Assembly: GCF_000826655.1 (NCBI RefSeq)
Contig: NZ_JXJO01000017.1
Coordinates: 372,001 to 436,000 of the forward strand
Source: Psychroserpens damuponensis
GTDB lineage: Bacteria > Bacteroidota > Bacteroidia > Flavobacteriales > Flavobacteriaceae
Length of the DNA stretch: 64,000 nt
Reading direction: 5' to 3'
The translations under genes and the position numbers were made by a program. This document shows, in pieces, positions 1 through 64,000 of this stretch; position 1 is the stretch's first letter, and every line of letters starts with the position of its first letter. The notes under the pieces are model-generated. The model was not told the DNA's origin and searched no databases. It was given only the letters and a program-made list of their open reading frames with translations.

Positions 1-1335
1 ACGACGATAAACCACTTCTTCCATTGAGGCAAAATCATCAGGCCCAACAACCGTTTTTATATTAAAATGACGGTAATCCCTTTTACTTGGTTTTCCATCT
101 TTAAAAACAACACAAGCAGCTACAGGATTTGTACCTTGAATGTTTGAGTTATCAAAACATTCTATATGACGTGGCTCTTCTGTTAATCGCAAATCAACTT
201 TCATTTGCGCCATAATTCGGTTTGCATGACGGTCTGGATCCACGATTTTGACTTGCTTAAATCGCTCCATACGATAGTATTTTGCATTGCGAAGTGATAA
301 ATCTAAGATTTTCTTTTTATCACCCAATTTTGGCACAGTCACCTTAATATTTTCACCTAAATCAACTTTAAATGGGACGTAAACTTCTTTAGATGTGGAG
401 TTGAAACGTTGTCTAATTTCAGTAATAGATAATTCTAATAATTGTAAATTGGTTTCGTCTAGTTTCTTTTTAATTTCTAGCGTGTGCGACCTAATGATAC
501 TGCCATATGACAATTGTAAAAAATTAACATATGCATAACCTTCATCACTCATAATACTAAACACATCAACGTTGCTAATTTTAGGGTTAACAATTGTTGA
601 TTTTGCTTGATAGTTTTCTAAAACCTCAACTTTTTCTTTAATTCGCTGTGCATCTTCAAAATGCATATGTTGCGCAAACCTGTTCATTTGGGCTTTAAAT
701 TGAGATAGTGAATCCTTAAAATTTCCTTTTAAAATTTCGCGTATAGCAACAATATGCGCATTGTATTCGTCTTCTGTTTGTAAGTTTTCACAAGGACCTT
801 TACAGTTTCCTAAATGATATTCTAAACAAACTTTATATTTACCTGAGTTAATTTTTTCTTCGGAAAGATTATAATTACACGTTCTGAGATTATAAAGCCC
901 TTTTATTAAATCTAACAACGTATGAACCGTTTTCATACTTGTATATGGTCCAAAATATTCCGAACCATCTTTAAACATACGACGCGTACTAAATACTCTA
1001 GGAAATCGTTCATTTTTTATGCAAATCCAAGGGTAAGATTTATCATCTTTTAGCAATACATTATAGCGTGGCTTATATTTTTTTATAAGGTTATTCTCGA
1101 GTAAAAGCGCATCGGTTTCTGTCTCTACTACGATATGCTTTATACTTGCTATTTTTTTTACAAGGACTCTAGTCTTACCGTTGTCGTGAGTTTTTGTAAA
1201 GTAAGAACTCACTCTTTTTTTAATATTTTTTGCTTTTCCTACATAGATTAACTTATCCTCAGCATCAAAATATTGATACACACCAGGTTGGTGAGGCAGT
1301 GTTTTAATTTGTATTTCTAGCGTAGGTTTATCCAT
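1..1335 (-). CDS. uvrC: UvrABC system protein C, partial (3' end beyond the window)
   Basis: Incision subunit of nucleotide excision repair; it cuts on both sides of a lesion bound by UvrB. The visible 445 codons are the N-terminal part of a family usually near 600 residues. The N-terminus reads as a GIY-YIG nuclease domain (PGVYQYF, then LIYVGKAKNIKKRVSSYF, with the catalytic Arg and Tyr in place). A Cys-containing motif NCKGPCE near residue 180 is typical of UvrC, and the UvrB-binding UVR region follows. The C-terminal RNase H-like nuclease and HhH domains lie off the left edge. The start is the ATG at 1335. It is divergent from the rim genes with a 120-base gap. One copy of the CTTCGGAAA word lies inside it (858-866), encoding LSEEK. 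Confidence 0.95.
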   Translation of the reverse strand, partial: MDKPTLEIQIKTLPHQPGVYQYFDAEDKLIYVGKAKNIKKRVSSYFTKTHDNGKTRVLVKKIASIKHIVVETETDALLLENNLIKKYKPRYNVLLKDDKSYPWICIKNERFPRVFSTRRMFKDGSEYFGPYTSMKTVHTLLDLIKGLYNLRTCNYNLSEEKINSGKYKVCLEYHLGNCKGPCENLQTEDEYNAHIVAIREILKGNFKDSLSQFKAQMNRFAQHMHFEDAQRIKEKVEVLENYQAKSTIVNPKISNVDVFSIMSDEGYAYVNFLQLSYGSIIRSHTLEIKKKLDETNLQLLELSITEIRQRFNSTSKEVYVPFKVDLGENIKVTVPKLGDKKKILDLSLRNAKYYRMERFKQVKIVDPDRHANRIMAQMKVDLRLTEEPRHIECFDNSNIQGTNPVAACVVFKDGKPSKRDYRHFNIKTVVGPDDFASMEEVVYRR

Positions 1336-1455
1336 TTTTATCAAAGTTAATACATCCTATTTAAAACTCATTTGTTATGTGCTAAAAATTAGAGCTGAAA
1401 ATTATTTTTAAAATACACTTATTGTTTACCTTTCGCCTCTTATCAAACTATAAAA

Positions 1456-1881
1456 ATGACCAAAAAAGTAATAGGCAGAATTGATAAAGTCGATTTTCCT
1501 AAACTCCACCTCAAACACATAGATGTAAAAATTGACACAGGTGCTTACACCTCTGCAATTCATTGTTCAAAAATAAAAGAGCAAGATGGAAAACTCATTT
1601 GTACTTTTGAAAGCAAAGGCCATCCAAACTTTAAAAGCGAACATATAGTCTTTGACACCTATACACATACTGATGTAAAAAGTAGTAACGGATTTAAAGA
1701 AAACCGTTATAAAATCAAATCTGATATCATATTCTTTGGTAAAACGTATAAGATTAACTTAACTTTAAGCACTAGAGACGACATGAAATTCCCTGTATTA
1801 ATAGGACGACAATTTCTAAGTAAGAAATTTTTAGTTGATGTCAATTTAGAAAATGTTTCTTTTAACAATTCCAACTCATGA
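1456..1881 (+). CDS. RimB-type ATP-dependent zinc protease / retropepsin-like protein
   Basis: This 141-residue protein belongs to the putative ATP-dependent Zn protease family (RimB-like, retropepsin fold). The motif [10 protein letters not shown] near residue 27 is the aspartyl-protease DTGA signature, and LIGRQFL near residue 116 matches the second conserved strand of the fold. In Pseudomonas, RimB works with RimK in controlling glutamate tails on ribosomal protein S6; a similar trimming role here is inferred from the neighbour. Its stop overlaps the rimK start by 4 bases (ATGA), so translation is probably coupled. No signal peptide is seen, so it should be cytoplasmic. Confidence 0.82.
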
Positions 1882-2756
1882 ACATAGTAATTTTATCCAG
1901 AAATGCCAATTTATACTCAACAGATCGTCTTGTGCAAGAAGCAAGATCTAGAGGTCATAAAGTAGAAATTATTGATCCTCTTAAATGCGACATCATTATA
2001 GAAAAAGAAAAGCCTACCATCTATTATAATGATCGCTACCTCGATTATGTTGACGCTATTATCCCAAGAATTGGAGCTTCAGTTACCTTTTACGGTTGTG
2101 CAGTAGTTAGACAGTTTGAAGAAATGGGTGTGTTTACTATCGCCACTTCAGATGCTATTCAACGTTCTAGAGATAAATTGAGAAGTTTGCAACGTTTAAG
2201 CAAAGCAGGAATTGGAATGCCAAAAACAGTATTTACCAACTATTCTCGTGATGTAGAAGAAGTCATAGAGCACGTAGGTGGAACTCCAGTAATTATCAAA
2301 CTGCTAGAAGGCACACAAGGCCTAGGTGTTGTTTTAGCTGAAAGTAAAAATGCAGCCGAATCTGTGCTAGAAGCCTTTAATGGGCTCCAAGCTAGAGTAA
2401 TTGTACAAGAATTTATTAAAGAAGCTAAAGGTGCAGATCTAAGAGCTTTAGTTGTTGACGGTCAAGTAGTAGGTGCCATGAAACGTCAAGGTAAAGAAGG
2501 CGAGTTTAGATCTAATCTTCATCGAGGTGGAAGCGCAAATATTATTAAGTTAGATGCAGATGAATTAAAACTAGCCACAAATGCATCAAAAGCCTTAAAA
2601 CTTCCTGTATGTGGAGTTGATATGTTACAATCTGCAAGAGGACCGCTTTTACTAGAAGTAAATTCTACTCCTGGATTAGAAGGTATTGAAGGCGCAACCG
2701 GAAAAAATATTGCAAAAGCTATCATCACTTTTATTGAACGCAATAGAAAATCATAG
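1878..2756 (+). CDS. rimK: ATP-grasp alpha-L-glutamate ligase RimK
   Basis: RimK adds glutamate residues to the C-terminus of ribosomal protein S6 (and can make poly-glutamate) using ATP. The 292-residue length is normal. ATP-grasp features are visible: [14 protein letters not shown] (nucleotide-binding loop, about residue 140), [16 protein letters not shown], the glutamate-pocket motif [13 protein letters not shown] and the metal ligands in [15 protein letters not shown] near the C-terminus. The start overlaps the upstream protease gene by 4 bases, and the AspA/AstE-like gene follows after 34 bases, so the three are probably one transcript for amino-acid ligation and deacylation chemistry. 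Confidence 0.93.
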
Positions 2757-2790
2757 TTAAATCGCAACACAGTATATAATTAAAAGTAGA

Positions 2791-3762
2791 ATGAGTAATA
2801 AAGACGTTTTAGAAATATTAGGCGAAAAAATTGCTTTAGGTAAAAGTGCCATTGTTAACTACGAAGTCGCTAAACTTCACACACGCAACACCTTAGAAAT
2901 CCCTATTATTATAGAACGCTCTAGAAAACCTGGACCAACATTATTAATCACAGCTGGTATTCATGGTGATGAAATTAATGGTGTAGAAATTGTTAGACAA
3001 ATTATAGCTAAAGGCATTAATAAACCTAAGGTTGGAACTACAATTTGTGTACCTGTAATTAATGTATTTGGTTTTTTAAACATGGATCGGTTATTTCCTG
3101 ATGGCAGAGACCTTAACCGTGTTTTCCCAGGCAGTGCTAATGGATCGCTAGCGAGTAGAGTTGCAAATTTTGTAATGAAAGAACTAGTGCCACATGTAGA
3201 TTTTGCAATGGATTTTCACACAGGAGGATCTGGTCGTTTTAATGCAGCGCAAATTCGCATTGTTAGAGAAGACCCAAAACTTTTAAATTTGGCCCATGTT
3301 TTTGGAGCACCTTTTATTTATTACTCTAATAATTTAAATAAGTCATTTAGAAATGCATGTAGCAAATCTGGTGTTCCAATGCTTTTATTTGAAGGTGGAA
3401 AATCCTTTAATATCCATGATAACATCACTAATACTGGTGTTAATGGTGCCAAACGCGTTTTACATCATTTTGGCATGCTAACATCCAAATTTAAAGTCTC
3501 TAAACCTAAAACTGAAGCTATAATTATAGAAGAAAGTAGATGGCTAAGAGCTAAATTTTCTGGGATGTTTAAACCCACAGCAACTATAAATTCTTATGTA
3601 GAAAAAGATGCTGTTTTAGGTAATATTACAGATCCCTACGGAAGTTTTAACCACTTTGTAAAAGCACCAAATTCAGGTTATATTTTTAATGTAAATGAAT
3701 CTCCAATTATTTATCAAGGTGATGCCATTTTTCATATCTCAACAGCATTACAAGATGACTAA
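2791..3762 (+). CDS. Succinylglutamate desuccinylase/aspartoacylase family protein
   Basis: Zinc-dependent deacylase of the AstE/AspA branch of the M14 carboxypeptidase fold, 323 residues. Zinc ligands are seen in GIHGDEINGVE (His and Glu, about residue 58) and in DFAMDFHTGG (His, about residue 144); the conserved RDLNRVFPG motif is also present. Family members remove acyl groups from amino acids, but the substrate here cannot be read. The position directly after rimK makes a role connected with glutamate modification plausible but unproven. Its last 8 bases overlap the next gene. Confidence 0.85.
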   Translation: MSNKDVLEILGEKIALGKSAIVNYEVAKLHTRNTLEIPIIIERSRKPGPTLLITAGIHGDEINGVEIVRQIIAKGINKPKVGTTICVPVINVFGFLNMDRLFPDGRDLNRVFPGSANGSLASRVANFVMKELVPHVDFAMDFHTGGSGRFNAAQIRIVREDPKLLNLAHVFGAPFIYYSNNLNKSFRNACSKSGVPMLLFEGGKSFNIHDNITNTGVNGAKRVLHHFGMLTSKFKVSKPKTEAIIIEESRWLRAKFSGMFKPTATINSYVEKDAVLGNITDPYGSFNHFVKAPNSGYIFNVNESPIIYQGDAIFHISTALQDD

Positions 3763-4318
3763 AGCACAATTACGAACACAATATAAATTACTTCGGAAAT
3801 CGCTTTCCGAAGAAAACATAGAAGATTTAAGTTTAAAAATCGCTAACCAACTACTGCAACTTCCAATTTGGAATCATGAGTGCTATCATATCTATTTATC
3901 TATTACAGAGCATAACGAAGTTAATACAGACTACATCTTAAATATTCTCTCCGGAAAAGATAAACACATCGTCATTGCTAAAAGTGATTTTTCTACTCTA
4001 GACATGACACACTTTTTACTTACAGATAGTACTAAAATCAAAAAAAACGAATGGAACATCCCTGAACCCATTGGAGGAATTTCAATAGGTACAGAGCAAA
4101 TAGACGTCGTTTTTATACCATTACTAGCATTTGATAATACTGGTCACAGAGTTGGTTATGGCAAAGGGTTTTACGATCGATTTTTAAGCAAATGTAAACC
4201 CGAAACCATTAAAATTGGACTCTCTTTTTTTAATAGCGAAGAAAAAATTACTAATGTCTTAGAAAGTGACATTCGTTTAAATTATTGCGTCACACCAAAT
4301 AAAACCTACACGTTTTAA
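3755..4318 (+). CDS. 5-formyltetrahydrofolate cyclo-ligase
   Basis: Converts 5-formyl-THF to 5,10-methenyl-THF with ATP, a folate salvage step. About 187 residues, the usual size. The family motif is seen as IPLLAFDNTGHRVGYGKGFYDRFL near residue 130, split here between the substrate loop and the GYGKGFYDR phosphate loop. An upstream in-frame ATG (3695) would add 20 residues inside the preceding gene; I chose 3755 because MTKAQLRTQYKLLRKSL is the normal family N-terminus. The codons for LRKSLSEE (3791-3812) hold a perfect inverted pair of CTTCGGAAA. The gene is convergent with lspA, overlapping it by 4 bases with no terminator between them. Confidence 0.9.
   Translation: MTKAQLRTQYKLLRKSLSEENIEDLSLKIANQLLQLPIWNHECYHIYLSITEHNEVNTDYILNILSGKDKHIVIAKSDFSTLDMTHFLLTDSTKIKKNEWNIPEPIGGISIGTEQIDVVFIPLLAFDNTGHRVGYGKGFYDRFLSKCKPETIKIGLSFFNSEEKITNVLESDIRLNYCVTPNKTYTF
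3791..3812. repeat. Facing pair of the CTTCGGAAA word (9-bp arms, 4-nt loop)
   Basis: CTTCGGAAA (3791-3799), loop TCGC, TTTCCGAAG (3804-3812): a perfect 9-bp inverted repeat inside the 5-formyl-THF cyclo-ligase gene. It is made of two copies of the word that is enriched throughout the window. The arrangement resembles the paired uptake sequences of Neisseria and Haemophilus in form only. Confidence 0.9.
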
Positions 4319-4965
4319 TTGTCAATAATTGTATTTTCTTTTTTTGATGTTGCTGTTTTAAAAGCACGTTTATTAAAGAAAATTAAAATCCCTATACCAG
4401 TACTTATTGCCATATCGGCAATATTAAACACAGGATCAAAGAAGCTAAAAGTTTTGCCTCCAATTATTGGTAACCAATTTGGTAATTCTCCACTCCAAAT
4501 TGGAAAATGCAGCATATCTACAACACTACCATGAAGTACTGTTTCATAACCTTGCTCTGGCATAAAGGTAGCAACTTGCCCTAAACTAGAATCAAAGATG
4601 ACACCATAGAAAACAGAATCAATAATATTACCTAAAGCACCTGCTAATATTAGAGAAATTGCAAAAATTAAAGTTTTAGAACTTTTATCTAGTATTGATT
4701 TTTTCAACCAATATCCAATTCCGAAAACGGCTAAAACCCTAAAAACGGTTAGAAAAACTTTAGCTGTTCTATCTGAAATAAAGGAAACAAAATCACTAAT
4801 TTTTGTTCCCCAAGCCATACCATCGTTTTCTACAAAAGCAATGTGAAACCAATCAAAAACTATAATTTTCTCATTTAAAGCGAAATGTGTTTTGATATAG
4901 ACTTTACTTATTTGATCTATAAGTAAAATTAGCACTATTAAAATTGTAGCTTTTTTTAAAGACAT
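4315..4965 (-). CDS. lspA: Lipoprotein signal peptidase (signal peptidase II)
   Basis: Inner-membrane aspartic protease that cuts signal peptides from diacylglyceryl-modified prolipoproteins. Four hydrophobic segments are visible. The catalytic Asp residues lie in GALGNIIDSVFYG (about residue 115) and FNIADMAIS (about residue 182). At 216 residues it is longer than the roughly 160 of E. coli because of an insert between the two catalytic motifs, which is usual in Flavobacteriia. It is downstream of the TraR/DksA gene on the same strand, but a terminator stands between them. Confidence 0.93.
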   Translation of the reverse strand: MSLKKATILIVLILLIDQISKVYIKTHFALNEKIIVFDWFHIAFVENDGMAWGTKISDFVSFISDRTAKVFLTVFRVLAVFGIGYWLKKSILDKSSKTLIFAISLILAGALGNIIDSVFYGVIFDSSLGQVATFMPEQGYETVLHGSVVDMLHFPIWSGELPNWLPIIGGKTFSFFDPVFNIADMAISTGIGILIFFNKRAFKTATSKKENTIIDN

Positions 4966-5033
4966 AGTAATTTTTTATTCGAAACAAAAATAGTGTTAAA
5001 ATTATGAATGGAAAATTTGGTTTTTAAAACTAA

Positions 5034-5061
5034 AAAACGCCTTAATGATTAAGACGTTTTT
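5034..5061 (-). terminator. Rho-independent terminator after the traR/dksA-like gene
   Basis: An AAAACG-C-CTTAAT / ATTAAG-A-CGTTTT stem with one internal mismatch, flanked by A and T runs, lies 34 bases past the stop of the leftward traR/dksA-like gene. Confidence 0.7.
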
Positions 5062-5094
5062 GTATTTTATGTGTTCATTTCCGAAGAAAATAAA

Positions 5095-5475
5095 CTACTG
5101 CATATTTTTGGCTTCGATACTTAAAGTGGCATGTGGCACCAATTCTAAGCGCTTTTTATTAATGAGTTTACCTGTAACTCGACACACACCATAACTTTTG
5201 TTTTCTATACGAATTAAAGCGTTTTTAAGATCTCTAATAAACTTTTCTTGTCGTATTGCCAATTGAGAATTAGACTCTTTGCTCATTACAGCACTACCTT
5301 CATCAAAGGCTTTAAATGTTGGAGAAGTATCATCTGTACCGTTGTTTCCATCATTCATATAAGAACTTTTGATGAGATCTAAATCGTGTTTTGCTTTTTC
5401 TATCTTCTCTAAAATAAGAACTTTAAATTCATCGAGTTCTTTATCGGAATATCTAACTGTGTTATCGCTTGCCAT
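5095..5475 (-). CDS. TraR/DksA-family protein with degenerate zinc finger
   Basis: This 126-residue protein has the DksA/TraR plan: an N-terminal helical part (about residues 1-85, charged, coiled-coil-like) and a C-terminal zinc-finger-like tail. In classical DksA the tail has four Cys; here it reads YGVCRVTGKLINKKRLELVP...TLSIEAKN, keeping only one Cys and the RLELVP core. Zinc binding is therefore unlikely. Similar degenerate forms are common in Bacteroidota and are presumed to bind RNA polymerase. The gene follows ileS after 4 bases and is probably co-transcribed with it. Confidence 0.83.
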   Translation of the reverse strand: MASDNTVRYSDKELDEFKVLILEKIEKAKHDLDLIKSSYMNDGNNGTDDTSPTFKAFDEGSAVMSKESNSQLAIRQEKFIRDLKNALIRIENKSYGVCRVTGKLINKKRLELVPHATLSIEAKNMQ

Positions 5476-5479
5476 AATT

Positions 5480-8400
5480 TTATAATTTTTGAATAGATAG
5501 TTTGGTATTTACATCATCAAAAGCAATTTCTATACCAGTATCTAAAGTTTCTAAAATATCTAACTTATCGGTTAAAGTTTCGGTTTTGATATAATCAATA
5601 TTAGTTTCTATAGCATTTTCAATCTGCGCATCTTTTTGAAACTGAACACTAATTCTATCGGTTAATTCAAATCCAGAATCTTTACGCAAGTTTTGAATTC
5701 TATTTACGAGCTCTCTTGCAATTCCTTCTTTTTTCAAATCCTCTGTTAATGTAACATCTAAAGCTACTGTTAATGCTCCTGAACTTGCCACGAGCCATCC
5801 TTCAATATCTTTTGATGTGATCTCAACATCAGACAGTTCTAATGTAATACTTTTTCCGTTGATTTCAACATCTAAAACACCGTTTTGCTCGATTTTTTTA
5901 ATATCATCAGCCGTAAAACTGTTAACTACCTGAGCCACAGCTTTCATATCTTGCCCAAAACGAGGTCCTAATACTTTAAAATTAGGTTTTATTTGTTTTA
6001 CTAATATATCACTTGCATCTTCTAAAACCTCAACTGCTTTTACATTAACCTCAGACTTAATTAAGTCTGCAACTGCCATAATCTCTTCCTTTTGCTCATT
6101 AGAATCAATAGGAATCATGATTTTTTGTAATGGTTGTCGCACTTTAATTTTCTCCTTAGCTCTTAATGACAACACTAAAGAAGAAATGGTTTGCGCACTT
6201 TCCATTTTACGTTCTAAACTCTTATCCACATATGATTCATCATACACTGGGAAGTCAGCCAAATGTACACTCTCAAAGTTTTCTTTGTGTGACACCTGTG
6301 TTAAATCTAAGTAAAGTCTATCCATAAAGAAAGGTGCAATTGGTGCTCCTAACTTAGCAATAGTTACCATACACGTGTAGAGTGTTTGGTATGCCGAAAT
6401 TTTATCGGTTTCATAATCACCTTTCCAGAAACGTCTTCTACTTAAACGCACAAACCAGTTACTCACATAATCTTGAGTAAATTCTGAAATTGCTCGCGCA
6501 GCCTTTGTTGGTTCGTATTCAGCATAAAAAGCATCTACTTTTTGAATTAATGTATGTAATTCTGACAAAATCCAACGGTCAATTTCTGGACGTTCAGCTA
6601 GAGGAATATCCTCTTCACTGTAAGTAAATTTATCTAAATTGGTGTACAACGTAAAGAATGAATACGTGTTATATAATGTCCCAAAAAACTTACGTTTTAC
6701 CTCCTCAATACCATCGAGATCAAATTTTAAATTGTCCCAAGGGTTGGCATTCATGATCATATACCAACGTGTAGCATCGGCTCCATAAGTATCTAAAGTT
6801 GTAAATGGATCTGTTGCGTTACCAAGACGTTTGGACATTTTTTGTCCGTTTTTATCTAAAACCAATCCATTAGACACTACATTTTTATACGCTACAGAAT
6901 CAAAAACCATAGTACCAATAGCATGTAATGTATAGAACCATCCACGAGTTTGATCTACACCTTCTGCTATAAAATCTGCTGGGTACGATTTATGATCATC
7001 TATTAATTCTTTATTTTCGAAAGGGTAATGCCATTGCGCATAAGGCATAGAACCAGAGTCAAACCATACATCAATCAAATCGCTCTCGCGTGTCATTGGT
7101 TGACCGTTTGTTGACACCAAAATAATATCATCAACAATATTTTTATGTAAATCTATTTTCGCATAGTTTTCTTCGGAAAAGTTGCCAACTTCAAAATCGT
7201 CAAAAATATCTTTATCTAGTACTCCTGCAGCAACGGCTTTTGCCATTTCCGATTTTAATTCCTCTACAGAACCTATACAAATTTCTTCAGTTCCATCTTC
7301 TGTTCTCCAAATTGGCAACGGAATTCCCCAATAACGAGATCTTGATAAATTCCAATCATTGGCATTTGCTAGCCAATTTCCGAAGCGACCAGTACCAGTA
7401 GATTTTGGTTTCCAGTTTATGGTATCATTTAGTTCAACCATACGTTCTTTCACATCTGTCACCTTAATGAACCATGAATCTAACGGATAGTATAAAATTG
7501 GTTTATCTGTACGCCAACAATTTGGGTAACTGTGTTTGTATTTTTCAACCTTAAAGGCTTTATTTTCTTCTTTTAATTTAATGGCAAGCTCAACATCTAT
7601 TGAACGCTCTGGTGCTTCACCATCATTATAGTATTCATTTTTTACGTACTTACCAGCAAACTCACCTAGTTCTGGTCTAAAACGACCTTGTAAATCTACA
7701 AGAGGCACCAAGTTATCGTTCTCATCTTTTACTAAAAGTGGCGGAATTTCTGGTGTGGCTTGTTTTGCAACCAAGGCATCATCTGCTCCAAAAGTAGGTG
7801 CTGTGTGTACGATTCCTGTACCATCTTCGGTTGTTACGAAATCTCCTGTAATGATTCTAAATGCATTTTCAGGGTTATCGTTTGGAAGTGCGTAAGGCAA
7901 TAACTGTTCGTAAGTAATGCCAACTAAATCGTTACCTACAAATTCTTTAACAACGTAGTATGGTATTTTTTTGTCACCAGATTTATAGTCTAATAAAGCA
8001 GCTTTATCGTCTACTAAATTAAACTTTCCGGAGAATTGATAATTCACTAGTTTTTTAGCCAATACCACATTCATTGGCTTAAACGTATACTGATTGTAGG
8101 TTTCTACTAAAACGTATTCAATTTTTGGTCCAACGGTAAGCGCTGTATTACTTGGCAAGGTCCAAGGTGTTGTCGTCCAGGCTAAGAAATAGATATCACC
8201 TTCGTTTTGTAAAAAGTCTGGTAACGAATCTGCATTAGCTTTAAATTGAGCGACAACCGTTGTATCTGTAACATCTTGATAGGTTCCTGGTTGGTTTAAC
8301 TCATGAGAACTTAAACCAGTACCTGCTTTTGGCGAGTATGGTTGTATGGTGTAGCCTTTATAAAGTAAGCTTTTGTTATATATTTCTTTGAGCAACCACC

Positions 8401-8884
8401 ACACGCTTTCCATGTATTTTGGGTCGTAGGTAATGTATGGATCGTCCATATTTACCCAATAGCCCATTTTTTGTGTGAGGTCGTTCCAAACGTCTGTATA
8501 ACGCATCACTGCCTTACGACACGCTGCGTTGTAGTCTTCTACAGAAATGGTTTTACCAATATCTTCTTTGGTAATACCTAATTCTTTTTCAACTCCAAGC
8601 TCTATAGGTAATCCATGAGTATCCCAACCTGCTTTACGCTTTACTTGGAATCCTTTCATGGTTTTGTAACGCGGAAAAATATCTTTGATAGCACGTGCTA
8701 AAACGTGGTGTACTCCAGGTAATCCATTTGCTGAAGGTGGTCCTTCAAAAAACACGTAAGGCTCATTGCCTTCTCTAGTGGAAATACTTTTTTCAAATAT
8801 GTTGTTTTCTTCCCAATAGTTAAGAATGTCTTCTGCAACTTTTGGCAAGTCAAGTCCTTTATATTCAGTAAATTTCGCGCTCAT
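5480..8884 (-). CDS. ileS: Isoleucyl-tRNA synthetase
   Basis: Charges tRNA-Ile. The 1134-residue length and the sequence resemble the long, eukaryote-like class of bacterial IleRS rather than the roughly 940-residue E. coli type. Class I signatures are GPPSANGLPGVHHVLARA (HIGH region, about residues 48-65) and KMSKRLGN (KMSKS loop, about residue 680). An editing (CP1) domain with WTTTPWTLPSNTAL, an anticodon-binding region and a C-terminal DUF5915-like extension are present. A 300-base leader with hairpins and an Ile-rich micro-ORF precedes it. The word CTTCGGAAA occurs at 7171 (encoding FSEEN). Confidence 0.97.
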   Translation of the reverse strand: MSAKFTEYKGLDLPKVAEDILNYWEENNIFEKSISTREGNEPYVFFEGPPSANGLPGVHHVLARAIKDIFPRYKTMKGFQVKRKAGWDTHGLPIELGVEKELGITKEDIGKTISVEDYNAACRKAVMRYTDVWNDLTQKMGYWVNMDDPYITYDPKYMESVWWLLKEIYNKSLLYKGYTIQPYSPKAGTGLSSHELNQPGTYQDVTDTTVVAQFKANADSLPDFLQNEGDIYFLAWTTTPWTLPSNTALTVGPKIEYVLVETYNQYTFKPMNVVLAKKLVNYQFSGKFNLVDDKAALLDYKSGDKKIPYYVVKEFVGNDLVGITYEQLLPYALPNDNPENAFRIITGDFVTTEDGTGIVHTAPTFGADDALVAKQATPEIPPLLVKDENDNLVPLVDLQGRFRPELGEFAGKYVKNEYYNDGEAPERSIDVELAIKLKEENKAFKVEKYKHSYPNCWRTDKPILYYPLDSWFIKVTDVKERMVELNDTINWKPKSTGTGRFGNWLANANDWNLSRSRYWGIPLPIWRTEDGTEEICIGSVEELKSEMAKAVAAGVLDKDIFDDFEVGNFSEENYAKIDLHKNIVDDIILVSTNGQPMTRESDLIDVWFDSGSMPYAQWHYPFENKELIDDHKSYPADFIAEGVDQTRGWFYTLHAIGTMVFDSVAYKNVVSNGLVLDKNGQKMSKRLGNATDPFTTLDTYGADATRWYMIMNANPWDNLKFDLDGIEEVKRKFFGTLYNTYSFFTLYTNLDKFTYSEEDIPLAERPEIDRWILSELHTLIQKVDAFYAEYEPTKAARAISEFTQDYVSNWFVRLSRRRFWKGDYETDKISAYQTLYTCMVTIAKLGAPIAPFFMDRLYLDLTQVSHKENFESVHLADFPVYDESYVDKSLERKMESAQTISSLVLSLRAKEKIKVRQPLQKIMIPIDSNEQKEEIMAVADLIKSEVNVKAVEVLEDASDILVKQIKPNFKVLGPRFGQDMKAVAQVVNSFTADDIKKIEQNGVLDVEINGKSITLELSDVEITSKDIEGWLVASSGALTVALDVTLTEDLKKEGIARELVNRIQNLRKDSGFELTDRISVQFQKDAQIENAIETNIDYIKTETLTDKLDILETLDTGIEIAFDDVNTKLSIQKL

Positions 8885-9185
8885 GATATCTATATTCTAG
8901 TCGAGTCGCGAAATTAAGGAATTTTGGTAAAATTATTGAGGTTATTTAAGGCAAAAAAGGCGATGCGTAGGGAACAAGGAATTGTTGTTTATAACGATAG
9001 ATTTAATTTGTGTCATTCTATCGTTTAAAATTTATTAAAAGAAAATTATTTTTAATGCTATTAGGAGTGCAATTAAAGATATAATTCTTTTGGTGTTTTT
9101 CATTTTTTATATGACTTTTTGTGTTCAATATTAGGACACAGATATCTTTAAAAAGTCACATAAAATTTGAAATTATTTTTTGTGT
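8885..9185 (-). promoter_or_regulatory. Structured leader region of ileS
   Basis: No normal-sized gene is seen in these 301 bases. On the ileS strand there is a first hairpin with TGACTTTTT arms (9150-9158 with 9112-9120, and inner GTGT/ACAC pairing), then a 22-codon Ile-rich ORF (9103-9035), then a second hairpin with AACGATAGA/TCTATCGTT arms (8993-9001 and 9017-9025), then about 110 bases to the ileS ATG. The order leader peptide, hairpin, synthetase gene recalls attenuation, but the second hairpin has no T run after it, so a terminator is not obvious. Confidence 0.4.
9035..9103 (-). CDS. Possible 22-residue Ile-rich leader peptide upstream of ileS
   Basis: ATG at 9103 and TAA at 9037-9035 give a basic start followed by one hydrophobic stretch (MKNTKR, then ISLIALLIALKIIFF-like). 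Six of 22 codons are Ile (ATT or ATA) and five are Leu. It lies between two hairpins ahead of ileS. It could be a regulatory leader peptide, a small membrane peptide, or chance: short AT-rich ORFs are often hydrophobic. Confidence 0.3.
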   Translation of the reverse strand: MKNTKRIISLIALLIALKIIFF

Positions 9186-9803
9186 TTAATCAAGAGCTGC
9201 ACAATAGTCATTGTAGTAATAGACCATTTCTATAATATTTCCTCGTTTGTATTTTTTTTCATTAAGCCGATCTACGATTTGAGGACAATTTTCAAAAAAT
9301 TTTATTGCCTTTTTTTTGAAATTGAATATCCCAAAAAGTCTAATAGCCTCCTTTTCACTTTCTTTTTTTAGAAAAAAACTATAGGTTGTATTTTGAATAC
9401 TAGTAACTGTATGCAACATACCTGTTTCGTTTGTAGAATGATTTGCTGAAATCCAATTAGAGCTTACATCTACAAAAATTGATATTTCTCCTAATTCTAT
9501 AACTTCTAAAAGCAAAGGTGTTTTTACTTTCTCAAGCTTTACATATAAAAAATCAATATCATCAATCGCTCTATGAAAAGTAACGCCTTTTATCATTAAC
9601 TCTGTCCATGCTTCTGGTTCTCTGTCTTCGGTAACTTTAAACTTAACAGATGAATTAAATGTGATTTTAGCATAACCTCTTATAGAAGTCCCATCATGAA
9701 AATGAATAGTTGCCTCTTCGTAAGCATCTAATGCTTTAATTGAATTTTCAGCAAAAATCGTTGTTGGTACTAGTATGAATAGAAATAATAAAAATATCTT
9801 CAT
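9186..9803 (-). CDS. Secreted protein of unknown function
   Basis: I do not recognise this 205-residue protein. It has a clear signal peptide (MKIFLLFLFILVPTTIFA) and then a soluble region. The part around FHDGTSIRGYAKI and VTFHRAIDDIDFLYVKLEK suggests a beta-rich domain, and the C-terminus carries a basic stretch (FKKKAIKFF) and a Tyr-rich end (MVYYYNDYCAALD). It starts 3 bases after the stop of the upstream lipoprotein gene, so the two probably form a small envelope operon. Confidence 0.7.
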   Translation of the reverse strand: MKIFLLFLFILVPTTIFAENSIKALDAYEEATIHFHDGTSIRGYAKITFNSSVKFKVTEDREPEAWTELMIKGVTFHRAIDDIDFLYVKLEKVKTPLLLEVIELGEISIFVDVSSNWISANHSTNETGMLHTVTSIQNTTYSFFLKKESEKEAIRLFGIFNFKKKAIKFFENCPQIVDRLNEKKYKRGNIIEMVYYYNDYCAALD

Positions 9804-9806
9804 GTG

Positions 9807-10274
9807 TTACTCTTGTCTATAAAACGATTTTTTAAAACGCTTTGCTTTTTGTAAAAGCAATTTCACCTCATCATCACTTGCATTAGATGATGATACTACT
9901 TTTTTATCGCCATTTGTATAGATTTTTTTATCGTTTTGATTGGGAGTTGATGAGACTATATAAACCAATTTATGATTTTGAAAATAATAATATTCTGTAA
10001 CTGTGTTTTTAGATATTTCAACATTTTTTATTCTGAAAAGCTCTTTGCTATCTTTATCAAAAAGCACTGAGTATTTAAATGTACCAATATCTTCAAATCC
10101 TTTCTCATCGGTGAGTGCACCTTCGGTAAATTCTTCTTTTAAAGTTTTATTATTATCAATTTTAGAGACATAAATCTTTGTTGTATTGATAATCGTATCA
10201 GTTGATTTTTTAGTTTTTGTTCCGCAGGAAACAAAAATCAATGTAAGTACTAGTATTGCAATTGTATTTCTCAT
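9807..10274 (-). CDS. Small lipoprotein of unknown function
   Basis: This 155-residue protein starts with a lipoprotein signal peptide ending in the lipobox IFVSCG (Cys about residue 17), so it is predicted to be lipid-anchored in the periplasm or outer membrane. The rest is polar; the stretch TVTEYYYFQNHKLVYIVSS looks like beta strands of the kind seen in small repeat-type lipoproteins. No catalytic motif is seen. It is the first gene of a pair with the secreted protein that follows, and sits behind a terminator that ends the large T9SS gene. Confidence 0.72.
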   Translation of the reverse strand: MRNTIAILVLTLIFVSCGTKTKKSTDTIINTTKIYVSKIDNNKTLKEEFTEGALTDEKGFEDIGTFKYSVLFDKDSKELFRIKNVEISKNTVTEYYYFQNHKLVYIVSSTPNQNDKKIYTNGDKKVVSSSNASDDEVKLLLQKAKRFKKSFYRQE

Positions 10275-10304
10275 ATCACGAAGTTAATAAAATGGTTTCC
10301 AAAT

Positions 10305-10343
10305 AAAAAAGCCTACACTGTAAAAACAGAATAGGCTTTTTTT
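10305..10343 (-). terminator. Terminator after the large T9SS protein gene
   Basis: AAAAAGCCTA and TAGGCTTTTT arms with an inner CTGT/ACAG pairing, 20 bases after the stop of the leftward 10363-14205 gene. A long T run follows on the minus strand. Confidence 0.8.
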
Positions 10344-10362
10344 ATGTTTTATAATTATCAAC

Positions 10363-13300
10363 TTACTGCGCTAAAATCTTTTTGGTTTTTATGCCGTTTT
10401 CGGTTTTAAAATACGCTACATAAGTTCCTGTTGATAATGTATTAAGTTGTAAACCATTATTTAAATCTTGGTAATCTACATCTCTAAATTCTTGAACGGT
10501 TTGTCCCAACATATTAATAATTTGCACATGCTCAACATTTTTTTGAAGTCCTTTTGCATACAATTTATTGGTGCTTGTATTGAAATAAATCAAGTTATAT
10601 TGGTAATCTTGATCTACTGTAGACAATGCTTCTCCTGGTTGAAATACAATTTCAAACCTGTTGTTGAAAGTTCCACTTTCCGAAGAAAACTCATAAGCGT
10701 CATTGTTTCTTAAGTCAAACGTTTCTCCTGTGACGTTATCTTTTATATATACATCTTGATCGTCATCAAAATTAACAAGATCTGTAATTTTTATAGTGTA
10801 ATTGTAAGCTCCCGAGGTTTTAATTACTAATGGTACAACCTTATCATCTACAATTGGAGCATAAGCTTGTATGAGCATAAGTTGATCATCTAAAACTAAA
10901 CTCATATCATCATCACCTACACCAGAATTTCCTGCTTCATAACCGTAATCAAAGTCGTCTGTTGTAATATCACTAAACGCTAATAGTAATTCTCGTCTAG
11001 CTGCAGGACCATTAACAGAATTAAACTCTAAACGTATTTTTTGCATCACATGTTCTTCGGAAATTGAACCGTCTTGAGTATTCTCGCTGGTTCTTAAAAA
11101 CACTGAGCCATTATCTGAAGTTCCATCTGCATCTGCTTCTTTAACAAAAACACGTTGACTGTTGCTAAATATCACATTTCCATTAGCAATTATTTCGGTT
11201 GTAAAACCTTGACCAACCGGAAGATATCTTGTTGGCAACTTAGTCCCTTCTTCTCCACCACTGTTTCCACCATCAAAACCTACGAATTGTGATGCTCTGA
11301 CTGAGCCTGATAATGTATATGTTGCATAACCACCATTATATTCATCTAAATAATGTGAGTTCCCACTCCATTGTTGCCATAAATTAATAGGACCAGCAAT
11401 GGTTATTCCTGCATTATCTAAAATGAATTTATCTAGATCTATTGCCGAAGGGTATGGGTTACCTAGCAGATAATCTGTTCTAGAAACTCCAGGAACAGAA
11501 CCGCTTCCACCAGTGTCTGTAACATTTACTAGTATGGTTCCATTATTTGGCTTTCCTTCAAAAATGTATTGTTGCTCACTACCAGAGTTTCCTGTTCCTT
11601 TTTGTGTATATCCTACTCCTGGTTGGATATTTGTATTGCCATCTATTGAAACATAGTCATTATAAGTCACTCCGTTTTCGTAGAGATAAGTCCATCGTGT
11701 ACTTACTTTACCAACTTCATCATGTGCCGTAGTAAATTGGATGTTACTACCATCACCTTTTTTGAGTAAGTTTAATTTATAATTGGAGTTGTTAGTATTG
11801 CTTGAACTTGTATTATTATCTGTTAATGTTGATGCACTTGCAGCGCCAACTGGAGAAGCCCAATAATTATACCAATAAACACTAGACGCACCTTCTTGTC
11901 GTCTTAATATTTTACCAACAGATGATGTTACTAAATCGCTATGATTTCCTTGAATTAATTGTGAATCATCTTGTAAGTCTAAAGTTCCATTGAGTTCAAA
12001 ATACCACGTATTATCAACTTTGTGGTCTCCATTAATTGTTAATTTTTGATTTGCATCAATAAACAACCCTAGGTTGGTATGAGAATTTGTAGATGTAACT
12101 TCATTTTTAATGTGAACGATACTCCAATCTTTATTTGTTACAGCATTTTCAATATCCCAAATATCACCATGTAACCATGTGTTTTGAGCACTCCAATCTC
12201 CATTAGCAATTGTTTGAAAAGGCATTGGAGCCGTTTGCAATTGTACAGATGAAATATTGGTAACTTTAAGTGATCTTCCGTATGCAGAATAATCATCAAT
12301 AGTATTACCCTTAATTTCAGACATTGGATAATACGCTAAAAGGTTAGACCATAACACATTGTTTGAATTAGAATAATCTATAATGTCTTTATCTATTAAT
12401 GTCCCTCTAAGATTTCCGGAGACATTAGAAATCTCTTGAAACACCATTTGCTGAATTTGAGTAGCAGATAACGCTTTATTAAAAACTCTTACCTCATCTA
12501 ATTCTCCTTTAAAATATTCTTTATTACTTAAATTACTTGAACGTCGTCCAATTTCAAAAGCGCCATTAGTATTTGAAGTGACCTCAATATTTGCACCAGT
12601 AGATCCAGTATTAAAACCTACTAACTCACCATCAATATACAACTCATTTCGTCCAGTTAAGGAAGAAAAAACACCTGTTATATGATGCCATTCGCCTTTG
12701 TTTATTGTTGCACTTGTTACCGAACGTGTTGTATTTCCTACGGTTTTTGTTAAGAACCCAATGGTATTACCATTCTCAATATATAGTCTACAACTGAGGT
12801 CTTCTCCTGCTATTGTCATTGTACCAGAAGCTGTATTATCAATTTTAGCCCAAGTCATTATTGTAACTTGATCTAACCCATCAACAAAACCATCTACGGT
12901 TAGATAATCATCTTCACCATCAAAATCTAATTGTGCATTTGATGTTGGATTGACATCAAACAAATCGCGATAATCAACATCTCCTCCTGCTAAAACATCA
13001 CTATCTGCATCTGGTAATTGAGTTGAAGGGTTGCTAATACTTTCATTAACATCAAAAACAGGATCATTTGGACTGCCAATTTCGAAATTATTATCTAATC
13101 CATCGTTATCGTCATCATTTCCAGAAACTGAGTTTGCTAATCCGTTTTCTAAAATATCTGGTGTACCATCATTATCAGAATCTGTATCGAGAAAATCTGG
13201 AATTCCATCACCATCTGTATCTATAGGAGTTAAACCTCCTGTATAGTTAGCATCTACTCCTGTACTTGAAAAAGTTCCAGAAGGCTGTACATACCCAACA

Positions 13301-14205
13301 GTAGATTGCGCTTCTACATTATCTGGTATACCATCGTTGTCACTATCAATATCTCTATAGTTTGAAATACCATCGTTATCTGCATCACTAAACGAAATTT
13401 GAGGGTCTGTAAAATTATTAACACATGAGAATTCTAAACTAAAATATCTTACTAAGTTATTAATATTAGCTCTAGCCAAAATTCCCATTTGAAAGGTCAA
13501 ATTAGATTTATCAAAATAACGAGCTTTTACATTAATTGTAGAAAATGCACTAGAAGTCCCTTGGTAGTTCGTATAACCTGAGGTAGCGATTAAAAAATCG
13601 TTTTCTTGAGTTATAGTCACATCTGTTGGATTATCAACAACGTAACTGTAAGGCACTGGGATTCTAATAATTTCAGCCTTTTGACTATCACCATCAATAT
13701 CATTTAAATTGATGAAAAACTCAGGTATAACAATAGGGTTGGTTGTTCCTGCAGATACAAACTCCAGATTAAACTCAATATATCCTTCTTGGCCATTTGA
13801 TAAACTACCACAGGTAACACCTGGTTTTAAATATTCTACTTGAGATGAGTTATCATCTAATAAAGGACAGGTAGCATTTACTCTAGAGTTTATTGACAGA
13901 AGACCATCTACTCCTGGTGCGATAGCGGCAAATCTAAAAACCTCACCATCTAATAATGTATTAATATTATTATCACCTACTATCTCTGTGGGTAGATTAC
14001 TAAAATCAAAATTCTCTTCACTACCACACTCGTTAGTAGTCACTGTAGAGTTTCCTTTTTCGAGACTATCTAGAATACCATCATTATCTGAATCTTCATC
14101 CATAGAATCAACAATAGTATCACCATCTGTATCTTGAGTAAAAGAAAATTGTGGTATCGTAAAAAGTATTAGAAAAAATACTATATGTAGTAATTTTTGC
14201 TTCAT
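10363..14205 (-). CDS. Large secreted T9SS cargo protein with TSP3 repeats and LamG domain
   Basis: About 1280 residues. The start at 14205 is chosen because MKQKLLHIVFFLILFTIPQF is a good signal peptide; an in-frame ATG 75 bases upstream gives an unlikely leader. Order: signal peptide; calcium-binding thrombospondin type 3 repeats (DTDGDTIVDSMDEDSDNDG, repeated near residues 30, 290, 335 and 370); a concanavalin-like LamG domain (DGEDDYLTVDG to LDEVRVFNKAL, about residues 440-600); a roughly 400-residue surface module with GNPYPSAIDLDKF; and a C-terminal T9SS type A sorting domain ending TYVAYFKTENGIKTKKILAQ. It is predicted to be exported by T9SS to the cell surface or medium, perhaps for adhesion or glycan binding. 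The 51685 gene product shares the C-terminal module. Confidence 0.85.
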   Translation of the reverse strand: MKQKLLHIVFFLILFTIPQFSFTQDTDGDTIVDSMDEDSDNDGILDSLEKGNSTVTTNECGSEENFDFSNLPTEIVGDNNINTLLDGEVFRFAAIAPGVDGLLSINSRVNATCPLLDDNSSQVEYLKPGVTCGSLSNGQEGYIEFNLEFVSAGTTNPIVIPEFFINLNDIDGDSQKAEIIRIPVPYSYVVDNPTDVTITQENDFLIATSGYTNYQGTSSAFSTINVKARYFDKSNLTFQMGILARANINNLVRYFSLEFSCVNNFTDPQISFSDADNDGISNYRDIDSDNDGIPDNVEAQSTVGYVQPSGTFSSTGVDANYTGGLTPIDTDGDGIPDFLDTDSDNDGTPDILENGLANSVSGNDDDNDGLDNNFEIGSPNDPVFDVNESISNPSTQLPDADSDVLAGGDVDYRDLFDVNPTSNAQLDFDGEDDYLTVDGFVDGLDQVTIMTWAKIDNTASGTMTIAGEDLSCRLYIENGNTIGFLTKTVGNTTRSVTSATINKGEWHHITGVFSSLTGRNELYIDGELVGFNTGSTGANIEVTSNTNGAFEIGRRSSNLSNKEYFKGELDEVRVFNKALSATQIQQMVFQEISNVSGNLRGTLIDKDIIDYSNSNNVLWSNLLAYYPMSEIKGNTIDDYSAYGRSLKVTNISSVQLQTAPMPFQTIANGDWSAQNTWLHGDIWDIENAVTNKDWSIVHIKNEVTSTNSHTNLGLFIDANQKLTINGDHKVDNTWYFELNGTLDLQDDSQLIQGNHSDLVTSSVGKILRRQEGASSVYWYNYWASPVGAASASTLTDNNTSSSNTNNSNYKLNLLKKGDGSNIQFTTAHDEVGKVSTRWTYLYENGVTYNDYVSIDGNTNIQPGVGYTQKGTGNSGSEQQYIFEGKPNNGTILVNVTDTGGSGSVPGVSRTDYLLGNPYPSAIDLDKFILDNAGITIAGPINLWQQWSGNSHYLDEYNGGYATYTLSGSVRASQFVGFDGGNSGGEEGTKLPTRYLPVGQGFTTEIIANGNVIFSNSQRVFVKEADADGTSDNGSVFLRTSENTQDGSISEEHVMQKIRLEFNSVNGPAARRELLLAFSDITTDDFDYGYEAGNSGVGDDDMSLVLDDQLMLIQAYAPIVDDKVVPLVIKTSGAYNYTIKITDLVNFDDDQDVYIKDNVTGETFDLRNNDAYEFSSESGTFNNRFEIVFQPGEALSTVDQDYQYNLIYFNTSTNKLYAKGLQKNVEHVQIINMLGQTVQEFRDVDYQDLNNGLQLNTLSTGTYVAYFKTENGIKTKKILAQ

Positions 14206-14630
14206 TATGCAATGGTTAATTTTAATGACCAATTTATTAGCCAGGTAGATTTTTGAGAGGGACATCTTGTTATGTAACAAATTACGTCGTGCAATTCATC
14301 TCATAACACATACAATATTACGCATTAGTTGTTAGTATGAATATTAGACAATATGTATATTAGATAAAATGTTTAGGAAATCAGTTGAATTGCCTATTGT
14401 AAAAATCAAAATGCTAAAAAACACGCTAGAATGCGAGGTGAATTAACTAATAAAAGGGATGTTATAAAATTCTGAGAGAAGTTTTATATAAACGATAACA
14501 CATCAAAAAACAAGCTCAAAGTAAAATCTAAAATAGTTTATTATGCAAATAATAAAACCAATGTTAATCATGATTGAAAACACGTGCTTTTATAAAGCCT
14601 AATTTAAAACTTCAAACTCTAATATTTGAT
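14206..14630. other. Intergenic region without a recognised gene
   Basis: These 425 bases lie between the starts of the leftward T9SS gene and the end of radA. I see no convincing ORF or RNA gene. There is a tandem 16-base near-repeat (ATATTAGACAATATG then ATATTAGATAAAATG, 14341-14371), and a short hairpin GCTTT-TAT-AAAGC near 14587. The region should hold the promoter of the T9SS gene, but I could not pick a clear -7 box. Confidence 0.5.
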
Positions 14631-15989
14631 TTATATTATCAAATCAACGACATCTTCAATTTTAGAAATCAATTGAATTTTAATGGCTGTATTTTTTAAA
14701 GAAATTTTGTTGTATTTAGACACAAAAATAGTTGAAAAGCCAAGTTTTTCAGCCTCCAAGATGCGTTGTTCAACACGTTGAACTGGACGCACTTCTCCAG
14801 ATAGACCAATTTCTGCAGCAAAACAAAAATCTTTTTGTAGTGCAACATCCTCGTTTGAGGATAAAATGGCAGCAATTACAGCCAAATCTATTGCAGGATC
14901 ATCAACCGTTATACCACCAGTAATATTTAAAAATACATCTTTTGCTCCTAACCTAAAACCTGCACGTTTTTCAAGCACTGCTAATAACATATTAAGCCGT
15001 TTAGCATTAAAACCTGTTGCACTTCTTTGGGGTGTACCATAAACCGCTGTACTTACTAAAGCCTGTACTTCAATCATTAAAGGGCGCATACCTTCTAAGG
15101 TCGCAGCAATAGCATTACCAGATAAATCTTCGTCTTTTTGAGAGATTAAAAGTTCGGAAGGGTTTGAAACCTCTCTCAAACCAGACCCTTGCATTTCATA
15201 AATTCCTAGCTCATTAGTAGAGCCAAAACGGTTTTTATTAGCTCGTAAAATGCGAAATACATGATTACGATCTCCTTCAAACTGTAACACAGTATCGACC
15301 ATGTGTTCTAAAATTTTTGGTCCAGCTATATGACCATCTTTTGTAATGTGCCCAATTAAAATTACAGGTGTTGCTGTTTCTTTCGCAAATTTTATAAGCT
15401 CTGTCGTACACTCTTTAATTTGAGAAATACTTCCTGATGACGACTCAATATAATCGCTATGAAGTGTTTGAATAGAGTCTATAACCACAATATCTGGTTC
15501 TAGCGTCTCTATTTGCTTAAATATATTTTGAGTTTTAGTTTCAGTTAATATGTAACAATGGTTTGCACTAGAGTCAATACGTTCGGCACGCATTTTTATT
15601 TGCTTTTGGCTTTCTTCTCCAGAAACATATAACGTTTTGTAGGGTAATTTTAATGAGATTTGAAGTAATAATGTACTTTTCCCAATACCTGGTTCACCTC
15701 CTAAAAGTGTTAATGATCCAGGAACCAAACCTCCTCCAAGCACACGATTAAATTCACCATCTTCGGTATTTAATCTCGCCTCTTTTGAGGTATCAATCTC
15801 ATTTATAAGTAATGGTTTTGAGGTTCTTTTTGTGACATTGGTTGGTGTTTTCCAATCACTTTTTTCTGGTTTTTGGATCACCTCTTCTGTGATTGTATTC
15901 CATTCTTTACAAGCTGTACATTGACCTTGCCATTTAGAATATTGGGTGCCACAATTTTGGCAGAAAAATGTTGTTTTAAGTTTAGCCAT
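14631..15989 (-). CDS. radA: DNA repair protein RadA
   Basis: RecA-like ATPase that drives branch migration of recombination intermediates. It is 452 residues with all expected parts: N-terminal C4 zinc finger (CQNCGTQYSKWQGQCTAC), Walker A GGEPGIGKSTLLLQ (about residue 92), Walker B-like DIVVIDSIQT, the RadA motif KNRFGSTNE, and a C-terminal Lon-like domain (from about residue 270, GLSGEVRPVQRVEQRI). The leader just before the start carries TTCTTCGGAAATAGG (15996-16010), one of the intergenic copies of the enriched word. Confidence 0.96.
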   Translation of the reverse strand: MAKLKTTFFCQNCGTQYSKWQGQCTACKEWNTITEEVIQKPEKSDWKTPTNVTKRTSKPLLINEIDTSKEARLNTEDGEFNRVLGGGLVPGSLTLLGGEPGIGKSTLLLQISLKLPYKTLYVSGEESQKQIKMRAERIDSSANHCYILTETKTQNIFKQIETLEPDIVVIDSIQTLHSDYIESSSGSISQIKECTTELIKFAKETATPVILIGHITKDGHIAGPKILEHMVDTVLQFEGDRNHVFRILRANKNRFGSTNELGIYEMQGSGLREVSNPSELLISQKDEDLSGNAIAATLEGMRPLMIEVQALVSTAVYGTPQRSATGFNAKRLNMLLAVLEKRAGFRLGAKDVFLNITGGITVDDPAIDLAVIAAILSSNEDVALQKDFCFAAEIGLSGEVRPVQRVEQRILEAEKLGFSTIFVSKYNKISLKNTAIKIQLISKIEDVVDLII

Positions 15990-16185
15990 CTTTTGTTCTT
16001 CGGAAATAGGCTTCCGCAGTTAAAATTTCAGCTAAATTAAGATTTTTTAATTGATATCCTTGAACAAACTTAGTATAGAAAATATTTTGAGCGTAAGTAA
16101 TTTTGATCTCAAATTGGATCCAAATAACACTTTGACTTTCCTAAATAGGAATACAAAAAAATAATCTGTCGAGTATATGCTTAGT

Positions 16186-17367
16186 TTAGTTTTCTTCATC
16201 ATCGTCATCTTCAGTTTCTGTATCATCCTCTACAACCTTCAAACCTTCTACATGAGACATGATAAATTCTCTATTTATATGAGACATTTCGTCTAAAGTA
16301 AGTGCAGATTCATATAGTTTCACAGCCTTTTTTGTTTTACCTAATTTCTCGGCATGAAGTGCCATATAATAGGTGCCAAAGGAAGAACTTGGATTTAATT
16401 TATTGGCTAATTTTCCAATTTTATAGACCGATTCGATATCTTCGCGTTGATCGGCAATATTAATTAACTCTTGTAATTCTGCTTCGGAAATAGGCTTTGA
16501 AATTCCGAAGAGATCATCAATACGCTTATAACGATCTACAATATAAGTATCTAAAGTACCTTCATATGGTAGCGCCTTTTCTTTCAATTCTTTTTCATCA
16601 AGTGGCTTATACAGTTCAAATATTCTATCTAAAGCTTTAGACAAAGCTCCACTAACCAATGTGTAATGAGAATCTCCTACTAAATCATCAAAATAATAGG
16701 TCAAGTATTGATTATCAAGCACTTTTAAATCGATGTTAGTGTTTCTAATTCGATCTCTAATAGGCTTGATATCTTTATCTGCTGTAGCCATATAGTAAAA
16801 CACATCATTTTCTAACCACTCTAATCGTTGCGCTACATTCTTGTTCATTGTACCTTTAAAATCTGGACTTAAGTTTATATAAGCCTGAAATACTGGAGTG
16901 TCTTGAAACAAAAATGAGTTAATAAAGTTACCCATTAAGTCATGGCCAACTGCAACTTTAAATTTACTAGTGTTGTATTGAGAATCTATGTATGGAATTA
17001 ATTCTTGATCTATAAACTTATAAAAACGGTCACCAGACTCAAAAGGAAGACCAGACACCTCATCGTAATAACTATCATAAAAACGTTCTTCACCTTGAAT
17101 AATACCTACAATTATTGATTTTGGCATCTCATCAAAATAGGTTTGATAACTTACTTGTCCTGCAACAGGCTCAAATAAATATTCGGCATCAAAAACAATA
17201 ATTACTGGATGCTTTAAATCTGATTCAGGATCATAATTATCAGGCAATTTAATTTTTAATTCTCTTGTTGAGTTTAACTGTCGTGATTCAAATTTCTCAT
17301 AGGTAACTTGTGCATACGATTGCGCACAACATAATATTGAGAAGACAAGAAGTAAGGCATTCTTCAT
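16186..17367 (-). CDS. Esterase-D-like alpha/beta-hydrolase protein with Asp in the nucleophile position (paralogue 2)
   Basis: 393 residues with a signal peptide (ending SYAQ). The fold matches the putative esterase family of the Fes/esterase D type: VIIVFDAEYLFEP, PKSIIVGIIQGEERFYDSY, then AYINLSPDF after the elbow. The nucleophile elbow reads VGHDLMGN where the family has GHSxGG, so Ser is replaced by Asp. The catalytic His region GDSHYTLVSGAL is kept. The C-terminal 100 residues are helical and TPR-like, ending in an acidic tail. It is a tandem paralogue of the next gene upstream (17457-18599). Function is unknown; it could be a pseudo-esterase or use Asp as nucleophile. Confidence 0.75.
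   Translation of the reverse strand: MKNALLLVFSILCCAQSYAQVTYEKFESRQLNSTRELKIKLPDNYDPESDLKHPVIIVFDAEYLFEPVAGQVSYQTYFDEMPKSIIVGIIQGEERFYDSYYDEVSGLPFESGDRFYKFIDQELIPYIDSQYNTSKFKVAVGHDLMGNFINSFLFQDTPVFQAYINLSPDFKGTMNKNVAQRLEWLENDVFYYMATADKDIKPIRDRIRNTNIDLKVLDNQYLTYYFDDLVGDSHYTLVSGALSKALDRIFELYKPLDEKELKEKALPYEGTLDTYIVDRYKRIDDLFGISKPISEAELQELINIADQREDIESVYKIGKLANKLNPSSSFGTYYMALHAEKLGKTKKAVKLYESALTLDEMSHINREFIMSHVEGLKVVEDDTETEDDDDEEN
16482..16510. repeat. Facing pair of the CTTCGGAA word
   Basis: CTTCGGAAAT (16482-16491) and ATTCCGAAG (16502-16510) face each other across about 10 bases inside the paralogue-2 esterase-like gene. The arms share 8 or more paired bases. This is the second facing pair of the word in the window. 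Confidence 0.75.
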
Positions 17368-17456
17368 CTTAAGTAGGTTTTGATTAAGGGACTGTAAAAC
17401 TACCTAAAAATAAGCTGAAATACTAATTTATTCGATGAAATACATAAATTGCGGTA

Positions 17457-18599
17457 TTATTTCTCTTGGAGGTCGTAAATTTTATCAAGAAGCATATCCT
17501 TGTTAATAAATTCTGAGGCTTCTAAAAGTAGACCAGATTGATACTGCACCAAGGCTTTTCTATCATTACCTGCCATTTCGTAATACAACCCAGAATAGTA
17601 GGCACTAATCATAGATTCTGAATATTCATTTTTTGCAAGTTTTGAGAGGCTTTTCATCGATTCTAGATCATCCTTTTTCTTTACAGCTGCTAAAATAGCT
17701 CTCAAATCATTTTCAACTACTTTCTTTTCAAACCCATAGAAAAATTCAATGTCTTCATATTTTTTCATCAAATAGGCAAATGGACCCTCTTCATAAGTAA
17801 GAACCTTTTCTTTATATTCTTGCCTATTAATAGGCTTATATAAACCAAATATTTCATTAATAGCTTTAGGTATCCCCAAACCAACAAGAGAATAATGATC
17901 TGCATCTGTAAAATCATCGAACCTATAATGTAACTTAGGATTATCTATAGCACTTAAAGCCGTATTACAAGCTACAATATCTTCTCTCAAAACGCTAACA
18001 TCATTATCTGCTGTGGCTAAATAATAAAATGTATCTTCTGTTGTAATGCTAAGCTTTTCATTTAAACGATTTACCATTTCTGGCGATAAATCAGGACTAA
18101 AAGCGATATACCCTCTAAATAAAGGGTCCTCTTTAAACAACCAATAATTTAAAAAATTAGCACTTTGATCGTGTCCAACTACAATTCTAAATTCTGACGT
18201 CAAATAATTATCATTGATAAAAGGAACCAACTCCATACCAACAAACTCAAAGAACTGAGAGCCTCCTTCATCTGACGGAAAATAAGTAGTATCACTATAC
18301 GATAGATCTGCATTTCGTGTTTTTGCTTGGTTAACACCTATAACTATAGATTTTGGCATATCTCCCCAATACGAATGATAATCTGCATTACCAATCATAG
18401 GTTCAAACAAATAATCACCATCTAAGACAACAACTAATGGATATAAAATATCACCTTCAGGATCATAATTTCTTGGCAGTTGAATTTTAATCTCTCTTGA
18501 TTCTCCAAGTTTTGAAGATTCTATAGTCTCATAAATCACTTGCGAAGATGCTATTTGAAAGCAAAGCCCAAAACAGATTAATATTAATATTTTATTCAT
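17457..18599 (-). CDS. Esterase-D-like alpha/beta-hydrolase protein with Asp in the nucleophile position (paralogue 1)
   Basis: 380 residues, signal peptide ending in IASSQ, and the same architecture as the following gene: VVVLDGDYLFEP, PKSIVIGVNQ, elbow VGHDQSANFLNYWLF, GYIAFSPDL, and DADHYSLVGLGIPKAL for the His region. The family nucleophile Ser is again Asp. A helical TPR-like C-terminus follows. It lies 36 bases downstream of the membrane protein gene and 89 bases upstream of its paralogue, probably in one transcript starting at panC. Location is predicted periplasmic. Confidence 0.75.
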   Translation of the reverse strand: MNKILILICFGLCFQIASSQVIYETIESSKLGESREIKIQLPRNYDPEGDILYPLVVVLDGDYLFEPMIGNADYHSYWGDMPKSIVIGVNQAKTRNADLSYSDTTYFPSDEGGSQFFEFVGMELVPFINDNYLTSEFRIVVGHDQSANFLNYWLFKEDPLFRGYIAFSPDLSPEMVNRLNEKLSITTEDTFYYLATADNDVSVLREDIVACNTALSAIDNPKLHYRFDDFTDADHYSLVGLGIPKAINEIFGLYKPINRQEYKEKVLTYEEGPFAYLMKKYEDIEFFYGFEKKVVENDLRAILAAVKKKDDLESMKSLSKLAKNEYSESMISAYYSGLYYEMAGNDRKALVQYQSGLLLEASEFINKDMLLDKIYDLQEK

Positions 18600-18635
18600 G
18601 ATGTATAAAGTTTATTACTAAGGCAAGGTAAAAAA

Positions 18636-19589
18636 TTATTTAATTCTATTATAGATTGGTAAATAAATTAAAGACAAACCACCTAACACAATAATCATTA
18701 GCGTTTGTGATGACCACATAATCCAACCAAAAGCAATACTAGGCTCTTTAGCAATTGCAAATATAGAAAATGCAGCATATACAGCTACAGGATATGAACC
18801 TATACCTCCATTAGTAGCCGCAACGCTAAAACTAGCTGATATAAATCCAATTAAAATAGCTGCTAAAGGCAAATTAGAAGTTTCTGGTATTGCCCAAGTT
18901 GTCACATAAAACATCAAAATATACATGCCCCAAATAAAACATGTATGAAAAATAAAAGCCCATTTATTTTTCATCTTAAATATGCTACAAACACCTTCAA
19001 TCATTCCGGTAACAAATGAACGCACTTTAAATGCAATTTTTGACTGACTCTTTTTTAAAAACAAGAAAAAAAGTAAAGCCATAACACATAAGCCTACAAT
19101 ACCTATAACTATCTTAAAAGGATCAAATCTTTCAGTAAAAAACTGATATATAAAATCAAACTCTAAAAACAATGTAACCGCTACTATACTTAACATAACG
19201 ACCATATCAGCAATTCGTTCGGCTACGATGGTACCAAAACCCTTTTCAAAAGGCACACCCTCGTAATTAGTTAAAATAGTTGCTCTTGTAATTTCTCCAG
19301 CTCGTGGTATCGTATAGTTCACTAAATAGGTTGCAAAAACAGCCATTATACTGTTTGGGTATCTTAAGGTATAACCCATTGGCTCAATCATAAACTTCCA
19401 TCTATAAGCTCTAGATAAATGACTTAAAAGCCCAAAAACCAATCCAATACCTATATACGTGTAATTTGCATTTTTAAAATAAGCAATTAGTTCATGAATT
19501 GAAATTTTAGACAAAGAATACCATATCAACAAAACCCCTAACACTAAAGGGAGTATTATTTTTAGGATTTTTACAGACTTTGTATTCAA
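18636..19589 (-). CDS. LPG-synthase-like flippase-domain membrane protein (UPF0104)
   Basis: 317 residues with about eight transmembrane segments, matching the transmembrane part of lysylphosphatidylglycerol synthases without the aminoacyl-transferase domain. The conserved start of the family (LIWYSLSKISIHELIAYF), the YRW segment (SRAYRWKFMIEPMGY) and ERIADM are seen, together with NGGIGSYPVA in the C-terminal half. Stand-alone members are thought to move lipids; the substrate is not known. It starts 3 bases after panD, and belongs to the panC-panD operon by position. Confidence 0.82.
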   Translation of the reverse strand: MNTKSVKILKIILPLVLGVLLIWYSLSKISIHELIAYFKNANYTYIGIGLVFGLLSHLSRAYRWKFMIEPMGYTLRYPNSIMAVFATYLVNYTIPRAGEITRATILTNYEGVPFEKGFGTIVAERIADMVVMLSIVAVTLFLEFDFIYQFFTERFDPFKIVIGIVGLCVMALLFFLFLKKSQSKIAFKVRSFVTGMIEGVCSIFKMKNKWAFIFHTCFIWGMYILMFYVTTWAIPETSNLPLAAILIGFISASFSVAATNGGIGSYPVAVYAAFSIFAIAKEPSIAFGWIMWSSQTLMIIVLGGLSLIYLPIYNRIK

Positions 19590-19592
19590 AGC

Positions 19593-19943
19593 TTAATTCA
19601 AGAGATTGTTAGCTTCATTAGGAAATACTAATGAAGGCTTAAACACTTTAGCGTCTTCAATATCCATAAAAGCATAAGTGATTAAAATAAGCGTGTCTCC
19701 AACAGCAACTTTTCGAGCAGCTGCTCCATTTAAAGTGATTTCACCACTATTTCTTGGACCAGGAATACAGTAAGTTTCAAGGCGCTCACCATTATTATTA
19801 TTAACAATTTGAACTTTCTCACCTTGTATAATATTTGCTGCTTCCATTAAATCTTCATCAATAGTAATACTACCAATATAATTTAACTCAGCACCAGTAA
19901 CTTTTACACGGTGAATTTTCGATTTTACAACTTGTATTTGCAT
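19593..19943 (-). CDS. panD: Aspartate 1-decarboxylase
   Basis: Makes beta-alanine for pantothenate from aspartate, using a pyruvoyl group formed by self-cleavage. The processing site Gly-Ser is present in [10 protein letters not shown] (about residues 22-31), and the 116-residue length is normal. Conserved YCIPG and [17 protein letters not shown] follow. It is 13 bases downstream of panC, so both steps that feed pantoate and beta-alanine are joined in one operon. Confidence 0.96.
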
Positions 19944-19956
19944 GAGGTAAAGATAA

Positions 19957-20808
19957 TTAATTTAATGCGATATTATCTATAAGTCTAATATCGTCTGCAT
20001 ATACAGCAATAAATGCTCTATATGATTTTTTGTTTGATTTTCGTTTTACTGTTTTCAGGGTTTTAATATCTGCTATTATAAAATACTCTAAGTCTAACAA
20101 ATTATGCTCAGCAAACTGTTGAGTAACCCATTCTGTTACTTTAATAGCACTTTTTGTGCCAAATTGTTCTTTGGCTATTTTAAGCGTTTTATAAATAAAA
20201 GGAGCTGCTTCTCGATATTCTGATTTTAATCTTGCATTGCGAGAGCTCATAGCCAAGCCATCTTTTGCTCTGTGTATTTTACAACCAATAACTTTTACAG
20301 GGATATCATAGTTCTCAACTAGAGTTTTTATAATCATTAACTGCTGAAAATCTTTTTCTCCAAAATAAGCCTTATCAGGTCTCACAATTTCAAAAAGACG
20401 TTTCACTACTGTACCAACACCATCAAAATGACCTTCTCTAAAACGACCTTCCATTTCATGCTCCAAACCATTAAAGGAAAACGACGCAGAAGCAACATTA
20501 CCTCCATAAATATCTTCCACTGTTGGTGCATAAACTATTATTTTTTCTTCGGAAATAGCCATCAACAACTCAACATCGTCATCTAAAGTTCTTGGATATT
20601 TTACAAGATCTTCTTGGTTGTCAAACTGTGTAGGATTAACAAAAATACTCACAACAGTAATATCATTTTCACTCAAACCTGTATTAATTAATGAGGCATG
20701 ACCTTGATGTAGCGCTCCCATAGTTGGCACAAAACCAATGGTTTTCTTTTTAGACTTTAATGTATCTACGTAAGCGATTAAGTCTGTTTTATTTTTAAAT
20801 ATTCTCAT
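19957..20808 (-). CDS. panC: Pantothenate synthetase (pantoate-beta-alanine ligase)
   Basis: Joins pantoate and beta-alanine with ATP. 283 residues with [16 protein letters not shown] (HIGH-type motif, about residue 26), the FVNPTQF motif, [27 protein letters not shown], and the KMSKS-equivalent DGLAMSSRN (about residue 187). The start ATG at 20808 is 109 bases from the divergent glycogen-synthase-like gene. A copy of TTCTTCGGAAAT lies inside (20545-20556), encoding ISEEK. Confidence 0.97.
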
Positions 20809-20872
20809 ACACTAACAAAAGTTTAACAGCGTGCAAACTTAATATTTTACTGACAATTAGCATAAATTTTTG

Positions 20873-20880
20873 TAATTTTG
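20873..20880 (+). promoter_or_regulatory. Possible -7 box (TAnnTTTG) for the glycogen-synthase-like gene
   Basis: TAATTTTG, 37 bases before the ATG. It fits the Bacteroidota -7 consensus, but I see no good -33 TTG at the right distance. Confidence 0.35.
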
Positions 20881-20917
20881 CATGTTTTTTACCGTTAATT
20901 CCTAAAACGAAAGATTT

Positions 20918-21727
20918 ATGAAAGATAAGAGAATATTGTATGTGTCATCTGAAGTTGTACCATATTTACCAGAAACCGAGATTTCTTCAATGTCATTTGA
21001 AGCTCCAAAAATGGTAAACAAACAAGGTGGACAAATACGAATATTTATGCCTCGCTACGGAAACATTAACGAAAGAAGACATCAACTTCATGAAGTTATT
21101 CGCTTATCAGGTATTAATTTAGTTATCAATGATTTAGATATGCCATTAATTATAAAGGTGGCCTCTATTCCGAAGGAAAGAATACAAGTTTACTTTATTG
21201 ACAACGAAGAATACTTTAAAAGAAAAGCAACGCTTACTGATGAAGACGGCAAGCTTTTTAGTGATAATGATGAGCGTGCCATCTTTTTTGCTAAAGGTGT
21301 AATTGAAACCGTAAAAAAGTTGAATTGGTCACCAGATATTATTCATGTTAATGGATGGTTAGCTTCTTTACTTCCGTTATACTTAAAAGAATTCTACAAA
21401 AACGAGCCATTATTTACTGAAAGTAAAATTGTGACCTCTGTATACAATCAAACCTTTGAAGGTGCGTTAGATAAGAACATGATTAATAAAGTGAAATTTG
21501 ACAACATTGATGAAGACAAAATTAAAGATCTAGACAAGCCTACTTATAACAATCTTATGAAGATTGCAATTGATAACTCTGATGCCCTTATTAAAGGTTC
21601 AAACGACTTACCAAAAGAATTAAGCGAATATCTAGATGCTTCTGATAAACCAGTATTAGATTATTTTCCAATTGAAGATTTTGCAGATCAATACACCGAA
21701 TTTTACACTACTAAAGTTTTAGAATAG
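20918..21727 (+). CDS. Stand-alone N-terminal glycogen/starch synthase domain (GT5), probably not catalytic
   Basis: 269 residues that align by eye with only the N-terminal Rossmann half of GlgA: ILYVSSEVVPY at the start, PRYGNINERRHQL, VYFIDNEEYFKR, PDIIHVNGWLASLLPLYL (like the GlgA HxHDWH region but altered), and SVYNQTFEGAL. The ADP-glucose loop KxGGL of real GlgA is replaced by ETEISSMSFEAPK, and the whole C-terminal GT-B half is missing. No remnant of that half follows: the next gene begins 11 bases later. Such short forms are found in Bacteroidota at this location; the function is unknown. Confidence 0.75.
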   Translation: MKDKRILYVSSEVVPYLPETEISSMSFEAPKMVNKQGGQIRIFMPRYGNINERRHQLHEVIRLSGINLVINDLDMPLIIKVASIPKERIQVYFIDNEEYFKRKATLTDEDGKLFSDNDERAIFFAKGVIETVKKLNWSPDIIHVNGWLASLLPLYLKEFYKNEPLFTESKIVTSVYNQTFEGALDKNMINKVKFDNIDEDKIKDLDKPTYNNLMKIAIDNSDALIKGSNDLPKELSEYLDASDKPVLDYFPIEDFADQYTEFYTTKVLE

Positions 21728-21738
21728 TAAATAAATTT

Positions 21739-23388
21739 ATGAAAAAAATAAAAATTGCCCTGAGACAAATAGCATTACTTGCTGTTTTGCTTTTATCATT
21801 TATTGCTTGTGACAAGGATTTTGCTAATATCGACTCTGATATAATTAATAACGGCAATGCAACTCATTTTAATACAAATTCACGTTTGTTTGACGTGATT
21901 GCTTATACTAAAGCATTAGATCCCGTTCAAACAAATGCACTACCTACTAACCTTTTAGGTGTTTACACAGATCCCACAGTTAGCTACGGAACTAGCACAG
22001 CAAGTTTTGTAACCCAATTAAGAGGTAACCTCCAAGATCCTGACTTTGGGGGAAATCCAGTGATAGACTCAGTAATTATGACAATTCCATATTTTAGTAG
22101 TGCAATTGGCATTGATGAAGATGGAATAACGCAATACGAATTAGATTCAGTATATGGTTCAGGAACAATGAACTTATCAATTTATGAGAGCAATTATTTC
22201 TTAAGAGACTTTGACCCATCTGCATCAACCATTAATGAGCCTCAGAGTTTTTATGCCAACATGTCGACTGGTACAGATATGATAAGTGCTTCACAATTAG
22301 AAAGTAACTTATTACATGAAGAAATATTTTTTAATCCTAGTGCTGATCAAATTATTTTAACTGAAACTACAGAAGATGGAGAAACTGAAGTCACCAATGG
22401 ATTAGCTCCATCCTTTAGAATTAAATTTGAAGACAACACTTTTTGGCAGGAAAAAATTATCGATATGTCAGGTGAGAGTGAATTAAGTAACATCAATAAT
22501 TTTAATAATTATTTTAGAGGACTTTATTTTAAAGCAGAACAAAATATTTCCGAAGGTAAAATGATACTTTTAAACATGGCATCTAGTTCTTCTAACATTA
22601 CAATTTATTACACTAGAGATCCATTCACAGAAGGATTAGACAGAGTCCAAACAACTTACACATATAGTTTTACCGGTAATAGAGTCAACTTTTTATCAAA
22701 TGATTTTTCGATAACCAGCGGAAATGAAACTACTGGTGATGCCAGTCTATACTTAAAAGGTGGTCAAGGTTCTGTTGCTGAAATAAAATTATTTAATGGA
22801 GAAGATATTGATGATGACAATCTAACAGACAACGCTTTTGAATTGTTTAAGAAAGAATTTGTTGAAACTGATGATGACGGTAATTTTGTAAGTTCTAAGA
22901 AACTTATCAATGAAGCTAATCTCGTTTTTTATGTAAAACAAGATGAGGTTAATGCAAGTGGAGATGAACCAAATCGCGTATTCTTGTATGATATGAATAA
23001 CAACGTTGCATTAACAGACTATTTCTTTGACAACTCCAACACAACAAATCCAGAAGTATCAATATTTTCTCATTTGGTACCATTAGAAAGAGAAAACGGT
23101 GAAGCAACTGGTGATGGCATACGATACAAAGTAAGAATAACAGAGCACTTAAACAATCTTATTCTTAGAGACTCAACAAATGTTAAATTAGGTTTAGCCG
23201 TATCTGCTAATGTTAATTTAGAAAGTAACTCTATACAATACGACATCCTAAATCCTAGCGATGATAATGACAAGGTTCCTTCGAGCTCCATCTTGTCACC
23301 AAGAGGAACCGTTTTGTACGGTAATAACACTACCGACGAAGACAAAAAATTATATTTAGAAATATTTTTCACAGAACCAAACAACTAA
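21739..23388 (+). CDS. DUF4270 outer-membrane lipoprotein
   Basis: 549 residues, lipobox LSFIACDKDF (Cys about residue 25). The sequence has the DUF4270 pattern: a start with several DS/DT motifs, PVIDSVIMTIPYF, the LNLSIYE-type strand and a C-terminal region with TNVKLGLAVSANV. The function of this Bacteroidota family is unknown. It lies between the glycogen-synthase-like gene and glmS (6 bases upstream of the glmS ATG), an arrangement that suggests a cell-envelope role. Confidence 0.83.
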   Translation: MKKIKIALRQIALLAVLLLSFIACDKDFANIDSDIINNGNATHFNTNSRLFDVIAYTKALDPVQTNALPTNLLGVYTDPTVSYGTSTASFVTQLRGNLQDPDFGGNPVIDSVIMTIPYFSSAIGIDEDGITQYELDSVYGSGTMNLSIYESNYFLRDFDPSASTINEPQSFYANMSTGTDMISASQLESNLLHEEIFFNPSADQIILTETTEDGETEVTNGLAPSFRIKFEDNTFWQEKIIDMSGESELSNINNFNNYFRGLYFKAEQNISEGKMILLNMASSSSNITIYYTRDPFTEGLDRVQTTYTYSFTGNRVNFLSNDFSITSGNETTGDASLYLKGGQGSVAEIKLFNGEDIDDDNLTDNAFELFKKEFVETDDDGNFVSSKKLINEANLVFYVKQDEVNASGDEPNRVFLYDMNNNVALTDYFFDNSNTTNPEVSIFSHLVPLERENGEATGDGIRYKVRITEHLNNLILRDSTNVKLGLAVSANVNLESNSIQYDILNPSDDNDKVPSSSILSPRGTVLYGNNTTDEDKKLYLEIFFTEPNN

Positions 23389-23394
23389 AATAAT

Positions 23395-25242
23395 ATGTGT
23401 GGAATTGTAGGCTATATTGGCCATAGAGAAGCATACCCAATAATTCTCAAAGGGTTAAAACGCTTAGAATATAGAGGCTATGACAGTGCAGGTATTGCAC
23501 TTTATGATGGCACAGATATTAAATTATCAAAAACAAAAGGTAAAGTTGCAGATTTAGAAGAACGCCTTGAAAAAGAAATATCGACTACAGGAACTCTAGG
23601 AATTGGTCATACACGTTGGGCAACACATGGTGTGCCAAATGATGTTAACTCTCATCCACACTATTCTAATTCTGGAGATTTGGTTATCATTCACAATGGT
23701 ATTATTGAAAACTACGAATCTCTAAAAAAAGAATTAATAAAACGTGGCTACACATTTAAATCAGATACAGATACAGAGGTTTTAGTCAACCTTATTGAAG
23801 ATGTTAAGAAAAAAGAAAAAACAAAATTAGGCAAAGCTGTTCAAATAGCACTAAATCAAGTTGTCGGTGCCTATGCTATTGCTGTTTTTGACAAAAACAA
23901 ACCAAATGAAATTGTTGTTGCACGATTAGGAAGTCCACTTGCCATTGGAATTGGTGAAGATGAATTTTTTATTGCTAGTGATGCCTCACCTTTTATTGAG
24001 TATACTAAAAATGCTATTTATTTAGAAGACGAAGAAATGGCTGTTGTAAGACGTCATAAAGGAATAAAAATAAGAAAAATTAAAGACGACTCTTTAGTTG
24101 CTCCCTATATACAAGAACTTCAATTAAATTTAGAACAAATTGAAAAAGGAGGCTATGAACACTTTATGCTTAAAGAAATATATGAGCAGCCAAGTGCTAT
24201 ATTAGATACTTTTAGAGGTCGTTTGTTATCAAATGAAGCCATAATTAAAATGGCTGGCGTAGAGGATAACATGAAAAAATTCCTTAATGCCAATAGAATT
24301 ATTATTGTAGCATGTGGTACATCTTGGCATGCAGGATTAGTAGCAGAATACATTTTTGAAGATCTAGCTCGTATTCCTGTTGAAGTTGAATATGCTTCTG
24401 AATTTAGATACAGAAACCCAATCATTAATGAAAACGACGTCGTAATAGCAATTTCTCAATCGGGAGAAACAGCAGATACGCTTGCCGCAATTAAACTTGC
24501 TAAATCTAAAGGCGCATTTGTATTTGGAGTATGTAACGTAGTAGGATCATCTATTGCGAGAGAATCAGATGCAGGAGCTTATACACATGCTGGACCAGAA
24601 ATTGGTGTAGCATCAACAAAAGCATTCACCACTCAAATTACTGTTTTATCATTAATTGCACTACGTTTAGCAAGAGCAAAAGGAACAATTTCAAGTTCAG
24701 ATTATAGAACGCATTTATTAGAATTAGAATTGATTCCAGGTAAAGTAAAAACCGCATTAGAATCTGACGCTTATGTTAAAACTGTAGCCGATATTTATAA
24801 AGATGCAAAAAACTTCTTATATCTTGGTAGAGGTTATAATTTTCCAGTCGCTCTAGAAGGCGCTTTAAAACTTAAAGAAATTTCCTATATTCATGCTGAA
24901 GGCTATCCTGCTGCAGAAATGAAACATGGTCCTATTGCATTAATTGATGAAAATATGCCAATAGTAGTTATCGCCACTAAAAAAGGACATTATGAAAAAG
25001 TTGTGAGTAATATCCAAGAAATAAAGTCTCGATCAGGTAAAATTATTGGAATCGTAACTGTTGGAGACAAACAAGTTAAAGAATTAGCAGACCATGTTAT
25101 TGAAGTTCCAGAAACTATAGAGTCTTTAACTCCTTTATTAACCACTATTCCTTTACAACTTTTATCATATCACATCGCATTAATGTTAGGTAAAAATGTA
25201 GATCAACCTCGCAATCTTGCAAAGGCAGTTACGGTGGAATAA
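23395..25242 (+). CDS. glmS: Glucosamine-fructose-6-phosphate aminotransferase (isomerizing)
   Basis: Makes glucosamine-6-phosphate from fructose-6-phosphate and glutamine, the first step to UDP-GlcNAc for peptidoglycan and lipid A. 615 residues. The glutaminase starts with Cys after Met removal (MCGIVGYIG); RWATHG and SDTDTEVL are present. Two SIS domains follow: ACGTSWHAG and SQSGETADT (about residues 305-355), and the C-terminal LAKAVTVE. No glmS ribozyme is expected or seen. A strong terminator follows. Confidence 0.97.
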   Translation: MCGIVGYIGHREAYPIILKGLKRLEYRGYDSAGIALYDGTDIKLSKTKGKVADLEERLEKEISTTGTLGIGHTRWATHGVPNDVNSHPHYSNSGDLVIIHNGIIENYESLKKELIKRGYTFKSDTDTEVLVNLIEDVKKKEKTKLGKAVQIALNQVVGAYAIAVFDKNKPNEIVVARLGSPLAIGIGEDEFFIASDASPFIEYTKNAIYLEDEEMAVVRRHKGIKIRKIKDDSLVAPYIQELQLNLEQIEKGGYEHFMLKEIYEQPSAILDTFRGRLLSNEAIIKMAGVEDNMKKFLNANRIIIVACGTSWHAGLVAEYIFEDLARIPVEVEYASEFRYRNPIINENDVVIAISQSGETADTLAAIKLAKSKGAFVFGVCNVVGSSIARESDAGAYTHAGPEIGVASTKAFTTQITVLSLIALRLARAKGTISSSDYRTHLLELELIPGKVKTALESDAYVKTVADIYKDAKNFLYLGRGYNFPVALEGALKLKEISYIHAEGYPAAEMKHGPIALIDENMPIVVIATKKGHYEKVVSNIQEIKSRSGKIIGIVTVGDKQVKELADHVIEVPETIESLTPLLTTIPLQLLSYHIALMLGKNVDQPRNLAKAVTVE

Positions 25243-25268
25243 CCACATCTTAATAAGTGTTAAAAATG

Positions 25269-25308
25269 AAGCTGAAAATATGGAAATCATATTTTCAGCT
25301 TTTATTTT
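25269..25308 (+). terminator. Terminator after glmS
   Basis: Perfect 14-bp arms, AAGCTGAAAATATG (25269-25282) and CATATTTTCAGCTT (25288-25301), loop GAAAT, then a T-rich tail. Confidence 0.88.
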
Positions 25309-25439
25309 TATGAATCACTCAAGAATTTGCCTTGATTTTTGTTAAAAATTACTATGCACGCATAATTTTTTTACTTTTTTTCATTTCAGTGTCATTAAAT
25401 TATTTATATTGCTTTACTAAATTTAACTAATTCTCTAAA

Positions 25440-28229
25440 ATGAAAACAATTTTCAAGATTATGATGCTGTTTTGTTGTGCTCTAACTTTTGCACAAACAA
25501 CAACGGTAAAAGGTAAAGTCATCGATAATAATGGTGTTCCATTACCAGGTGCAAATATCATCGTAGTAGGAACAACTACAGGTACTATTTCAGATTTCGA
25601 TGGTAATTATACGCTAGTGGTAAACCAAGCACCTCCTTTTTCTATCCAAGTCAGTAGTGTAGGTTTTGAAAGCGTAACAAAAGAAGTTACTACCAATCCA
25701 CAAACTATTGATATCACCATGATAGAGGGTAGCGCTCTTGATGAAGTCGTTATTTCTGCTTCAAGAACTCCAGAACGTATATTTGAATCTCCTGTTACCG
25801 TTGAACGATTTGGTCTAAAGGAAATTAAAAATACTGCCTCTGCAGATTTTTATGATGGTTTAGAAAACCTTAAAGGCGTTGACGTTAATACAAACAGTTT
25901 AACATTTAAATCAGTAAACACAAGAGGTTTTGCAACATTCGCTAATAATAGATTCATGCAATTGGTTGATGGAATGGACAACTCGACACCTGCATTAAAC
26001 TTTCCTATAGGAAATTTAGTAGGTATGGTAGAAACAGATGTTCAAAGTGTAGAATTATTACCTGGTGCATCATCTGCTCTATATGGCGCAAACGCGTTTA
26101 ATGGTATTTTATTTATGCGTAGTAAAAATCCTTTTGATCATCAAGGCATAAGTGTTTCTATAAAAAGAGGTATTACATCTCAAGAAGCAGCTGGCGAAAA
26201 TGAATATACAGATATAGGTGTTAGAATGGCCTATAAATTCAGTGACAAGTTTGCTGCCAAAGCAAATTTCGGCTTCTTACAAGGTACCGATTGGGCTGCA
26301 ACAAGTATTGTTGATAAAGACTTAGAAGGTGGAACTAGAGAGTCAAATTTAAGCTATAATGGTGTTAACGTTTATGGTGATGAAGTAGGTGCAAACATTA
26401 AAGATGTTGCATTAACCTTAGAGGGATTAGGTGTTTTACCAGCAGGCGCAAATGCATTAGTACCTTCGCAAAGAGTCACAAGAATAGGGTATAATGAAAG
26501 TGATTTAACCGATTATAATGCTGAAAGTATTAAAGCAGATTGGGGATTATATTACCGTCCTATTGAAGATAATAGTTTAGAAATATCATATGTTGGTAAA
26601 GTAGGTACAGGTACAACAATTTATCAAGGTTTAAATAGATATAATATTGATGGTTTCTTTCAAGAACAGCATAAATTAGAAGTTAAGAATGATAATTTCT
26701 TCGTTAGAGGTTACGTAGTAGCTGATAAAGCTGGAAAATCATACGATATGGTATTTACAGGTATTCAAATTTTAAATGAATGGAAAGATCATAGCACGTA
26801 TTTTGGAGAATATACTGGTGCTTATGTTCAATCAACATTAAGTGGAGCTACTAATGAACAAGCTCATGCCATAGCAAGAGCTCAAGCAGAATCTGGGCGT
26901 TTTGCACCAGGAACACCTGAGTACGATGCAGCATTTAATAGAAGTATTAATGATCCAAATCTATTAACAGGTTCTAAATTTCAAGATGCTTCAAAATATT
27001 ACCACTCTGATGCAAATTATAATTTTAGTCATCTTATTGACTTTGCCGATATTCAAGTTGGTGGTTCTTATAGACAATACAGCTTAAATTCTGGTGGTAC
27101 TATCTATACAGATACTGATGGTCCTATTGATTATTCTGAATTTGGTGTGTATACGCAAGTTCAAAAAAACTTAGAATTAACTGATGATATGGAATTGAAA
27201 TTAACAGGTTCTGTTCGCTATGATAAATCCGAATTTTTTGATGGTTTCTTTTCTCCTAGAATATCTGCAGGTTTATCAGTAAATAGAAATCACAACATAA
27301 GAGCTTCTGTGCAAAAAGGATTTAGAAACCCTACAACTCAAGATTTATTTATTGGTTTAGATTCTGGTCAAGGCTTTTTAGTTGGTTCTGCTCCTACAAA
27401 CTTAGACCGATGGTCAAGAAATTTAGCGGTTAGTGCTGCAGGACAAGAGTTAGGACAACCTGCAACTGTTACACAAACAGGTGCTGCTCCATATACTAAT
27501 TCATACTCTGCTAGTTCATTAGAAGATTTTGCCGCAACAGGAGACCCAACTGTACTAGAAGTTGCAAACTCTGCATTAATAAAACCAGAGCAAGTTACTT
27601 CCGCAGAAATAGGATATAGAGGTAAAGTAAAGAAGTTTATCATTGATTTAAGTGTATACTATAACAGCTATAAAGATTTCATTTCTCAAGAACGTGTAGC
27701 TTCACCTCTTTATGGTACAGCTGGTGACGGTTCATTATCAGTATTAGCAATAGTGAATGGTGATTTTCAAGGCTACAGTGCTTATACAAATGCAAAAGCA
27801 GAAGTAAATTCTTATGGTGCTGCTATTGGAGTTTCTACCAAAGTATTTGGCGGTTTTGATTTAGGAGGTAGTTACACCTATTCAAAATTAGATTTTGATG
27901 AAAATAAATATCCAAATTTTATAACAAACTTTAATACTCCTGAACATAAGTTTAAAGCTAATTTTGGTCATACAGACGTATTCAAAAACTTCGGATTTAA
28001 TATCGCTTATAGATTTAGTGATGATTATTTCTGGGAAGCAACTTTTGGAGACGGAGTAGTTCCTGAGTTCCACGTTTTAGATGCTCAAATTAATTACAGA
28101 ATTCCAAGTTTAAAATCTTCATTTAAAGTTGGTGCAACTAACTTAACAGGAGATGAATACTTTACAGCTTTTGGAACTGGATTTATAGGTTCTATGTATT
28201 ATGCATCTTGGACAATTAATAACTTATAA
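25440..28229 (+). CDS. TonB-dependent receptor with carboxypeptidase-like N-domain
   Basis: 929 residues, outer-membrane 22-strand receptor. Signal peptide ending TFAQ; a carboxypeptidase-regulatory-like domain (VKGKVIDNNGVPLPGANI, about residues 24-100); a TonB-box-like segment DEVVISASRTPERI; a plug domain (FGLKEIKNTASADFYDGLENLKG to SALYGANAFNGILFMRSK); then the barrel with NIRASVQKGFRNPTTQDLF. It is followed after 11 bases by a GDSL lipoprotein gene, so the pair may import or process one lipid-like ligand. The substrate is not readable. Confidence 0.88.
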   Translation: MKTIFKIMMLFCCALTFAQTTTVKGKVIDNNGVPLPGANIIVVGTTTGTISDFDGNYTLVVNQAPPFSIQVSSVGFESVTKEVTTNPQTIDITMIEGSALDEVVISASRTPERIFESPVTVERFGLKEIKNTASADFYDGLENLKGVDVNTNSLTFKSVNTRGFATFANNRFMQLVDGMDNSTPALNFPIGNLVGMVETDVQSVELLPGASSALYGANAFNGILFMRSKNPFDHQGISVSIKRGITSQEAAGENEYTDIGVRMAYKFSDKFAAKANFGFLQGTDWAATSIVDKDLEGGTRESNLSYNGVNVYGDEVGANIKDVALTLEGLGVLPAGANALVPSQRVTRIGYNESDLTDYNAESIKADWGLYYRPIEDNSLEISYVGKVGTGTTIYQGLNRYNIDGFFQEQHKLEVKNDNFFVRGYVVADKAGKSYDMVFTGIQILNEWKDHSTYFGEYTGAYVQSTLSGATNEQAHAIARAQAESGRFAPGTPEYDAAFNRSINDPNLLTGSKFQDASKYYHSDANYNFSHLIDFADIQVGGSYRQYSLNSGGTIYTDTDGPIDYSEFGVYTQVQKNLELTDDMELKLTGSVRYDKSEFFDGFFSPRISAGLSVNRNHNIRASVQKGFRNPTTQDLFIGLDSGQGFLVGSAPTNLDRWSRNLAVSAAGQELGQPATVTQTGAAPYTNSYSASSLEDFAATGDPTVLEVANSALIKPEQVTSAEIGYRGKVKKFIIDLSVYYNSYKDFISQERVASPLYGTAGDGSLSVLAIVNGDFQGYSAYTNAKAEVNSYGAAIGVSTKVFGGFDLGGSYTYSKLDFDENKYPNFITNFNTPEHKFKANFGHTDVFKNFGFNIAYRFSDDYFWEATFGDGVVPEFHVLDAQINYRIPSLKSSFKVGATNLTGDEYFTAFGTGFIGSMYYASWTINNL

Positions 28230-28240
28230 AATTTACAATA

Positions 28241-29860
28241 ATGAAAACTATAAAATATATATTACTATCTGCCGTACTTATAGGCTTTACAGCTTGTAAC
28301 GACGAAGAAGATTATGAGATGACAGAACCTGAAGTTGTACTGCCCACATTAACAGCAGGATCTGCAGACTTTTCTAAGTATGTATCATTAGGAAATTCTC
28401 TAACAGCAGGATTCACAGATAATGCCTTATTTATAGCAGGTCAAGAAAACTCATTTCCAAATACCTTATCTCAAAAATTTGCTCTAGTTGGTGGTGGTGA
28501 ATTTACACAACCATTAATGAATGATAATTTTGGTGGTATGACACTATCAGGTACAAGAATACTTGAACCTAGACTCGTTTTTGGAGGAGCTGGCCCTGTG
28601 GCATTAGAATCTCTTATTGGTCCTGTTTCTGTTTCTACCGAATTAACAAATCCTCCTTCTGGACCATTTAGTAATTTAGGAGTGCCAGGAGCATTAAGCT
28701 TTCACTTATTAGGAAATGGCTATGGTAACTTAGCTAATTTCCCTGCTGCTGCAAATCCATATGCTATAAGAGTATCAGGAAATACTGATGCCTCTATTAT
28801 AGAATTAGCGATGGCTCAAACGCCTTCATTTTTTTCATTATGGATTGGTAATAATGACGTATTAGGATACGCAACGTCTGGAGGAGCTTCTGGAGCATTA
28901 ACAGATCAAGCTACTTTTGATTTTGCCTACGGTACATTAATAACTACATTGACATCTCAAGGTGCTCAAGGTGTTGTTGCTAATATTCCAGATGTAACCA
29001 CGATTCCTTATTTCACAACAGTGCCACATGCACCATTAGACCCAACCAACGAAGACTTTGGACCATTAATTCCAACTTTAAATGGAATTTTTGGACAAAT
29101 CAACGATGTATATACTTTTTTAGAAAGTCAAGGCGTGCCAAATGCTACAGATCGTCAAATTGTTTTTTCTGAAACTGCTGCAAGTCCTGTAGTTATACAT
29201 GATGAGAGCCTAATGGATTTATCTACTGAAATGGCTGCAGTATTTAATGCAAGTCCAACATTTCCAGCATTTATCCAATCTTTCGGTTTGCCTGCTTCAG
29301 CTGCTCCAGCAGTTGCTAACTTATTAGGTCTTGTTTATGGCCAATCAAGACAAGCTACAGCAAATGATTTATTAGTATTACCAAGTTCTTCTATAATTGG
29401 AACAGTAAATGAAGATTTTGCTACGTTTTTAGGAACTCAAGGTCTGCCTCCTGCATTAGCAGGTCAATTTTCTGTTGAAGGTGTTTCATTACCTTTAGAA
29501 GACAAATGGGTACTTTTACCTACAGAACAAGCTGAAATAGCACAAGCAACTACAGGTTTCAATGCAACAATCTCTGCAAGTGCAAGTCAAGCTGGCTTAG
29601 CATTCGTTGATACTAACGGCTTAATGACACAACTAGCAAATGGCGGAATCATGACTGGAGATTTTACACTTACTGGAAATTTAGTAACAGGTGGTGCGTT
29701 CTCTTTAGATGGTGTACACCCAAATGCTAGAGGCTATGCACTAATTGCAAATGAATTTATGAGAGCAATTGATTTAACTTATGGTTCTAATTTTGAAGCT
29801 TCAGGTAATTTTGTAGATGTTGGTAACTACCCAACTAATTACTCGCCTACACTGCAATAA
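28241..29860 (+). CDS. SGNH/GDSL-family lipoprotein hydrolase
   Basis: 539 residues. Lipobox GFTACND (Cys about residue 19). SGNH blocks are seen in order: block I SLGNSLTAGF (Ser; GDSL reads GNSL), block II NLGVPGALS (Gly), block III WIGNNDVLG (Asn) and block V DGVHPNARGYALIA (Asp, His). The protein is Ala/Gly/Pro-rich between the blocks. Predicted esterase or lipase on the outer membrane, probably a partner of the adjacent TonB receptor. Lipase activity is inferred from the family only. Confidence 0.85.
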   Translation: MKTIKYILLSAVLIGFTACNDEEDYEMTEPEVVLPTLTAGSADFSKYVSLGNSLTAGFTDNALFIAGQENSFPNTLSQKFALVGGGEFTQPLMNDNFGGMTLSGTRILEPRLVFGGAGPVALESLIGPVSVSTELTNPPSGPFSNLGVPGALSFHLLGNGYGNLANFPAAANPYAIRVSGNTDASIIELAMAQTPSFFSLWIGNNDVLGYATSGGASGALTDQATFDFAYGTLITTLTSQGAQGVVANIPDVTTIPYFTTVPHAPLDPTNEDFGPLIPTLNGIFGQINDVYTFLESQGVPNATDRQIVFSETAASPVVIHDESLMDLSTEMAAVFNASPTFPAFIQSFGLPASAAPAVANLLGLVYGQSRQATANDLLVLPSSSIIGTVNEDFATFLGTQGLPPALAGQFSVEGVSLPLEDKWVLLPTEQAEIAQATTGFNATISASASQAGLAFVDTNGLMTQLANGGIMTGDFTLTGNLVTGGAFSLDGVHPNARGYALIANEFMRAIDLTYGSNFEASGNFVDVGNYPTNYSPTLQ

Positions 29861-29882
29861 CTCTTAGTTAACATATAGACAT

Positions 29883-29922
29883 AAAACACCATCTTTTTGA
29901 AGTATTAAAAGGTGGTGTTTTT
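29883..29922 (+). terminator. Terminator after the GDSL lipoprotein gene
   Basis: AAAACACCATCTTTT and AAAAGGTGGTGTTTT arms (one G-U pair) followed by seven T. Confidence 0.85.
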
Positions 29923-29950
29923 TTATACTGAAAAAAGCCGAAAAATAGAC

Positions 29951-29980
29951 TTTAGTTTTAAATTAAAAAATATATCTTTG
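29951..29980 (+). promoter_or_regulatory. Predicted promoter of atpD
   Basis: TATCTTTG (29973-29980) matches the -7 TAnnTTTG box, with a TTTAG near -33 (29951-29955) 17 bases before it. The expected 5' leader is about 75 bases. Confidence 0.5.
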
Positions 29981-30059
29981 CAGCGCGAAAACGGAGTGCT
30001 TAACTTGATTGAGTATTAAACGTTTTTTCAATTGAAATATCTAAACATTAAACACATAA

Positions 30060-31571
<1,512 letters not shown>

Positions 31572-31636
31572 ATCAGTATTCAGTATGCAAGTCCTCATAG
31601 CGACTGCAAAACTGTAAACTGCAAATTTAAAAAACT

Positions 31637-31912
31637 ATGCACTTAGAAATTGTATCACCAGAAGCTACATTATTTAGCGGAGAAGTTACTAGCGTAACAC
31701 TTCCTGGAGTTATGGGTGAGTTTGAATTGTTAAATAATCACGCTCCTGTAATTTCATTATTAAAAGAAGGTAACGTTAAAATTAATGGTAATATTACCTT
31801 AGAAGAAACTGTTGAAAAATTATTCAACAAATCTGACAAAGGATTTTGGTTACCAATATCTTCTGGAACACTTGAAATGAAAGATAATAAAGTAATTATA
31901 TTAGCAGACTAA
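31637..31912 (+). CDS. atpC: F1 ATP synthase subunit epsilon (short form)
   Basis: 91 residues: just the N-terminal beta-sandwich (MHLEIVSPEATLFSGEVTSVTLPGVMGEFELLNNHAPVISLL, read in pieces) and a short end, without the C-terminal helical hairpin that can inhibit the enzyme in E. coli. The short form is usual in Bacteroidota. It is 65 bases after atpD and ends in a strong bidirectional terminator. Confidence 0.93.
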   Translation: MHLEIVSPEATLFSGEVTSVTLPGVMGEFELLNNHAPVISLLKEGNVKINGNITLEETVEKLFNKSDKGFWLPISSGTLEMKDNKVIILAD

Positions 31913-31934
31913 GTAATTCTTTATTTAAACATAT

Positions 31935-31970
31935 AAAAAACGCCAAACTTAATTGTTTGGCGTTTTTTTT
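31935..31970. terminator. Bidirectional terminator between atpC and umuD
   Basis: Perfect 14-bp arms, AAAAAACGCCAAAC (31935-31948) and GTTTGGCGTTTTTT (31955-31968), loop TTAATT. It serves the rightward atpC and the leftward umuD transcripts. Confidence 0.92.
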
Positions 31971-31981
31971 ATAAATCTATA

Positions 31982-32419
31982 TTATACTTTCTTAATCACA
32001 TTGGTTACAATACCCCAAATTAAAAAATTATTGTCTTCTGTGATATTTATAATAGGGTAATTTGGATTCTCTGGTTGTAGCCACATTTGATTATCAGCCA
32101 CTCTTAACCTCTTAACAGTAAATTCTCCATCCAAAAAACAAACCGCAATCTTATTATTTGTTGGCTCTAAACTACGGTCAATAACCAGTAAATCACTATC
32201 ATTTAATCCTGCTCCAATCATAGATTGCCCACTCACTCTGGCATAAAAAGTGGTTTCCTTATTCTTAATTAATTCTTGATCTAATGAAAATGGATGGTCA
32301 CTAAAATCTTCTGTTGGTGAAGGAAATCCTGCCGAAATACCTGCATCAAAAAATTGTGCTGCTGAACCTTCAATAGCTTTTGGCGAAAAAAATGTTAATG
32401 TATCAAATTTGTTAGTCAT
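31982..32419 (-). CDS. umuD: UmuD-like S24 peptidase, SOS mutagenesis
   Basis: 145 residues. The self-cleavage site is ISAGFPSPTEDF (Ala-Gly, about residues 30-31), close to the E. coli UmuD CGFPSP site. The catalytic Ser lies in SGQSMIGAG (about residue 64) and Lys in FTVKRLRV (about residue 100). RecA-stimulated cleavage should make the active form that helps a translesion polymerase. The gene is 31 bases downstream of the LexA-like repressor and probably co-transcribed. The polymerase partners are on the other strand across the shared control region. Confidence 0.88.
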   Translation of the reverse strand: MTNKFDTLTFFSPKAIEGSAAQFFDAGISAGFPSPTEDFSDHPFSLDQELIKNKETTFYARVSGQSMIGAGLNDSDLLVIDRSLEPTNNKIAVCFLDGEFTVKRLRVADNQMWLQPENPNYPIINITEDNNFLIWGIVTNVIKKV

Positions 32420-32450
32420 AGTTTTTAGGTATTAAAGGTTTCTCAATATA

Positions 32451-33218
32451 TCACATATTTTTTACAGCTTCAAGTTCTATTTTTAAGTCTTGAAACATAG
32501 CCATAATATTACTCATTTTAAGTTCTTTTTCATCGTATTCTTGCGTGTTGATACAACAAGCAAATTCCCAAAGTTCCAAAATATCTTCTTTAGAAACCAT
32601 ATAAGGCTCATAAGCTTTATTATCTGAACTTAATACTAAATTCACAGCATCATGCTCTGGTAAATAAATACGCTTATACACCAATCCATCATTTTTAGTA
32701 AGCACAATATAAGTGCTTCCATTTTTAACATCGTTAACCGTTTCTACAAATTTGGCAACAATATAAGCGCCATCTTTTACAGGAAGCATAGAATCTCCTT
32801 TAATAGGAAAAGCACGATGTGTACCTGTAGGTAAAAAAGGTAATTTTATTTTTTGCAATTGCTCTATATATTCCGGATCATCATAGCCAGACAAATAACC
32901 TGCCGAAGCTTTTGTAGGCACAATCTCAATTAAATCCTCATTATCATCATTTACTGTTACAGGAAACAACACACGTTTATTCCCTATTTGTATAAACGAT
33001 GTATCCTTAGCAAGTCTCAAATCGTTTTTTACCAAAATATCAATGGGAATATTAAAGTAGTTAGACAAGTCAATCAAACGCTCTATTGGAGGTTCACTCC
33101 TACCTTCTTCATATGAGCCAACTATAGAGCGAGACCAACCCAAATCGTCTGCAAATCGCTCTTGAGACAACTTTTTAAGCGATCGCAAATGCTTAATATT
33201 TACTTGTATGTTTTTCAT
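32451..33218 (-). CDS. LexA/CI-like HTH-S24 repressor
   Basis: 255 residues. N-terminal XRE-type HTH (LRSLKKLSQERFADDLGWSR..IVGSYEEGRSEP, about residues 10-45), then an S24 domain with an Ala-Gly cleavage site in TKASAGYLSGY (about residue 107), Ser in KGDSMLPVKDG (about 150) and Lys in GLVYKRIYLP (about 190). All parts for RecA-induced self-cleavage are there, so it is likely to control the cassette and itself through the palindrome at 33261-33280. The HTH is of the phage CI type and not the winged helix of classical LexA. Confidence 0.87.
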   Translation of the reverse strand: MKNIQVNIKHLRSLKKLSQERFADDLGWSRSIVGSYEEGRSEPPIERLIDLSNYFNIPIDILVKNDLRLAKDTSFIQIGNKRVLFPVTVNDDNEDLIEIVPTKASAGYLSGYDDPEYIEQLQKIKLPFLPTGTHRAFPIKGDSMLPVKDGAYIVAKFVETVNDVKNGSTYIVLTKNDGLVYKRIYLPEHDAVNLVLSSDNKAYEPYMVSKEDILELWEFACCINTQEYDEKELKMSNIMAMFQDLKIELEAVKNM

Positions 33219-33242
33219 TAAAAATTGACTTTAACACTATTT

Positions 33243-33287
33243 ACTACAAATATAAGCAACAACTACTACATATAGTAGTTAATTTTG
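33243..33287. promoter_or_regulatory. Divergent control region of the SOS cassette with operator-like palindrome
   Basis: AACTACTA-CATA-TAGTAGTT (33261-33280) is a perfect inverted repeat with 8-bp arms. A related half site, ACTACAAATA (33243-33252), repeats 22 bases before ACTACATATA (33265-33274). TAATTTTG (33280-33287) is a -7 candidate for the rightward polymerase genes, and TATATTTG on the minus strand (33254-33247) is one for the leftward repressor. The palindrome lies between them, so a bound repressor could shut both. Confidence 0.6.
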
Positions 33288-33364
33288 TTAATCCGTTAAA
33301 ATTTCAGAATAATTAATACAAACCAATCTATTTTTTGAGGTTTTCTTCGGAAATACAAAAACTC

Positions 33365-36300
33365 ATGTACCTCAACAATCACACATATTATAGTCTACGT
33401 TATGGCACAATATCGCCAAAACAATTACTTGCATTAGCGTCAAAACATAGCATAAACACCCTAACTCTTACTGATATCAATAGCACTTCTGCTTGTTTAG
33501 AGTTTGTAAGACTTTCAAACACATACAACATCAAACCTATTCTTGGTGTTGATTTTAGAAATGGAGCACAACAGCAATTTATAGTCATTGCTAAAAACAA
33601 TAATGGTTTTCAACATATAAATACATACTTATCTACATTTCTACACAACCAAACCTTAAAAATTCCTGAGCAACCAGAAGTTAATATAAAGGACTCTTAT
33701 ACCATTTATCCATTTCAAAAAGGAAAACATTTTCAGCTAAAACAACATGAGTTTTTAGGTGTTACACCAAAAGATCTTAACGAATTAAAATTCTCAAGAT
33801 GGAAAACTTCACAACATAAACTCGTCATTTTAAAAACAATCTCTTTTCAAAATAAAAAAGGTTTTAATACACATCGACTATTAAGAGCTATTGCAAATAA
33901 TACGTTACTAAGTAAACTTTCAAACACTGAAGAAGGCGATAAAAATGATATGTTACTGCCTGTTCAACAATTATGTGACATCTATCAAGAGTTTCCAAAA
34001 CTTATAGAAAACACAAACAAGCTAATAACATCATGTAGTATAGATTTCGATTTTTCACAGCAAACAACAAATAATCAAAAAACATATACTAGTAACGAAC
34101 AGTTAGATTTTAGATTATTACGAAAACTCACATATCAAGGTTTACATTATCGCTACAAAAAACCAGGCACTCGTGTTTTTGACCGTATTGAAAAAGAATT
34201 AAAAATTATTGAACAAAAAAACTTTGTGTCTTATTTTTTAATCAATTGGAAAATTCTCAAATACGCAAGAAGCAAAAACTATTTCTATGTTGGTCGTGGT
34301 AGTGGAGCCAATAGCATTGTTGCCTATTTACTTCGTATTACAGATGTAGATCCTGTAGAACTCGATTTGTATTTTGAACGTTTCATTAATCTTTTTCGTC
34401 AAAACCCACCAGATTTTGATCTTGATTTTTCATGGAGAGATCGTGATGATATTACCAATTTTATTTTCAAAACGTTTAAAAACACAACACTTATAACGGT
34501 TTATAACACCTTTAAATTTCGAGCATCTATTAGAGAGCTAGGTAAAGTATTTGGCTTACCTAAATCTGAAATGGATATACTCTCCAAAGGCAAGTACGAC
34601 ATTGAAAAACTTGACCAATTGTCACAGCTTGTTATTAAATACAGTAGGTACATAGAAGGTTTCCCAAATTATTTAGGTATTCATGCTGGTGGAATTTTAA
34701 TTTCTGAAAAACCCATTCATTATTATTGCGCAACTTTCATGCCTCCAAAAGGATTTGCTACAACGCAATTTGATATGGTTGTTGCTGAAGATATTGGCTT
34801 ATATAAGTTTGATATCCTAAGTCAGCGTGGTTTAGGAAAAATCAAAGAAGCTGTAGAAATTGTACGTTATAATCATCCTAAAAAAGTACCAATAGACATT
34901 CACGACATCAAACGTTTTAAAAAAGACGAACGTATTAAAAACCTACTTCGTAATGCAAAAGCTATTGGTTGCTTTTATGTTGAATCTCCTGCAATGCGAA
35001 TGCTGCTTAAAAAACTACAAGTAGATAATTTTTTAGGTTTAGTTGCTGCAAGTTCTGTAATTAGACCTGGTGTTGCTAAAAGCGGCATGATGCGTGAATA
35101 TATTTTAAGATATCGCTATCCTGAAAAACGAAAAGAGGCGCATCCTGTATTATTTAAATTAATGCCAGAAACCTATGGCGTGATGGTATACCAAGAAGAT
35201 GTTATTAAAGTGGCTCATCATTTTGGCGGACTCACCTTAGGTGAAGCCGATATGTTACGTCGAGGGATGTCTGGCAAATTTAGATCGCGTGACGAATTTT
35301 TAAAAGTGAAACAGCAGTTTTTTAACAATTGTAAAAATGACGGACAACCAGAAGCTTTTACAACAGATGTTTGGCGACAAATAGAAAGTTTTGCAGGTTA
35401 CGCTTTTGCTAAAGGTCACAGTGCATCTTATGCTGTAGAAAGTTATCAGAGTTTGTTTTTAAAAGCTTATTTCCCGTTAGAGTATATGACTGCTACTATT
35501 AATAATTTTGGTGGTTTTTACAAAACAGAATTATACGTTCATGAAGCCAGAATGCATGGCGCAATTATAGAAGCACCTTGCATAAATTCAAGTTATTCAC
35601 AAGCTATTATAAAAGGCAAATCTATGTATTTAGGGTTTATGTTTTTACACGCTTTTGAATCTAAAACAATCAAACATATTGTTTTAGAACGCAAGCAAAA
35701 TGGCCCATTTTTAAGTTTAGATGACTTTATTGAACGCGTGCCAATTTCCGTAGAACAAATATCCATACTAATTAAAATTAATGCGTTTAGATTTACGAAC
35801 ATCAACAAACGAGAATTACTATGGCAAGCCCATTTAAAAATTAGTAAAACTGTGGTTGAAGAGCATATTATGACTTTATTTAAAACAGAGAGAATTCATT
35901 ATGAAACACCTAAACTGTCGAGTACAGATCTAGAAAATGCTTTTGACGAAATAGAGCTGTTAGGGTTTCCGCTTTGTAATCCATTTCAATTGTTACAAAC
36001 AGCATCATCAAATCCTACTAGAGCAAAACAACTTATAAATTTTCAGCATAAAACAATTTGTATTGAAGGCTATTTGGTAACCATTAAAAACACAAGTACC
36101 TCTAACGGAAAACGTATGTATTTTGGAACCTTTTTAGATTATGATGGTGACTTTATTGATACAGTACATTTTCCTCCAATAGCTTCAAAATACCCGTTTC
36201 GAGGTCAAGGTATTTATATCATTACAGGAAAAGTAATGGTAGAGTTTGATTGCGTAACTATTGAAGTTTCTCAAATGGAACGTGCTGCCATTATTGAAGA

Positions 36301-36376
36301 CCCTCGTTATACGGTAAACTCTTCAAATCCCACATTTCAGAATAAAAAAAGTTTTAAAGACCTTAAAGTATTATGA
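33365..36376 (+). CDS. DnaE-type DNA polymerase III alpha subunit, probable error-prone (DnaE2-like)
   Basis: About 1003 residues, shorter than replicative DnaE. I take the ATG at 33365; an in-frame TTG at 33335 would read through the CTTCGGAAA copy at 33345-33353. The PHP domain is degenerate: NNHTYYSLRYG and LTDINSTSA have lost the first His and the TDH His, so metal binding is doubtful. The polymerase core is intact: GRGSGANSIVAYLL, PDFDLDFSWRDR (two catalytic Asp) and LYKFDILSQRGLGKI (third Asp). FAGYAFAKGHSASYA and a C-terminal OB-like part follow. It overlaps the Y-family gene by 4 bases. Predicted role is translesion synthesis under SOS control. Confidence 0.87.
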   Translation: MYLNNHTYYSLRYGTISPKQLLALASKHSINTLTLTDINSTSACLEFVRLSNTYNIKPILGVDFRNGAQQQFIVIAKNNNGFQHINTYLSTFLHNQTLKIPEQPEVNIKDSYTIYPFQKGKHFQLKQHEFLGVTPKDLNELKFSRWKTSQHKLVILKTISFQNKKGFNTHRLLRAIANNTLLSKLSNTEEGDKNDMLLPVQQLCDIYQEFPKLIENTNKLITSCSIDFDFSQQTTNNQKTYTSNEQLDFRLLRKLTYQGLHYRYKKPGTRVFDRIEKELKIIEQKNFVSYFLINWKILKYARSKNYFYVGRGSGANSIVAYLLRITDVDPVELDLYFERFINLFRQNPPDFDLDFSWRDRDDITNFIFKTFKNTTLITVYNTFKFRASIRELGKVFGLPKSEMDILSKGKYDIEKLDQLSQLVIKYSRYIEGFPNYLGIHAGGILISEKPIHYYCATFMPPKGFATTQFDMVVAEDIGLYKFDILSQRGLGKIKEAVEIVRYNHPKKVPIDIHDIKRFKKDERIKNLLRNAKAIGCFYVESPAMRMLLKKLQVDNFLGLVAASSVIRPGVAKSGMMREYILRYRYPEKRKEAHPVLFKLMPETYGVMVYQEDVIKVAHHFGGLTLGEADMLRRGMSGKFRSRDEFLKVKQQFFNNCKNDGQPEAFTTDVWRQIESFAGYAFAKGHSASYAVESYQSLFLKAYFPLEYMTATINNFGGFYKTELYVHEARMHGAIIEAPCINSSYSQAIIKGKSMYLGFMFLHAFESKTIKHIVLERKQNGPFLSLDDFIERVPISVEQISILIKINAFRFTNINKRELLWQAHLKISKTVVEEHIMTLFKTERIHYETPKLSSTDLENAFDEIELLGFPLCNPFQLLQTASSNPTRAKQLINFQHKTICIEGYLVTIKNTSTSNGKRMYFGTFLDYDGDFIDTVHFPPIASKYPFRGQGIYIITGKVMVEFDCVTIEVSQMERAAIIEDPRYTVNSSNPTFQNKKSFKDLKVL

Positions 36377-37590
36377 GTTATGATCGTTCTATAGTACACA
36401 TGGATTTAGACACATTTTTTGTGTCATGCGAGCGCTTGCTCGATAGTCGCCTTAATGGAAAACCTGTACTTATTGGTGGTACAAGTGATCGTGGTGTGGT
36501 TGCTTCATGCAGTTATGAGGCTAGGTTATTTGGTGTGCATTCTGCCATGCCAATGCGTATGGCAAAACAACTGTGCCCTGAAGCGGTTGTGCTTAGAGGG
36601 AACTCTGGTATTTACACCAAGTTTTCTGAAGATGTTACTGAGGTCATCAAAGAAAGTGTACCCTTGTATGAGAAAACTTCTGTTGATGAATTTTATATCG
36701 ATCTCACAGGAATGGACAAATTTTTTGGTTGCCATCAATTGGCATCAGAGTTAAGGCAACGCATCATTAAAGAAACTGGATTACCTATTTCATTTGGCTT
36801 ATCACTTAATAAAACCGTTTCAAAAATAGCTACAGGCGAAGCTAAACCTAATAATGAAATACGTATTATTTCGGGTACCGAAAAACCATTTTTAGCGCCT
36901 CTTTCGGTAAAAAAAATTCCCATGGTAGGAAATGTTACTTACAAAGCTTTATGTGATTTAGGTGTAAAACGGATTAAAACTGTACAAGAAATGCCCATGG
37001 AATTGATGCATAAAGTGTTGGGTAAAAACGGACTTTCAATATGGAAAAAAGCCAATGGCATTGATAATAGTCCTGTTGTACAATATCATGAACGCAAATC
37101 AATTTCTACAGAGCGCACCTTTAATAAAGACACGACTGATGTTGCTAAATTAAAAGGGATTGTTATTGCTATGACCGAAAACTTAGCCTACCAACTACGT
37201 CGTGGTAAAAAGCTAACTGCTTGTGTGACTTTTAAAATACGATACTCAGATTTCCAAACCTATACACAGCAAAAACGCATTCCATATAGTTCAATGGATC
37301 ACAATATTTTACCTATTGTTTTAGAATTGTATAACAAACTTTATAATCGCAGATTATTAGTAAGATTAATTGGTGTAAAGTTTAGTCACTTAGTAGAAGG
37401 TGGTCATCAAATTGATTTGTTTGAAGACGATGAAAAACTCTTACACCTTAGTCAGGCTATAGATAAAATGCGCGAACGATATGGAGATAGAGCCGTTATT
37501 AATGCTGCAGGTATGGAAGCAAAATCAATAAGCAGATGGAATCCCTTTACAGGAGAACCGCCTCCACTTTTAGCAAATAGACGACGGTAA
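36373..37590 (+). CDS. Y-family DNA polymerase (DinB/UmuC-like)
   Basis: 405 residues. Catalytic carboxylates are in IVHMDLDTFFVSCE (about residues 8-15) and TSVDEFYIDLTG (Asp and Glu, about 104). The helix-hairpin-helix MVGNVTYKALCDLGVKRI and the little-finger domain follow. A beta-clamp-binding motif QIDLF is seen near residue 350. The start overlaps the dnaE stop (ATGA). With UmuD and DnaE next to it, it should act in SOS mutagenesis. I keep the name open between Pol IV and Pol V types. Confidence 0.9.
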   Translation: MSYDRSIVHMDLDTFFVSCERLLDSRLNGKPVLIGGTSDRGVVASCSYEARLFGVHSAMPMRMAKQLCPEAVVLRGNSGIYTKFSEDVTEVIKESVPLYEKTSVDEFYIDLTGMDKFFGCHQLASELRQRIIKETGLPISFGLSLNKTVSKIATGEAKPNNEIRIISGTEKPFLAPLSVKKIPMVGNVTYKALCDLGVKRIKTVQEMPMELMHKVLGKNGLSIWKKANGIDNSPVVQYHERKSISTERTFNKDTTDVAKLKGIVIAMTENLAYQLRRGKKLTACVTFKIRYSDFQTYTQQKRIPYSSMDHNILPIVLELYNKLYNRRLLVRLIGVKFSHLVEGGHQIDLFEDDEKLLHLSQAIDKMRERYGDRAVINAAGMEAKSISRWNPFTGEPPPLLANRRR

Positions 37591-37797
37591 TTAGTCTTTA
37601 ATATACTCTAAAATATCTGCTGGCTGACAATTTAAAGCATCACAAATAGCTTCTAAAGTAGAAAACCTAACTGCTTTAGCTTTACCAGATTTTAAAATAG
37701 ATAGATTCGCGGTAGTGATTCCAATAACCTCTGCCAAGTCTTTGCTTTTCATGTTGCGCTTAGTAAGCATTACATCAAGATTTACAACTATAGGCAT
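37591..37797 (-). CDS. Small XRE-family HTH regulator (YozG-like)
   Basis: 68 residues, one helix-turn-helix: NLDVMLTKRNMKSKDLAEVIGI, then TTANLSILKSGKAKAVRFSTLEAICDALNCQPADILEY. It has the single-domain size and sequence of regulators that accompany DUF2975 membrane proteins. It is last in a leftward three-gene operon, 2 bases after the DUF2975 stop. It probably binds the direct repeats at 39109-39157. Its stop directly abuts that of the rightward Y-family polymerase gene. Confidence 0.88.
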   Translation of the reverse strand: MPIVVNLDVMLTKRNMKSKDLAEVIGITTANLSILKSGKAKAVRFSTLEAICDALNCQPADILEYIKD

Positions 37798-37799
37798 AC

Positions 37800-38618
37800 T
37801 TATATGGTTAGATCGTTTTCTTGTTGGATTTGACTACCCCTTTTTAATAAACTAGCAAGAACTAATAAAGATAAACCAATAATAAAAAACATAAAGTCAA
37901 ACTCTAGTCTTGGGTTCATAGAAAATCTAATTGCTCCAACAAATGTGTCATTATCGACTAAGGTTTCAGTTTTAATTAAATCATACTTCTTACCAATAAT
38001 AAAACTCATAATTAATTCAAAAACAGTATCTAAAATAATGATAGCTCCAATAATTCTTATCATTTTGAATAGTTTGGGAGTAAAATTTAGATCTCTTTTT
38101 AGATGTCCAAAAATCTTCATCAAAAAATAAATAATTAATGTAAAAATGATTGTTCCAAAATAAGCCTTTAAAAGTTGGATGAATAAAAAACTAAAGTTTT
38201 TTGATTTCACAACTAATTCACTATTTGCATAATTAACAGATTCATTTGTAGTAAAAACCTCTTCATTATTTGGAAAATTAATATCTATAATATTTTTAAC
38301 TCCAATCTTATCGTTTTCTGTTAACTCGCTAAATCGTTCAGATGTACCAGCAGACCAATTCAAACCATTTGAATTAGTTTCAGTTTTAGTGATATTAAAC
38401 CAACTATTATTAAAAACAGCATTTGGCGCTTTTACTTTCAAATAAACTGGCAAACTATATCCTTTTGAGTGATGATGACTTACTGAAAAACTACCTATTT
38501 TACCATCATTAGTAAACGCTTCAAATGCAATTTGTGTTCCTAAAACAATAATCAATATCCAAAATAACATTGCAAAAAAAGCATGCAAACCAATTACTAA
38601 AAAATTCTTATTTCTCAT
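37800..38618 (-). CDS. DUF2975 membrane protein (long form)
   Basis: 272 residues with four membrane helices: one near the N-terminus, one near residue 150, and two near the C-terminus. The end FFIIGLSLLVLASLLKRGSQIQQENDLTI is the DUF2975 signature. A roughly 100-residue extracytoplasmic loop with HHHSKGYSLP sits between helices 1 and 2. Function is unknown; the fixed pairing with a small XRE regulator suggests membrane sensing that controls the regulator. It overlaps the upstream DUF2975 gene by 4 bases. Confidence 0.8.
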   Translation of the reverse strand: MRNKNFLVIGLHAFFAMLFWILIIVLGTQIAFEAFTNDGKIGSFSVSHHHSKGYSLPVYLKVKAPNAVFNNSWFNITKTETNSNGLNWSAGTSERFSELTENDKIGVKNIIDINFPNNEEVFTTNESVNYANSELVVKSKNFSFLFIQLLKAYFGTIIFTLIIYFLMKIFGHLKRDLNFTPKLFKMIRIIGAIIILDTVFELIMSFIIGKKYDLIKTETLVDNDTFVGAIRFSMNPRLEFDFMFFIIGLSLLVLASLLKRGSQIQQENDLTI

Positions 38619-39091
38619 ATCGTTAATTCGTTTTCTTGTTTTAAGAGGTTTCCATTTTGTAAAATATCAGAAATAATATAAAGGCTAAACCCTATAATCA
38701 TTAATAGAAAACTCTGTCCTATTTCACCTACAAACAACATCTCTTCAGACCTAAAAAGTAGTATCAAATTAAATATGAAATTTAATAAACCAGATATCAA
38801 AAACAATTTCCCTCCAATTATAAACTTACCTGCACTTATACTATTAAAAAAACCTTGTTTTATGATTTCTTTTAAACCGCTTTTAACACTCAAAAGCCCT
38901 ATAAATGTAATTATAGAAAACACCAATCCCACAAATTGTGTGTAATACCCAAATATGAAGTTTTCATAAAGATGTTCAAACTGTGTCAAAAAATCTGAGA
39001 ACCATGTGAGGTACGCATTACCTAAAAAATTAATAACATATAAAATGATTAATAGTAATACAAAACCATTCAAAAATTGAATTTTTTTCAT
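38615..39091 (-). CDS. DUF2975 membrane protein (short form)
   Basis: 158 residues with four helices and the DUF2975 ending GFSLYIISDILQNGNLLKQENELTI. It is the first gene of the operon, so the operon carries two DUF2975 paralogues and one HTH gene. The ATG at 39091 is 35 bases after the predicted -7 box. Confidence 0.83.
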   Translation of the reverse strand: MKKIQFLNGFVLLLIILYVINFLGNAYLTWFSDFLTQFEHLYENFIFGYYTQFVGLVFSIITFIGLLSVKSGLKEIIKQGFFNSISAGKFIIGGKLFLISGLLNFIFNLILLFRSEEMLFVGEIGQSFLLMIIGFSLYIISDILQNGNLLKQENELTI

Positions 39092-39108
39092 GAAAACATT
39101 ATTTATTA

Positions 39109-39157
39109 TTATCGTTTAACAATAACAAATATACATAAATTATCGATAAACAATAAT
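39109..39157 (-). promoter_or_regulatory. Promoter with two operator-like direct repeats for the DUF2975/HTH operon
   Basis: On the minus strand TTG (39153-39151) and TATATTTG (39133-39126) are 17 bases apart, a good Bacteroidota promoter. Two near-identical repeats, TTATCGTTTAACAATAAC (39109-39126) and TTATCGATAAACAATAAT (39140-39157), lie 31 bases apart. One covers the -33 element, the other the region just after the -7 element. Confidence 0.62.
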
Positions 39158-39221
39158 TTTTTATTAAAATCAATAACATATATTGTGTTATAGGTTGTAA
39201 TGATTTACTCATTTCATTAAT

Positions 39222-39229
39222 TATATTTG
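39222..39229 (+). promoter_or_regulatory. Possible -7 box for the 39235 gene and biotin genes
   Basis: TATATTTG lies 5 bases before the ATG at 39235, with a TTG at 39195-39197, a slightly long spacing of 24. If used, the message would be nearly leaderless. Confidence 0.35.
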
Positions 39230-39234
39230 TAGTT

Positions 39235-39762
39235 ATGGATGCAATTATTAGATACACTAGAAAAGTACCTATTTGGAAAATGATTTTAGGTCTTGCTGCA
39301 ATATTTGTTGGACTACTCGGCATAATATCATTAGTGTATTTAGCTGTAGTTCCATTGCTCTTTGGCATGATGATGCTAAAAACTGAAGGCTCAGAAATAG
39401 ATCTAGAATCAAAAACCTACAGAAAAACAAACTCTATTTTAGGATATCGTATAGGAAAATGGCAAACGCTTCAAAATCCAGATTACATTTCAGTATTTAA
39501 TACCACAGAGGATATTACAGTAAGAGCACTAACGGCAGAAACCACTAACACGTTCCCCATTATAGTTCTTAATATTTTTTATGACAGAAATAAAAAAATA
39601 ACCATTTACAAAACAGAGGATATTAAAAATGCTTTTGATGTTGCTTCTCACATAGCAGATGCTTTATCAATAGATCTTTTAGATGCTACAGTAAAAAACG
39701 ATTACAAATGGGTTGATAAAGATATATTGAGAGAAAAAGGAGACATTATTTACACCGATTAA
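39235..39762 (+). CDS. Membrane protein of unknown function
   Basis: I do not recognise this 175-residue protein. A hydrophobic stretch (about residues 15-48, MILGLAAIFVGLLGIISLVY and LAVVPLLFGMMML) can form one or two helices; the rest is a soluble domain with beta character (SKTYRKTNSILGYRIGKW, FPIIVLNIFYDRNKKITIYKT) that recalls PH-like membrane proteins. It stands 8 bases before bioF, so it may be the first gene of the biotin transcript. Confidence 0.68.
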   Translation: MDAIIRYTRKVPIWKMILGLAAIFVGLLGIISLVYLAVVPLLFGMMMLKTEGSEIDLESKTYRKTNSILGYRIGKWQTLQNPDYISVFNTTEDITVRALTAETTNTFPIIVLNIFYDRNKKITIYKTEDIKNAFDVASHIADALSIDLLDATVKNDYKWVDKDILREKGDIIYTD

Positions 39763-39770
39763 CTTTAAAT

Positions 39771-40922
39771 ATGATTCCTAAAAAACTTCAAAACAAACTC
39801 GACAGTCGCAAAAATGAAAATGCATTTAGGCAATTGGGACAAGCCAACACCTTAGTTGATTTTTCTTCAAATGATTATTTAGGGTTTTCTAAATCAAAAC
39901 CTATTTTTAATAATGCTCATCACTATCTATTAGATAATAATCTCAGTCAAAACGGAGCCACAGGTTCGCGTTTATTATCTGGAAACCACAGTTTATACCA
40001 CAAAGTCGAACAGCAAATAAGTACATATCATAACGCTAAAAACGCACTTATTTTTAATTCTGGTTACGATGCTAACTTAGGATTTTTTTCATGCATACCT
40101 CAACGACACGATATTATTTTTTACGACGAATATTGCCATGCCTCCATTCGTGATGGGATCAAAATGAGCAATGCAAAAGCATATAAGTTTAAACATAATG
40201 ATGTAGATAGTTTAGAGAAAGAGATTCTTCGCTTAGGTTTCAATGACAACGAAATGTACGTCATCACAGAATCTGTTTTTTCTATGGATGGCGACTCTCC
40301 AGATCTCAAAACACTCTCTACAATTTGTAAAAAATACAAGGCAAACCTTATTATAGATGAAGCTCATGCCATTGGTGTTTTTGGACATATTGGTAACGGA
40401 AAAGTTTGTGAACTACAATTAGAAAATCAAGTTTTTGCAAGAATCATCACCTTTGGTAAAGCATTGGGTTGTCATGGCGCAGCAATTTTAGGCAGTACAG
40501 AGTTAAAAGATTACCTCATCAATTTTTCGAGACCTTTTATTTATACAACAGCATTGCCTCCTCATAGTTTGGCAACTATTAAAGCGTCGTATAATGAACT
40601 TGTCATCGAGAGCGCTGGAAAAGAATCTCAATTAGAGCACCTTAAAAAAAACATTCAATTTTTTAATTCTGAAATTAAACGACTACAACTTCAGCACCTA
40701 TTTATAGACAGTAATTCTTCGATCCATTGTTGTATTATCTGCGGAAATGAGCAAGTCAAGCACATTTCCGAAGCATTAAAACATAGAGGGTTTGACGTCA
40801 AAGCCATCCTCTCTCCTACGGTACCCAAAAACCAAGAACGCTTACGTTTTTGCATACATAGCTATAATACAACCCAACAAATAACTAATGTTTTAGAGTT
40901 ACTCACTACCTTTGCATTTTAA
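39771..40922 (+). CDS. bioF: 8-amino-7-oxononanoate synthase
   Basis: PLP enzyme that condenses pimeloyl thioester with alanine, the first step of the biotin ring pathway. 383 residues. FSSNDYLGFS at the N-terminus, the aldehyde-lysine site ARIITFGKALGCHGA (about residue 230), DEAHAIGVFG and SVFSMDGD are all typical. The next genes are a DUF2007 protein, bioD and bioA. Confidence 0.94.
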   Translation: MIPKKLQNKLDSRKNENAFRQLGQANTLVDFSSNDYLGFSKSKPIFNNAHHYLLDNNLSQNGATGSRLLSGNHSLYHKVEQQISTYHNAKNALIFNSGYDANLGFFSCIPQRHDIIFYDEYCHASIRDGIKMSNAKAYKFKHNDVDSLEKEILRLGFNDNEMYVITESVFSMDGDSPDLKTLSTICKKYKANLIIDEAHAIGVFGHIGNGKVCELQLENQVFARIITFGKALGCHGAAILGSTELKDYLINFSRPFIYTTALPPHSLATIKASYNELVIESAGKESQLEHLKKNIQFFNSEIKRLQLQHLFIDSNSSIHCCIICGNEQVKHISEALKHRGFDVKAILSPTVPKNQERLRFCIHSYNTTQQITNVLELLTTFAF

Positions 40923-40942
40923 ATTATTTTCTTCGGAAAAAA

Positions 40943-41383
40943 ATGAGCAACACGTTTACAACCATAGCAAGATATCAATACACTACCGAAGCGCAAATTA
41001 TAAAAGGACGCCTCGAGGCAGATGGTATTGAAGTCTTTTTAAAAGACCACCTTACCATAGACACAGATCCTTTGGTTAGTAATGCAATTGGCGGTGTAAA
41101 ACTGCAAGTTTTATCACGAGATGCCATGAAGGCCAAACATATTTTGAGTACCATAAATAGGTATTCATTAGATGATGATGGCAACCAAATTGAATGCCCA
41201 AATTGTGGTAGTGGCAAAATAGAATTATACTCTACAATAACCAATTTTAAATCATTTTTCGCCTTTCTAGCTGGTTTTCTGTTTGGCACCTTACCATTTC
41301 ACACACGTTATAAATACAAATGTGAAACCTGTAAAACACAATTTACAAAAGAAGAGATTAAACCCATGAGTCCTAACATTTAA
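40943..41383 (+). CDS. DUF2007 protein with zinc-ribbon-like tail
   Basis: 146 residues. The N-terminal 70 residues (TIARYQYTTEAQIIKGRLEADGIEVFLKD to AKHIL) match DUF2007, the putative signal-transducing fold related to PII ligand-binding. The C-terminal part has two CxxC pairs (CPNCGSGKIE and CETCKTQF) separated by a hydrophobic stretch (FFAFLAGFLFGTLPF). It sits between bioF and bioD. A CTTCGGAAA copy (40931-40939) sits directly ahead of the start. Its connection to biotin is by position only. Confidence 0.82.
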   Translation: MSNTFTTIARYQYTTEAQIIKGRLEADGIEVFLKDHLTIDTDPLVSNAIGGVKLQVLSRDAMKAKHILSTINRYSLDDDGNQIECPNCGSGKIELYSTITNFKSFFAFLAGFLFGTLPFHTRYKYKCETCKTQFTKEEIKPMSPNI

Positions 41384-41389
41384 AACAAA

Positions 41390-42007
41390 ATGAACACCTA
41401 TTTTATTACAGGTATTAGTACAGAAGTTGGTAAAACAATAGCGGCTGCCATTGTAACTCAAGCCTTAGAGGCCGATTATTGGAAACCTATCCAAGCAGGA
41501 GAGTTAGAACATAGCGATAGCAAAAAAGTCCAAAATTTAATTACTAGCACAACCACCAAATTCCATGAAAACAGTTATGCGTTACAAACACCCATGAGTC
41601 CGCATGCTGCAGCTAATATTGATGGAGTCACCATAAATTTAAACAATATAAAAGCGCCCAAAACCAAAAATAATTTGGTAATAGAAGGTGCTGGAGGTTT
41701 GTTAGTACCACTAAATGATAAAGACACAATCTTAGACCTCATTAAACCTAATTATAAAGTTATTGTCGTTTCTAGACATTATTTAGGCAGTATCAATCAT
41801 ACTTTATTAACCATTAATTTACTAAAAAACAAAGGGTTTGAAGTGGCTCTTATATTCTCTGGAAATGAGCACAAAACAACCGAAGCTATTATTAAAAAAA
41901 TGACAAACGTAACTATCATTGGTCGTATTGATGAAGAACCTTATTTTGATAAAAACGTAGTTTTGGAGTATGCTGATAAATTTAGAGGTCATTTAAAATC
42001 GTTTTAG
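41390..42007 (+). CDS. bioD: Dethiobiotin synthetase
   Basis: Closes the ureido ring of dethiobiotin from DAPA, CO2 and ATP. 205 residues. P-loop GISTEVGKTIAAA (about residue 6), the substrate motif YWKPIQAGE, and EGAGGLLVPL are present. It is 6 bases downstream of the DUF2007 gene. After it comes 156 bases before bioA, including a partial dispersed-repeat-like stretch CTCTCAAGAATGACA. Confidence 0.93.
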   Translation: MNTYFITGISTEVGKTIAAAIVTQALEADYWKPIQAGELEHSDSKKVQNLITSTTTKFHENSYALQTPMSPHAAANIDGVTINLNNIKAPKTKNNLVIEGAGGLLVPLNDKDTILDLIKPNYKVIVVSRHYLGSINHTLLTINLLKNKGFEVALIFSGNEHKTTEAIIKKMTNVTIIGRIDEEPYFDKNVVLEYADKFRGHLKSF

Positions 42008-42135
42008 CAATCACAAAAGATGGTCCTCTCAAGAATGACAAAAACAATTAATTTTGTTACCAGAAAGTAAGAGTGAAAAAGTAGTATAAAGACAAACCCA
42101 AATCTAGAAACTTTAAATAATTAAATATTGAGGTA

Positions 42136-42150
42136 CTGAACCAAGTTCAG
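42136..42150. promoter_or_regulatory. Small inverted repeat ahead of bioA
   Basis: CTGAAC-CAA-GTTCAG, 13 bases before the bioA ATG. The size suits a protein site or short RNA hairpin. I know of no matching family operator. Confidence 0.25.
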
Positions 42151-42163
42151 CATGATGTAGAAT

Positions 42164-43429
42164 ATGAATTTAAAACAAAGAGACAAAAAACACCTTTGGC
42201 ATCCATTAAAACAACACCAACTACACCCAGAAAGCTTGGCCATTGTAAAAGCAAAAGGATGCATTCTCACCGATGAAAATGGTAACGAGTATATAGATGC
42301 TATTTCTTCATGGTATACATCTATGTATGGACATTGCAATGATTATATTATCGAGCAGACGTATAAACAAATGCAGCAACTGGATCAAATCATGTTTAGT
42401 GATTTCACCCATGAACCTGCCATAAAATTATCTGAAGACCTCATAAAAATACTTCCTAAAGGTCAAAACAAGATTTTTTTTAATGATAATGGATCAACTG
42501 CTGTAGAAGCTGCCATCAAAATGGCCTTACAGTTTCACTTTAATAATAATGATTCACGTTCTGTTTTTATCGCTTTTGAAAACGGATTTCATGGCGACAC
42601 CTTTGGTGCCATGAGTGTTTCGGGTTTATCAGTATATAACGGTCCTTTTGAGGAGTTTTTAATAGACGTTAAGCGCATACCAACACCAAACGGATCAAAT
42701 ACAGAACAAATTTTAGACCTCCTAAAAACGTTCAATACAAAACATAGCATCGCAGGATTTATCTACGAACCCTTAGTACAAGGTGCCGCAGGAATGAAAA
42801 TTCATGATGCCAAGGGTTTAAACGACATTCTATCCTTTTGCAAGCAACATCAAATTTTAACCATTGCAGATGAAGTCATGACGGGTTTTGGCAAAACAGG
42901 ACAACATTTTGCATCACATCATATAGAGACCAAACCTGATATAATCTGTTTGAGTAAAGCGCTAACCGCAGGATTAATACCAATGGCAATTACATCGTGT
43001 ACTCAAAATATTTATGATGCGTTTTTAAGTAATGATATGGCAAAAGGTTTTTTTCACTGCCATACTTACTCTGCAAATCCAATTGCTTGTGCTACCGCAA
43101 TTGCTGGGATTGAGCTGTTATTATCTTCGGAAATTCAACAAAACATCAAACGTATTTCTAAAGCACACCAAGATTTCTCTCATCACATAAATAACCATCC
43201 AAAAGTAAAAGCCACAAGACATCTAGGCGTCATTTTTGCTTTAGATCTCAACACTAAAATGGAACGTTATGGAGATTTAAGAGAGAAGCTTCTTAAATTC
43301 TTTATGGATAGAGGTGTGTTTTTAAGACCTCTTGGTAATACGATTTATATACAAGTGCCTTATATTATTTCTCCAGGAGAACTTAACAAAGTATATCAAG
43401 TCATTGAAGAGGCTTTGGAGATTGTTTAG
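42164..43429 (+). CDS. bioA: Adenosylmethionine-8-amino-7-oxononanoate aminotransferase
   Basis: Makes DAPA from KAPA with S-adenosylmethionine as amino donor; PLP enzyme, 421 residues. HLWHPLKQHQ at the start, DAISSWYTSMYGH, FNDNGSTAVEAAIKMAL, ENGFHGDTFGAMSVSG, DEVMTGFGKTG and the PLP lysine in CLSKALTAGLIPM are family-typical. TCTTCGGAAATTC occurs inside at about 43134. A palindromic repeat follows the stop by 11 bases. Confidence 0.95.
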   Translation: MNLKQRDKKHLWHPLKQHQLHPESLAIVKAKGCILTDENGNEYIDAISSWYTSMYGHCNDYIIEQTYKQMQQLDQIMFSDFTHEPAIKLSEDLIKILPKGQNKIFFNDNGSTAVEAAIKMALQFHFNNNDSRSVFIAFENGFHGDTFGAMSVSGLSVYNGPFEEFLIDVKRIPTPNGSNTEQILDLLKTFNTKHSIAGFIYEPLVQGAAGMKIHDAKGLNDILSFCKQHQILTIADEVMTGFGKTGQHFASHHIETKPDIICLSKALTAGLIPMAITSCTQNIYDAFLSNDMAKGFFHCHTYSANPIACATAIAGIELLLSSEIQQNIKRISKAHQDFSHHINNHPKVKATRHLGVIFALDLNTKMERYGDLREKLLKFFMDRGVFLRPLGNTIYIQVPYIISPGELNKVYQVIEEALEIV

Positions 43430-43440
43430 TATTTTCATAC

Positions 43441-43471
43441 ATCCTGCAAAGTTTTGTAAACCTTGCAGGAT
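43441..43471. repeat. Palindromic CTGCAA...TTGCAG repeat after bioA
   Basis: ATCCTGCAA (43441-43449) and TTGCAGGAT (43463-43471) pair perfectly. Inside, GTTT (43451-43454) pairs with AAAC (43458-43461) over a TGT loop, giving a long hairpin with one mismatch. It resembles a repeat type seen between genes in many Flavobacteriia genomes. It has no T run, so I call it a repeat and not a terminator. Confidence 0.75.
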
Positions 43472-43483
43472 AGACCTTAATCC

Positions 43484-43516
43484 TTGCTAAAAAACTAATC
43501 GAGATTAATATCTTTG
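43484..43516 (+). promoter_or_regulatory. Predicted promoter of the ketoacyl synthase gene
   Basis: TTG (43484-43486) and TATCTTTG (43509-43516), 22 bases apart. The -7 box is 16 bases ahead of the TTG start codon at 43533. Confidence 0.45.
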
Positions 43517-43532
43517 CTCAAAACAATTTTAC

Positions 43533-44696
43533 TTGCAACACCCAATTTCTATAACTGCATTATCATCTATTTCTCCGTTAGGTAATACACCTGACAGTAT
43601 CTGGAATAACTATCTAAATGATTCCCATTGTTTTACTAAAAAAGACGGAGTTTTAGTAGCCACATTTCCGAAGAAATTAAAAGCAGTTATAGACACATTA
43701 CGACAATCTAACGTTAAGTATAAATCGCTAGACAACTCGGTGTTATTTGCCATTTTCGCATCAAGACAAGCCATTAAAACCGCAGGATGGTCATCTACCG
43801 ATAATTTTGGAATCAATATTGGATCGTCAAGAGGTGCAACAGCTCTGTTTGAACATTACCATGAGGAGTTTCTAAAAAATGATAAAGCTAATACCTTATC
43901 ATCACCAACCACAACTTTAGGAAACATCTCCTCTTGGGTGGCTCATGATTTACAAACCAAAGGCCCAGAAATTTCGCATTCAATAACATGCTCTACCGCA
44001 TTACATGCTATGCTTAATGGCGTTGCTTGGATCAAATCTGGTATGTGTAACAAATTTTTAGTTGGTGGTAGCGAAGCGCCTTTAACGCCTTTTACTATTG
44101 CACAAATGCAAGCCCTAAAAATTTATTCTAGAGCAAACTGTCAATCAGAGCGAAGCGAAAAATCCATTTACCCAAACCAAGCCCTAAACCCAAATAAAAC
44201 CGAAAACGCCATGATTCTTGGTGAAGGTGCAGCTATGGCTTGTTTAGAATTGGGAGCACACAACAATGCTTTAGCAAAAATTATTGGTGTAGGTTATGCT
44301 ACCGAAATTTTAAAACACAACGCATCCTTATCAACAAATGCTATTTGTTTTCAACGGTCTATGACAATGGCTTTAGGCGACATAAACCCAGATGACATTG
44401 ATGTTATCGTTACACATACACCAGGAACTATTAAAGGTGATCAGGCAGAAATAAATGCAATTAATACGGTTTTTTGTAACAAAACTCCTTCATTAACTAC
44501 TAATAAGTGGAAGATAGGTCACAGCCTTGGTGCTTCCGGACTTTTAAATATTGAAATGGCAGTTATGATGTTACAACATCAAAAATTCATCTCAGTACCT
44601 TACCTAAAAGCCAACGCACCGCAACACATCAAATACATACTTGTAAATGCAGTAGGATTTGGTAGCAATGCAGTATCTATTTTACTATCAAAATAA
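43533..44696 (+). CDS. Beta-ketoacyl synthase in the biotin cluster
   Basis: 387 residues, with a TTG start (no closer ATG; MQHPISITALSSISPLGNTP is a normal KAS beginning). The thiolase-fold triad is present: Cys in HSITCSTALHAM (about residue 153), His in VTHTPGTIKGDQAE (about 290) and His in KIGHSLGASGLLN (about 330). It should condense acyl chains on ACP. The position after bioA suggests a step in pimeloyl supply, but no bioC or bioH is nearby. The stretch CQSERSEKS (about residues 205-213, bases 44138-44166) looks like an inserted dispersed repeat. Confidence 0.83.
   Translation: MQHPISITALSSISPLGNTPDSIWNNYLNDSHCFTKKDGVLVATFPKKLKAVIDTLRQSNVKYKSLDNSVLFAIFASRQAIKTAGWSSTDNFGINIGSSRGATALFEHYHEEFLKNDKANTLSSPTTTLGNISSWVAHDLQTKGPEISHSITCSTALHAMLNGVAWIKSGMCNKFLVGGSEAPLTPFTIAQMQALKIYSRANCQSERSEKSIYPNQALNPNKTENAMILGEGAAMACLELGAHNNALAKIIGVGYATEILKHNASLSTNAICFQRSMTMALGDINPDDIDVIVTHTPGTIKGDQAEINAINTVFCNKTPSLTTNKWKIGHSLGASGLLNIEMAVMMLQHQKFISVPYLKANAPQHIKYILVNAVGFGSNAVSILLSK
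44138..44166 (+). repeat. Dispersed repeat fragment inside the ketoacyl synthase gene
   Basis: CAATCAGAGCGAAGCGAAAA encodes QSERSEK in a loop of the ketoacyl synthase. It resembles the intergenic copy CATTCAGAACGCAGTGAAGA at 46939-46963. The peptide QSERSE is known to me as a typical trace of such repeats in Bacteroidota proteins. Confidence 0.55.
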
Positions 44697-44756
44697 AATT
44701 GTAAGGCAGTTTTAAACATATTACCTTTAACTATTAATTTTTAATACTAACCGACT

Positions 44757-45386
44757 ATGGAATGGTTTTCAGCACTTGATGGATTCTCACAATTCTTTTG
44801 GATTATTGCGCTCATTGGCTCTCTAATTTTTGTTTTTGTAATCATAACAACATTTTTAGGAATGGATGGTGGAGATGATTTTGATGGTATAGATTCTGAA
44901 ATAGAAAGTGATGCAGGTATTGGCTTTCAATTTATCACCTTTAAAAACCTTGTTGGTTTCTTTACCATTTTTGGATGGATTGGCATTGCATGTATCAATG
45001 CTGGATTTTCAAAACCCGTAACTGTAATTATCGCCTTATTTTGCGGATTGTTAATGATGACCATCATGGCTGCCATGTTTTATGCCATGGGTAAATTAAC
45101 CAATAGCGGAACTTTAGAATACAAAAATGCTATTGGTGCCATTGGAGAAATTTATCTTACCGTTGGCGCAAATCGTGAAAGCATGGGTAAAGTAAGCGTT
45201 AGAGTTCAAGGGACTTTACGAGAGCTCGAAGCATTATCAGATTCGCTTACAGCATTAAAAACAGGAACCATTATTGAAGTGGTAGATATCACTACTAATG
45301 GCATACTCATAGTAGAACCTACAAAAAAAGCAATAGAACCAATTAAAACCAAAACATATGAACTACCTAGTGACACAAAACTTTGA
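44757..45386 (+). CDS. NfeD/YqiJ-like membrane protein
   Basis: 209 residues with three membrane helices (about residues 12-32, 62-82 and 88-110) and a C-terminal OB-fold domain (GAIGEIYLTVGANRESMGKVSVRVQG to GTIIEVVDITTNGILIVEP). This is the plan of short NfeD proteins that partner flotillins. Its last 29 bases overlap the flotillin gene, so the two are translated together. Confidence 0.85.
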   Translation: MEWFSALDGFSQFFWIIALIGSLIFVFVIITTFLGMDGGDDFDGIDSEIESDAGIGFQFITFKNLVGFFTIFGWIGIACINAGFSKPVTVIIALFCGLLMMTIMAAMFYAMGKLTNSGTLEYKNAIGAIGEIYLTVGANRESMGKVSVRVQGTLRELEALSDSLTALKTGTIIEVVDITTNGILIVEPTKKAIEPIKTKTYELPSDTKL

Positions 45387-46785
45387 TTTAGGCTTTCCTA
45401 TAGCAGCCATTGCTGCCATATTATTTGTCTTTGTTTTTATTATCATTTTAATTAAACGCTACAAACGTTGTCCTTCTGACCGTATTTTAGTGGTCTACGG
45501 AAAAGTAGGAGGCGGACAATCGGCCAAATGTATTCATGGTGGAGCAGCCTTTATAATTCCTGTATTTCAGGATTATGAATTTTTAGATTTAACACCAATT
45601 TCTATTGAGGTAAATCTTGTAAACGCTTTATCTAAACAAAACATTCGTGTAAACGTACCTTCTCGTTTTACCATTGGTGTCTCTACAGAACCTGGTGTGA
45701 TGCAAAATGCTGCCGAACGTCTTTTAGGTTTAGGCGCTCAAGATGTTCAAGAATTAGCCAAAGAAATCATTTTTGGTCAATTACGTCTCGTGGTTGCCTC
45801 TATGGATATTGAAGAAATTAATAACGATAGAGATAAATTTTTAACCAATATTTCTCAAAGTGTTGAGACTGAATTAAAGAAAGTAGGTCTTAAGTTAATC
45901 AACGTAAACATTACAGATATCGTTGATGAGTCTGGCTATATTGAAGCACTTGGTAAAGAAGCTGCAGCACATGCCATTAACGCAGCACGTAAATCGGTTG
46001 CAGAGAAAACTAGAGATGGATCTATTGGTGAAGCAAATGCTGTACAAGATGAAAGATCACAAGTTGCTGCAGCAAATGCACAAGCTGTAGAAGGAGAAAA
46101 TACAGCAAAAATTGCCGTTGCAAATTCAGATTCGTTACGTCGTCAACGTGAAGCAGAAGCTGAGCGTGTGGCAATCGCCTCAGAGAAAGTACAAAGTGCA
46201 AAAGCGTTACAAGAATCGTATGCTGCAGAGCAAGAAGCAGAATCTGCAAGGGCTGAGCGTGAGCGTTCGTCTCAAATGGCAGATATTATTGTACCTGCAG
46301 AAATAGATAAACGCAAAGTAGAGATCGATGCAGAAGCTGAAGCTGAGCGTATAAGACGTAAAGCAAAAGGTGAAGCCGATGCGATATTATTTAAGGCACA
46401 AGCCGAAGCACAAGGTCAATTTGAAATCTTAACGAAGCAAGCTGCTGGTATGGAACAAATTGTTAAAGCTGCCGGAAATTCTAGTCGTGATGCTGTACTA
46501 TTATTAATTGCAGATAAATTACCAGAATTGGTGAAAACACAAGCCGAAGCTATTAAAAACATCAAAATTGATAAAGTAACTGTTTGGGATCAAGGTGGAA
46601 ATGGCGAAGATGGAAAATCATCAACCGCAAATTTCTTATCAGGAATGTATAAATCAGTGCCACCACTTCAAGAAATGTTTAACATGGCTGGTATGGATTT
46701 ACCTGAGTATTTAAAAGGTAAAGACAAAATACAAGCTGAAGACGCTCAAATTCTTCCGAAGAAAAAAGAAGACGATAAGAGCTAA
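45358..46785 (+). CDS. Flotillin-family protein
   Basis: 475 residues. An N-terminal membrane helix (IAAIAAILFVFVFIIILI), an SPFH/band 7 domain (CPSDRILVVYGKVGGG to VNITDIVDESGYIEALG, about residues 38-200), and a long Ala/Glu/Arg-rich coiled coil (about residues 200-370, with REAEAERVAIASEKVQSAKA). Flotillins organise membrane microdomains; clients are not known. The ATG lies inside the NfeD gene. A strong terminator follows. Confidence 0.92.
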   Translation: MNYLVTQNFDLGFPIAAIAAILFVFVFIIILIKRYKRCPSDRILVVYGKVGGGQSAKCIHGGAAFIIPVFQDYEFLDLTPISIEVNLVNALSKQNIRVNVPSRFTIGVSTEPGVMQNAAERLLGLGAQDVQELAKEIIFGQLRLVVASMDIEEINNDRDKFLTNISQSVETELKKVGLKLINVNITDIVDESGYIEALGKEAAAHAINAARKSVAEKTRDGSIGEANAVQDERSQVAAANAQAVEGENTAKIAVANSDSLRRQREAEAERVAIASEKVQSAKALQESYAAEQEAESARAERERSSQMADIIVPAEIDKRKVEIDAEAEAERIRRKAKGEADAILFKAQAEAQGQFEILTKQAAGMEQIVKAAGNSSRDAVLLLIADKLPELVKTQAEAIKNIKIDKVTVWDQGGNGEDGKSSTANFLSGMYKSVPPLQEMFNMAGMDLPEYLKGKDKIQAEDAQILPKKKEDDKS

Positions 46786-46800
46786 TCGTATAGAGTTTTG

Positions 46801-46828
46801 AAAATCCGCCAATTGGCGGATTTTTTGT
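46801..46828 (+). terminator. Terminator after the flotillin gene
   Basis: AAAATCCGCC-AATT-GGCGGATTTT, perfect 10-bp arms with a T run. Confidence 0.92.
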
Positions 46829-47083
46829 TTCCCTTTTATTTTTTATGCATGTATTATCTGCTTCTAAGAGGTTCTTACGTCATACTCTCTTCTATATGAT
46901 AATAAACTAAAGACTAGTTTTAAAAAAAAATCGAAATGCCATTCAGAACGCAGTGAAGAATCTTCATGTATATTAAGATTGATACTATTTTAGACAATTT
47001 CTTTGTCGTTACACAATCCATTTAGAATTTAACAAGTTTATAGACAGCCATTTTTCTTTTATATTTACAATAAATTCATCCAT
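46829..47083. other. Intergenic region with a dispersed-repeat fragment
   Basis: No gene is seen. CATTCAGAACGCAGTGAAGA (46939-46958, followed by ATCTTCATG) looks like a copy of the dispersed repeat also found inside the ketoacyl synthase gene. TTATATTTAC near 47060 is a poor -7 candidate for the hydrolase gene. Confidence 0.45.
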
Positions 47084-48052
47084 ATGAACTCTACATTAAA
47101 AGCGTTACTTGTTTTTGCATGTTTTACATGGTCAACAATATATTCTCAAACAGACCCAAACATCTTTGAAAAATTTGAATCAAAATTCTATGAAATTGAT
47201 GGTTACAAGATCAATGTAGAAGTTTTGGGTGAAGGTGATCCCATTTTCTTTTTACCAGGAGGTCCAGGAAATTCTCATGATTATATGCAAGGTGCTTTTG
47301 GTCACTATTACAAAACCAATACGGTTGTGTTTTTTGATTGGTTAGGTCGTGGCAAGAGTGATGATGCTAAAAACGTTAATGAATATAGCGTTGAAGCCGA
47401 TGTTGAACTTATTGAAAAATTGCGTAAACTCTTAAAATTTGACAACATCTCTCTTGTAGGTCATAGCTACGGAACCGTTCCTGCACAAGCCTATGCCATC
47501 AAATATAAAAACAAGGTCAAAACTATGGTCTTAATCAATGGGTTTCATTCTGGAGCCATGTGGCAAGCCAATTGCGATAGTTATAACCATTATGCGAAAA
47601 CACATTTTCCAGAGAAATGGGTGGCTGTAGATTCACTTCGGAAATTGGGCTACCTTTCCAGTCAAGAGCCTTTAAAAACGGTGTATGGTAATTTCCCAAC
47701 AAAGTATATTTACTATCATAATACGACGCTTAGATCTAAAGTTCCGAAGACAACATATAGAGGTTGGGCAGGAGATGTATACACTACAATTATTGGTAAA
47801 GATGGTGATTTTGATGTGTCTGGCAGTATGATAAATCAAGATTATAGACAACAATTAAAAGATGTAAAAGCAAAAACCTTAATCATTGCAGGACGTTATG
47901 ATGGTGTATCTACTCCAGAATTTGCTGTGCAATACAAAACCTTTATGCCTGAGGCTCAGTTTGAAATGTTTGAGCAAAGCGGACACAATCCATACCTTGA
48001 AGAACCACAAAAATTTTATGAAATTTTTGACGAGTTTATGGGTCTAAAATAA
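47084..48052 (+). CDS. Secreted alpha/beta hydrolase (proline iminopeptidase-like)
   Basis: 322 residues with a signal peptide (to YSQ, about residue 21). Fold and motifs: oxyanion region PIFFLPGGPGNSHDY, nucleophile LVGHSYGTVPA (Ser about 128), acid in IIAGRYDGVSTPE and His in FEQSGHNPYLEEP near the C-terminus. The GGPG motif is typical of the S33 proline iminopeptidase group. It lies just before bioB, but the signal peptide speaks against a BioH-type cytoplasmic role. Confidence 0.85.
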   Translation: MNSTLKALLVFACFTWSTIYSQTDPNIFEKFESKFYEIDGYKINVEVLGEGDPIFFLPGGPGNSHDYMQGAFGHYYKTNTVVFFDWLGRGKSDDAKNVNEYSVEADVELIEKLRKLLKFDNISLVGHSYGTVPAQAYAIKYKNKVKTMVLINGFHSGAMWQANCDSYNHYAKTHFPEKWVAVDSLRKLGYLSSQEPLKTVYGNFPTKYIYYHNTTLRSKVPKTTYRGWAGDVYTTIIGKDGDFDVSGSMINQDYRQQLKDVKAKTLIIAGRYDGVSTPEFAVQYKTFMPEAQFEMFEQSGHNPYLEEPQKFYEIFDEFMGLK

Positions 48053-48086
48053 GTATTTTTGACCTCTAAATGACTAAGCAAATACT

Positions 48087-49181
48087 ATGAGCGAGATGAA
48101 ACATAATTGGACTAAAGAAGACATATTAGAAATTTACAATAAGCCTTTAATGGATTTACTTTTTGATGCTGCCACAATTCATCGTGAGCATCATGATCCA
48201 AATACAGTTCAAGTCTCAACCTTATTATCTATTAAAACAGGCGGTTGTCCTGAAGATTGTGGCTACTGTCCGCAAGCGGCAAGATATCACACCAATATTG
48301 AAGGTAATGATTTGATGACCGTTCAACAAGTAAAAGCTCAAGCTTTACGTGCTAAATCATCAGGAAGTTCGCGTGTGTGTATGGGAGCAGCTTGGCGAAA
48401 TGTAAAAGATGGCCAAGAATTTGATCAAGTGTTGGAAATGGTAAGAACCATTAACAAACTAGATATGGAAGTATGTTGCACACTTGGTATGATTACAGAA
48501 AACCAAGCACAACGTTTAGCCGAAGCTGGTTTATACGCTTACAATCACAATCTAGATTCTAGTGAAGAATATTATAAAGAGGTTATTTCTACTCGTGGTT
48601 ATGAAGACCGTTTAGAAACCATTGATAATGTTAGAAAAACTAATGTTACAGTATGTTCTGGCGGAATTATTGGTATGGGAGAAACACCAGAAGATAGAGC
48701 AGGAATGCTAGTGGCTTTAGCAACTTTAAATCCGCAACCAGAATCAGTTCCCATCAACGCCTTAGTTGCTGTAGAAGGTACACCTCTAGAAGACCAAACG
48801 CCAGTTTCAATTTGGGATATGGTAAGAATGGTAGCCACAACAAGAATTGTAATGCCAGAAACGCAAGTACGTTTAAGTGCAGGACGAACAGAAATGTCTC
48901 GCGAAGGTCAAGCTATGTGTTTCTTTGCAGGTGCAAACTCTATTTTTGCAGGTGACAAATTATTAACAACACCTAATCCAGATGTTAGCGAAGACATGGA
49001 CATGTTTAAACTTTTAGGTTTAAACCCTCAAAAACCATTCATTAAAAAAATGCAGCCAGAAACTGTAGAAGCTACAGATTCTCAATATGAAGCTTTAGGC
49101 GAAAAGCCAAAATGGACACGACCAGAGCACAAAATTGAACGTAATGAAGTTGCAAAACAGAAGTCTAAAGTTCTCAAATAA
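48087..49181 (+). CDS. bioB: Biotin synthase
   Basis: Radical SAM enzyme that inserts sulfur into dethiobiotin. 364 residues. The CxxxCxxC cluster motif is in TGGCPEDCGYCPQAARYHT (about residues 53-65). YNHNLDSSEEYY, ICSGGI-like VCSGGIIGMGET and the RLSAGRTEMS motif (Arg ligand of the second cluster) are present. bioB is separated from bioF/D/A by about 5 kb. Its stop directly touches the ATG of the next gene. Confidence 0.96.
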   Translation: MSEMKHNWTKEDILEIYNKPLMDLLFDAATIHREHHDPNTVQVSTLLSIKTGGCPEDCGYCPQAARYHTNIEGNDLMTVQQVKAQALRAKSSGSSRVCMGAAWRNVKDGQEFDQVLEMVRTINKLDMEVCCTLGMITENQAQRLAEAGLYAYNHNLDSSEEYYKEVISTRGYEDRLETIDNVRKTNVTVCSGGIIGMGETPEDRAGMLVALATLNPQPESVPINALVAVEGTPLEDQTPVSIWDMVRMVATTRIVMPETQVRLSAGRTEMSREGQAMCFFAGANSIFAGDKLLTTPNPDVSEDMDMFKLLGLNPQKPFIKKMQPETVEATDSQYEALGEKPKWTRPEHKIERNEVAKQKSKVLK

Positions 49182-49496
49182 ATGAGCCTATCTGTTGCTA
49201 TCATATTTATAATTCTTGGTGTTCTCATCAAGAATTTTAAACTCTATTTTTTAATTGCTGGCTACAATACCATGTCAAAAACAAATCAAGAAAAATATGA
49301 TATCAATGGCATTGCAACAGTATTTAGAAACACCATGTTTGGCATGGCTATACTCATGATTATTGGGTACGCCATTTCGTATTGGCTAGAACTACCAAAG
49401 ATTGAAATTTACCTGTTTTTTGGAGCCATTGTTATTGGCATCCCTTATCTTTTAATCGTTTCAAACTCGAGTAAATACAAAATTGACAAGCGCTAA
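49182..49496 (+). CDS. DUF3784 membrane protein
   Basis: 104 residues with three helices. YFLIAGYNTMSKTNQEKYD (about residues 25-43) is the DUF3784 signature. Function unknown. It begins right after the bioB stop and should be co-transcribed. Confidence 0.82.
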   Translation: MSLSVAIIFIILGVLIKNFKLYFLIAGYNTMSKTNQEKYDINGIATVFRNTMFGMAILMIIGYAISYWLELPKIEIYLFFGAIVIGIPYLLIVSNSSKYKIDKR

Positions 49497-49638
49497 AAAG
49501 CCATAATAACATTTTCTTTTTTCTTCGGAAATGTGACAACTCCAAAACCCTTATCGTTTTTTAAACGTATAACTTTAACAAACAATTAATTTCAATTGGT
49601 AACGTTTTCTTAACTTTAAACCTAAATTTTTTTCACTT

Positions 49639-50499
49639 TTGAAACTCAACCTTCAAGATATTCCTCGCGTTAAAAACATTAGCAAAGAGGACTTTATAAA
49701 ACAGTACTTTAAGCCACAAAAACCTGTGGTGATTGAGCAATATATCAATGATTGGCCTGCCTATAAAAAATGGAATCTTGATTATATGAAAACTGTTGCT
49801 GGTGATAAAATTGTACCCTTGTATGATGATCGTCCTGTAGACTATAAAGATGGTTTTAATGAACCACATGCAACAATGAAAATGAGTGATTATGTAGACC
49901 TCTTAAAAAATGAGCCTACCAAATACCGTATTTTTTTATGGAATGTGTTGAAAGAAATTCCGCAGTTACAAAAAGATTATACCTTTCCTGATTTTGGGTT
50001 AAAACTCATGAAACGATTGCCAATGCTATTTTTTGGAGGAAAAGATTCTCATACCTTCATGCATCACGATATTGATTTGGCTAATATTTTCCATTTTCAT
50101 TTTGAAGGCAAAAAGCAATGTATTTTGTTTGACCAAGACCAAAATGACTATTTGTATCACATTCCGCATTCATTAATTACACGAGAAGATATTGATTTTT
50201 CTAATCCAGATTTTGAAAAATGGCCGGCATTAAAAAAAGCTAAAGGTTGGCAATGCGAATTACAACATGGTGAAGTTTTATACATGCCAGAAGGATATTG
50301 GCACTACATGAAATACCTTACTCCTGGTTTCTCAATGAGTTTAAGAGCTATTGCAAGACATCCCAAAAATTTTGGAAAAGCAGTTTACAACGTATTAATA
50401 ATGCGCAATTATGATAATCTCATGAGACGTTTAAAAGGTCAACAATGGATTGATTGGAAAAACCAACAAGCCATCGTTAGAACGAATAATAAAACTTAA
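49639..50499 (+). CDS. JmjC/cupin_8-like protein
   Basis: 286 residues, reading from a TTG at 49639; the next ATG would cut 49 conserved residues. The cupin-like domain of FIH/JmjC type is seen: KPVVIEQYINDWPAYKKW near the N-terminus, iron ligands HHDIDLAN (HxD, about residue 148) and a distal His in YMPEGYWHYM (about residue 220). Such enzymes are Fe(II)/2-oxoglutarate oxygenases that hydroxylate proteins or RNA-associated proteins; the target is unknown. TTCTTCGGAAAT lies in its upstream region (49521-49532). Confidence 0.8.
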   Translation: MKLNLQDIPRVKNISKEDFIKQYFKPQKPVVIEQYINDWPAYKKWNLDYMKTVAGDKIVPLYDDRPVDYKDGFNEPHATMKMSDYVDLLKNEPTKYRIFLWNVLKEIPQLQKDYTFPDFGLKLMKRLPMLFFGGKDSHTFMHHDIDLANIFHFHFEGKKQCILFDQDQNDYLYHIPHSLITREDIDFSNPDFEKWPALKKAKGWQCELQHGEVLYMPEGYWHYMKYLTPGFSMSLRAIARHPKNFGKAVYNVLIMRNYDNLMRRLKGQQWIDWKNQQAIVRTNNKT

Positions 50500-50524
50500 A
50501 TCATGTCTAAATGTGCAAAACGTT

Positions 50525-50532
50525 TATATTTG
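50525..50532 (+). promoter_or_regulatory. Possible -7 box for the 50558 gene
   Basis: TATATTTG, 25 bases before the ATG, followed by GCACATTC. No clear -33 partner. Confidence 0.4.
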
Positions 50533-50557
50533 CACATTCATAAAATTAATAAAAACA

Positions 50558-51046
50558 ATGAAAAAATTATTTTTACTTATTGCATTGGTTTCAGTGTCGT
50601 TAGTTCATGCTCAGGCATATGAAGGAAAAGGAGATCAAAAATTTCAAATTGGAGCTAATATCCAAGATCACGCTACAGGAATTAATGCAAGTTTTGACTA
50701 TGGGTTAGGAGAAAATATTTCGGTAGGAATTTCTTCAGCTTATGCCTTAGGTATTGATGGTTTAGATGCTAATTTTGGAGACCGTTTTGATTTAAAAGCA
50801 CGTTTCAATGCTAACTTAGGTAACGTATTAAACATTGATGATAATTTCGATTTATATCCTGGTTTAAGCTTAAGTTTAAAGAATTTTGGTGGTCACGTAG
50901 GTGCACGCTATTTCTTTACTAATGGTTTTGGAATCTTTACAGAAGCAACATTCCCATTAGCAAAGTACAGCGATGACAAATCAGATATTGGTTACTATCT
51001 TCACAATCAATTTGCTTTAAATATTGGAGCAGTTTTTAATTTATAA
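50558..51046 (+). CDS. Small outer-membrane beta-barrel-like protein (DUF6646-like)
   Basis: 162 residues. I take ATG 50558, which gives a clear signal peptide (MKKLFLLIALVSVSLVHAQ); an in-frame start 108 bases upstream lies in the previous gene. The mature part alternates polar and apolar residues (KFQIGANIQDHATGINASFDYG, GHVGARYFFTNGFGIFTEA, FALNIGAVFNL) and ends in aromatic-hydrophobic residues like a barrel. A convergent terminator separates it from recX. Confidence 0.8.
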   Translation: MKKLFLLIALVSVSLVHAQAYEGKGDQKFQIGANIQDHATGINASFDYGLGENISVGISSAYALGIDGLDANFGDRFDLKARFNANLGNVLNIDDNFDLYPGLSLSLKNFGGHVGARYFFTNGFGIFTEATFPLAKYSDDKSDIGYYLHNQFALNIGAVFNL

Positions 51047-51064
51047 GCAAATCAAATACCATAT

Positions 51065-51099
51065 AAAAAAAGCATCTTAAAATTTAAGATGCTTTTTTT
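51065..51099. terminator. Bidirectional terminator between 50558 gene and recX
   Basis: AAAAAAAGCATCTTAAA and its complement ATTTAAGATGCTTTTTTT form a nearly perfect stem with A and T runs on both sides. Confidence 0.88.
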
Positions 51100-51571
51100 A
51101 TGGAATCAATTCACGTATTTTATCATAAACTAAGTGACTTTCCCAACCTCTATAAAACAGGTAATCGGCTAGTTTTTTTCTTTTCTTTTGTACGTTAGAC
51201 TCTCTAATTGTGACTACTTTTTTTTCAGCAAGCGCATTAAAAGTATTTATATACTCATCTTCATCAATTTCTTTTAATCCAATAGAAATTAGAGTTTTAT
51301 TAATATCCTTTCGTTTTAACTCTAATTGCAAACGTTGTTTTCCCCATTTTTTAATTCTGAATTTACCTCTCACAAAAGCCTTAGCAAAACGTTCTTCATT
51401 TAAAAAGTTATGCTGCAATAAATGCACAATAATTTGATCTCTTGCTTCTGGGATCATCTTCATATCATACAATTTTTGAGTGACTTCTTTATGACAACGT
51501 TCTTGATAAGCACAATAACTTTCTAAACGTTTTTGCGCTTCATCGATAGTATATGTTTTTGATGGATTCAT
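51098..51571 (-). CDS. recX: RecX-family regulator of RecA
   Basis: 157 residues with the three-helix repeats of RecX: AQKRLESYCAYQERCHKEVTQKL, LNEERFAKAFVRGKFRIKKWGKQRLQLEL, and DYLFYRGWESHLVYDKI. RecX inhibits or modulates RecA filaments. It is not next to recA here. The stop codon overlaps the T run of the terminator. Confidence 0.9.
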   Translation of the reverse strand: MNPSKTYTIDEAQKRLESYCAYQERCHKEVTQKLYDMKMIPEARDQIIVHLLQHNFLNEERFAKAFVRGKFRIKKWGKQRLQLELKRKDINKTLISIGLKEIDEDEYINTFNALAEKKVVTIRESNVQKKRKKLADYLFYRGWESHLVYDKIRELIP

Positions 51572-51630
51572 TTACCAAAAGTATAACAATTTGTTAATAA
51601 AACAGTGACTTTCAATGGCTCACAAAAAAG

Positions 51631-51638
51631 TAATTTTG
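51631..51638 (+). promoter_or_regulatory. Possible -7 box for the large T9SS gene
   Basis: TAATTTTG, 46 bases before the ATG at 51685. Confidence 0.35.
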
Positions 51639-51684
51639 TATATTAGGTGACTGGTTTTAAAGTACCTAATTAATTAGTATCCCT

Positions 51685-54600
51685 ATGAAGAAAAATTACT
51701 CCCTAATTTTTATAGCATTTCTATGCGCAATTCTGTCTGGTTTTGGGCAAGTTCCCACAACAATAGATTTTGAAACAAATTTATCTGGTTATTCGCATAC
51801 ACCTTCTCAATTACCTTCTGCAGATCCTGGTGATCAATATTTCCATAGAGCAATGCCTGGAGATGGAACAATTTATGAAAGTGGAGGAACATATACTAAT
51901 GTTACTGGAAATTGGATGTTTGTTGGTTCAAATCCTAAAGCTTTTAATTCTGGTAATTCAGGAGTTTTGACTTTGGACCCTATAAATATTACTGGTTATT
52001 CTAACTTAGAATTGAGTATAGATTTTGGAGGAGTGCCAAACGATTGGGATGCTAGTGATGAAATAACTGTTGAATATCGTTACGACAGCACTGGTACATG
52101 GTCAACACTTTACAGTTTATCTAGTCCAGTAACAAATGACCCATTAGAACTTTCTGGAAATGCCATAGGAGGAGTTAATACAGCAAATGGATTAGTGCTT
52201 ACATATGCATTACAAACTATTACTACAGATAATTTTACAGGAACTGGGACTAATTTAAACATAAGAATTGTATGTAATTCAAATGCAAATTACGAAGCTT
52301 TTGGTCTAGACAATATTGTATTAGATGGCACTTCATCTTGCACACCTCCTCTTGATCCAACAGGAACAATTTCAGGAACAACTCCTGCTTGTGATAATAC
52401 AACATTAACATATACAGGAGCAGCACTACCAGGTACAGTTAACTACTGGCAAACCACTGCAACAGGAACTTCTACAGCTAATAATGCAACAGGAACATTT
52501 AATGCCACCGCAACAGGAACCTATTATGTGAGAACATTTTTAACAGCAACGTCATGTTGGTCTACAGGAGTTGCAAGTTATGCTGTTGTTATTAATTCTG
52601 CTCCAACAATTTCTGCACAACCAGCAAATGCTATACGAGTCATCCCAAATACGGCAACATTTTCAGTGACAGCTTCTGGCTCTCCTACTCCAACATACCA
52701 ATGGCAAGTTTCTACAAATGGAGGAGGCACTTGGGCAAATGTGACAGGAGGCACAGGAGCAACAACAAACTCATATACCACTGGAGCAACAGCTGCTGCA
52801 ATGCATAACAATCAATACCGTTGTGTGGTGACTAATACTTGTGGAACTGTAAATTCTAATGCAGCTACGCTAACGCTTTCTAATACGCCAACTAGTAATG
52901 TCACTAGTGCTGAAGGATGTTTTGATGACGATAGTGTAATATTAAGTTGGAATGCTCCAGGAACTGGAACACCAACAGGGTACATGATTTTTGCTTTAGA
53001 TGGCGGAACAGATCCTGCAGGTACAAAAACAGATGCTAATACTTATACAGCTAATTCAGATTTTTCTGCTGCAACTCCTGTAACTCCTGCGAGTTTAGGA
53101 CGCGTTGTGTATAAAGGCACTGCAACTACTGCTACAATAACAGGTTTAATTGAAGACAACAATTATTCTTTTACCGTGTATTCCTATGTAGGTGAAGCTC
53201 TGACAGGATGGTCTGGAGGAGGAACTGGTGGAAGCACTGTAACGAATGAAACTGCTCAAGGAGATGTAAGTAACTTAGCCGCTACACCCCTAACCAATCA
53301 AGTGAATTTAAGTTGGAACAACCCATTACCAACATCGTGTTTTGATCAATTAATAATCGTAGCCAATGAAGGTGCAGTAGTTTTTACACCATCTGGAACG
53401 TATCCAAATACTGATGTAAATTATTCTGGACCAAATTCAATAATGTACGCAACCACTTCAACAATTAGCTCTAAAGGTTTAAGTGGCTTAACTAATGGAA
53501 CTAACTACTGCTTTAAAGTTTTTATACGTAGAGGCTCAAATTGGTCTGAAGGTGTTGAAGTTTGCGCAGTACCTTCTTTGACGTATTGTCCTTCTAGTGG
53601 TGACGGAACTGATGGTTACGAAACAGGAATAAGACGTGTTCAGTTTAACACTATAGACAATACAACACCTATTGAAGATAATGATTATTCTAATTTTACA
53701 TCCATATCTACTACTGTTAATTTAGGAGATTCTTATGATCTAACAGTATCTGTAAATACAGATGGAGATTATACTAACTATAATCGTGCTTGGATAGATT
53801 GGAATCAAAACGGAAATTTTAATGACTCTGGAGAAGAATATGATTTAGGTTTAGCAGATGATCCTTCTGGAACAAATCCTTCAGTGGTTACTGATAACTC
53901 TCCATTATCAATTGAAATACCAACAAATGCTGCTATTGGAGCTACAAGAATGAGAGTTGCGTCAAAATATAACAACTACTCTACATCCTGTGAAAATGGC
54001 TTTGATGGAGAAGTAGAAGATTATACTGTTATTGTACAACAACCTTCAGGTGCAGAAATTAATGTAAAAGGAAACAATATAACTATTGCAAATGGTTTTA
54101 ATGCGCCTTATGGTTTAAATAACACCTTATTTGGAGCTCAAGACGTTTCAACAACAAGTGCTTTTAAAAGTTATTTTGTCGAGAATATTGGTGCAACAAC
54201 ACTTAATTTAACTGGTGCTCCTAGAGTAGAAATTATTGGTGCACATCCTGGAGACTTTAATGTCGTACAACAACCTGCAGCAACTATTGGTTCTTTAGCT
54301 GATTCAGAATTTAGAATTGTATTTTCACCAACAGCAGATGGCACAAGAACTGCTACTGTGAGAATTTTAAATTCAGATAGTGATGAAAACACATACGAAT
54401 TTGATATTCAAGGAAATGCGGTTTGCTCAACAGTTTTAACCAGTTCTATGTGGCCAACCGAAGGTCCAGAAAATACTGAGGTGACCATCACATCTGCAAA
54501 TGACTTAACTGGTGCTACGGCAACAATTAATGGTGATGCCATGACCATAGTATCTACAAGTGCTTCAGAATTAGTTGTGTTAGTTCCTGCTGGTGCTATA

Positions 54601-57348
54601 AGTGGGAGTCTAGAAGTTTTATTTTCTACGGGTTGTTCTTCTTCAAATTCATTTACAGTGATTGATTCTGTAATTGGTGGCTGTGAAACTGCTGCTGTAT
54701 CAACTGTTCCTTCAGATTTATTTATTAGTGAAATTTCTGATGCTTCGACTGGAAGTTCTTCACTCTTAGAAATTTTTAATGGAACCGCAAGTACAATCAA
54801 CTTAGCCAATTATAGCATTAGAGTTTTTAATAACGGAAACGCAACACCATCAACAACATCATTTCTTGTAGGTAGTTTAGCTCCTGGAGAACTTCATGTT
54901 ATAAGTATAGGGACAACATCATGTGATTTATCTGCAACAGGACTTGCTAGTGGTTTACCTGATCAAAGTTTTAATAGTGCTGGTGGAATTAATTTTGATA
55001 ATAATAGCTCTGATGCCATACAACTCTTTAATGGAGGAACTCCAATTGATTCATTTGGAGAAATAGGAAGTTCAACTTGGGCAAACGGTTTAGGTATTAA
55101 TGGTGATGGTGTTAACTATAGAAGACAAAATACTGCTGCTACATTACCAACGACAACTTTTGATATTACAGAATGGGACGAATTTGATTGGACATCTTGT
55201 GGAGACTCTGATTATAGTAATTTTGGGCTTTATGATTTTTCTCTTGGAGTACCACCAACAGTTTCAATACTAAGTGATCCAACGTTTAGCTGTGCAACAT
55301 CTACCTCATTGTCTATAACAGCTACTGAAGGTGTACCTTCAGGATTTGGTTTAGTATACCAATGGTATTATTTAGCTCCTAATGCAACAGCTTTTGTTGT
55401 TGTACCTAACAATGCAGATTTTAATAATGTCACAACAGATACTTTGGAAATTGTAAATAATTTGGCATACAATGAATATCAATTTTATTGTCAAGTACGT
55501 GAAAATACTGCCACTTGTTATACAGCTAGTAACGCAGTTAAGTTAGTCGCAGATGGTGCAGTATGGGATGGTACCAACTGGTCTACTCCACCAACAATTG
55601 ATAAGATTGCGATAATAAATGGTGATTACAATACTAGTATTGGTACCAATGGCCAAACAAGTTTTGAAGCATGTCAACTTATAGTAAATCCAACATACAC
55701 TTTAGATATTGCAAACAATACGTTTGTTAAAGTACAAAACAATGTTACAGTTAACGGAAACATTGTTGTTTCAACAGACGGTTCATTTGTACAAGTTGAT
55801 GATTTAGCCATTGTTAATGGTGATGTATTAAGTACGAGAAATAAAATTATGGTAGAAAAGGAAACGGCTCCTATGGCTACGTATCAAGAATATACCTATT
55901 GGAGTTCTCCTGTTTTTGGTGAGCTTTTAAATGATGGACTTTCCGAAGCCTCTACTACAAGACGCTTTTGGTATAATGCTCAAAATTATTTAGATGCTAC
56001 TCAAGAAAACATGAATGATGATGCTACCAATGCAGGACAAGATGATATTGATGATAATGCTGACGATTGGATAACAGCTACAGGCACAGACCCAATGTTA
56101 CCTGGTGTTGGATATGCGTCAACCCACAATAGTATTGGATTTATGCCTGCACAATATATATACGTTTTTGAAGGTCCATTTAATAATGGTGTAATCAATG
56201 TTCCTATTTATAGAAATGATTCTGAAACTAATGATAACAACTGGAACTTTATTGGTAACCCTTACCCTTCTGCAATTGATGCAGATGCATTTTTAGCCAC
56301 CAACACGAGTATTGATCAAAATGTTAATGGAACAGATGGAGCCATTTACTTTTGGTCACACAATACAGCTGCAGATGGAGATACAAACGGTAATGAAAAC
56401 TTAAACTATACTCAAAGTGATTATGCAATTATTAATGGCACAGGACAAAATGCTGGAGGTGATGGTGTAGTTCCAACTAGACACATCCCGTCTGGGCAAG
56501 GATTTTTTGTTTCTATGAGTGATGCGTCAACTTCTACAGCTGTAAGTGGATCAATACGCACAACTGATGTGGTTTTTAATAACAGCATGAGAGTTACTGG
56601 TAATAACGATCAATTCTTTAGAACTTCAAACATTGTTCAATACAATAAAATACGTTTAGATTTAACTTCAGATAATGGAATTTTTAACCAAATACTTGTA
56701 GGCTATGTAAATGGCGCAACCAACAATGATGATGGGATGTATTACGATGCTAAAAGAAATTTATCTAACAACGCTAGTTCCTTACTCTATTCATTAATAA
56801 ATCATACTAGTGATATAAAATTAGCCATACAAGGTAAAGAAGTCAATAGTTTAACTCTTGAAGAGGTGATACCTTTAGGATTCTACACCTCAATAGATGA
56901 AGCAACACTATACAAACTATCTATTGCAGAACTTGAAGGTGACTTTATGAATGAAAACACAGTATACCTTAAGGATAAACTTATGAATATTACACATAAC
57001 TTAAGTGCTAATGATTATACGTTTACTTCGGAAATTGGAGAATTCAACAACCGTTTCGATATTGTATTTCAACCAGAAACACTTTCGGTTAACGAGCAGG
57101 AGTTAACGCCTAACGATTTAACTATAATAGAACTAGGTAGTGGAGAAGTTAGATTTTCCGTAGAAAAAAATATAACAATCAACACTGTTGAAATCATAGA
57201 TGTATTGGGTAGAACTATTTATAAGTTAAGCGGTCAAAACAGTACTGAAACTTATAATTTATCTAACTTAAGTCAAGCGACTTATATTGCTAGAGTGACA
57301 CTTTCTAACGGACAAGTTATTACAAAAAAAGCTATAAAAAGGAATTAA
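51685..57348 (+). CDS. 1887-residue T9SS multidomain surface protein
   Basis: Signal peptide (to FGQ). Domains in order by eye: N-terminal jelly-roll-like region (FETNLSGYSHTP to NIVLDGT); Ig-like (PTISAQPANAIRVIPNTATF, about residue 310); fibronectin III-like pair (about 410-640); GEVED domain (AWIDWNQNGNFNDSGEE, EVEDYTV, about 690-790); choice-of-anchor D (AEINVKGNNITI to FDIQGNA); IPT/TIG-like (about 920-1000); lamin-tail domain (LFISEISDASTGSSSLLEIF, about 1015-1170); Ig-like; the surface module with YTYWSSPVFGEL and IGNPYPSAIDADAF; and a type A sorting domain ending ITKKAIKRN. Predicted to be displayed or released by T9SS; ligand unknown. Confidence 0.86.
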   Translation: MKKNYSLIFIAFLCAILSGFGQVPTTIDFETNLSGYSHTPSQLPSADPGDQYFHRAMPGDGTIYESGGTYTNVTGNWMFVGSNPKAFNSGNSGVLTLDPINITGYSNLELSIDFGGVPNDWDASDEITVEYRYDSTGTWSTLYSLSSPVTNDPLELSGNAIGGVNTANGLVLTYALQTITTDNFTGTGTNLNIRIVCNSNANYEAFGLDNIVLDGTSSCTPPLDPTGTISGTTPACDNTTLTYTGAALPGTVNYWQTTATGTSTANNATGTFNATATGTYYVRTFLTATSCWSTGVASYAVVINSAPTISAQPANAIRVIPNTATFSVTASGSPTPTYQWQVSTNGGGTWANVTGGTGATTNSYTTGATAAAMHNNQYRCVVTNTCGTVNSNAATLTLSNTPTSNVTSAEGCFDDDSVILSWNAPGTGTPTGYMIFALDGGTDPAGTKTDANTYTANSDFSAATPVTPASLGRVVYKGTATTATITGLIEDNNYSFTVYSYVGEALTGWSGGGTGGSTVTNETAQGDVSNLAATPLTNQVNLSWNNPLPTSCFDQLIIVANEGAVVFTPSGTYPNTDVNYSGPNSIMYATTSTISSKGLSGLTNGTNYCFKVFIRRGSNWSEGVEVCAVPSLTYCPSSGDGTDGYETGIRRVQFNTIDNTTPIEDNDYSNFTSISTTVNLGDSYDLTVSVNTDGDYTNYNRAWIDWNQNGNFNDSGEEYDLGLADDPSGTNPSVVTDNSPLSIEIPTNAAIGATRMRVASKYNNYSTSCENGFDGEVEDYTVIVQQPSGAEINVKGNNITIANGFNAPYGLNNTLFGAQDVSTTSAFKSYFVENIGATTLNLTGAPRVEIIGAHPGDFNVVQQPAATIGSLADSEFRIVFSPTADGTRTATVRILNSDSDENTYEFDIQGNAVCSTVLTSSMWPTEGPENTEVTITSANDLTGATATINGDAMTIVSTSASELVVLVPAGAISGSLEVLFSTGCSSSNSFTVIDSVIGGCETAAVSTVPSDLFISEISDASTGSSSLLEIFNGTASTINLANYSIRVFNNGNATPSTTSFLVGSLAPGELHVISIGTTSCDLSATGLASGLPDQSFNSAGGINFDNNSSDAIQLFNGGTPIDSFGEIGSSTWANGLGINGDGVNYRRQNTAATLPTTTFDITEWDEFDWTSCGDSDYSNFGLYDFSLGVPPTVSILSDPTFSCATSTSLSITATEGVPSGFGLVYQWYYLAPNATAFVVVPNNADFNNVTTDTLEIVNNLAYNEYQFYCQVRENTATCYTASNAVKLVADGAVWDGTNWSTPPTIDKIAIINGDYNTSIGTNGQTSFEACQLIVNPTYTLDIANNTFVKVQNNVTVNGNIVVSTDGSFVQVDDLAIVNGDVLSTRNKIMVEKETAPMATYQEYTYWSSPVFGELLNDGLSEASTTRRFWYNAQNYLDATQENMNDDATNAGQDDIDDNADDWITATGTDPMLPGVGYASTHNSIGFMPAQYIYVFEGPFNNGVINVPIYRNDSETNDNNWNFIGNPYPSAIDADAFLATNTSIDQNVNGTDGAIYFWSHNTAADGDTNGNENLNYTQSDYAIINGTGQNAGGDGVVPTRHIPSGQGFFVSMSDASTSTAVSGSIRTTDVVFNNSMRVTGNNDQFFRTSNIVQYNKIRLDLTSDNGIFNQILVGYVNGATNNDDGMYYDAKRNLSNNASSLLYSLINHTSDIKLAIQGKEVNSLTLEEVIPLGFYTSIDEATLYKLSIAELEGDFMNENTVYLKDKLMNITHNLSANDYTFTSEIGEFNNRFDIVFQPETLSVNEQELTPNDLTIIELGSGEVRFSVEKNITINTVEIIDVLGRTIYKLSGQNSTETYNLSNLSQATYIARVTLSNGQVITKKAIKRN

Positions 57349-57368
57349 TAAAACAAAAGGAATGTATT

Positions 57369-57410
57369 AAAAAAAGAGATTTTGGCGCCATGCCTTAATC
57401 TCTTTTTTTT
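57369..57410. terminator. Bidirectional terminator between the T9SS gene and the TonB receptor gene
   Basis: AAAAAAAGAGATT and AATCTCTTTTTTT arms with a GC-rich interior (TTGGCGCCATGCC). The stem ends at the stop of the leftward receptor gene. Confidence 0.85.
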
Positions 57411-59817
57411 ATATGCTATACATTAAAGACAGAATTAAATTTCGTCCTGGTGATGCAATACCAGATGAGTAGGTTTGGTAACGTTGATCTGTAACATTCT
57501 CTAACGAAGCTGTTATTGAAAGTGACTTAGAATATTGGTACTTGGTTCTTAAATTTAACGTGTACCAAGAAGGCGAATACGGATTCCCATTAGAGTCTAA
57601 GGCATAAATATAATCCTTAACCTGCTCTGAAGGTGCTAGATTTAGAAATGACAATTCGCTATTATATTCAGCAAAAGCATCAATTTGATACTTTCCTTGT
57701 TTCCAAGAAAAATGTGTGTTTCCAAAATTAGGAGCTATGTGTCTTACTGGCACTTCTATACCATTGTCTTCTTCTGTTCCTCCAATGACGTTATATTGAG
57801 ATGTGAGTTTTAAACTGTTACTAATATTAAACTGAAAACCAGCTTCAAAACCATAAATCCAAGCTTTAGAAGCATTTTGAATGGCTTGTACGTTGCTTAA
57901 CTCACCATCGTACATTATTTCTGATTCTCCATTTACGGTAAAATCTTGTCTCACCAAAGCGTTATCTAAAAACGTGTAATATGTTGCAAGGTCAATAACA
58001 AAAATAGAATCGAAATTTAATCTTAGCCCTAATTCTCCTCCATAGGCATATTCAGGTTTTAAATCTGGATTAGGCACAACCACAGATCCAGGTTCAGAAT
58101 CAAAAACTTTACCTAAATCATCGATATTTGGAGCTCTAAAGGCTGTTGATGCATTTAATTTCCATTGTATCATTTCACTAGGATTCCAACTTATACCTGC
58201 GGTTCCTGTTAGCGCTCCTGCATCGAGCTTGGTAGAATCGTATGGTAAATTTAGATACTGATTATTTTCAGTAAAATCGGCATTTGCTATCACATGATTA
58301 TACCTTAAACCCGATTGAATTACAAATTTGGAATTTGGTTTATATTTATAACTTAAATACGCTGCCATAGATTGCCAATTTGAACCATTTGGATATCTAG
58401 ACACGGTTGGAGAGCTGGTATTCGTTTCTATATCAAATTGTTCTCCTGTTGAATTAATATGATTATATACATATTCTAACCCATAAAATAAGGTGCTTTT
58501 TTCACTAAGATCTTTTTCTAGGTCAACATTAAAAGAATAGGCATCTACTGCTTCTTCTCTAATACTTCTATCTGTAGATTGGTAATCTCTATCAAATCTA
58601 CCTTCTTGAAAATTTTGATAGGCAACTGTGGTTTGGAGCTTATCGTAAAGATTAGAGCTGCTACTTAATTTAGTCATTTGAAAATTACCCATAAACCAAC
58701 GTTGTGGTCCATAATCCCACTCTGCAGAACGTAAATCGTCTCCTCGATATCGTATGAGCCTATCATACCTTGAATAGCTTGATGTTGTAGAATAATACAA
58801 TCCTAGATCAAAGCTTAAATCTTCTTTAGGTTCATATCTTACTTTTTGCAATACATTAATTTGATCATAGCCAGTTGGATTTTGAATACGAGGATTATCA
58901 TTTTGAACAATAATATCTTCGCCATTTATGGTTTGAACATATTCAGGTCTTAGATAGTCGTCAGGACCATGTGAACCCATTCTAAGATCATCAAAATCTG
59001 TATAACTAAAACTCGTTAAAAAGGCCCATTTTTTTAATCCGAAATTTAAATCTAGATGTCCAGTTTTTTCTTTATTAGCAGATGCATATCTAACTGCCGC
59101 ATTAGCATTAAAAAACAATGAATCTTTGTACGACAACTGTGGTTTTTTAGTATAAAAACTCATGACACCACCAATAGCATCACTACCATATACTACTGAG
59201 CCAGCACCTAATGTTATTTCTGTGTTTTGAATTGTAAAGGGATCAATAGATATGACGTTTTGTAGATTTCCACCTCTAAAAGTAGCGTTATTCATTCTCA
59301 CACCATCTACAGTAATGAGTAATCGGTTTGTAGAAAACCCTCTAATCATAGGACTCCCTCCTCCTAATTGACTTTTCTGAACAAATACATTACCAGTACT
59401 TTCTAGAAGATCTGCACTAGTTTGTGGATTTTCAAACTGTATGTCTTTAGCATTAATATTGACTATCGTTTGAGGAATATCTCTTTTACTTTGCTCAAAT
59501 TTAGATGCAGAAATAACAATTTGATTTAAGTCTTCAATTTTAGGGACGAGATACACAGTAAAATCAACACCAGATTTAGCTATTTTAATAGTGCGTTGAA
59601 TGTATAATAAGTTTTGAAAATATAGGGTTTCATTCGTATCAAAAAGTGCAATTGATGCCTTACCATCTAAATCGGTTATAACCGATTTATCTTTTTTCAA
59701 ATTGAATATAGCTACTCCAGATATAGGTTCGTTAGAACCCTCTTCAAGTACTGTTACAGTTTGAGAGTTACTTATAAAAAATGAAAACAAAAGAAGAACT
59801 GAAAATCTAAACTTCAT
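57409..59817 (-). CDS. TonB-dependent outer-membrane receptor (haem/siderophore-receptor-like)
   Basis: 802 residues. Signal peptide to ISNSQ; a short carboxypeptidase-like N-domain (VTVLEEGSNEPISGVAIF to FTVYLVPK); TonB-box region NQIVISASKFEQSKRD; plug domain (SADLLESTGNVFVQKSQLGGG, PMIRGFSTNRLLITVDGVRMN, AGSVVYGSDAIGGVMSF); then a barrel with TAFRAPNIDDLGKVFD and a terminal Phe-less but hydrophobic strand. The plug resembles haem/haemoglobin and vitamin B12 receptor types. It starts 4 bases after recO in a leftward group. Confidence 0.88.
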   Translation of the reverse strand: MKFRFSVLLLFSFFISNSQTVTVLEEGSNEPISGVAIFNLKKDKSVITDLDGKASIALFDTNETLYFQNLLYIQRTIKIAKSGVDFTVYLVPKIEDLNQIVISASKFEQSKRDIPQTIVNINAKDIQFENPQTSADLLESTGNVFVQKSQLGGGSPMIRGFSTNRLLITVDGVRMNNATFRGGNLQNVISIDPFTIQNTEITLGAGSVVYGSDAIGGVMSFYTKKPQLSYKDSLFFNANAAVRYASANKEKTGHLDLNFGLKKWAFLTSFSYTDFDDLRMGSHGPDDYLRPEYVQTINGEDIIVQNDNPRIQNPTGYDQINVLQKVRYEPKEDLSFDLGLYYSTTSSYSRYDRLIRYRGDDLRSAEWDYGPQRWFMGNFQMTKLSSSSNLYDKLQTTVAYQNFQEGRFDRDYQSTDRSIREEAVDAYSFNVDLEKDLSEKSTLFYGLEYVYNHINSTGEQFDIETNTSSPTVSRYPNGSNWQSMAAYLSYKYKPNSKFVIQSGLRYNHVIANADFTENNQYLNLPYDSTKLDAGALTGTAGISWNPSEMIQWKLNASTAFRAPNIDDLGKVFDSEPGSVVVPNPDLKPEYAYGGELGLRLNFDSIFVIDLATYYTFLDNALVRQDFTVNGESEIMYDGELSNVQAIQNASKAWIYGFEAGFQFNISNSLKLTSQYNVIGGTEEDNGIEVPVRHIAPNFGNTHFSWKQGKYQIDAFAEYNSELSFLNLAPSEQVKDYIYALDSNGNPYSPSWYTLNLRTKYQYSKSLSITASLENVTDQRYQTYSSGIASPGRNLILSLMYSI

Positions 59818-59821
59818 AAAC

Positions 59822-60541
59822 TTAATTAAATACTTGATTAAAAATTTTTAATGATTTTGGTTTTCTAAAACTGCCCAAATGTAATTCAAAATACAATAAC
59901 AGCATCGCCAGAAATGACTGTCTTTGTTTTGAATTTAGTTTTATAGACTCTAATGCATCAAAATTTGTGCCTAAGAGCTGTTTTAAGATTGTTAAATTTT
60001 CACCTGAAATACTATAAACATCCTCTTTTCTGGACTCAAAAAGTCCATTATTTAAATTAAAATATAGTGGGTTTTCATGAGAAAGTTCTGGATAGAACCC
60101 TAAATACTTTGTTAAATTTAATAAAAAAAGTAAATGGAAATTTGAAAATTCGTCTTTGGCATCTAACCACCTAAAAGTAGTTTCTAAATAATAATATAAG
60201 TGTTTATTTTCTTCCTCTTCTCGTAATACCGATGATAATACTTCAGAAAGAAACATGACTATAGATCCTTTAAATAAATTGGTATGGAGCGTTGCAAAAT
60301 TATAATCTAAACGAACTTCTTTTATAGATTGTAAAGATTGGTTTTGCCTATAATTTTCTTCAATTTGAAGTTGAGAAAGTAATTGGTAATAAGCGGCTTT
60401 TGAACGACCCTTTTTACTATTTAAAACTCCCCTAAGCAAGTAACTAACCACACCTCTATGTTGGGTAAAACATTTAACTATGAGGTCATTATCTCTATAC
60501 TTAAGTTTAGAAAGCACAATAACTTTAGAGGTATTAAGCAT
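59822..60541 (-). CDS. recO: DNA repair protein RecO
   Basis: 239 residues. N-terminal OB fold (SKVIVLSKLKYRDNDLIVKCFTQ..GVVSYLLRG, about residues 5-42) and a helical C-terminal domain with YPELSHENPLYFNLNNGLFE; the zinc Cys cluster of some RecO proteins is not seen. Helps RecR load RecA on SSB-coated DNA. Between porZ (13 bases) and the TonB receptor (4 bases). Confidence 0.9.
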   Translation of the reverse strand: MLNTSKVIVLSKLKYRDNDLIVKCFTQHRGVVSYLLRGVLNSKKGRSKAAYYQLLSQLQIEENYRQNQSLQSIKEVRLDYNFATLHTNLFKGSIVMFLSEVLSSVLREEEENKHLYYYLETTFRWLDAKDEFSNFHLLFLLNLTKYLGFYPELSHENPLYFNLNNGLFESRKEDVYSISGENLTILKQLLGTNFDALESIKLNSKQRQSFLAMLLLYFELHLGSFRKPKSLKIFNQVFN

Positions 60542-60554
60542 ATTAAAAAGTTGG

Positions 60555-62924
60555 TTACCTAACTATTAATAATTTTAAAACTTTCGTTTCAAATGAATCT
60601 AAATCGGATATTAAAAACAAATACACTCCAGAAGCCACGATATTACCTCTCAAATTTTTACCGTTCCAAACTCCTGTACCTCCATCAATAGCAAAATTAT
60701 AATTTTGTTTTGAAGATCGTTGATTCACTCCAGATTGCGCTTCGGCAACGAGGTTACCCTCAATATCTGTAATTTTAACGTTAACATTATCTGTTAAACC
60801 CGATACTTTTACACCATTGTTAATATTATTTAAATCATCAAAACCTAAAATATCGTATTCTGGTCTAACTGGATTTGGATATACATACGCCTCTTCTAAT
60901 GTTTCTTTTGGTTTAGTTCCACCCGAAGAAAATGACACCAAACCTCTATCTGTAGCGATGTAAACTCTACCAGACTGAGGATCAATTGAAATATCTGATA
61001 TTGTATTTGATGGTAAAGGAGAATTATCTGTAGTAAATTGATATATTGTTTCTTGACCGTCTGGAGAAAAATAAAACAATCCCGAATCTAACGTGCCAAC
61101 CCATTTATTATCTGATCCATCAACTTTAATATCGGTTATAAATTGATTTGAAAGTAACTCTGTTGGTATCCCATCCTCTAGAATAACGATAGTACTAACT
61201 GTAGGATTGGGATCATCAATAAAATTAGAAGTATTATACAAGACTCTTATACCTTTAATAGTCCCTATCCAAAGTTGGTTTCTACTATCTAATGCCAAAG
61301 CTCTTACCAAAGTAGAAGGCATATTTTGTTCTTCGGAATATATATTATTCATTTCTTGAGTTTCAGTGTTGTAACCAATAACACCATTAAGAAAAGAGCT
61401 TACCCATTTCATACCACCATTGCCAACTTCTAGATCACCAAAACCTGCATCATCATTTAATGCGTCTGGTAATATTTCTGAAAAACTATAACCTTCCCAT
61501 TCGTTTGTAGCAGGATCATAAGATTTTAATGCACGATCAACTTTTGAAGTAATTGTCCACATAAGCCCATTTCTATCAAATTTAGAAGCAGATTGACGTA
61601 TACTAACAAAATTTGGAGCTGGTGGAAACACCAAAGATTCTAAACCACTATTATTTTGATTGTATAGTATCGTTGCCTGATCATCATTTAATTCTAAAAT
61701 TCCATTTTGAAAAGAACTTATATATACCTGACTTGGATTAAATGGGTTAATAGCAATATCTACTAAATTTTTAGCTGTTAATAAGCTATCATATGGTATA
61801 TTTTTCCACTCTTGATCTCTTAAAATACTTATTCCTCTAGATTGAATAGGTGATGGATTAAATGACACTGTATAGTCTCCATAAGTCACCCATAATTCGC
61901 CATCTCCAGCTTCAATTTTAAATGCTTGGTTGCTTGATGGTCCTTCTGGTAGTATAACATCAAATGTTTGAGAATCTCCTGAAATCGTTTTCAATACACC
62001 ACTTGTTGTAGTGCCAATATAAACATCATCTTCAGATATCGTTGCAGAAGTAAAATCTGTATCAAAATCTGAATTTGTAGAAGCTGTTAGTATTTGATTG
62101 AAATTTTCATCATAAACGTAAACATTTTCTTTTAAGGTAATTATTAAATTTGAATCTACAGATCTCACATCTTCAGGTAAAGATGGGTAGGTAAATAATG
62201 AATTAAGATTATCATTTACAATGTCATAAATAACATTATTTTGATCTACAGCATACAGTTGACTACCTAATGTTTGTATAGCTATAAAACTTCCATTTAC
62301 TATAGTAGTCCATTGTTGGTAATCAATTAAATTAGTATTAGTTAAATCAGCTTTCCTTATACCATTTGCATTTGTAGCCGCATAAATAAAATCATTTATT
62401 ACTGTTGTTTGAGTGATCCCTATTTGGCTGCCTCCATTTCCAATAAAATAAGAGTCACCAAATTGTAATTGGTCTAAATCATAGACAGAAATACCATAAT
62501 CTGTAGAAATATATAACAGTCCGTTGCTTTCGTTAAAATGATTTATTTTTTTCATTACTGGAGAAATACTTTCTTTTTCAAGAATATCTACTATGGATAA
62601 AATTTCAGAATCACCATCAAAAACAATCTCAATTAACCCTGTTTCATATCCTACTATTAAAAAATCATTGTCTTCACTATATTTAATAGTTGAAATAGTT
62701 TCTCCTGAAAGTCCTTGAATAGTGGTGATTTTTCCTATTTCATTAGAAAACACATCATAACTAAAAATAGCATTTTCTGAAGCTGCAAAAATTTTATCAT
62801 TTCCTTTAGTGACATCTTTAACATCGAAAAATGAAAAATAGCCTTCCCAAAGTGTAGAAAAATCTTGAGAAACACCTTTAAACGATACTAAAATTAAAAG
62901 GATAAATACTATTCTTTTAAACAT
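60555..62924 (-). CDS. porZ: T9SS protein PorZ-like (two beta-propellers, CTD)
   Basis: 789 residues from the ATG at 62924, chosen because MFKRIVFILLILVSFKGVSQ is a signal peptide; an upstream in-frame ATG would add 52 residues reaching into the gdhA terminator. The N-terminal region (LWEGYFSFFDVKDVTKGNDKIFAASEN, about residue 27) is the PorZ N-terminal propeller pattern. A second propeller of two-component-regulator type follows (LWIGTIKGIRVL, NKWVGTLDSGLFYFSPDG, GRVYIATDRGLVSF). The end has a T9SS-like CTD (YVYPNPVRP, GVYLFLISD). PorZ belongs to the attachment complex of T9SS. A copy of TTCTTCGGAATA lies inside. Confidence 0.87.
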   Translation of the reverse strand: MFKRIVFILLILVSFKGVSQDFSTLWEGYFSFFDVKDVTKGNDKIFAASENAIFSYDVFSNEIGKITTIQGLSGETISTIKYSEDNDFLIVGYETGLIEIVFDGDSEILSIVDILEKESISPVMKKINHFNESNGLLYISTDYGISVYDLDQLQFGDSYFIGNGGSQIGITQTTVINDFIYAATNANGIRKADLTNTNLIDYQQWTTIVNGSFIAIQTLGSQLYAVDQNNVIYDIVNDNLNSLFTYPSLPEDVRSVDSNLIITLKENVYVYDENFNQILTASTNSDFDTDFTSATISEDDVYIGTTTSGVLKTISGDSQTFDVILPEGPSSNQAFKIEAGDGELWVTYGDYTVSFNPSPIQSRGISILRDQEWKNIPYDSLLTAKNLVDIAINPFNPSQVYISSFQNGILELNDDQATILYNQNNSGLESLVFPPAPNFVSIRQSASKFDRNGLMWTITSKVDRALKSYDPATNEWEGYSFSEILPDALNDDAGFGDLEVGNGGMKWVSSFLNGVIGYNTETQEMNNIYSEEQNMPSTLVRALALDSRNQLWIGTIKGIRVLYNTSNFIDDPNPTVSTIVILEDGIPTELLSNQFITDIKVDGSDNKWVGTLDSGLFYFSPDGQETIYQFTTDNSPLPSNTISDISIDPQSGRVYIATDRGLVSFSSGGTKPKETLEEAYVYPNPVRPEYDILGFDDLNNINNGVKVSGLTDNVNVKITDIEGNLVAEAQSGVNQRSSKQNYNFAIDGGTGVWNGKNLRGNIVASGVYLFLISDLDSFETKVLKLLIVR

Positions 62925-62941
62925 ATGAATGTTGTTTTTGA

Positions 62942-62949
62942 CAAATATA
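62942..62949 (-). promoter_or_regulatory. Possible -7 box of porZ
   Basis: TATATTTG on the minus strand, 17 bases ahead of the porZ ATG. No convincing -33 element. Confidence 0.35.
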
Positions 62950-62996
62950 TTTATATCTAACGACTTTTTAACTAATATCATATACGCGAACACATA

Positions 62997-63033
62997 AAAA
63001 AAGCTTCCAAATAACATTTGAAAGCTCTTTTTT
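62997..63033 (-). terminator. Terminator after gdhA
   Basis: Minus strand AGCTTTCAAAT-GTT-ATTTGGAAGCT with one mismatch, then seven T; about 20 bases past the gdhA stop. Confidence 0.82.
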
Positions 63034-63051
63034 ATAAAATTTCGGAATGCA

Positions 63052-64000
63052 TTAAACGACTCCTTGAGCAAGCATAGCATCTGCTACTTTAACAAAGCCT
63101 GCAACATTGGCACCTTTGACATAATCAACATAGCCATCTTCTCTGGTTCCATATTCTACACAAGATGCGTGAATATCATCCATTATAGTTTTAAGTTTTT
63201 CATCAACTTCTTCTCTCGTCCAGCTTAGTCTTAACGAATTCTGACTCATTTCTAATCCAGAGGTAGCAACACCTCCTGCATTAGACGCTTTTCCTGGTGA
63301 AAACAACACTTTTGCTTTCTGGAACGCTTCAATAGCTTCTGGAGTTGTAGGCATATTAGCACCTTCTGCAATAGCTATTACCTTATTATCAATTAATTGC
63401 TGAGCTTCATCTCCATTCAATTCATTTTGAGTTGCGCAAGGCAAAGCAATATCACAATTAACAGACCAAGGTCTTTCTCCTTTATGAAAAGTAGCCGAAC
63501 TATAGGTATTTAGATATTCACTAATTCTTCCTCGTTTTACATTTTTAATGTCCATAATATGTGCTAACTTATCTGCATCAATACCATCTTCATCATAAAT
63601 ATATCCTGAAGAGTCAGACATAGTTACTACTTTAGCACCTAATTGCGTTGCTTTTTCACAAGCATATTGTGCTACATTTCCTGACCCTGAAATAACAACA
63701 GTTTTGTCTTCAAATGAATCGCCATTTGTAGCTAGCATATTTTTAGCAAAATACACACATCCATAACCTGTAGCCTCAGGTCTAATTAATGAACCTCCAT
63801 AAGAAATACCTTTACCAGTTAAAATACCAGTAAATTCATTTTGTAGCCTTTTATATTGTCCAAACAAATATCCAATCTCACGTCCTCCTACTCCAATATC
63901 TCCAGCTGGAACATCAGTATTTGGGCCAATGTGTCTAAATAACTCAGACATTAATGACTGACAAAAACGCATGACTTCATTATCACTTTTACCTTTAGGA
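63052..64000 (-). CDS. gdhA: Glutamate dehydrogenase, partial (5' end beyond the window)
   Basis: The last 316 residues of an enzyme usually near 447; the frame runs open to the right edge (PKGKSDNEVMRFCQ). It makes glutamate from 2-oxoglutarate and ammonium, or the reverse. Seen: DVPAGDIGVGGREIGYLFGQY, the substrate region LTGKGISYGGSLIRPEATGYG, the Rossmann motif VVISGSGNVAQYA, PCATQNELN, and KASNAGGVATSGLEMSQNS. The type is that of NADP-dependent hexameric GdhA. The catalytic Lys region lies off the edge. Confidence 0.95.
   Translation of the reverse strand, partial: PKGKSDNEVMRFCQSLMSELFRHIGPNTDVPAGDIGVGGREIGYLFGQYKRLQNEFTGILTGKGISYGGSLIRPEATGYGCVYFAKNMLATNGDSFEDKTVVISGSGNVAQYACEKATQLGAKVVTMSDSSGYIYDEDGIDADKLAHIMDIKNVKRGRISEYLNTYSSATFHKGERPWSVNCDIALPCATQNELNGDEAQQLIDNKVIAIAEGANMPTTPEAIEAFQKAKVLFSPGKASNAGGVATSGLEMSQNSLRLSWTREEVDEKLKTIMDDIHASCVEYGTREDGYVDYVKGANVAGFVKVADAMLAQGVV

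Follow-up and report, generated by a model that had tools for sequence, protein, structure and literature searches.

The window, the whole 64-kb stretch analysed here (G000:C16:372001-436000), lies in the genome of Psychroserpens damuponensis (G000, the own genome of this study, a 3.95-Mb assembly of 106 contigs) and carries 21 exact copies of the short word CTTCGGAAA, 13 on the plus and 8 on the minus strand, together with further sites of the form CT[TAG]CGGAA (Table 1). For the BioB protein of this genome, the top match with a name, at 96%, comes from an uncultured Psychroserpens. Scans of the window against Rfam and for tRNA genes returned no matches. A reading made earlier from the sequence only had listed 20 starts of the word, 18 of which stand; two are moved (43135 to 43125 and 43675 to 43665), and the minus-strand copy at 7377 had been missed. 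The twelve copies of the longer TTCTTCGGAAA that it reported were recovered (8 + 4 by strand), as were its near variants at 46753 (46754 by recount), 47742 and 61331, which are CT[T/A/G]CGGAA sites. Its five intergenic copies agree with the list of open reading frames, except that the one at 33345 falls just inside a TTG-started frame. The estimate of about 0.4 copies by chance is borne out by an order-3 Markov model, which gives 4.1 per 464 kb of own sequence, or ~0.6 per 64 kb. The facing pair at 3791-3812 is likewise real. Close pairs (≤30 bp) as a class occur at chance level, with 5 against 5.4 expected in G000 and 8 against 10.4 in the word-rich congener G006; 9 of these 13 pairs face each other.

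Table 1. Copies of the word and related sites in the 64-kb window (positions are those of the window)
Feature	Position	Strand	Remark
Exact CTTCGGAAA	858..866	+	T-rich upstream
Exact word	3791..3799	+	left arm of facing pair 3791-3812; within ORF 3695-4318
Exact word	3804..3812	-	right arm of facing pair 3791-3812
Exact word	5078..5086	-	intergenic
Exact word	7171..7179	+	coding
Exact word	7377..7385	-	coding; absent from earlier list
Exact word	10677..10685	-	coding
Exact word	11055..11063	+	coding
Exact word	15998..16006	+	intergenic; faces site at 16012
Exact word	16482..16490	+	coding; faces site at 16503
Exact word	20547..20555	+	coding
Exact word	22547..22555	-	coding
Exact word	33345..33353	+	probably intergenic (just inside TTG-started ORF)
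Exact word	40765..40773	-	coding
Exact word	40931..40939	+	intergenic
Exact word	43125..43133	+	coding; given as 43135 earlier
Exact word	43665..43673	-	coding; given as 43675 earlier
Exact word	47636..47644	+	coding
Exact word	49523..49531	+	intergenic
Exact word	55940..55948	-	coding
Exact word	57026..57034	+	coding
Other CT[TAG]CGGAA site	3636..3643	+	
Other CT[TAG]CGGAA site	10220..10227	-	
Other CT[TAG]CGGAA site	16012..16019	-	faces 15998
Other CT[TAG]CGGAA site	16503..16510	-	faces 16482
Other CT[TAG]CGGAA site	21055..21062	+	
Other CT[TAG]CGGAA site	21168..21175	-	
Other CT[TAG]CGGAA site	21984..21991	+	
Other CT[TAG]CGGAA site	27599..27606	-	
Other CT[TAG]CGGAA site	35746..35753	-	
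Other CT[TAG]CGGAA site	40739..40746	+	faces 40766
Other CT[TAG]CGGAA site	45495..45502	+	
Other CT[TAG]CGGAA site	46754..46761	-	near variant of earlier note
Other CT[TAG]CGGAA site	47467..47474	+	
Other CT[TAG]CGGAA site	47742..47749	-	near variant of earlier note
Other CT[TAG]CGGAA site	49958..49965	-	
Other CT[TAG]CGGAA site	57156..57163	-	
Other CT[TAG]CGGAA site	61331..61338	+	near variant of earlier note

Excess, placement and upkeep of the word

By direct counting, CTTCGGAAA occurs 1134 times in the whole genome (561 + 573), one copy per ~3.5 kb, as against 62 copies (36 + 26) of the reversed word. Sequence-level tests were made on 640 kb, ~16% of the own genome, and the Markov count run on this part of the genome leaves the excess standing. 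In 464 kb, 132 copies were observed where the order-3 model gives 4.1, a 32-fold excess, and when words seen at least 12 times were ranked by this measure, the 8-mer CTTCGGAA or an extension of it by one or two bases headed the lists of 8-, 9- and 10-mers. In the 640 kb, the exact word was found 177 times against 5.4 expected, words with one mismatch 260 times against 142, and words with two mismatches 1883 times against 1800.

The motif drawn from the samples is a T-rich flank followed by CT[T/A/G]CGGAA and usually an A. When single bases of the 9-mer are substituted, clear enrichment is seen for A or G at position 3 and for G or T at position 9; substitutions at any of the remaining seven positions exceed expectation by no more than ~2.5-fold, on small counts. 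Across 762 sites of G000 and G006 together, T is enriched over most of positions -12 to -1 with peaks at -3 (72%) and -2 (64%), weak preferences for A are seen further 3' of the core, and beyond flank and core the sites share little similarity. The form CT[TAG]CGGAA occurs 338 times in 640 kb of G000 and 424 times in 520 kb of G006, a density of 0.5-0.8 per kb. The word is not palindromic, CTTCGGAA and its complement TTCCGAAG being different, and in this it departs from HIP1-like palindromes.

With genes called approximately, by a simple codon-usage script, 199 coding copies of CTTCGGAA were counted in 640 kb of G000, compared with a mean of 11.7 and a maximum of 19 in 60 within-gene synonymous shuffles of 516 genes, while the intergenic copies numbered 42 against 0.9 by an order-2 Markov model. 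The corresponding values in G006 were 213 against 12.8 and 59 against 1.4. The excess thus survives when coding and intergenic copies are treated separately, and the earlier claim that protein constraint is insufficient is upheld; codon and protein constraint were ruled out because synonymous shuffles yield only ~12 of the 199 coding copies. Some of the excess in genes is not specific to this word, since control words also exceed the shuffles in genes, CTTCCGAA lying 3- to 5-fold above them in G000, G006, G313 and G048. Site density per kb in coding and intergenic DNA is 0.54 and 0.59 in G000, and 0.83 and 0.78 in G006. Genic copies use both gene strands and several frames, with an own-strand bias of 124/90 in G000 and 176/120 in G006.

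The two strands of the sequence are balanced, with 165/173 sites in G000 (binomial p 0.70) and 201/223 in G006 (p 0.31). Among ten sampled regions, several of them small, the most uneven large one has 83/101 by strand. Strand counts in other genera are 42/60 (G313), 21/25 (G111), 19/22 (G136), 46/39 (G276) and 35/29 (G048).

Conservation at orthologous places, which the sequence-only reading had proposed as a check, was assessed by aligning own sequence to stretches of relatives and counting CTTCGGAA at the same place, with 8-mers of the same composition as the control. HSPs shorter than 300 bp, below 65% identity or overlapping a better HSP were dropped, and the alignments with G020 and G013 (0 and 4 own CTTCGGAA, none kept) were set aside. 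G006, at 77.2% identity, keeps 19 of 24 words against 402 of 2902 controls (14%; Fisher p ~7e-13), whereas the word-poor congener G002, at 76.2%, keeps 3 of 21 against 330 of 2544 (p 0.75), which is the background rate; the two retention rates differ with Fisher p ~2e-5. The word-bearing L021 (79.6%) keeps 7 of 10 against 180 of 932 controls. A weak case is G003, word-rich by its 726 genome copies (71.7%), with only 5 of 17 kept against 154 of 2136, and G011 (291 copies, 76.8%) is near background with 4 of 21 (controls 302 of 2552). When the form is widened to CT[TAG]CGGAA, own sites are kept at 25 of 35 places in G006, 8 of 15 in L021, 7 of 27 in G003, 5 of 31 in G002 and 8 of 33 in G011. In the reverse direction, sites of the relative that also occur in G000 number 25 of 51 for G006, 8 of 10 for L021, 7 of 11 for G003, 5 of 9 for G002 and 8 of 17 for G011, and since only 25 of the 51 G006 sites are shared, the turnover of sites is real. 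Retention of the exact word far exceeds background in G006 but not in G002. Small as the numbers are (24, 21, 21, 17 and 10 sites), this maintenance is the best indication that the word has some function.

The word is also scarce in two imported-looking regions, both located by that very scarcity. A 360-kb stretch of contig C16 holds 182 sites, of which 2 lie within 131,336-192,500 (~61 kb) against 37 expected (P ~7e-14, the bounds having been chosen after the gap was seen). This segment (L007-L010) is read as an integrative conjugative element of ~61 kb because it encodes a tyrosine integrase, TraM, a TraG ATPase, a DUF5712 protein and ParB, and has a tRNA-Leu at its edge. Its accessory genes, judged by eye, include those for NHL-repeat and T9SS proteins and a HigA/ImmA-like protein. 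The second region, C1:161,792-199,849 (38 kb), has zero sites, and the ORFs listed for C1:160,001-180,000, which covers the inspected half of the gap, are by eye mostly of glycosyltransferase or polysaccharide type. Other, shorter gaps span 8-11 kb (G000) and 8-15 kb (G006).

Distribution among relatives and candidate machinery

The 21 other genus members carry between 110 and 1347 copies. In the family, 27 of 299 genomes, spread over 18 genera, reach 150 or more copies with the word no less than three times as frequent as the reversed word, a figure taken from the count table by eye; only some Flavobacteriaceae carry the word, and its distribution is patchy. Outside the family, no genome among ~220 exceeds 172 copies, and ratios there are unreliable because the reversed word is almost absent in some distant families.

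Genomes of five other genera were sampled more deeply. CTTCGGAA is the top 8-mer in four of them (G313, G111, G276 and G048); in G136 other words outrank it, and between genes it shows little excess (2 against 0.7). G318, from a sixth genus, likewise has it as top 8-mer, with T at -3. A T at -3 is preferred in all six of these genera, and the wider T tract is weak in G276 and G048. Tolerance of A or G at position 3 was not seen in G313 and G136. A related word, CTTCAGAA, is enriched in G313, G276 and others with no preference for T at -3 (32-33% in those two), and its intergenic copies are few but above expectation, with 7 against 0.6 in G276, 5 against 1.1 in G136 and 4 against 0.6 in G313. 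As a dialect it was set aside for its lack of a T preference at -3 and taken for codon context; it may be a minor dialect in G276 and G313.

Of the genes known to serve transformation, comEC was found in 22 of 22 genus members, word-rich and word-poor alike, and dprA in the own genome. No report of competence in Psychroserpens was found in the open literature. The own genome also has a DUF5689 lipoprotein that adjoins a CarboxypepD_reg/Plug outer-membrane protein. The gene of an Exo_endo_phos_3 nuclease (L172:4421-5491) stands beside this pair and possibly belongs to the same locus. Riemerella, which is placed in the Flavobacteriaceae (PMC8459023, PMC7965970), offers a point of reference, as the neighbouring genes RA0C_RS04920 and RA0C_RS04915, whose domains are of these kinds, are each described as essential for transformation of R. 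anatipestifer (PMC8459023), and Table 4 of that source lists Psychroserpens homologues for four machinery genes of this species. By domains and neighbourhood, the own DUF5689/outer-membrane locus resembles RA0C_RS04920/04915.

Two correlates of word number were considered. The type II/IV secretion-pilus ATPase PF00437, sought among the best six candidates per genome, gave matches above the cut-off for 66 of the 299 genomes, in a few cases through fragments. It is present in G000, G008, G318, G289, G125 and G149, and is not over the cut-off in the word-rich G005, G111, G048, G075, G063 and G098. The word does not track this ATPase, because many word-rich genomes are without a match, and it was rejected as a correlate.

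The other is a second DUF5689 protein, of T9SS type (L014:11763-13514), found in 8 of 22 genus members. Word densities are highest in its carriers, with which two genomes that lack the protein overlap, and within the genus its presence goes with word number at p ~8e-5 by a statistic that ignores descent. In a ComEC tree, from which the contaminated G012 was omitted, the eight carriers do not form one clade, and the contrasts G005/G015 and G000+G018/G009 have support of 92/88 and 88/92. In the family at large the link does not hold. Of its genomes, 101 have a match (among at most five or six candidates per genome); relatives occur alongside few words, for example in G070, G105, G126, G128, G328 and G214, and the word-rich G098, G313 and G318 lie outside the 101. 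As a candidate receptor the second DUF5689 protein, supported within the genus and unsupported family-wide, is a lead, no more. Between G000 and G006 (L187:3037-4698) its N-terminal part differs, while the C-terminal 366 residues, including DUF5689, are 77% identical.

Lipoprotein-like proteins of ~490 aa (L173, L174, L175, L176 and L181) have the N-terminal domain of the second DUF5689 protein. In several genera, 3.5-5.5 kb separate their genes from the start of a contig, and several of the genomes are word-rich; at a guess, these genes may adjoin an rRNA operon.

A candidate uptake signal and its alternatives

In a flavobacterium of the Psychroserpens type, the word probably serves as a DNA uptake signal, still a putative one. 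On this view, the T-rich stretch and CT[T/A/G]CGGAA would be recognised on double-stranded DNA by a receptor that belongs to the competence machine and sits at the cell surface or in the outer membrane. Binding would set off import, and ComEC, DprA and RecA would then carry in and recombine the strand. Fragments bearing the word would enter more often, so that alleles with the word would spread by recombination; through such uptake drive the word would accumulate on both strands, in and between genes, and would be restored when lost. DNA arriving by other routes, such as conjugative elements and polysaccharide loci, would initially be without the word, and lineages that lose the receptor or competence would lose it by mutation. 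Here we infer the binding of the word by a receptor, the competence of the organism and every step of import. Of the three roles suggested in the sequence-only reading (uptake word, Chi-like site, methylation site), the first fits the tests that were run, namely occurrence on both strands and in coding and intergenic DNA, maintenance, scarcity in two regions, patchiness and the presence of competence genes, while Chi is disfavoured. The fuller proposal that this is the first uptake signal in Bacteroidota, a self-DNA word of independent evolution, served by a machine independent of type IV pili and read in Psychroserpens by the T9SS DUF5689 protein (a relative of the one that Riemerella needs for transformation), with gain and loss of the receptor setting the rise and decay of the word, is rather unlikely to hold in all its parts.

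The best rival is that selection keeps the word as a site, usable in either orientation, for a protein of the nucleoid or of chromosome organisation (a condensin loader, a Noc/SlmA-like protein or a new architectural one), and a word that is widespread, lies in both orientations and is maintained in some lineages would suit such a protein. The explanation is nevertheless unlikely, for by itself it accounts neither for the scarcity in the conjugative element and the polysaccharide-type stretch nor for the large differences between congeners, and 0.5-0.8 CT[TAG]CGGAA sites per kb is a high density for sites of nucleoid or chromosome-organising proteins. A Chi-like hotspot for RecBCD or AddAB recombination, or a KOPS-like guide of segregation, shares with the word its shortness, its frequency and its non-palindromic form. 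Chi and KOPS are oriented with replication, and no such polarity was seen in the strand counts of 640 kb of G000 and 520 kb of G006; the balance of the strands overall and across the ten sampled regions therefore speaks against this account, as do the few copies held by several congeners. One 9-mer per ~3.5 kb resembles the frequency of Chi in E. coli, which has 1008 copies in 4.64 Mb, but these are a 6.7-fold excess over the 151 expected by base composition (PMC1939737), and the excess of the Psychroserpens word by the order-3 model is stronger. A Chi-like or KOPS-like role is thus very unlikely.

Marginally less probable again is a self mark, that is, a methylation or protection word of a defence or modification system. 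The scarcity of the word in imported-looking DNA would fit it, and so would the patchy distribution, which is like that of defence systems. However, modification systems usually cause avoidance of their sites, accumulation is not predicted by methylation alone, and methylases do not typically target asymmetric 8-mers flanked by T-rich DNA. Last, a mundane mix of codon-pair bias, RNA hairpins or terminators with C-UUCG-G loops, or remnants of repeat elements is hardly credible. The consensus can form a UUUC-UUCG-GAAA hairpin, judged by eye, and the coding excess of the control CTTCCGAA in four genomes points the same way. Yet the synonymous shuffles and the intergenic counts (12 against 199 and 42 against 0.9) oppose such a mix, as do the use of both gene strands and several frames and the little that the 762 sites share beyond flank and core. 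Terminators and hairpins in particular are disfavoured by coding copies in both orientations and by close pairs that are not in excess.

As a putative uptake signal, the word can be set beside known systems. The USS of Haemophilus influenzae and other Pasteurellaceae likewise has a 9-bp core in more than 1000 copies with an A/T-rich flank, on both strands and in coding and intergenic DNA. Its core, AAGTGCGGT, is unrelated in sequence to CTTCGGAA and belongs to another phylum; moreover, the T-rich flank in Psychroserpens adjoins the core on one side, and the Psychroserpens word, whose role in uptake is putative, shows no link to genes of pilus-type ATPases in the genomes scanned. The count given for the H. 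influenzae core is 1465 (PMC7811141), compared with 1134 for the Psychroserpens word, and that for the 10-bp DUS of N. meningitidis is 1892 (PMC7811141). The DUS of Neisseriaceae, for which ComP is the receptor, is similar in the scale of its copy number and in its differences between lineages. It is unlike the flavobacterial word in that the two sequences are unrelated, that the flavobacterial word has no clear dialects, and that its receptor, unlike ComP, is a hypothetical one. Neisserial ICEs have been found by their atypical DUS distribution (PMC7371117). Common to USS and DUS, and by analogy suggestive for the present word, is the combination of 1-2 thousand short asymmetric words on both strands, a core with an A/T flank (in USS) and an atypical distribution in imports.

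Nearer to Psychroserpens, the transformation of Riemerella is alike in that comEC, dprA and the DUF5689/outer-membrane pair occur in both; the likeness of the own locus to the Riemerella genes is one of domain content and gene neighbourhood. R. columbina is described as preferring its own DNA (PMC7965970, section 16), and Table 3 of the same source lists A/T-rich frequent words alone, with no uptake word established there. A strong preference for short motifs is stated in a 2020 paper (PMC7811141) for species in two families. In the open literature, a scope outside which lie most subscription papers and all bioRxiv preprints, no report of a flavobacterial uptake word was found among the papers listed. 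If confirmed, the word would be the first uptake mark outside Pasteurellaceae and Neisseriaceae, and a third group in another phylum would mean an independent origin of uptake words. Word-rich and word-poor species within one genus would then allow a comparative test of why such words evolve. Further gains would be an approach to the DNA-uptake machine of Flavobacteriia, about which little is known, a practical hint on how marine flavobacteria might be transformed, and a marker by which recently imported DNA could be recognised in their genomes.

Other repeated words

Among 80 named loci of 3-21 kb, for each of which the best three 8-mers were considered, no other uptake-like word was convincing save CTTCGGAA itself in L021. 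In the G006 stretches, TTTCAGAA has 67 intergenic copies against 6 expected; overall, 58% of its copies carry T at -3, and it may be an intergenic repeat family. Words around TTCGCGAA and CGCGAAAG are strongly repeated in 21 kb of L093, a Dokdonia MAG, and maybe form a palindromic repeat. In L110-L114 (G013), GATCCAGATG occurs at 14 copies per 100 kb against 0.24 expected.
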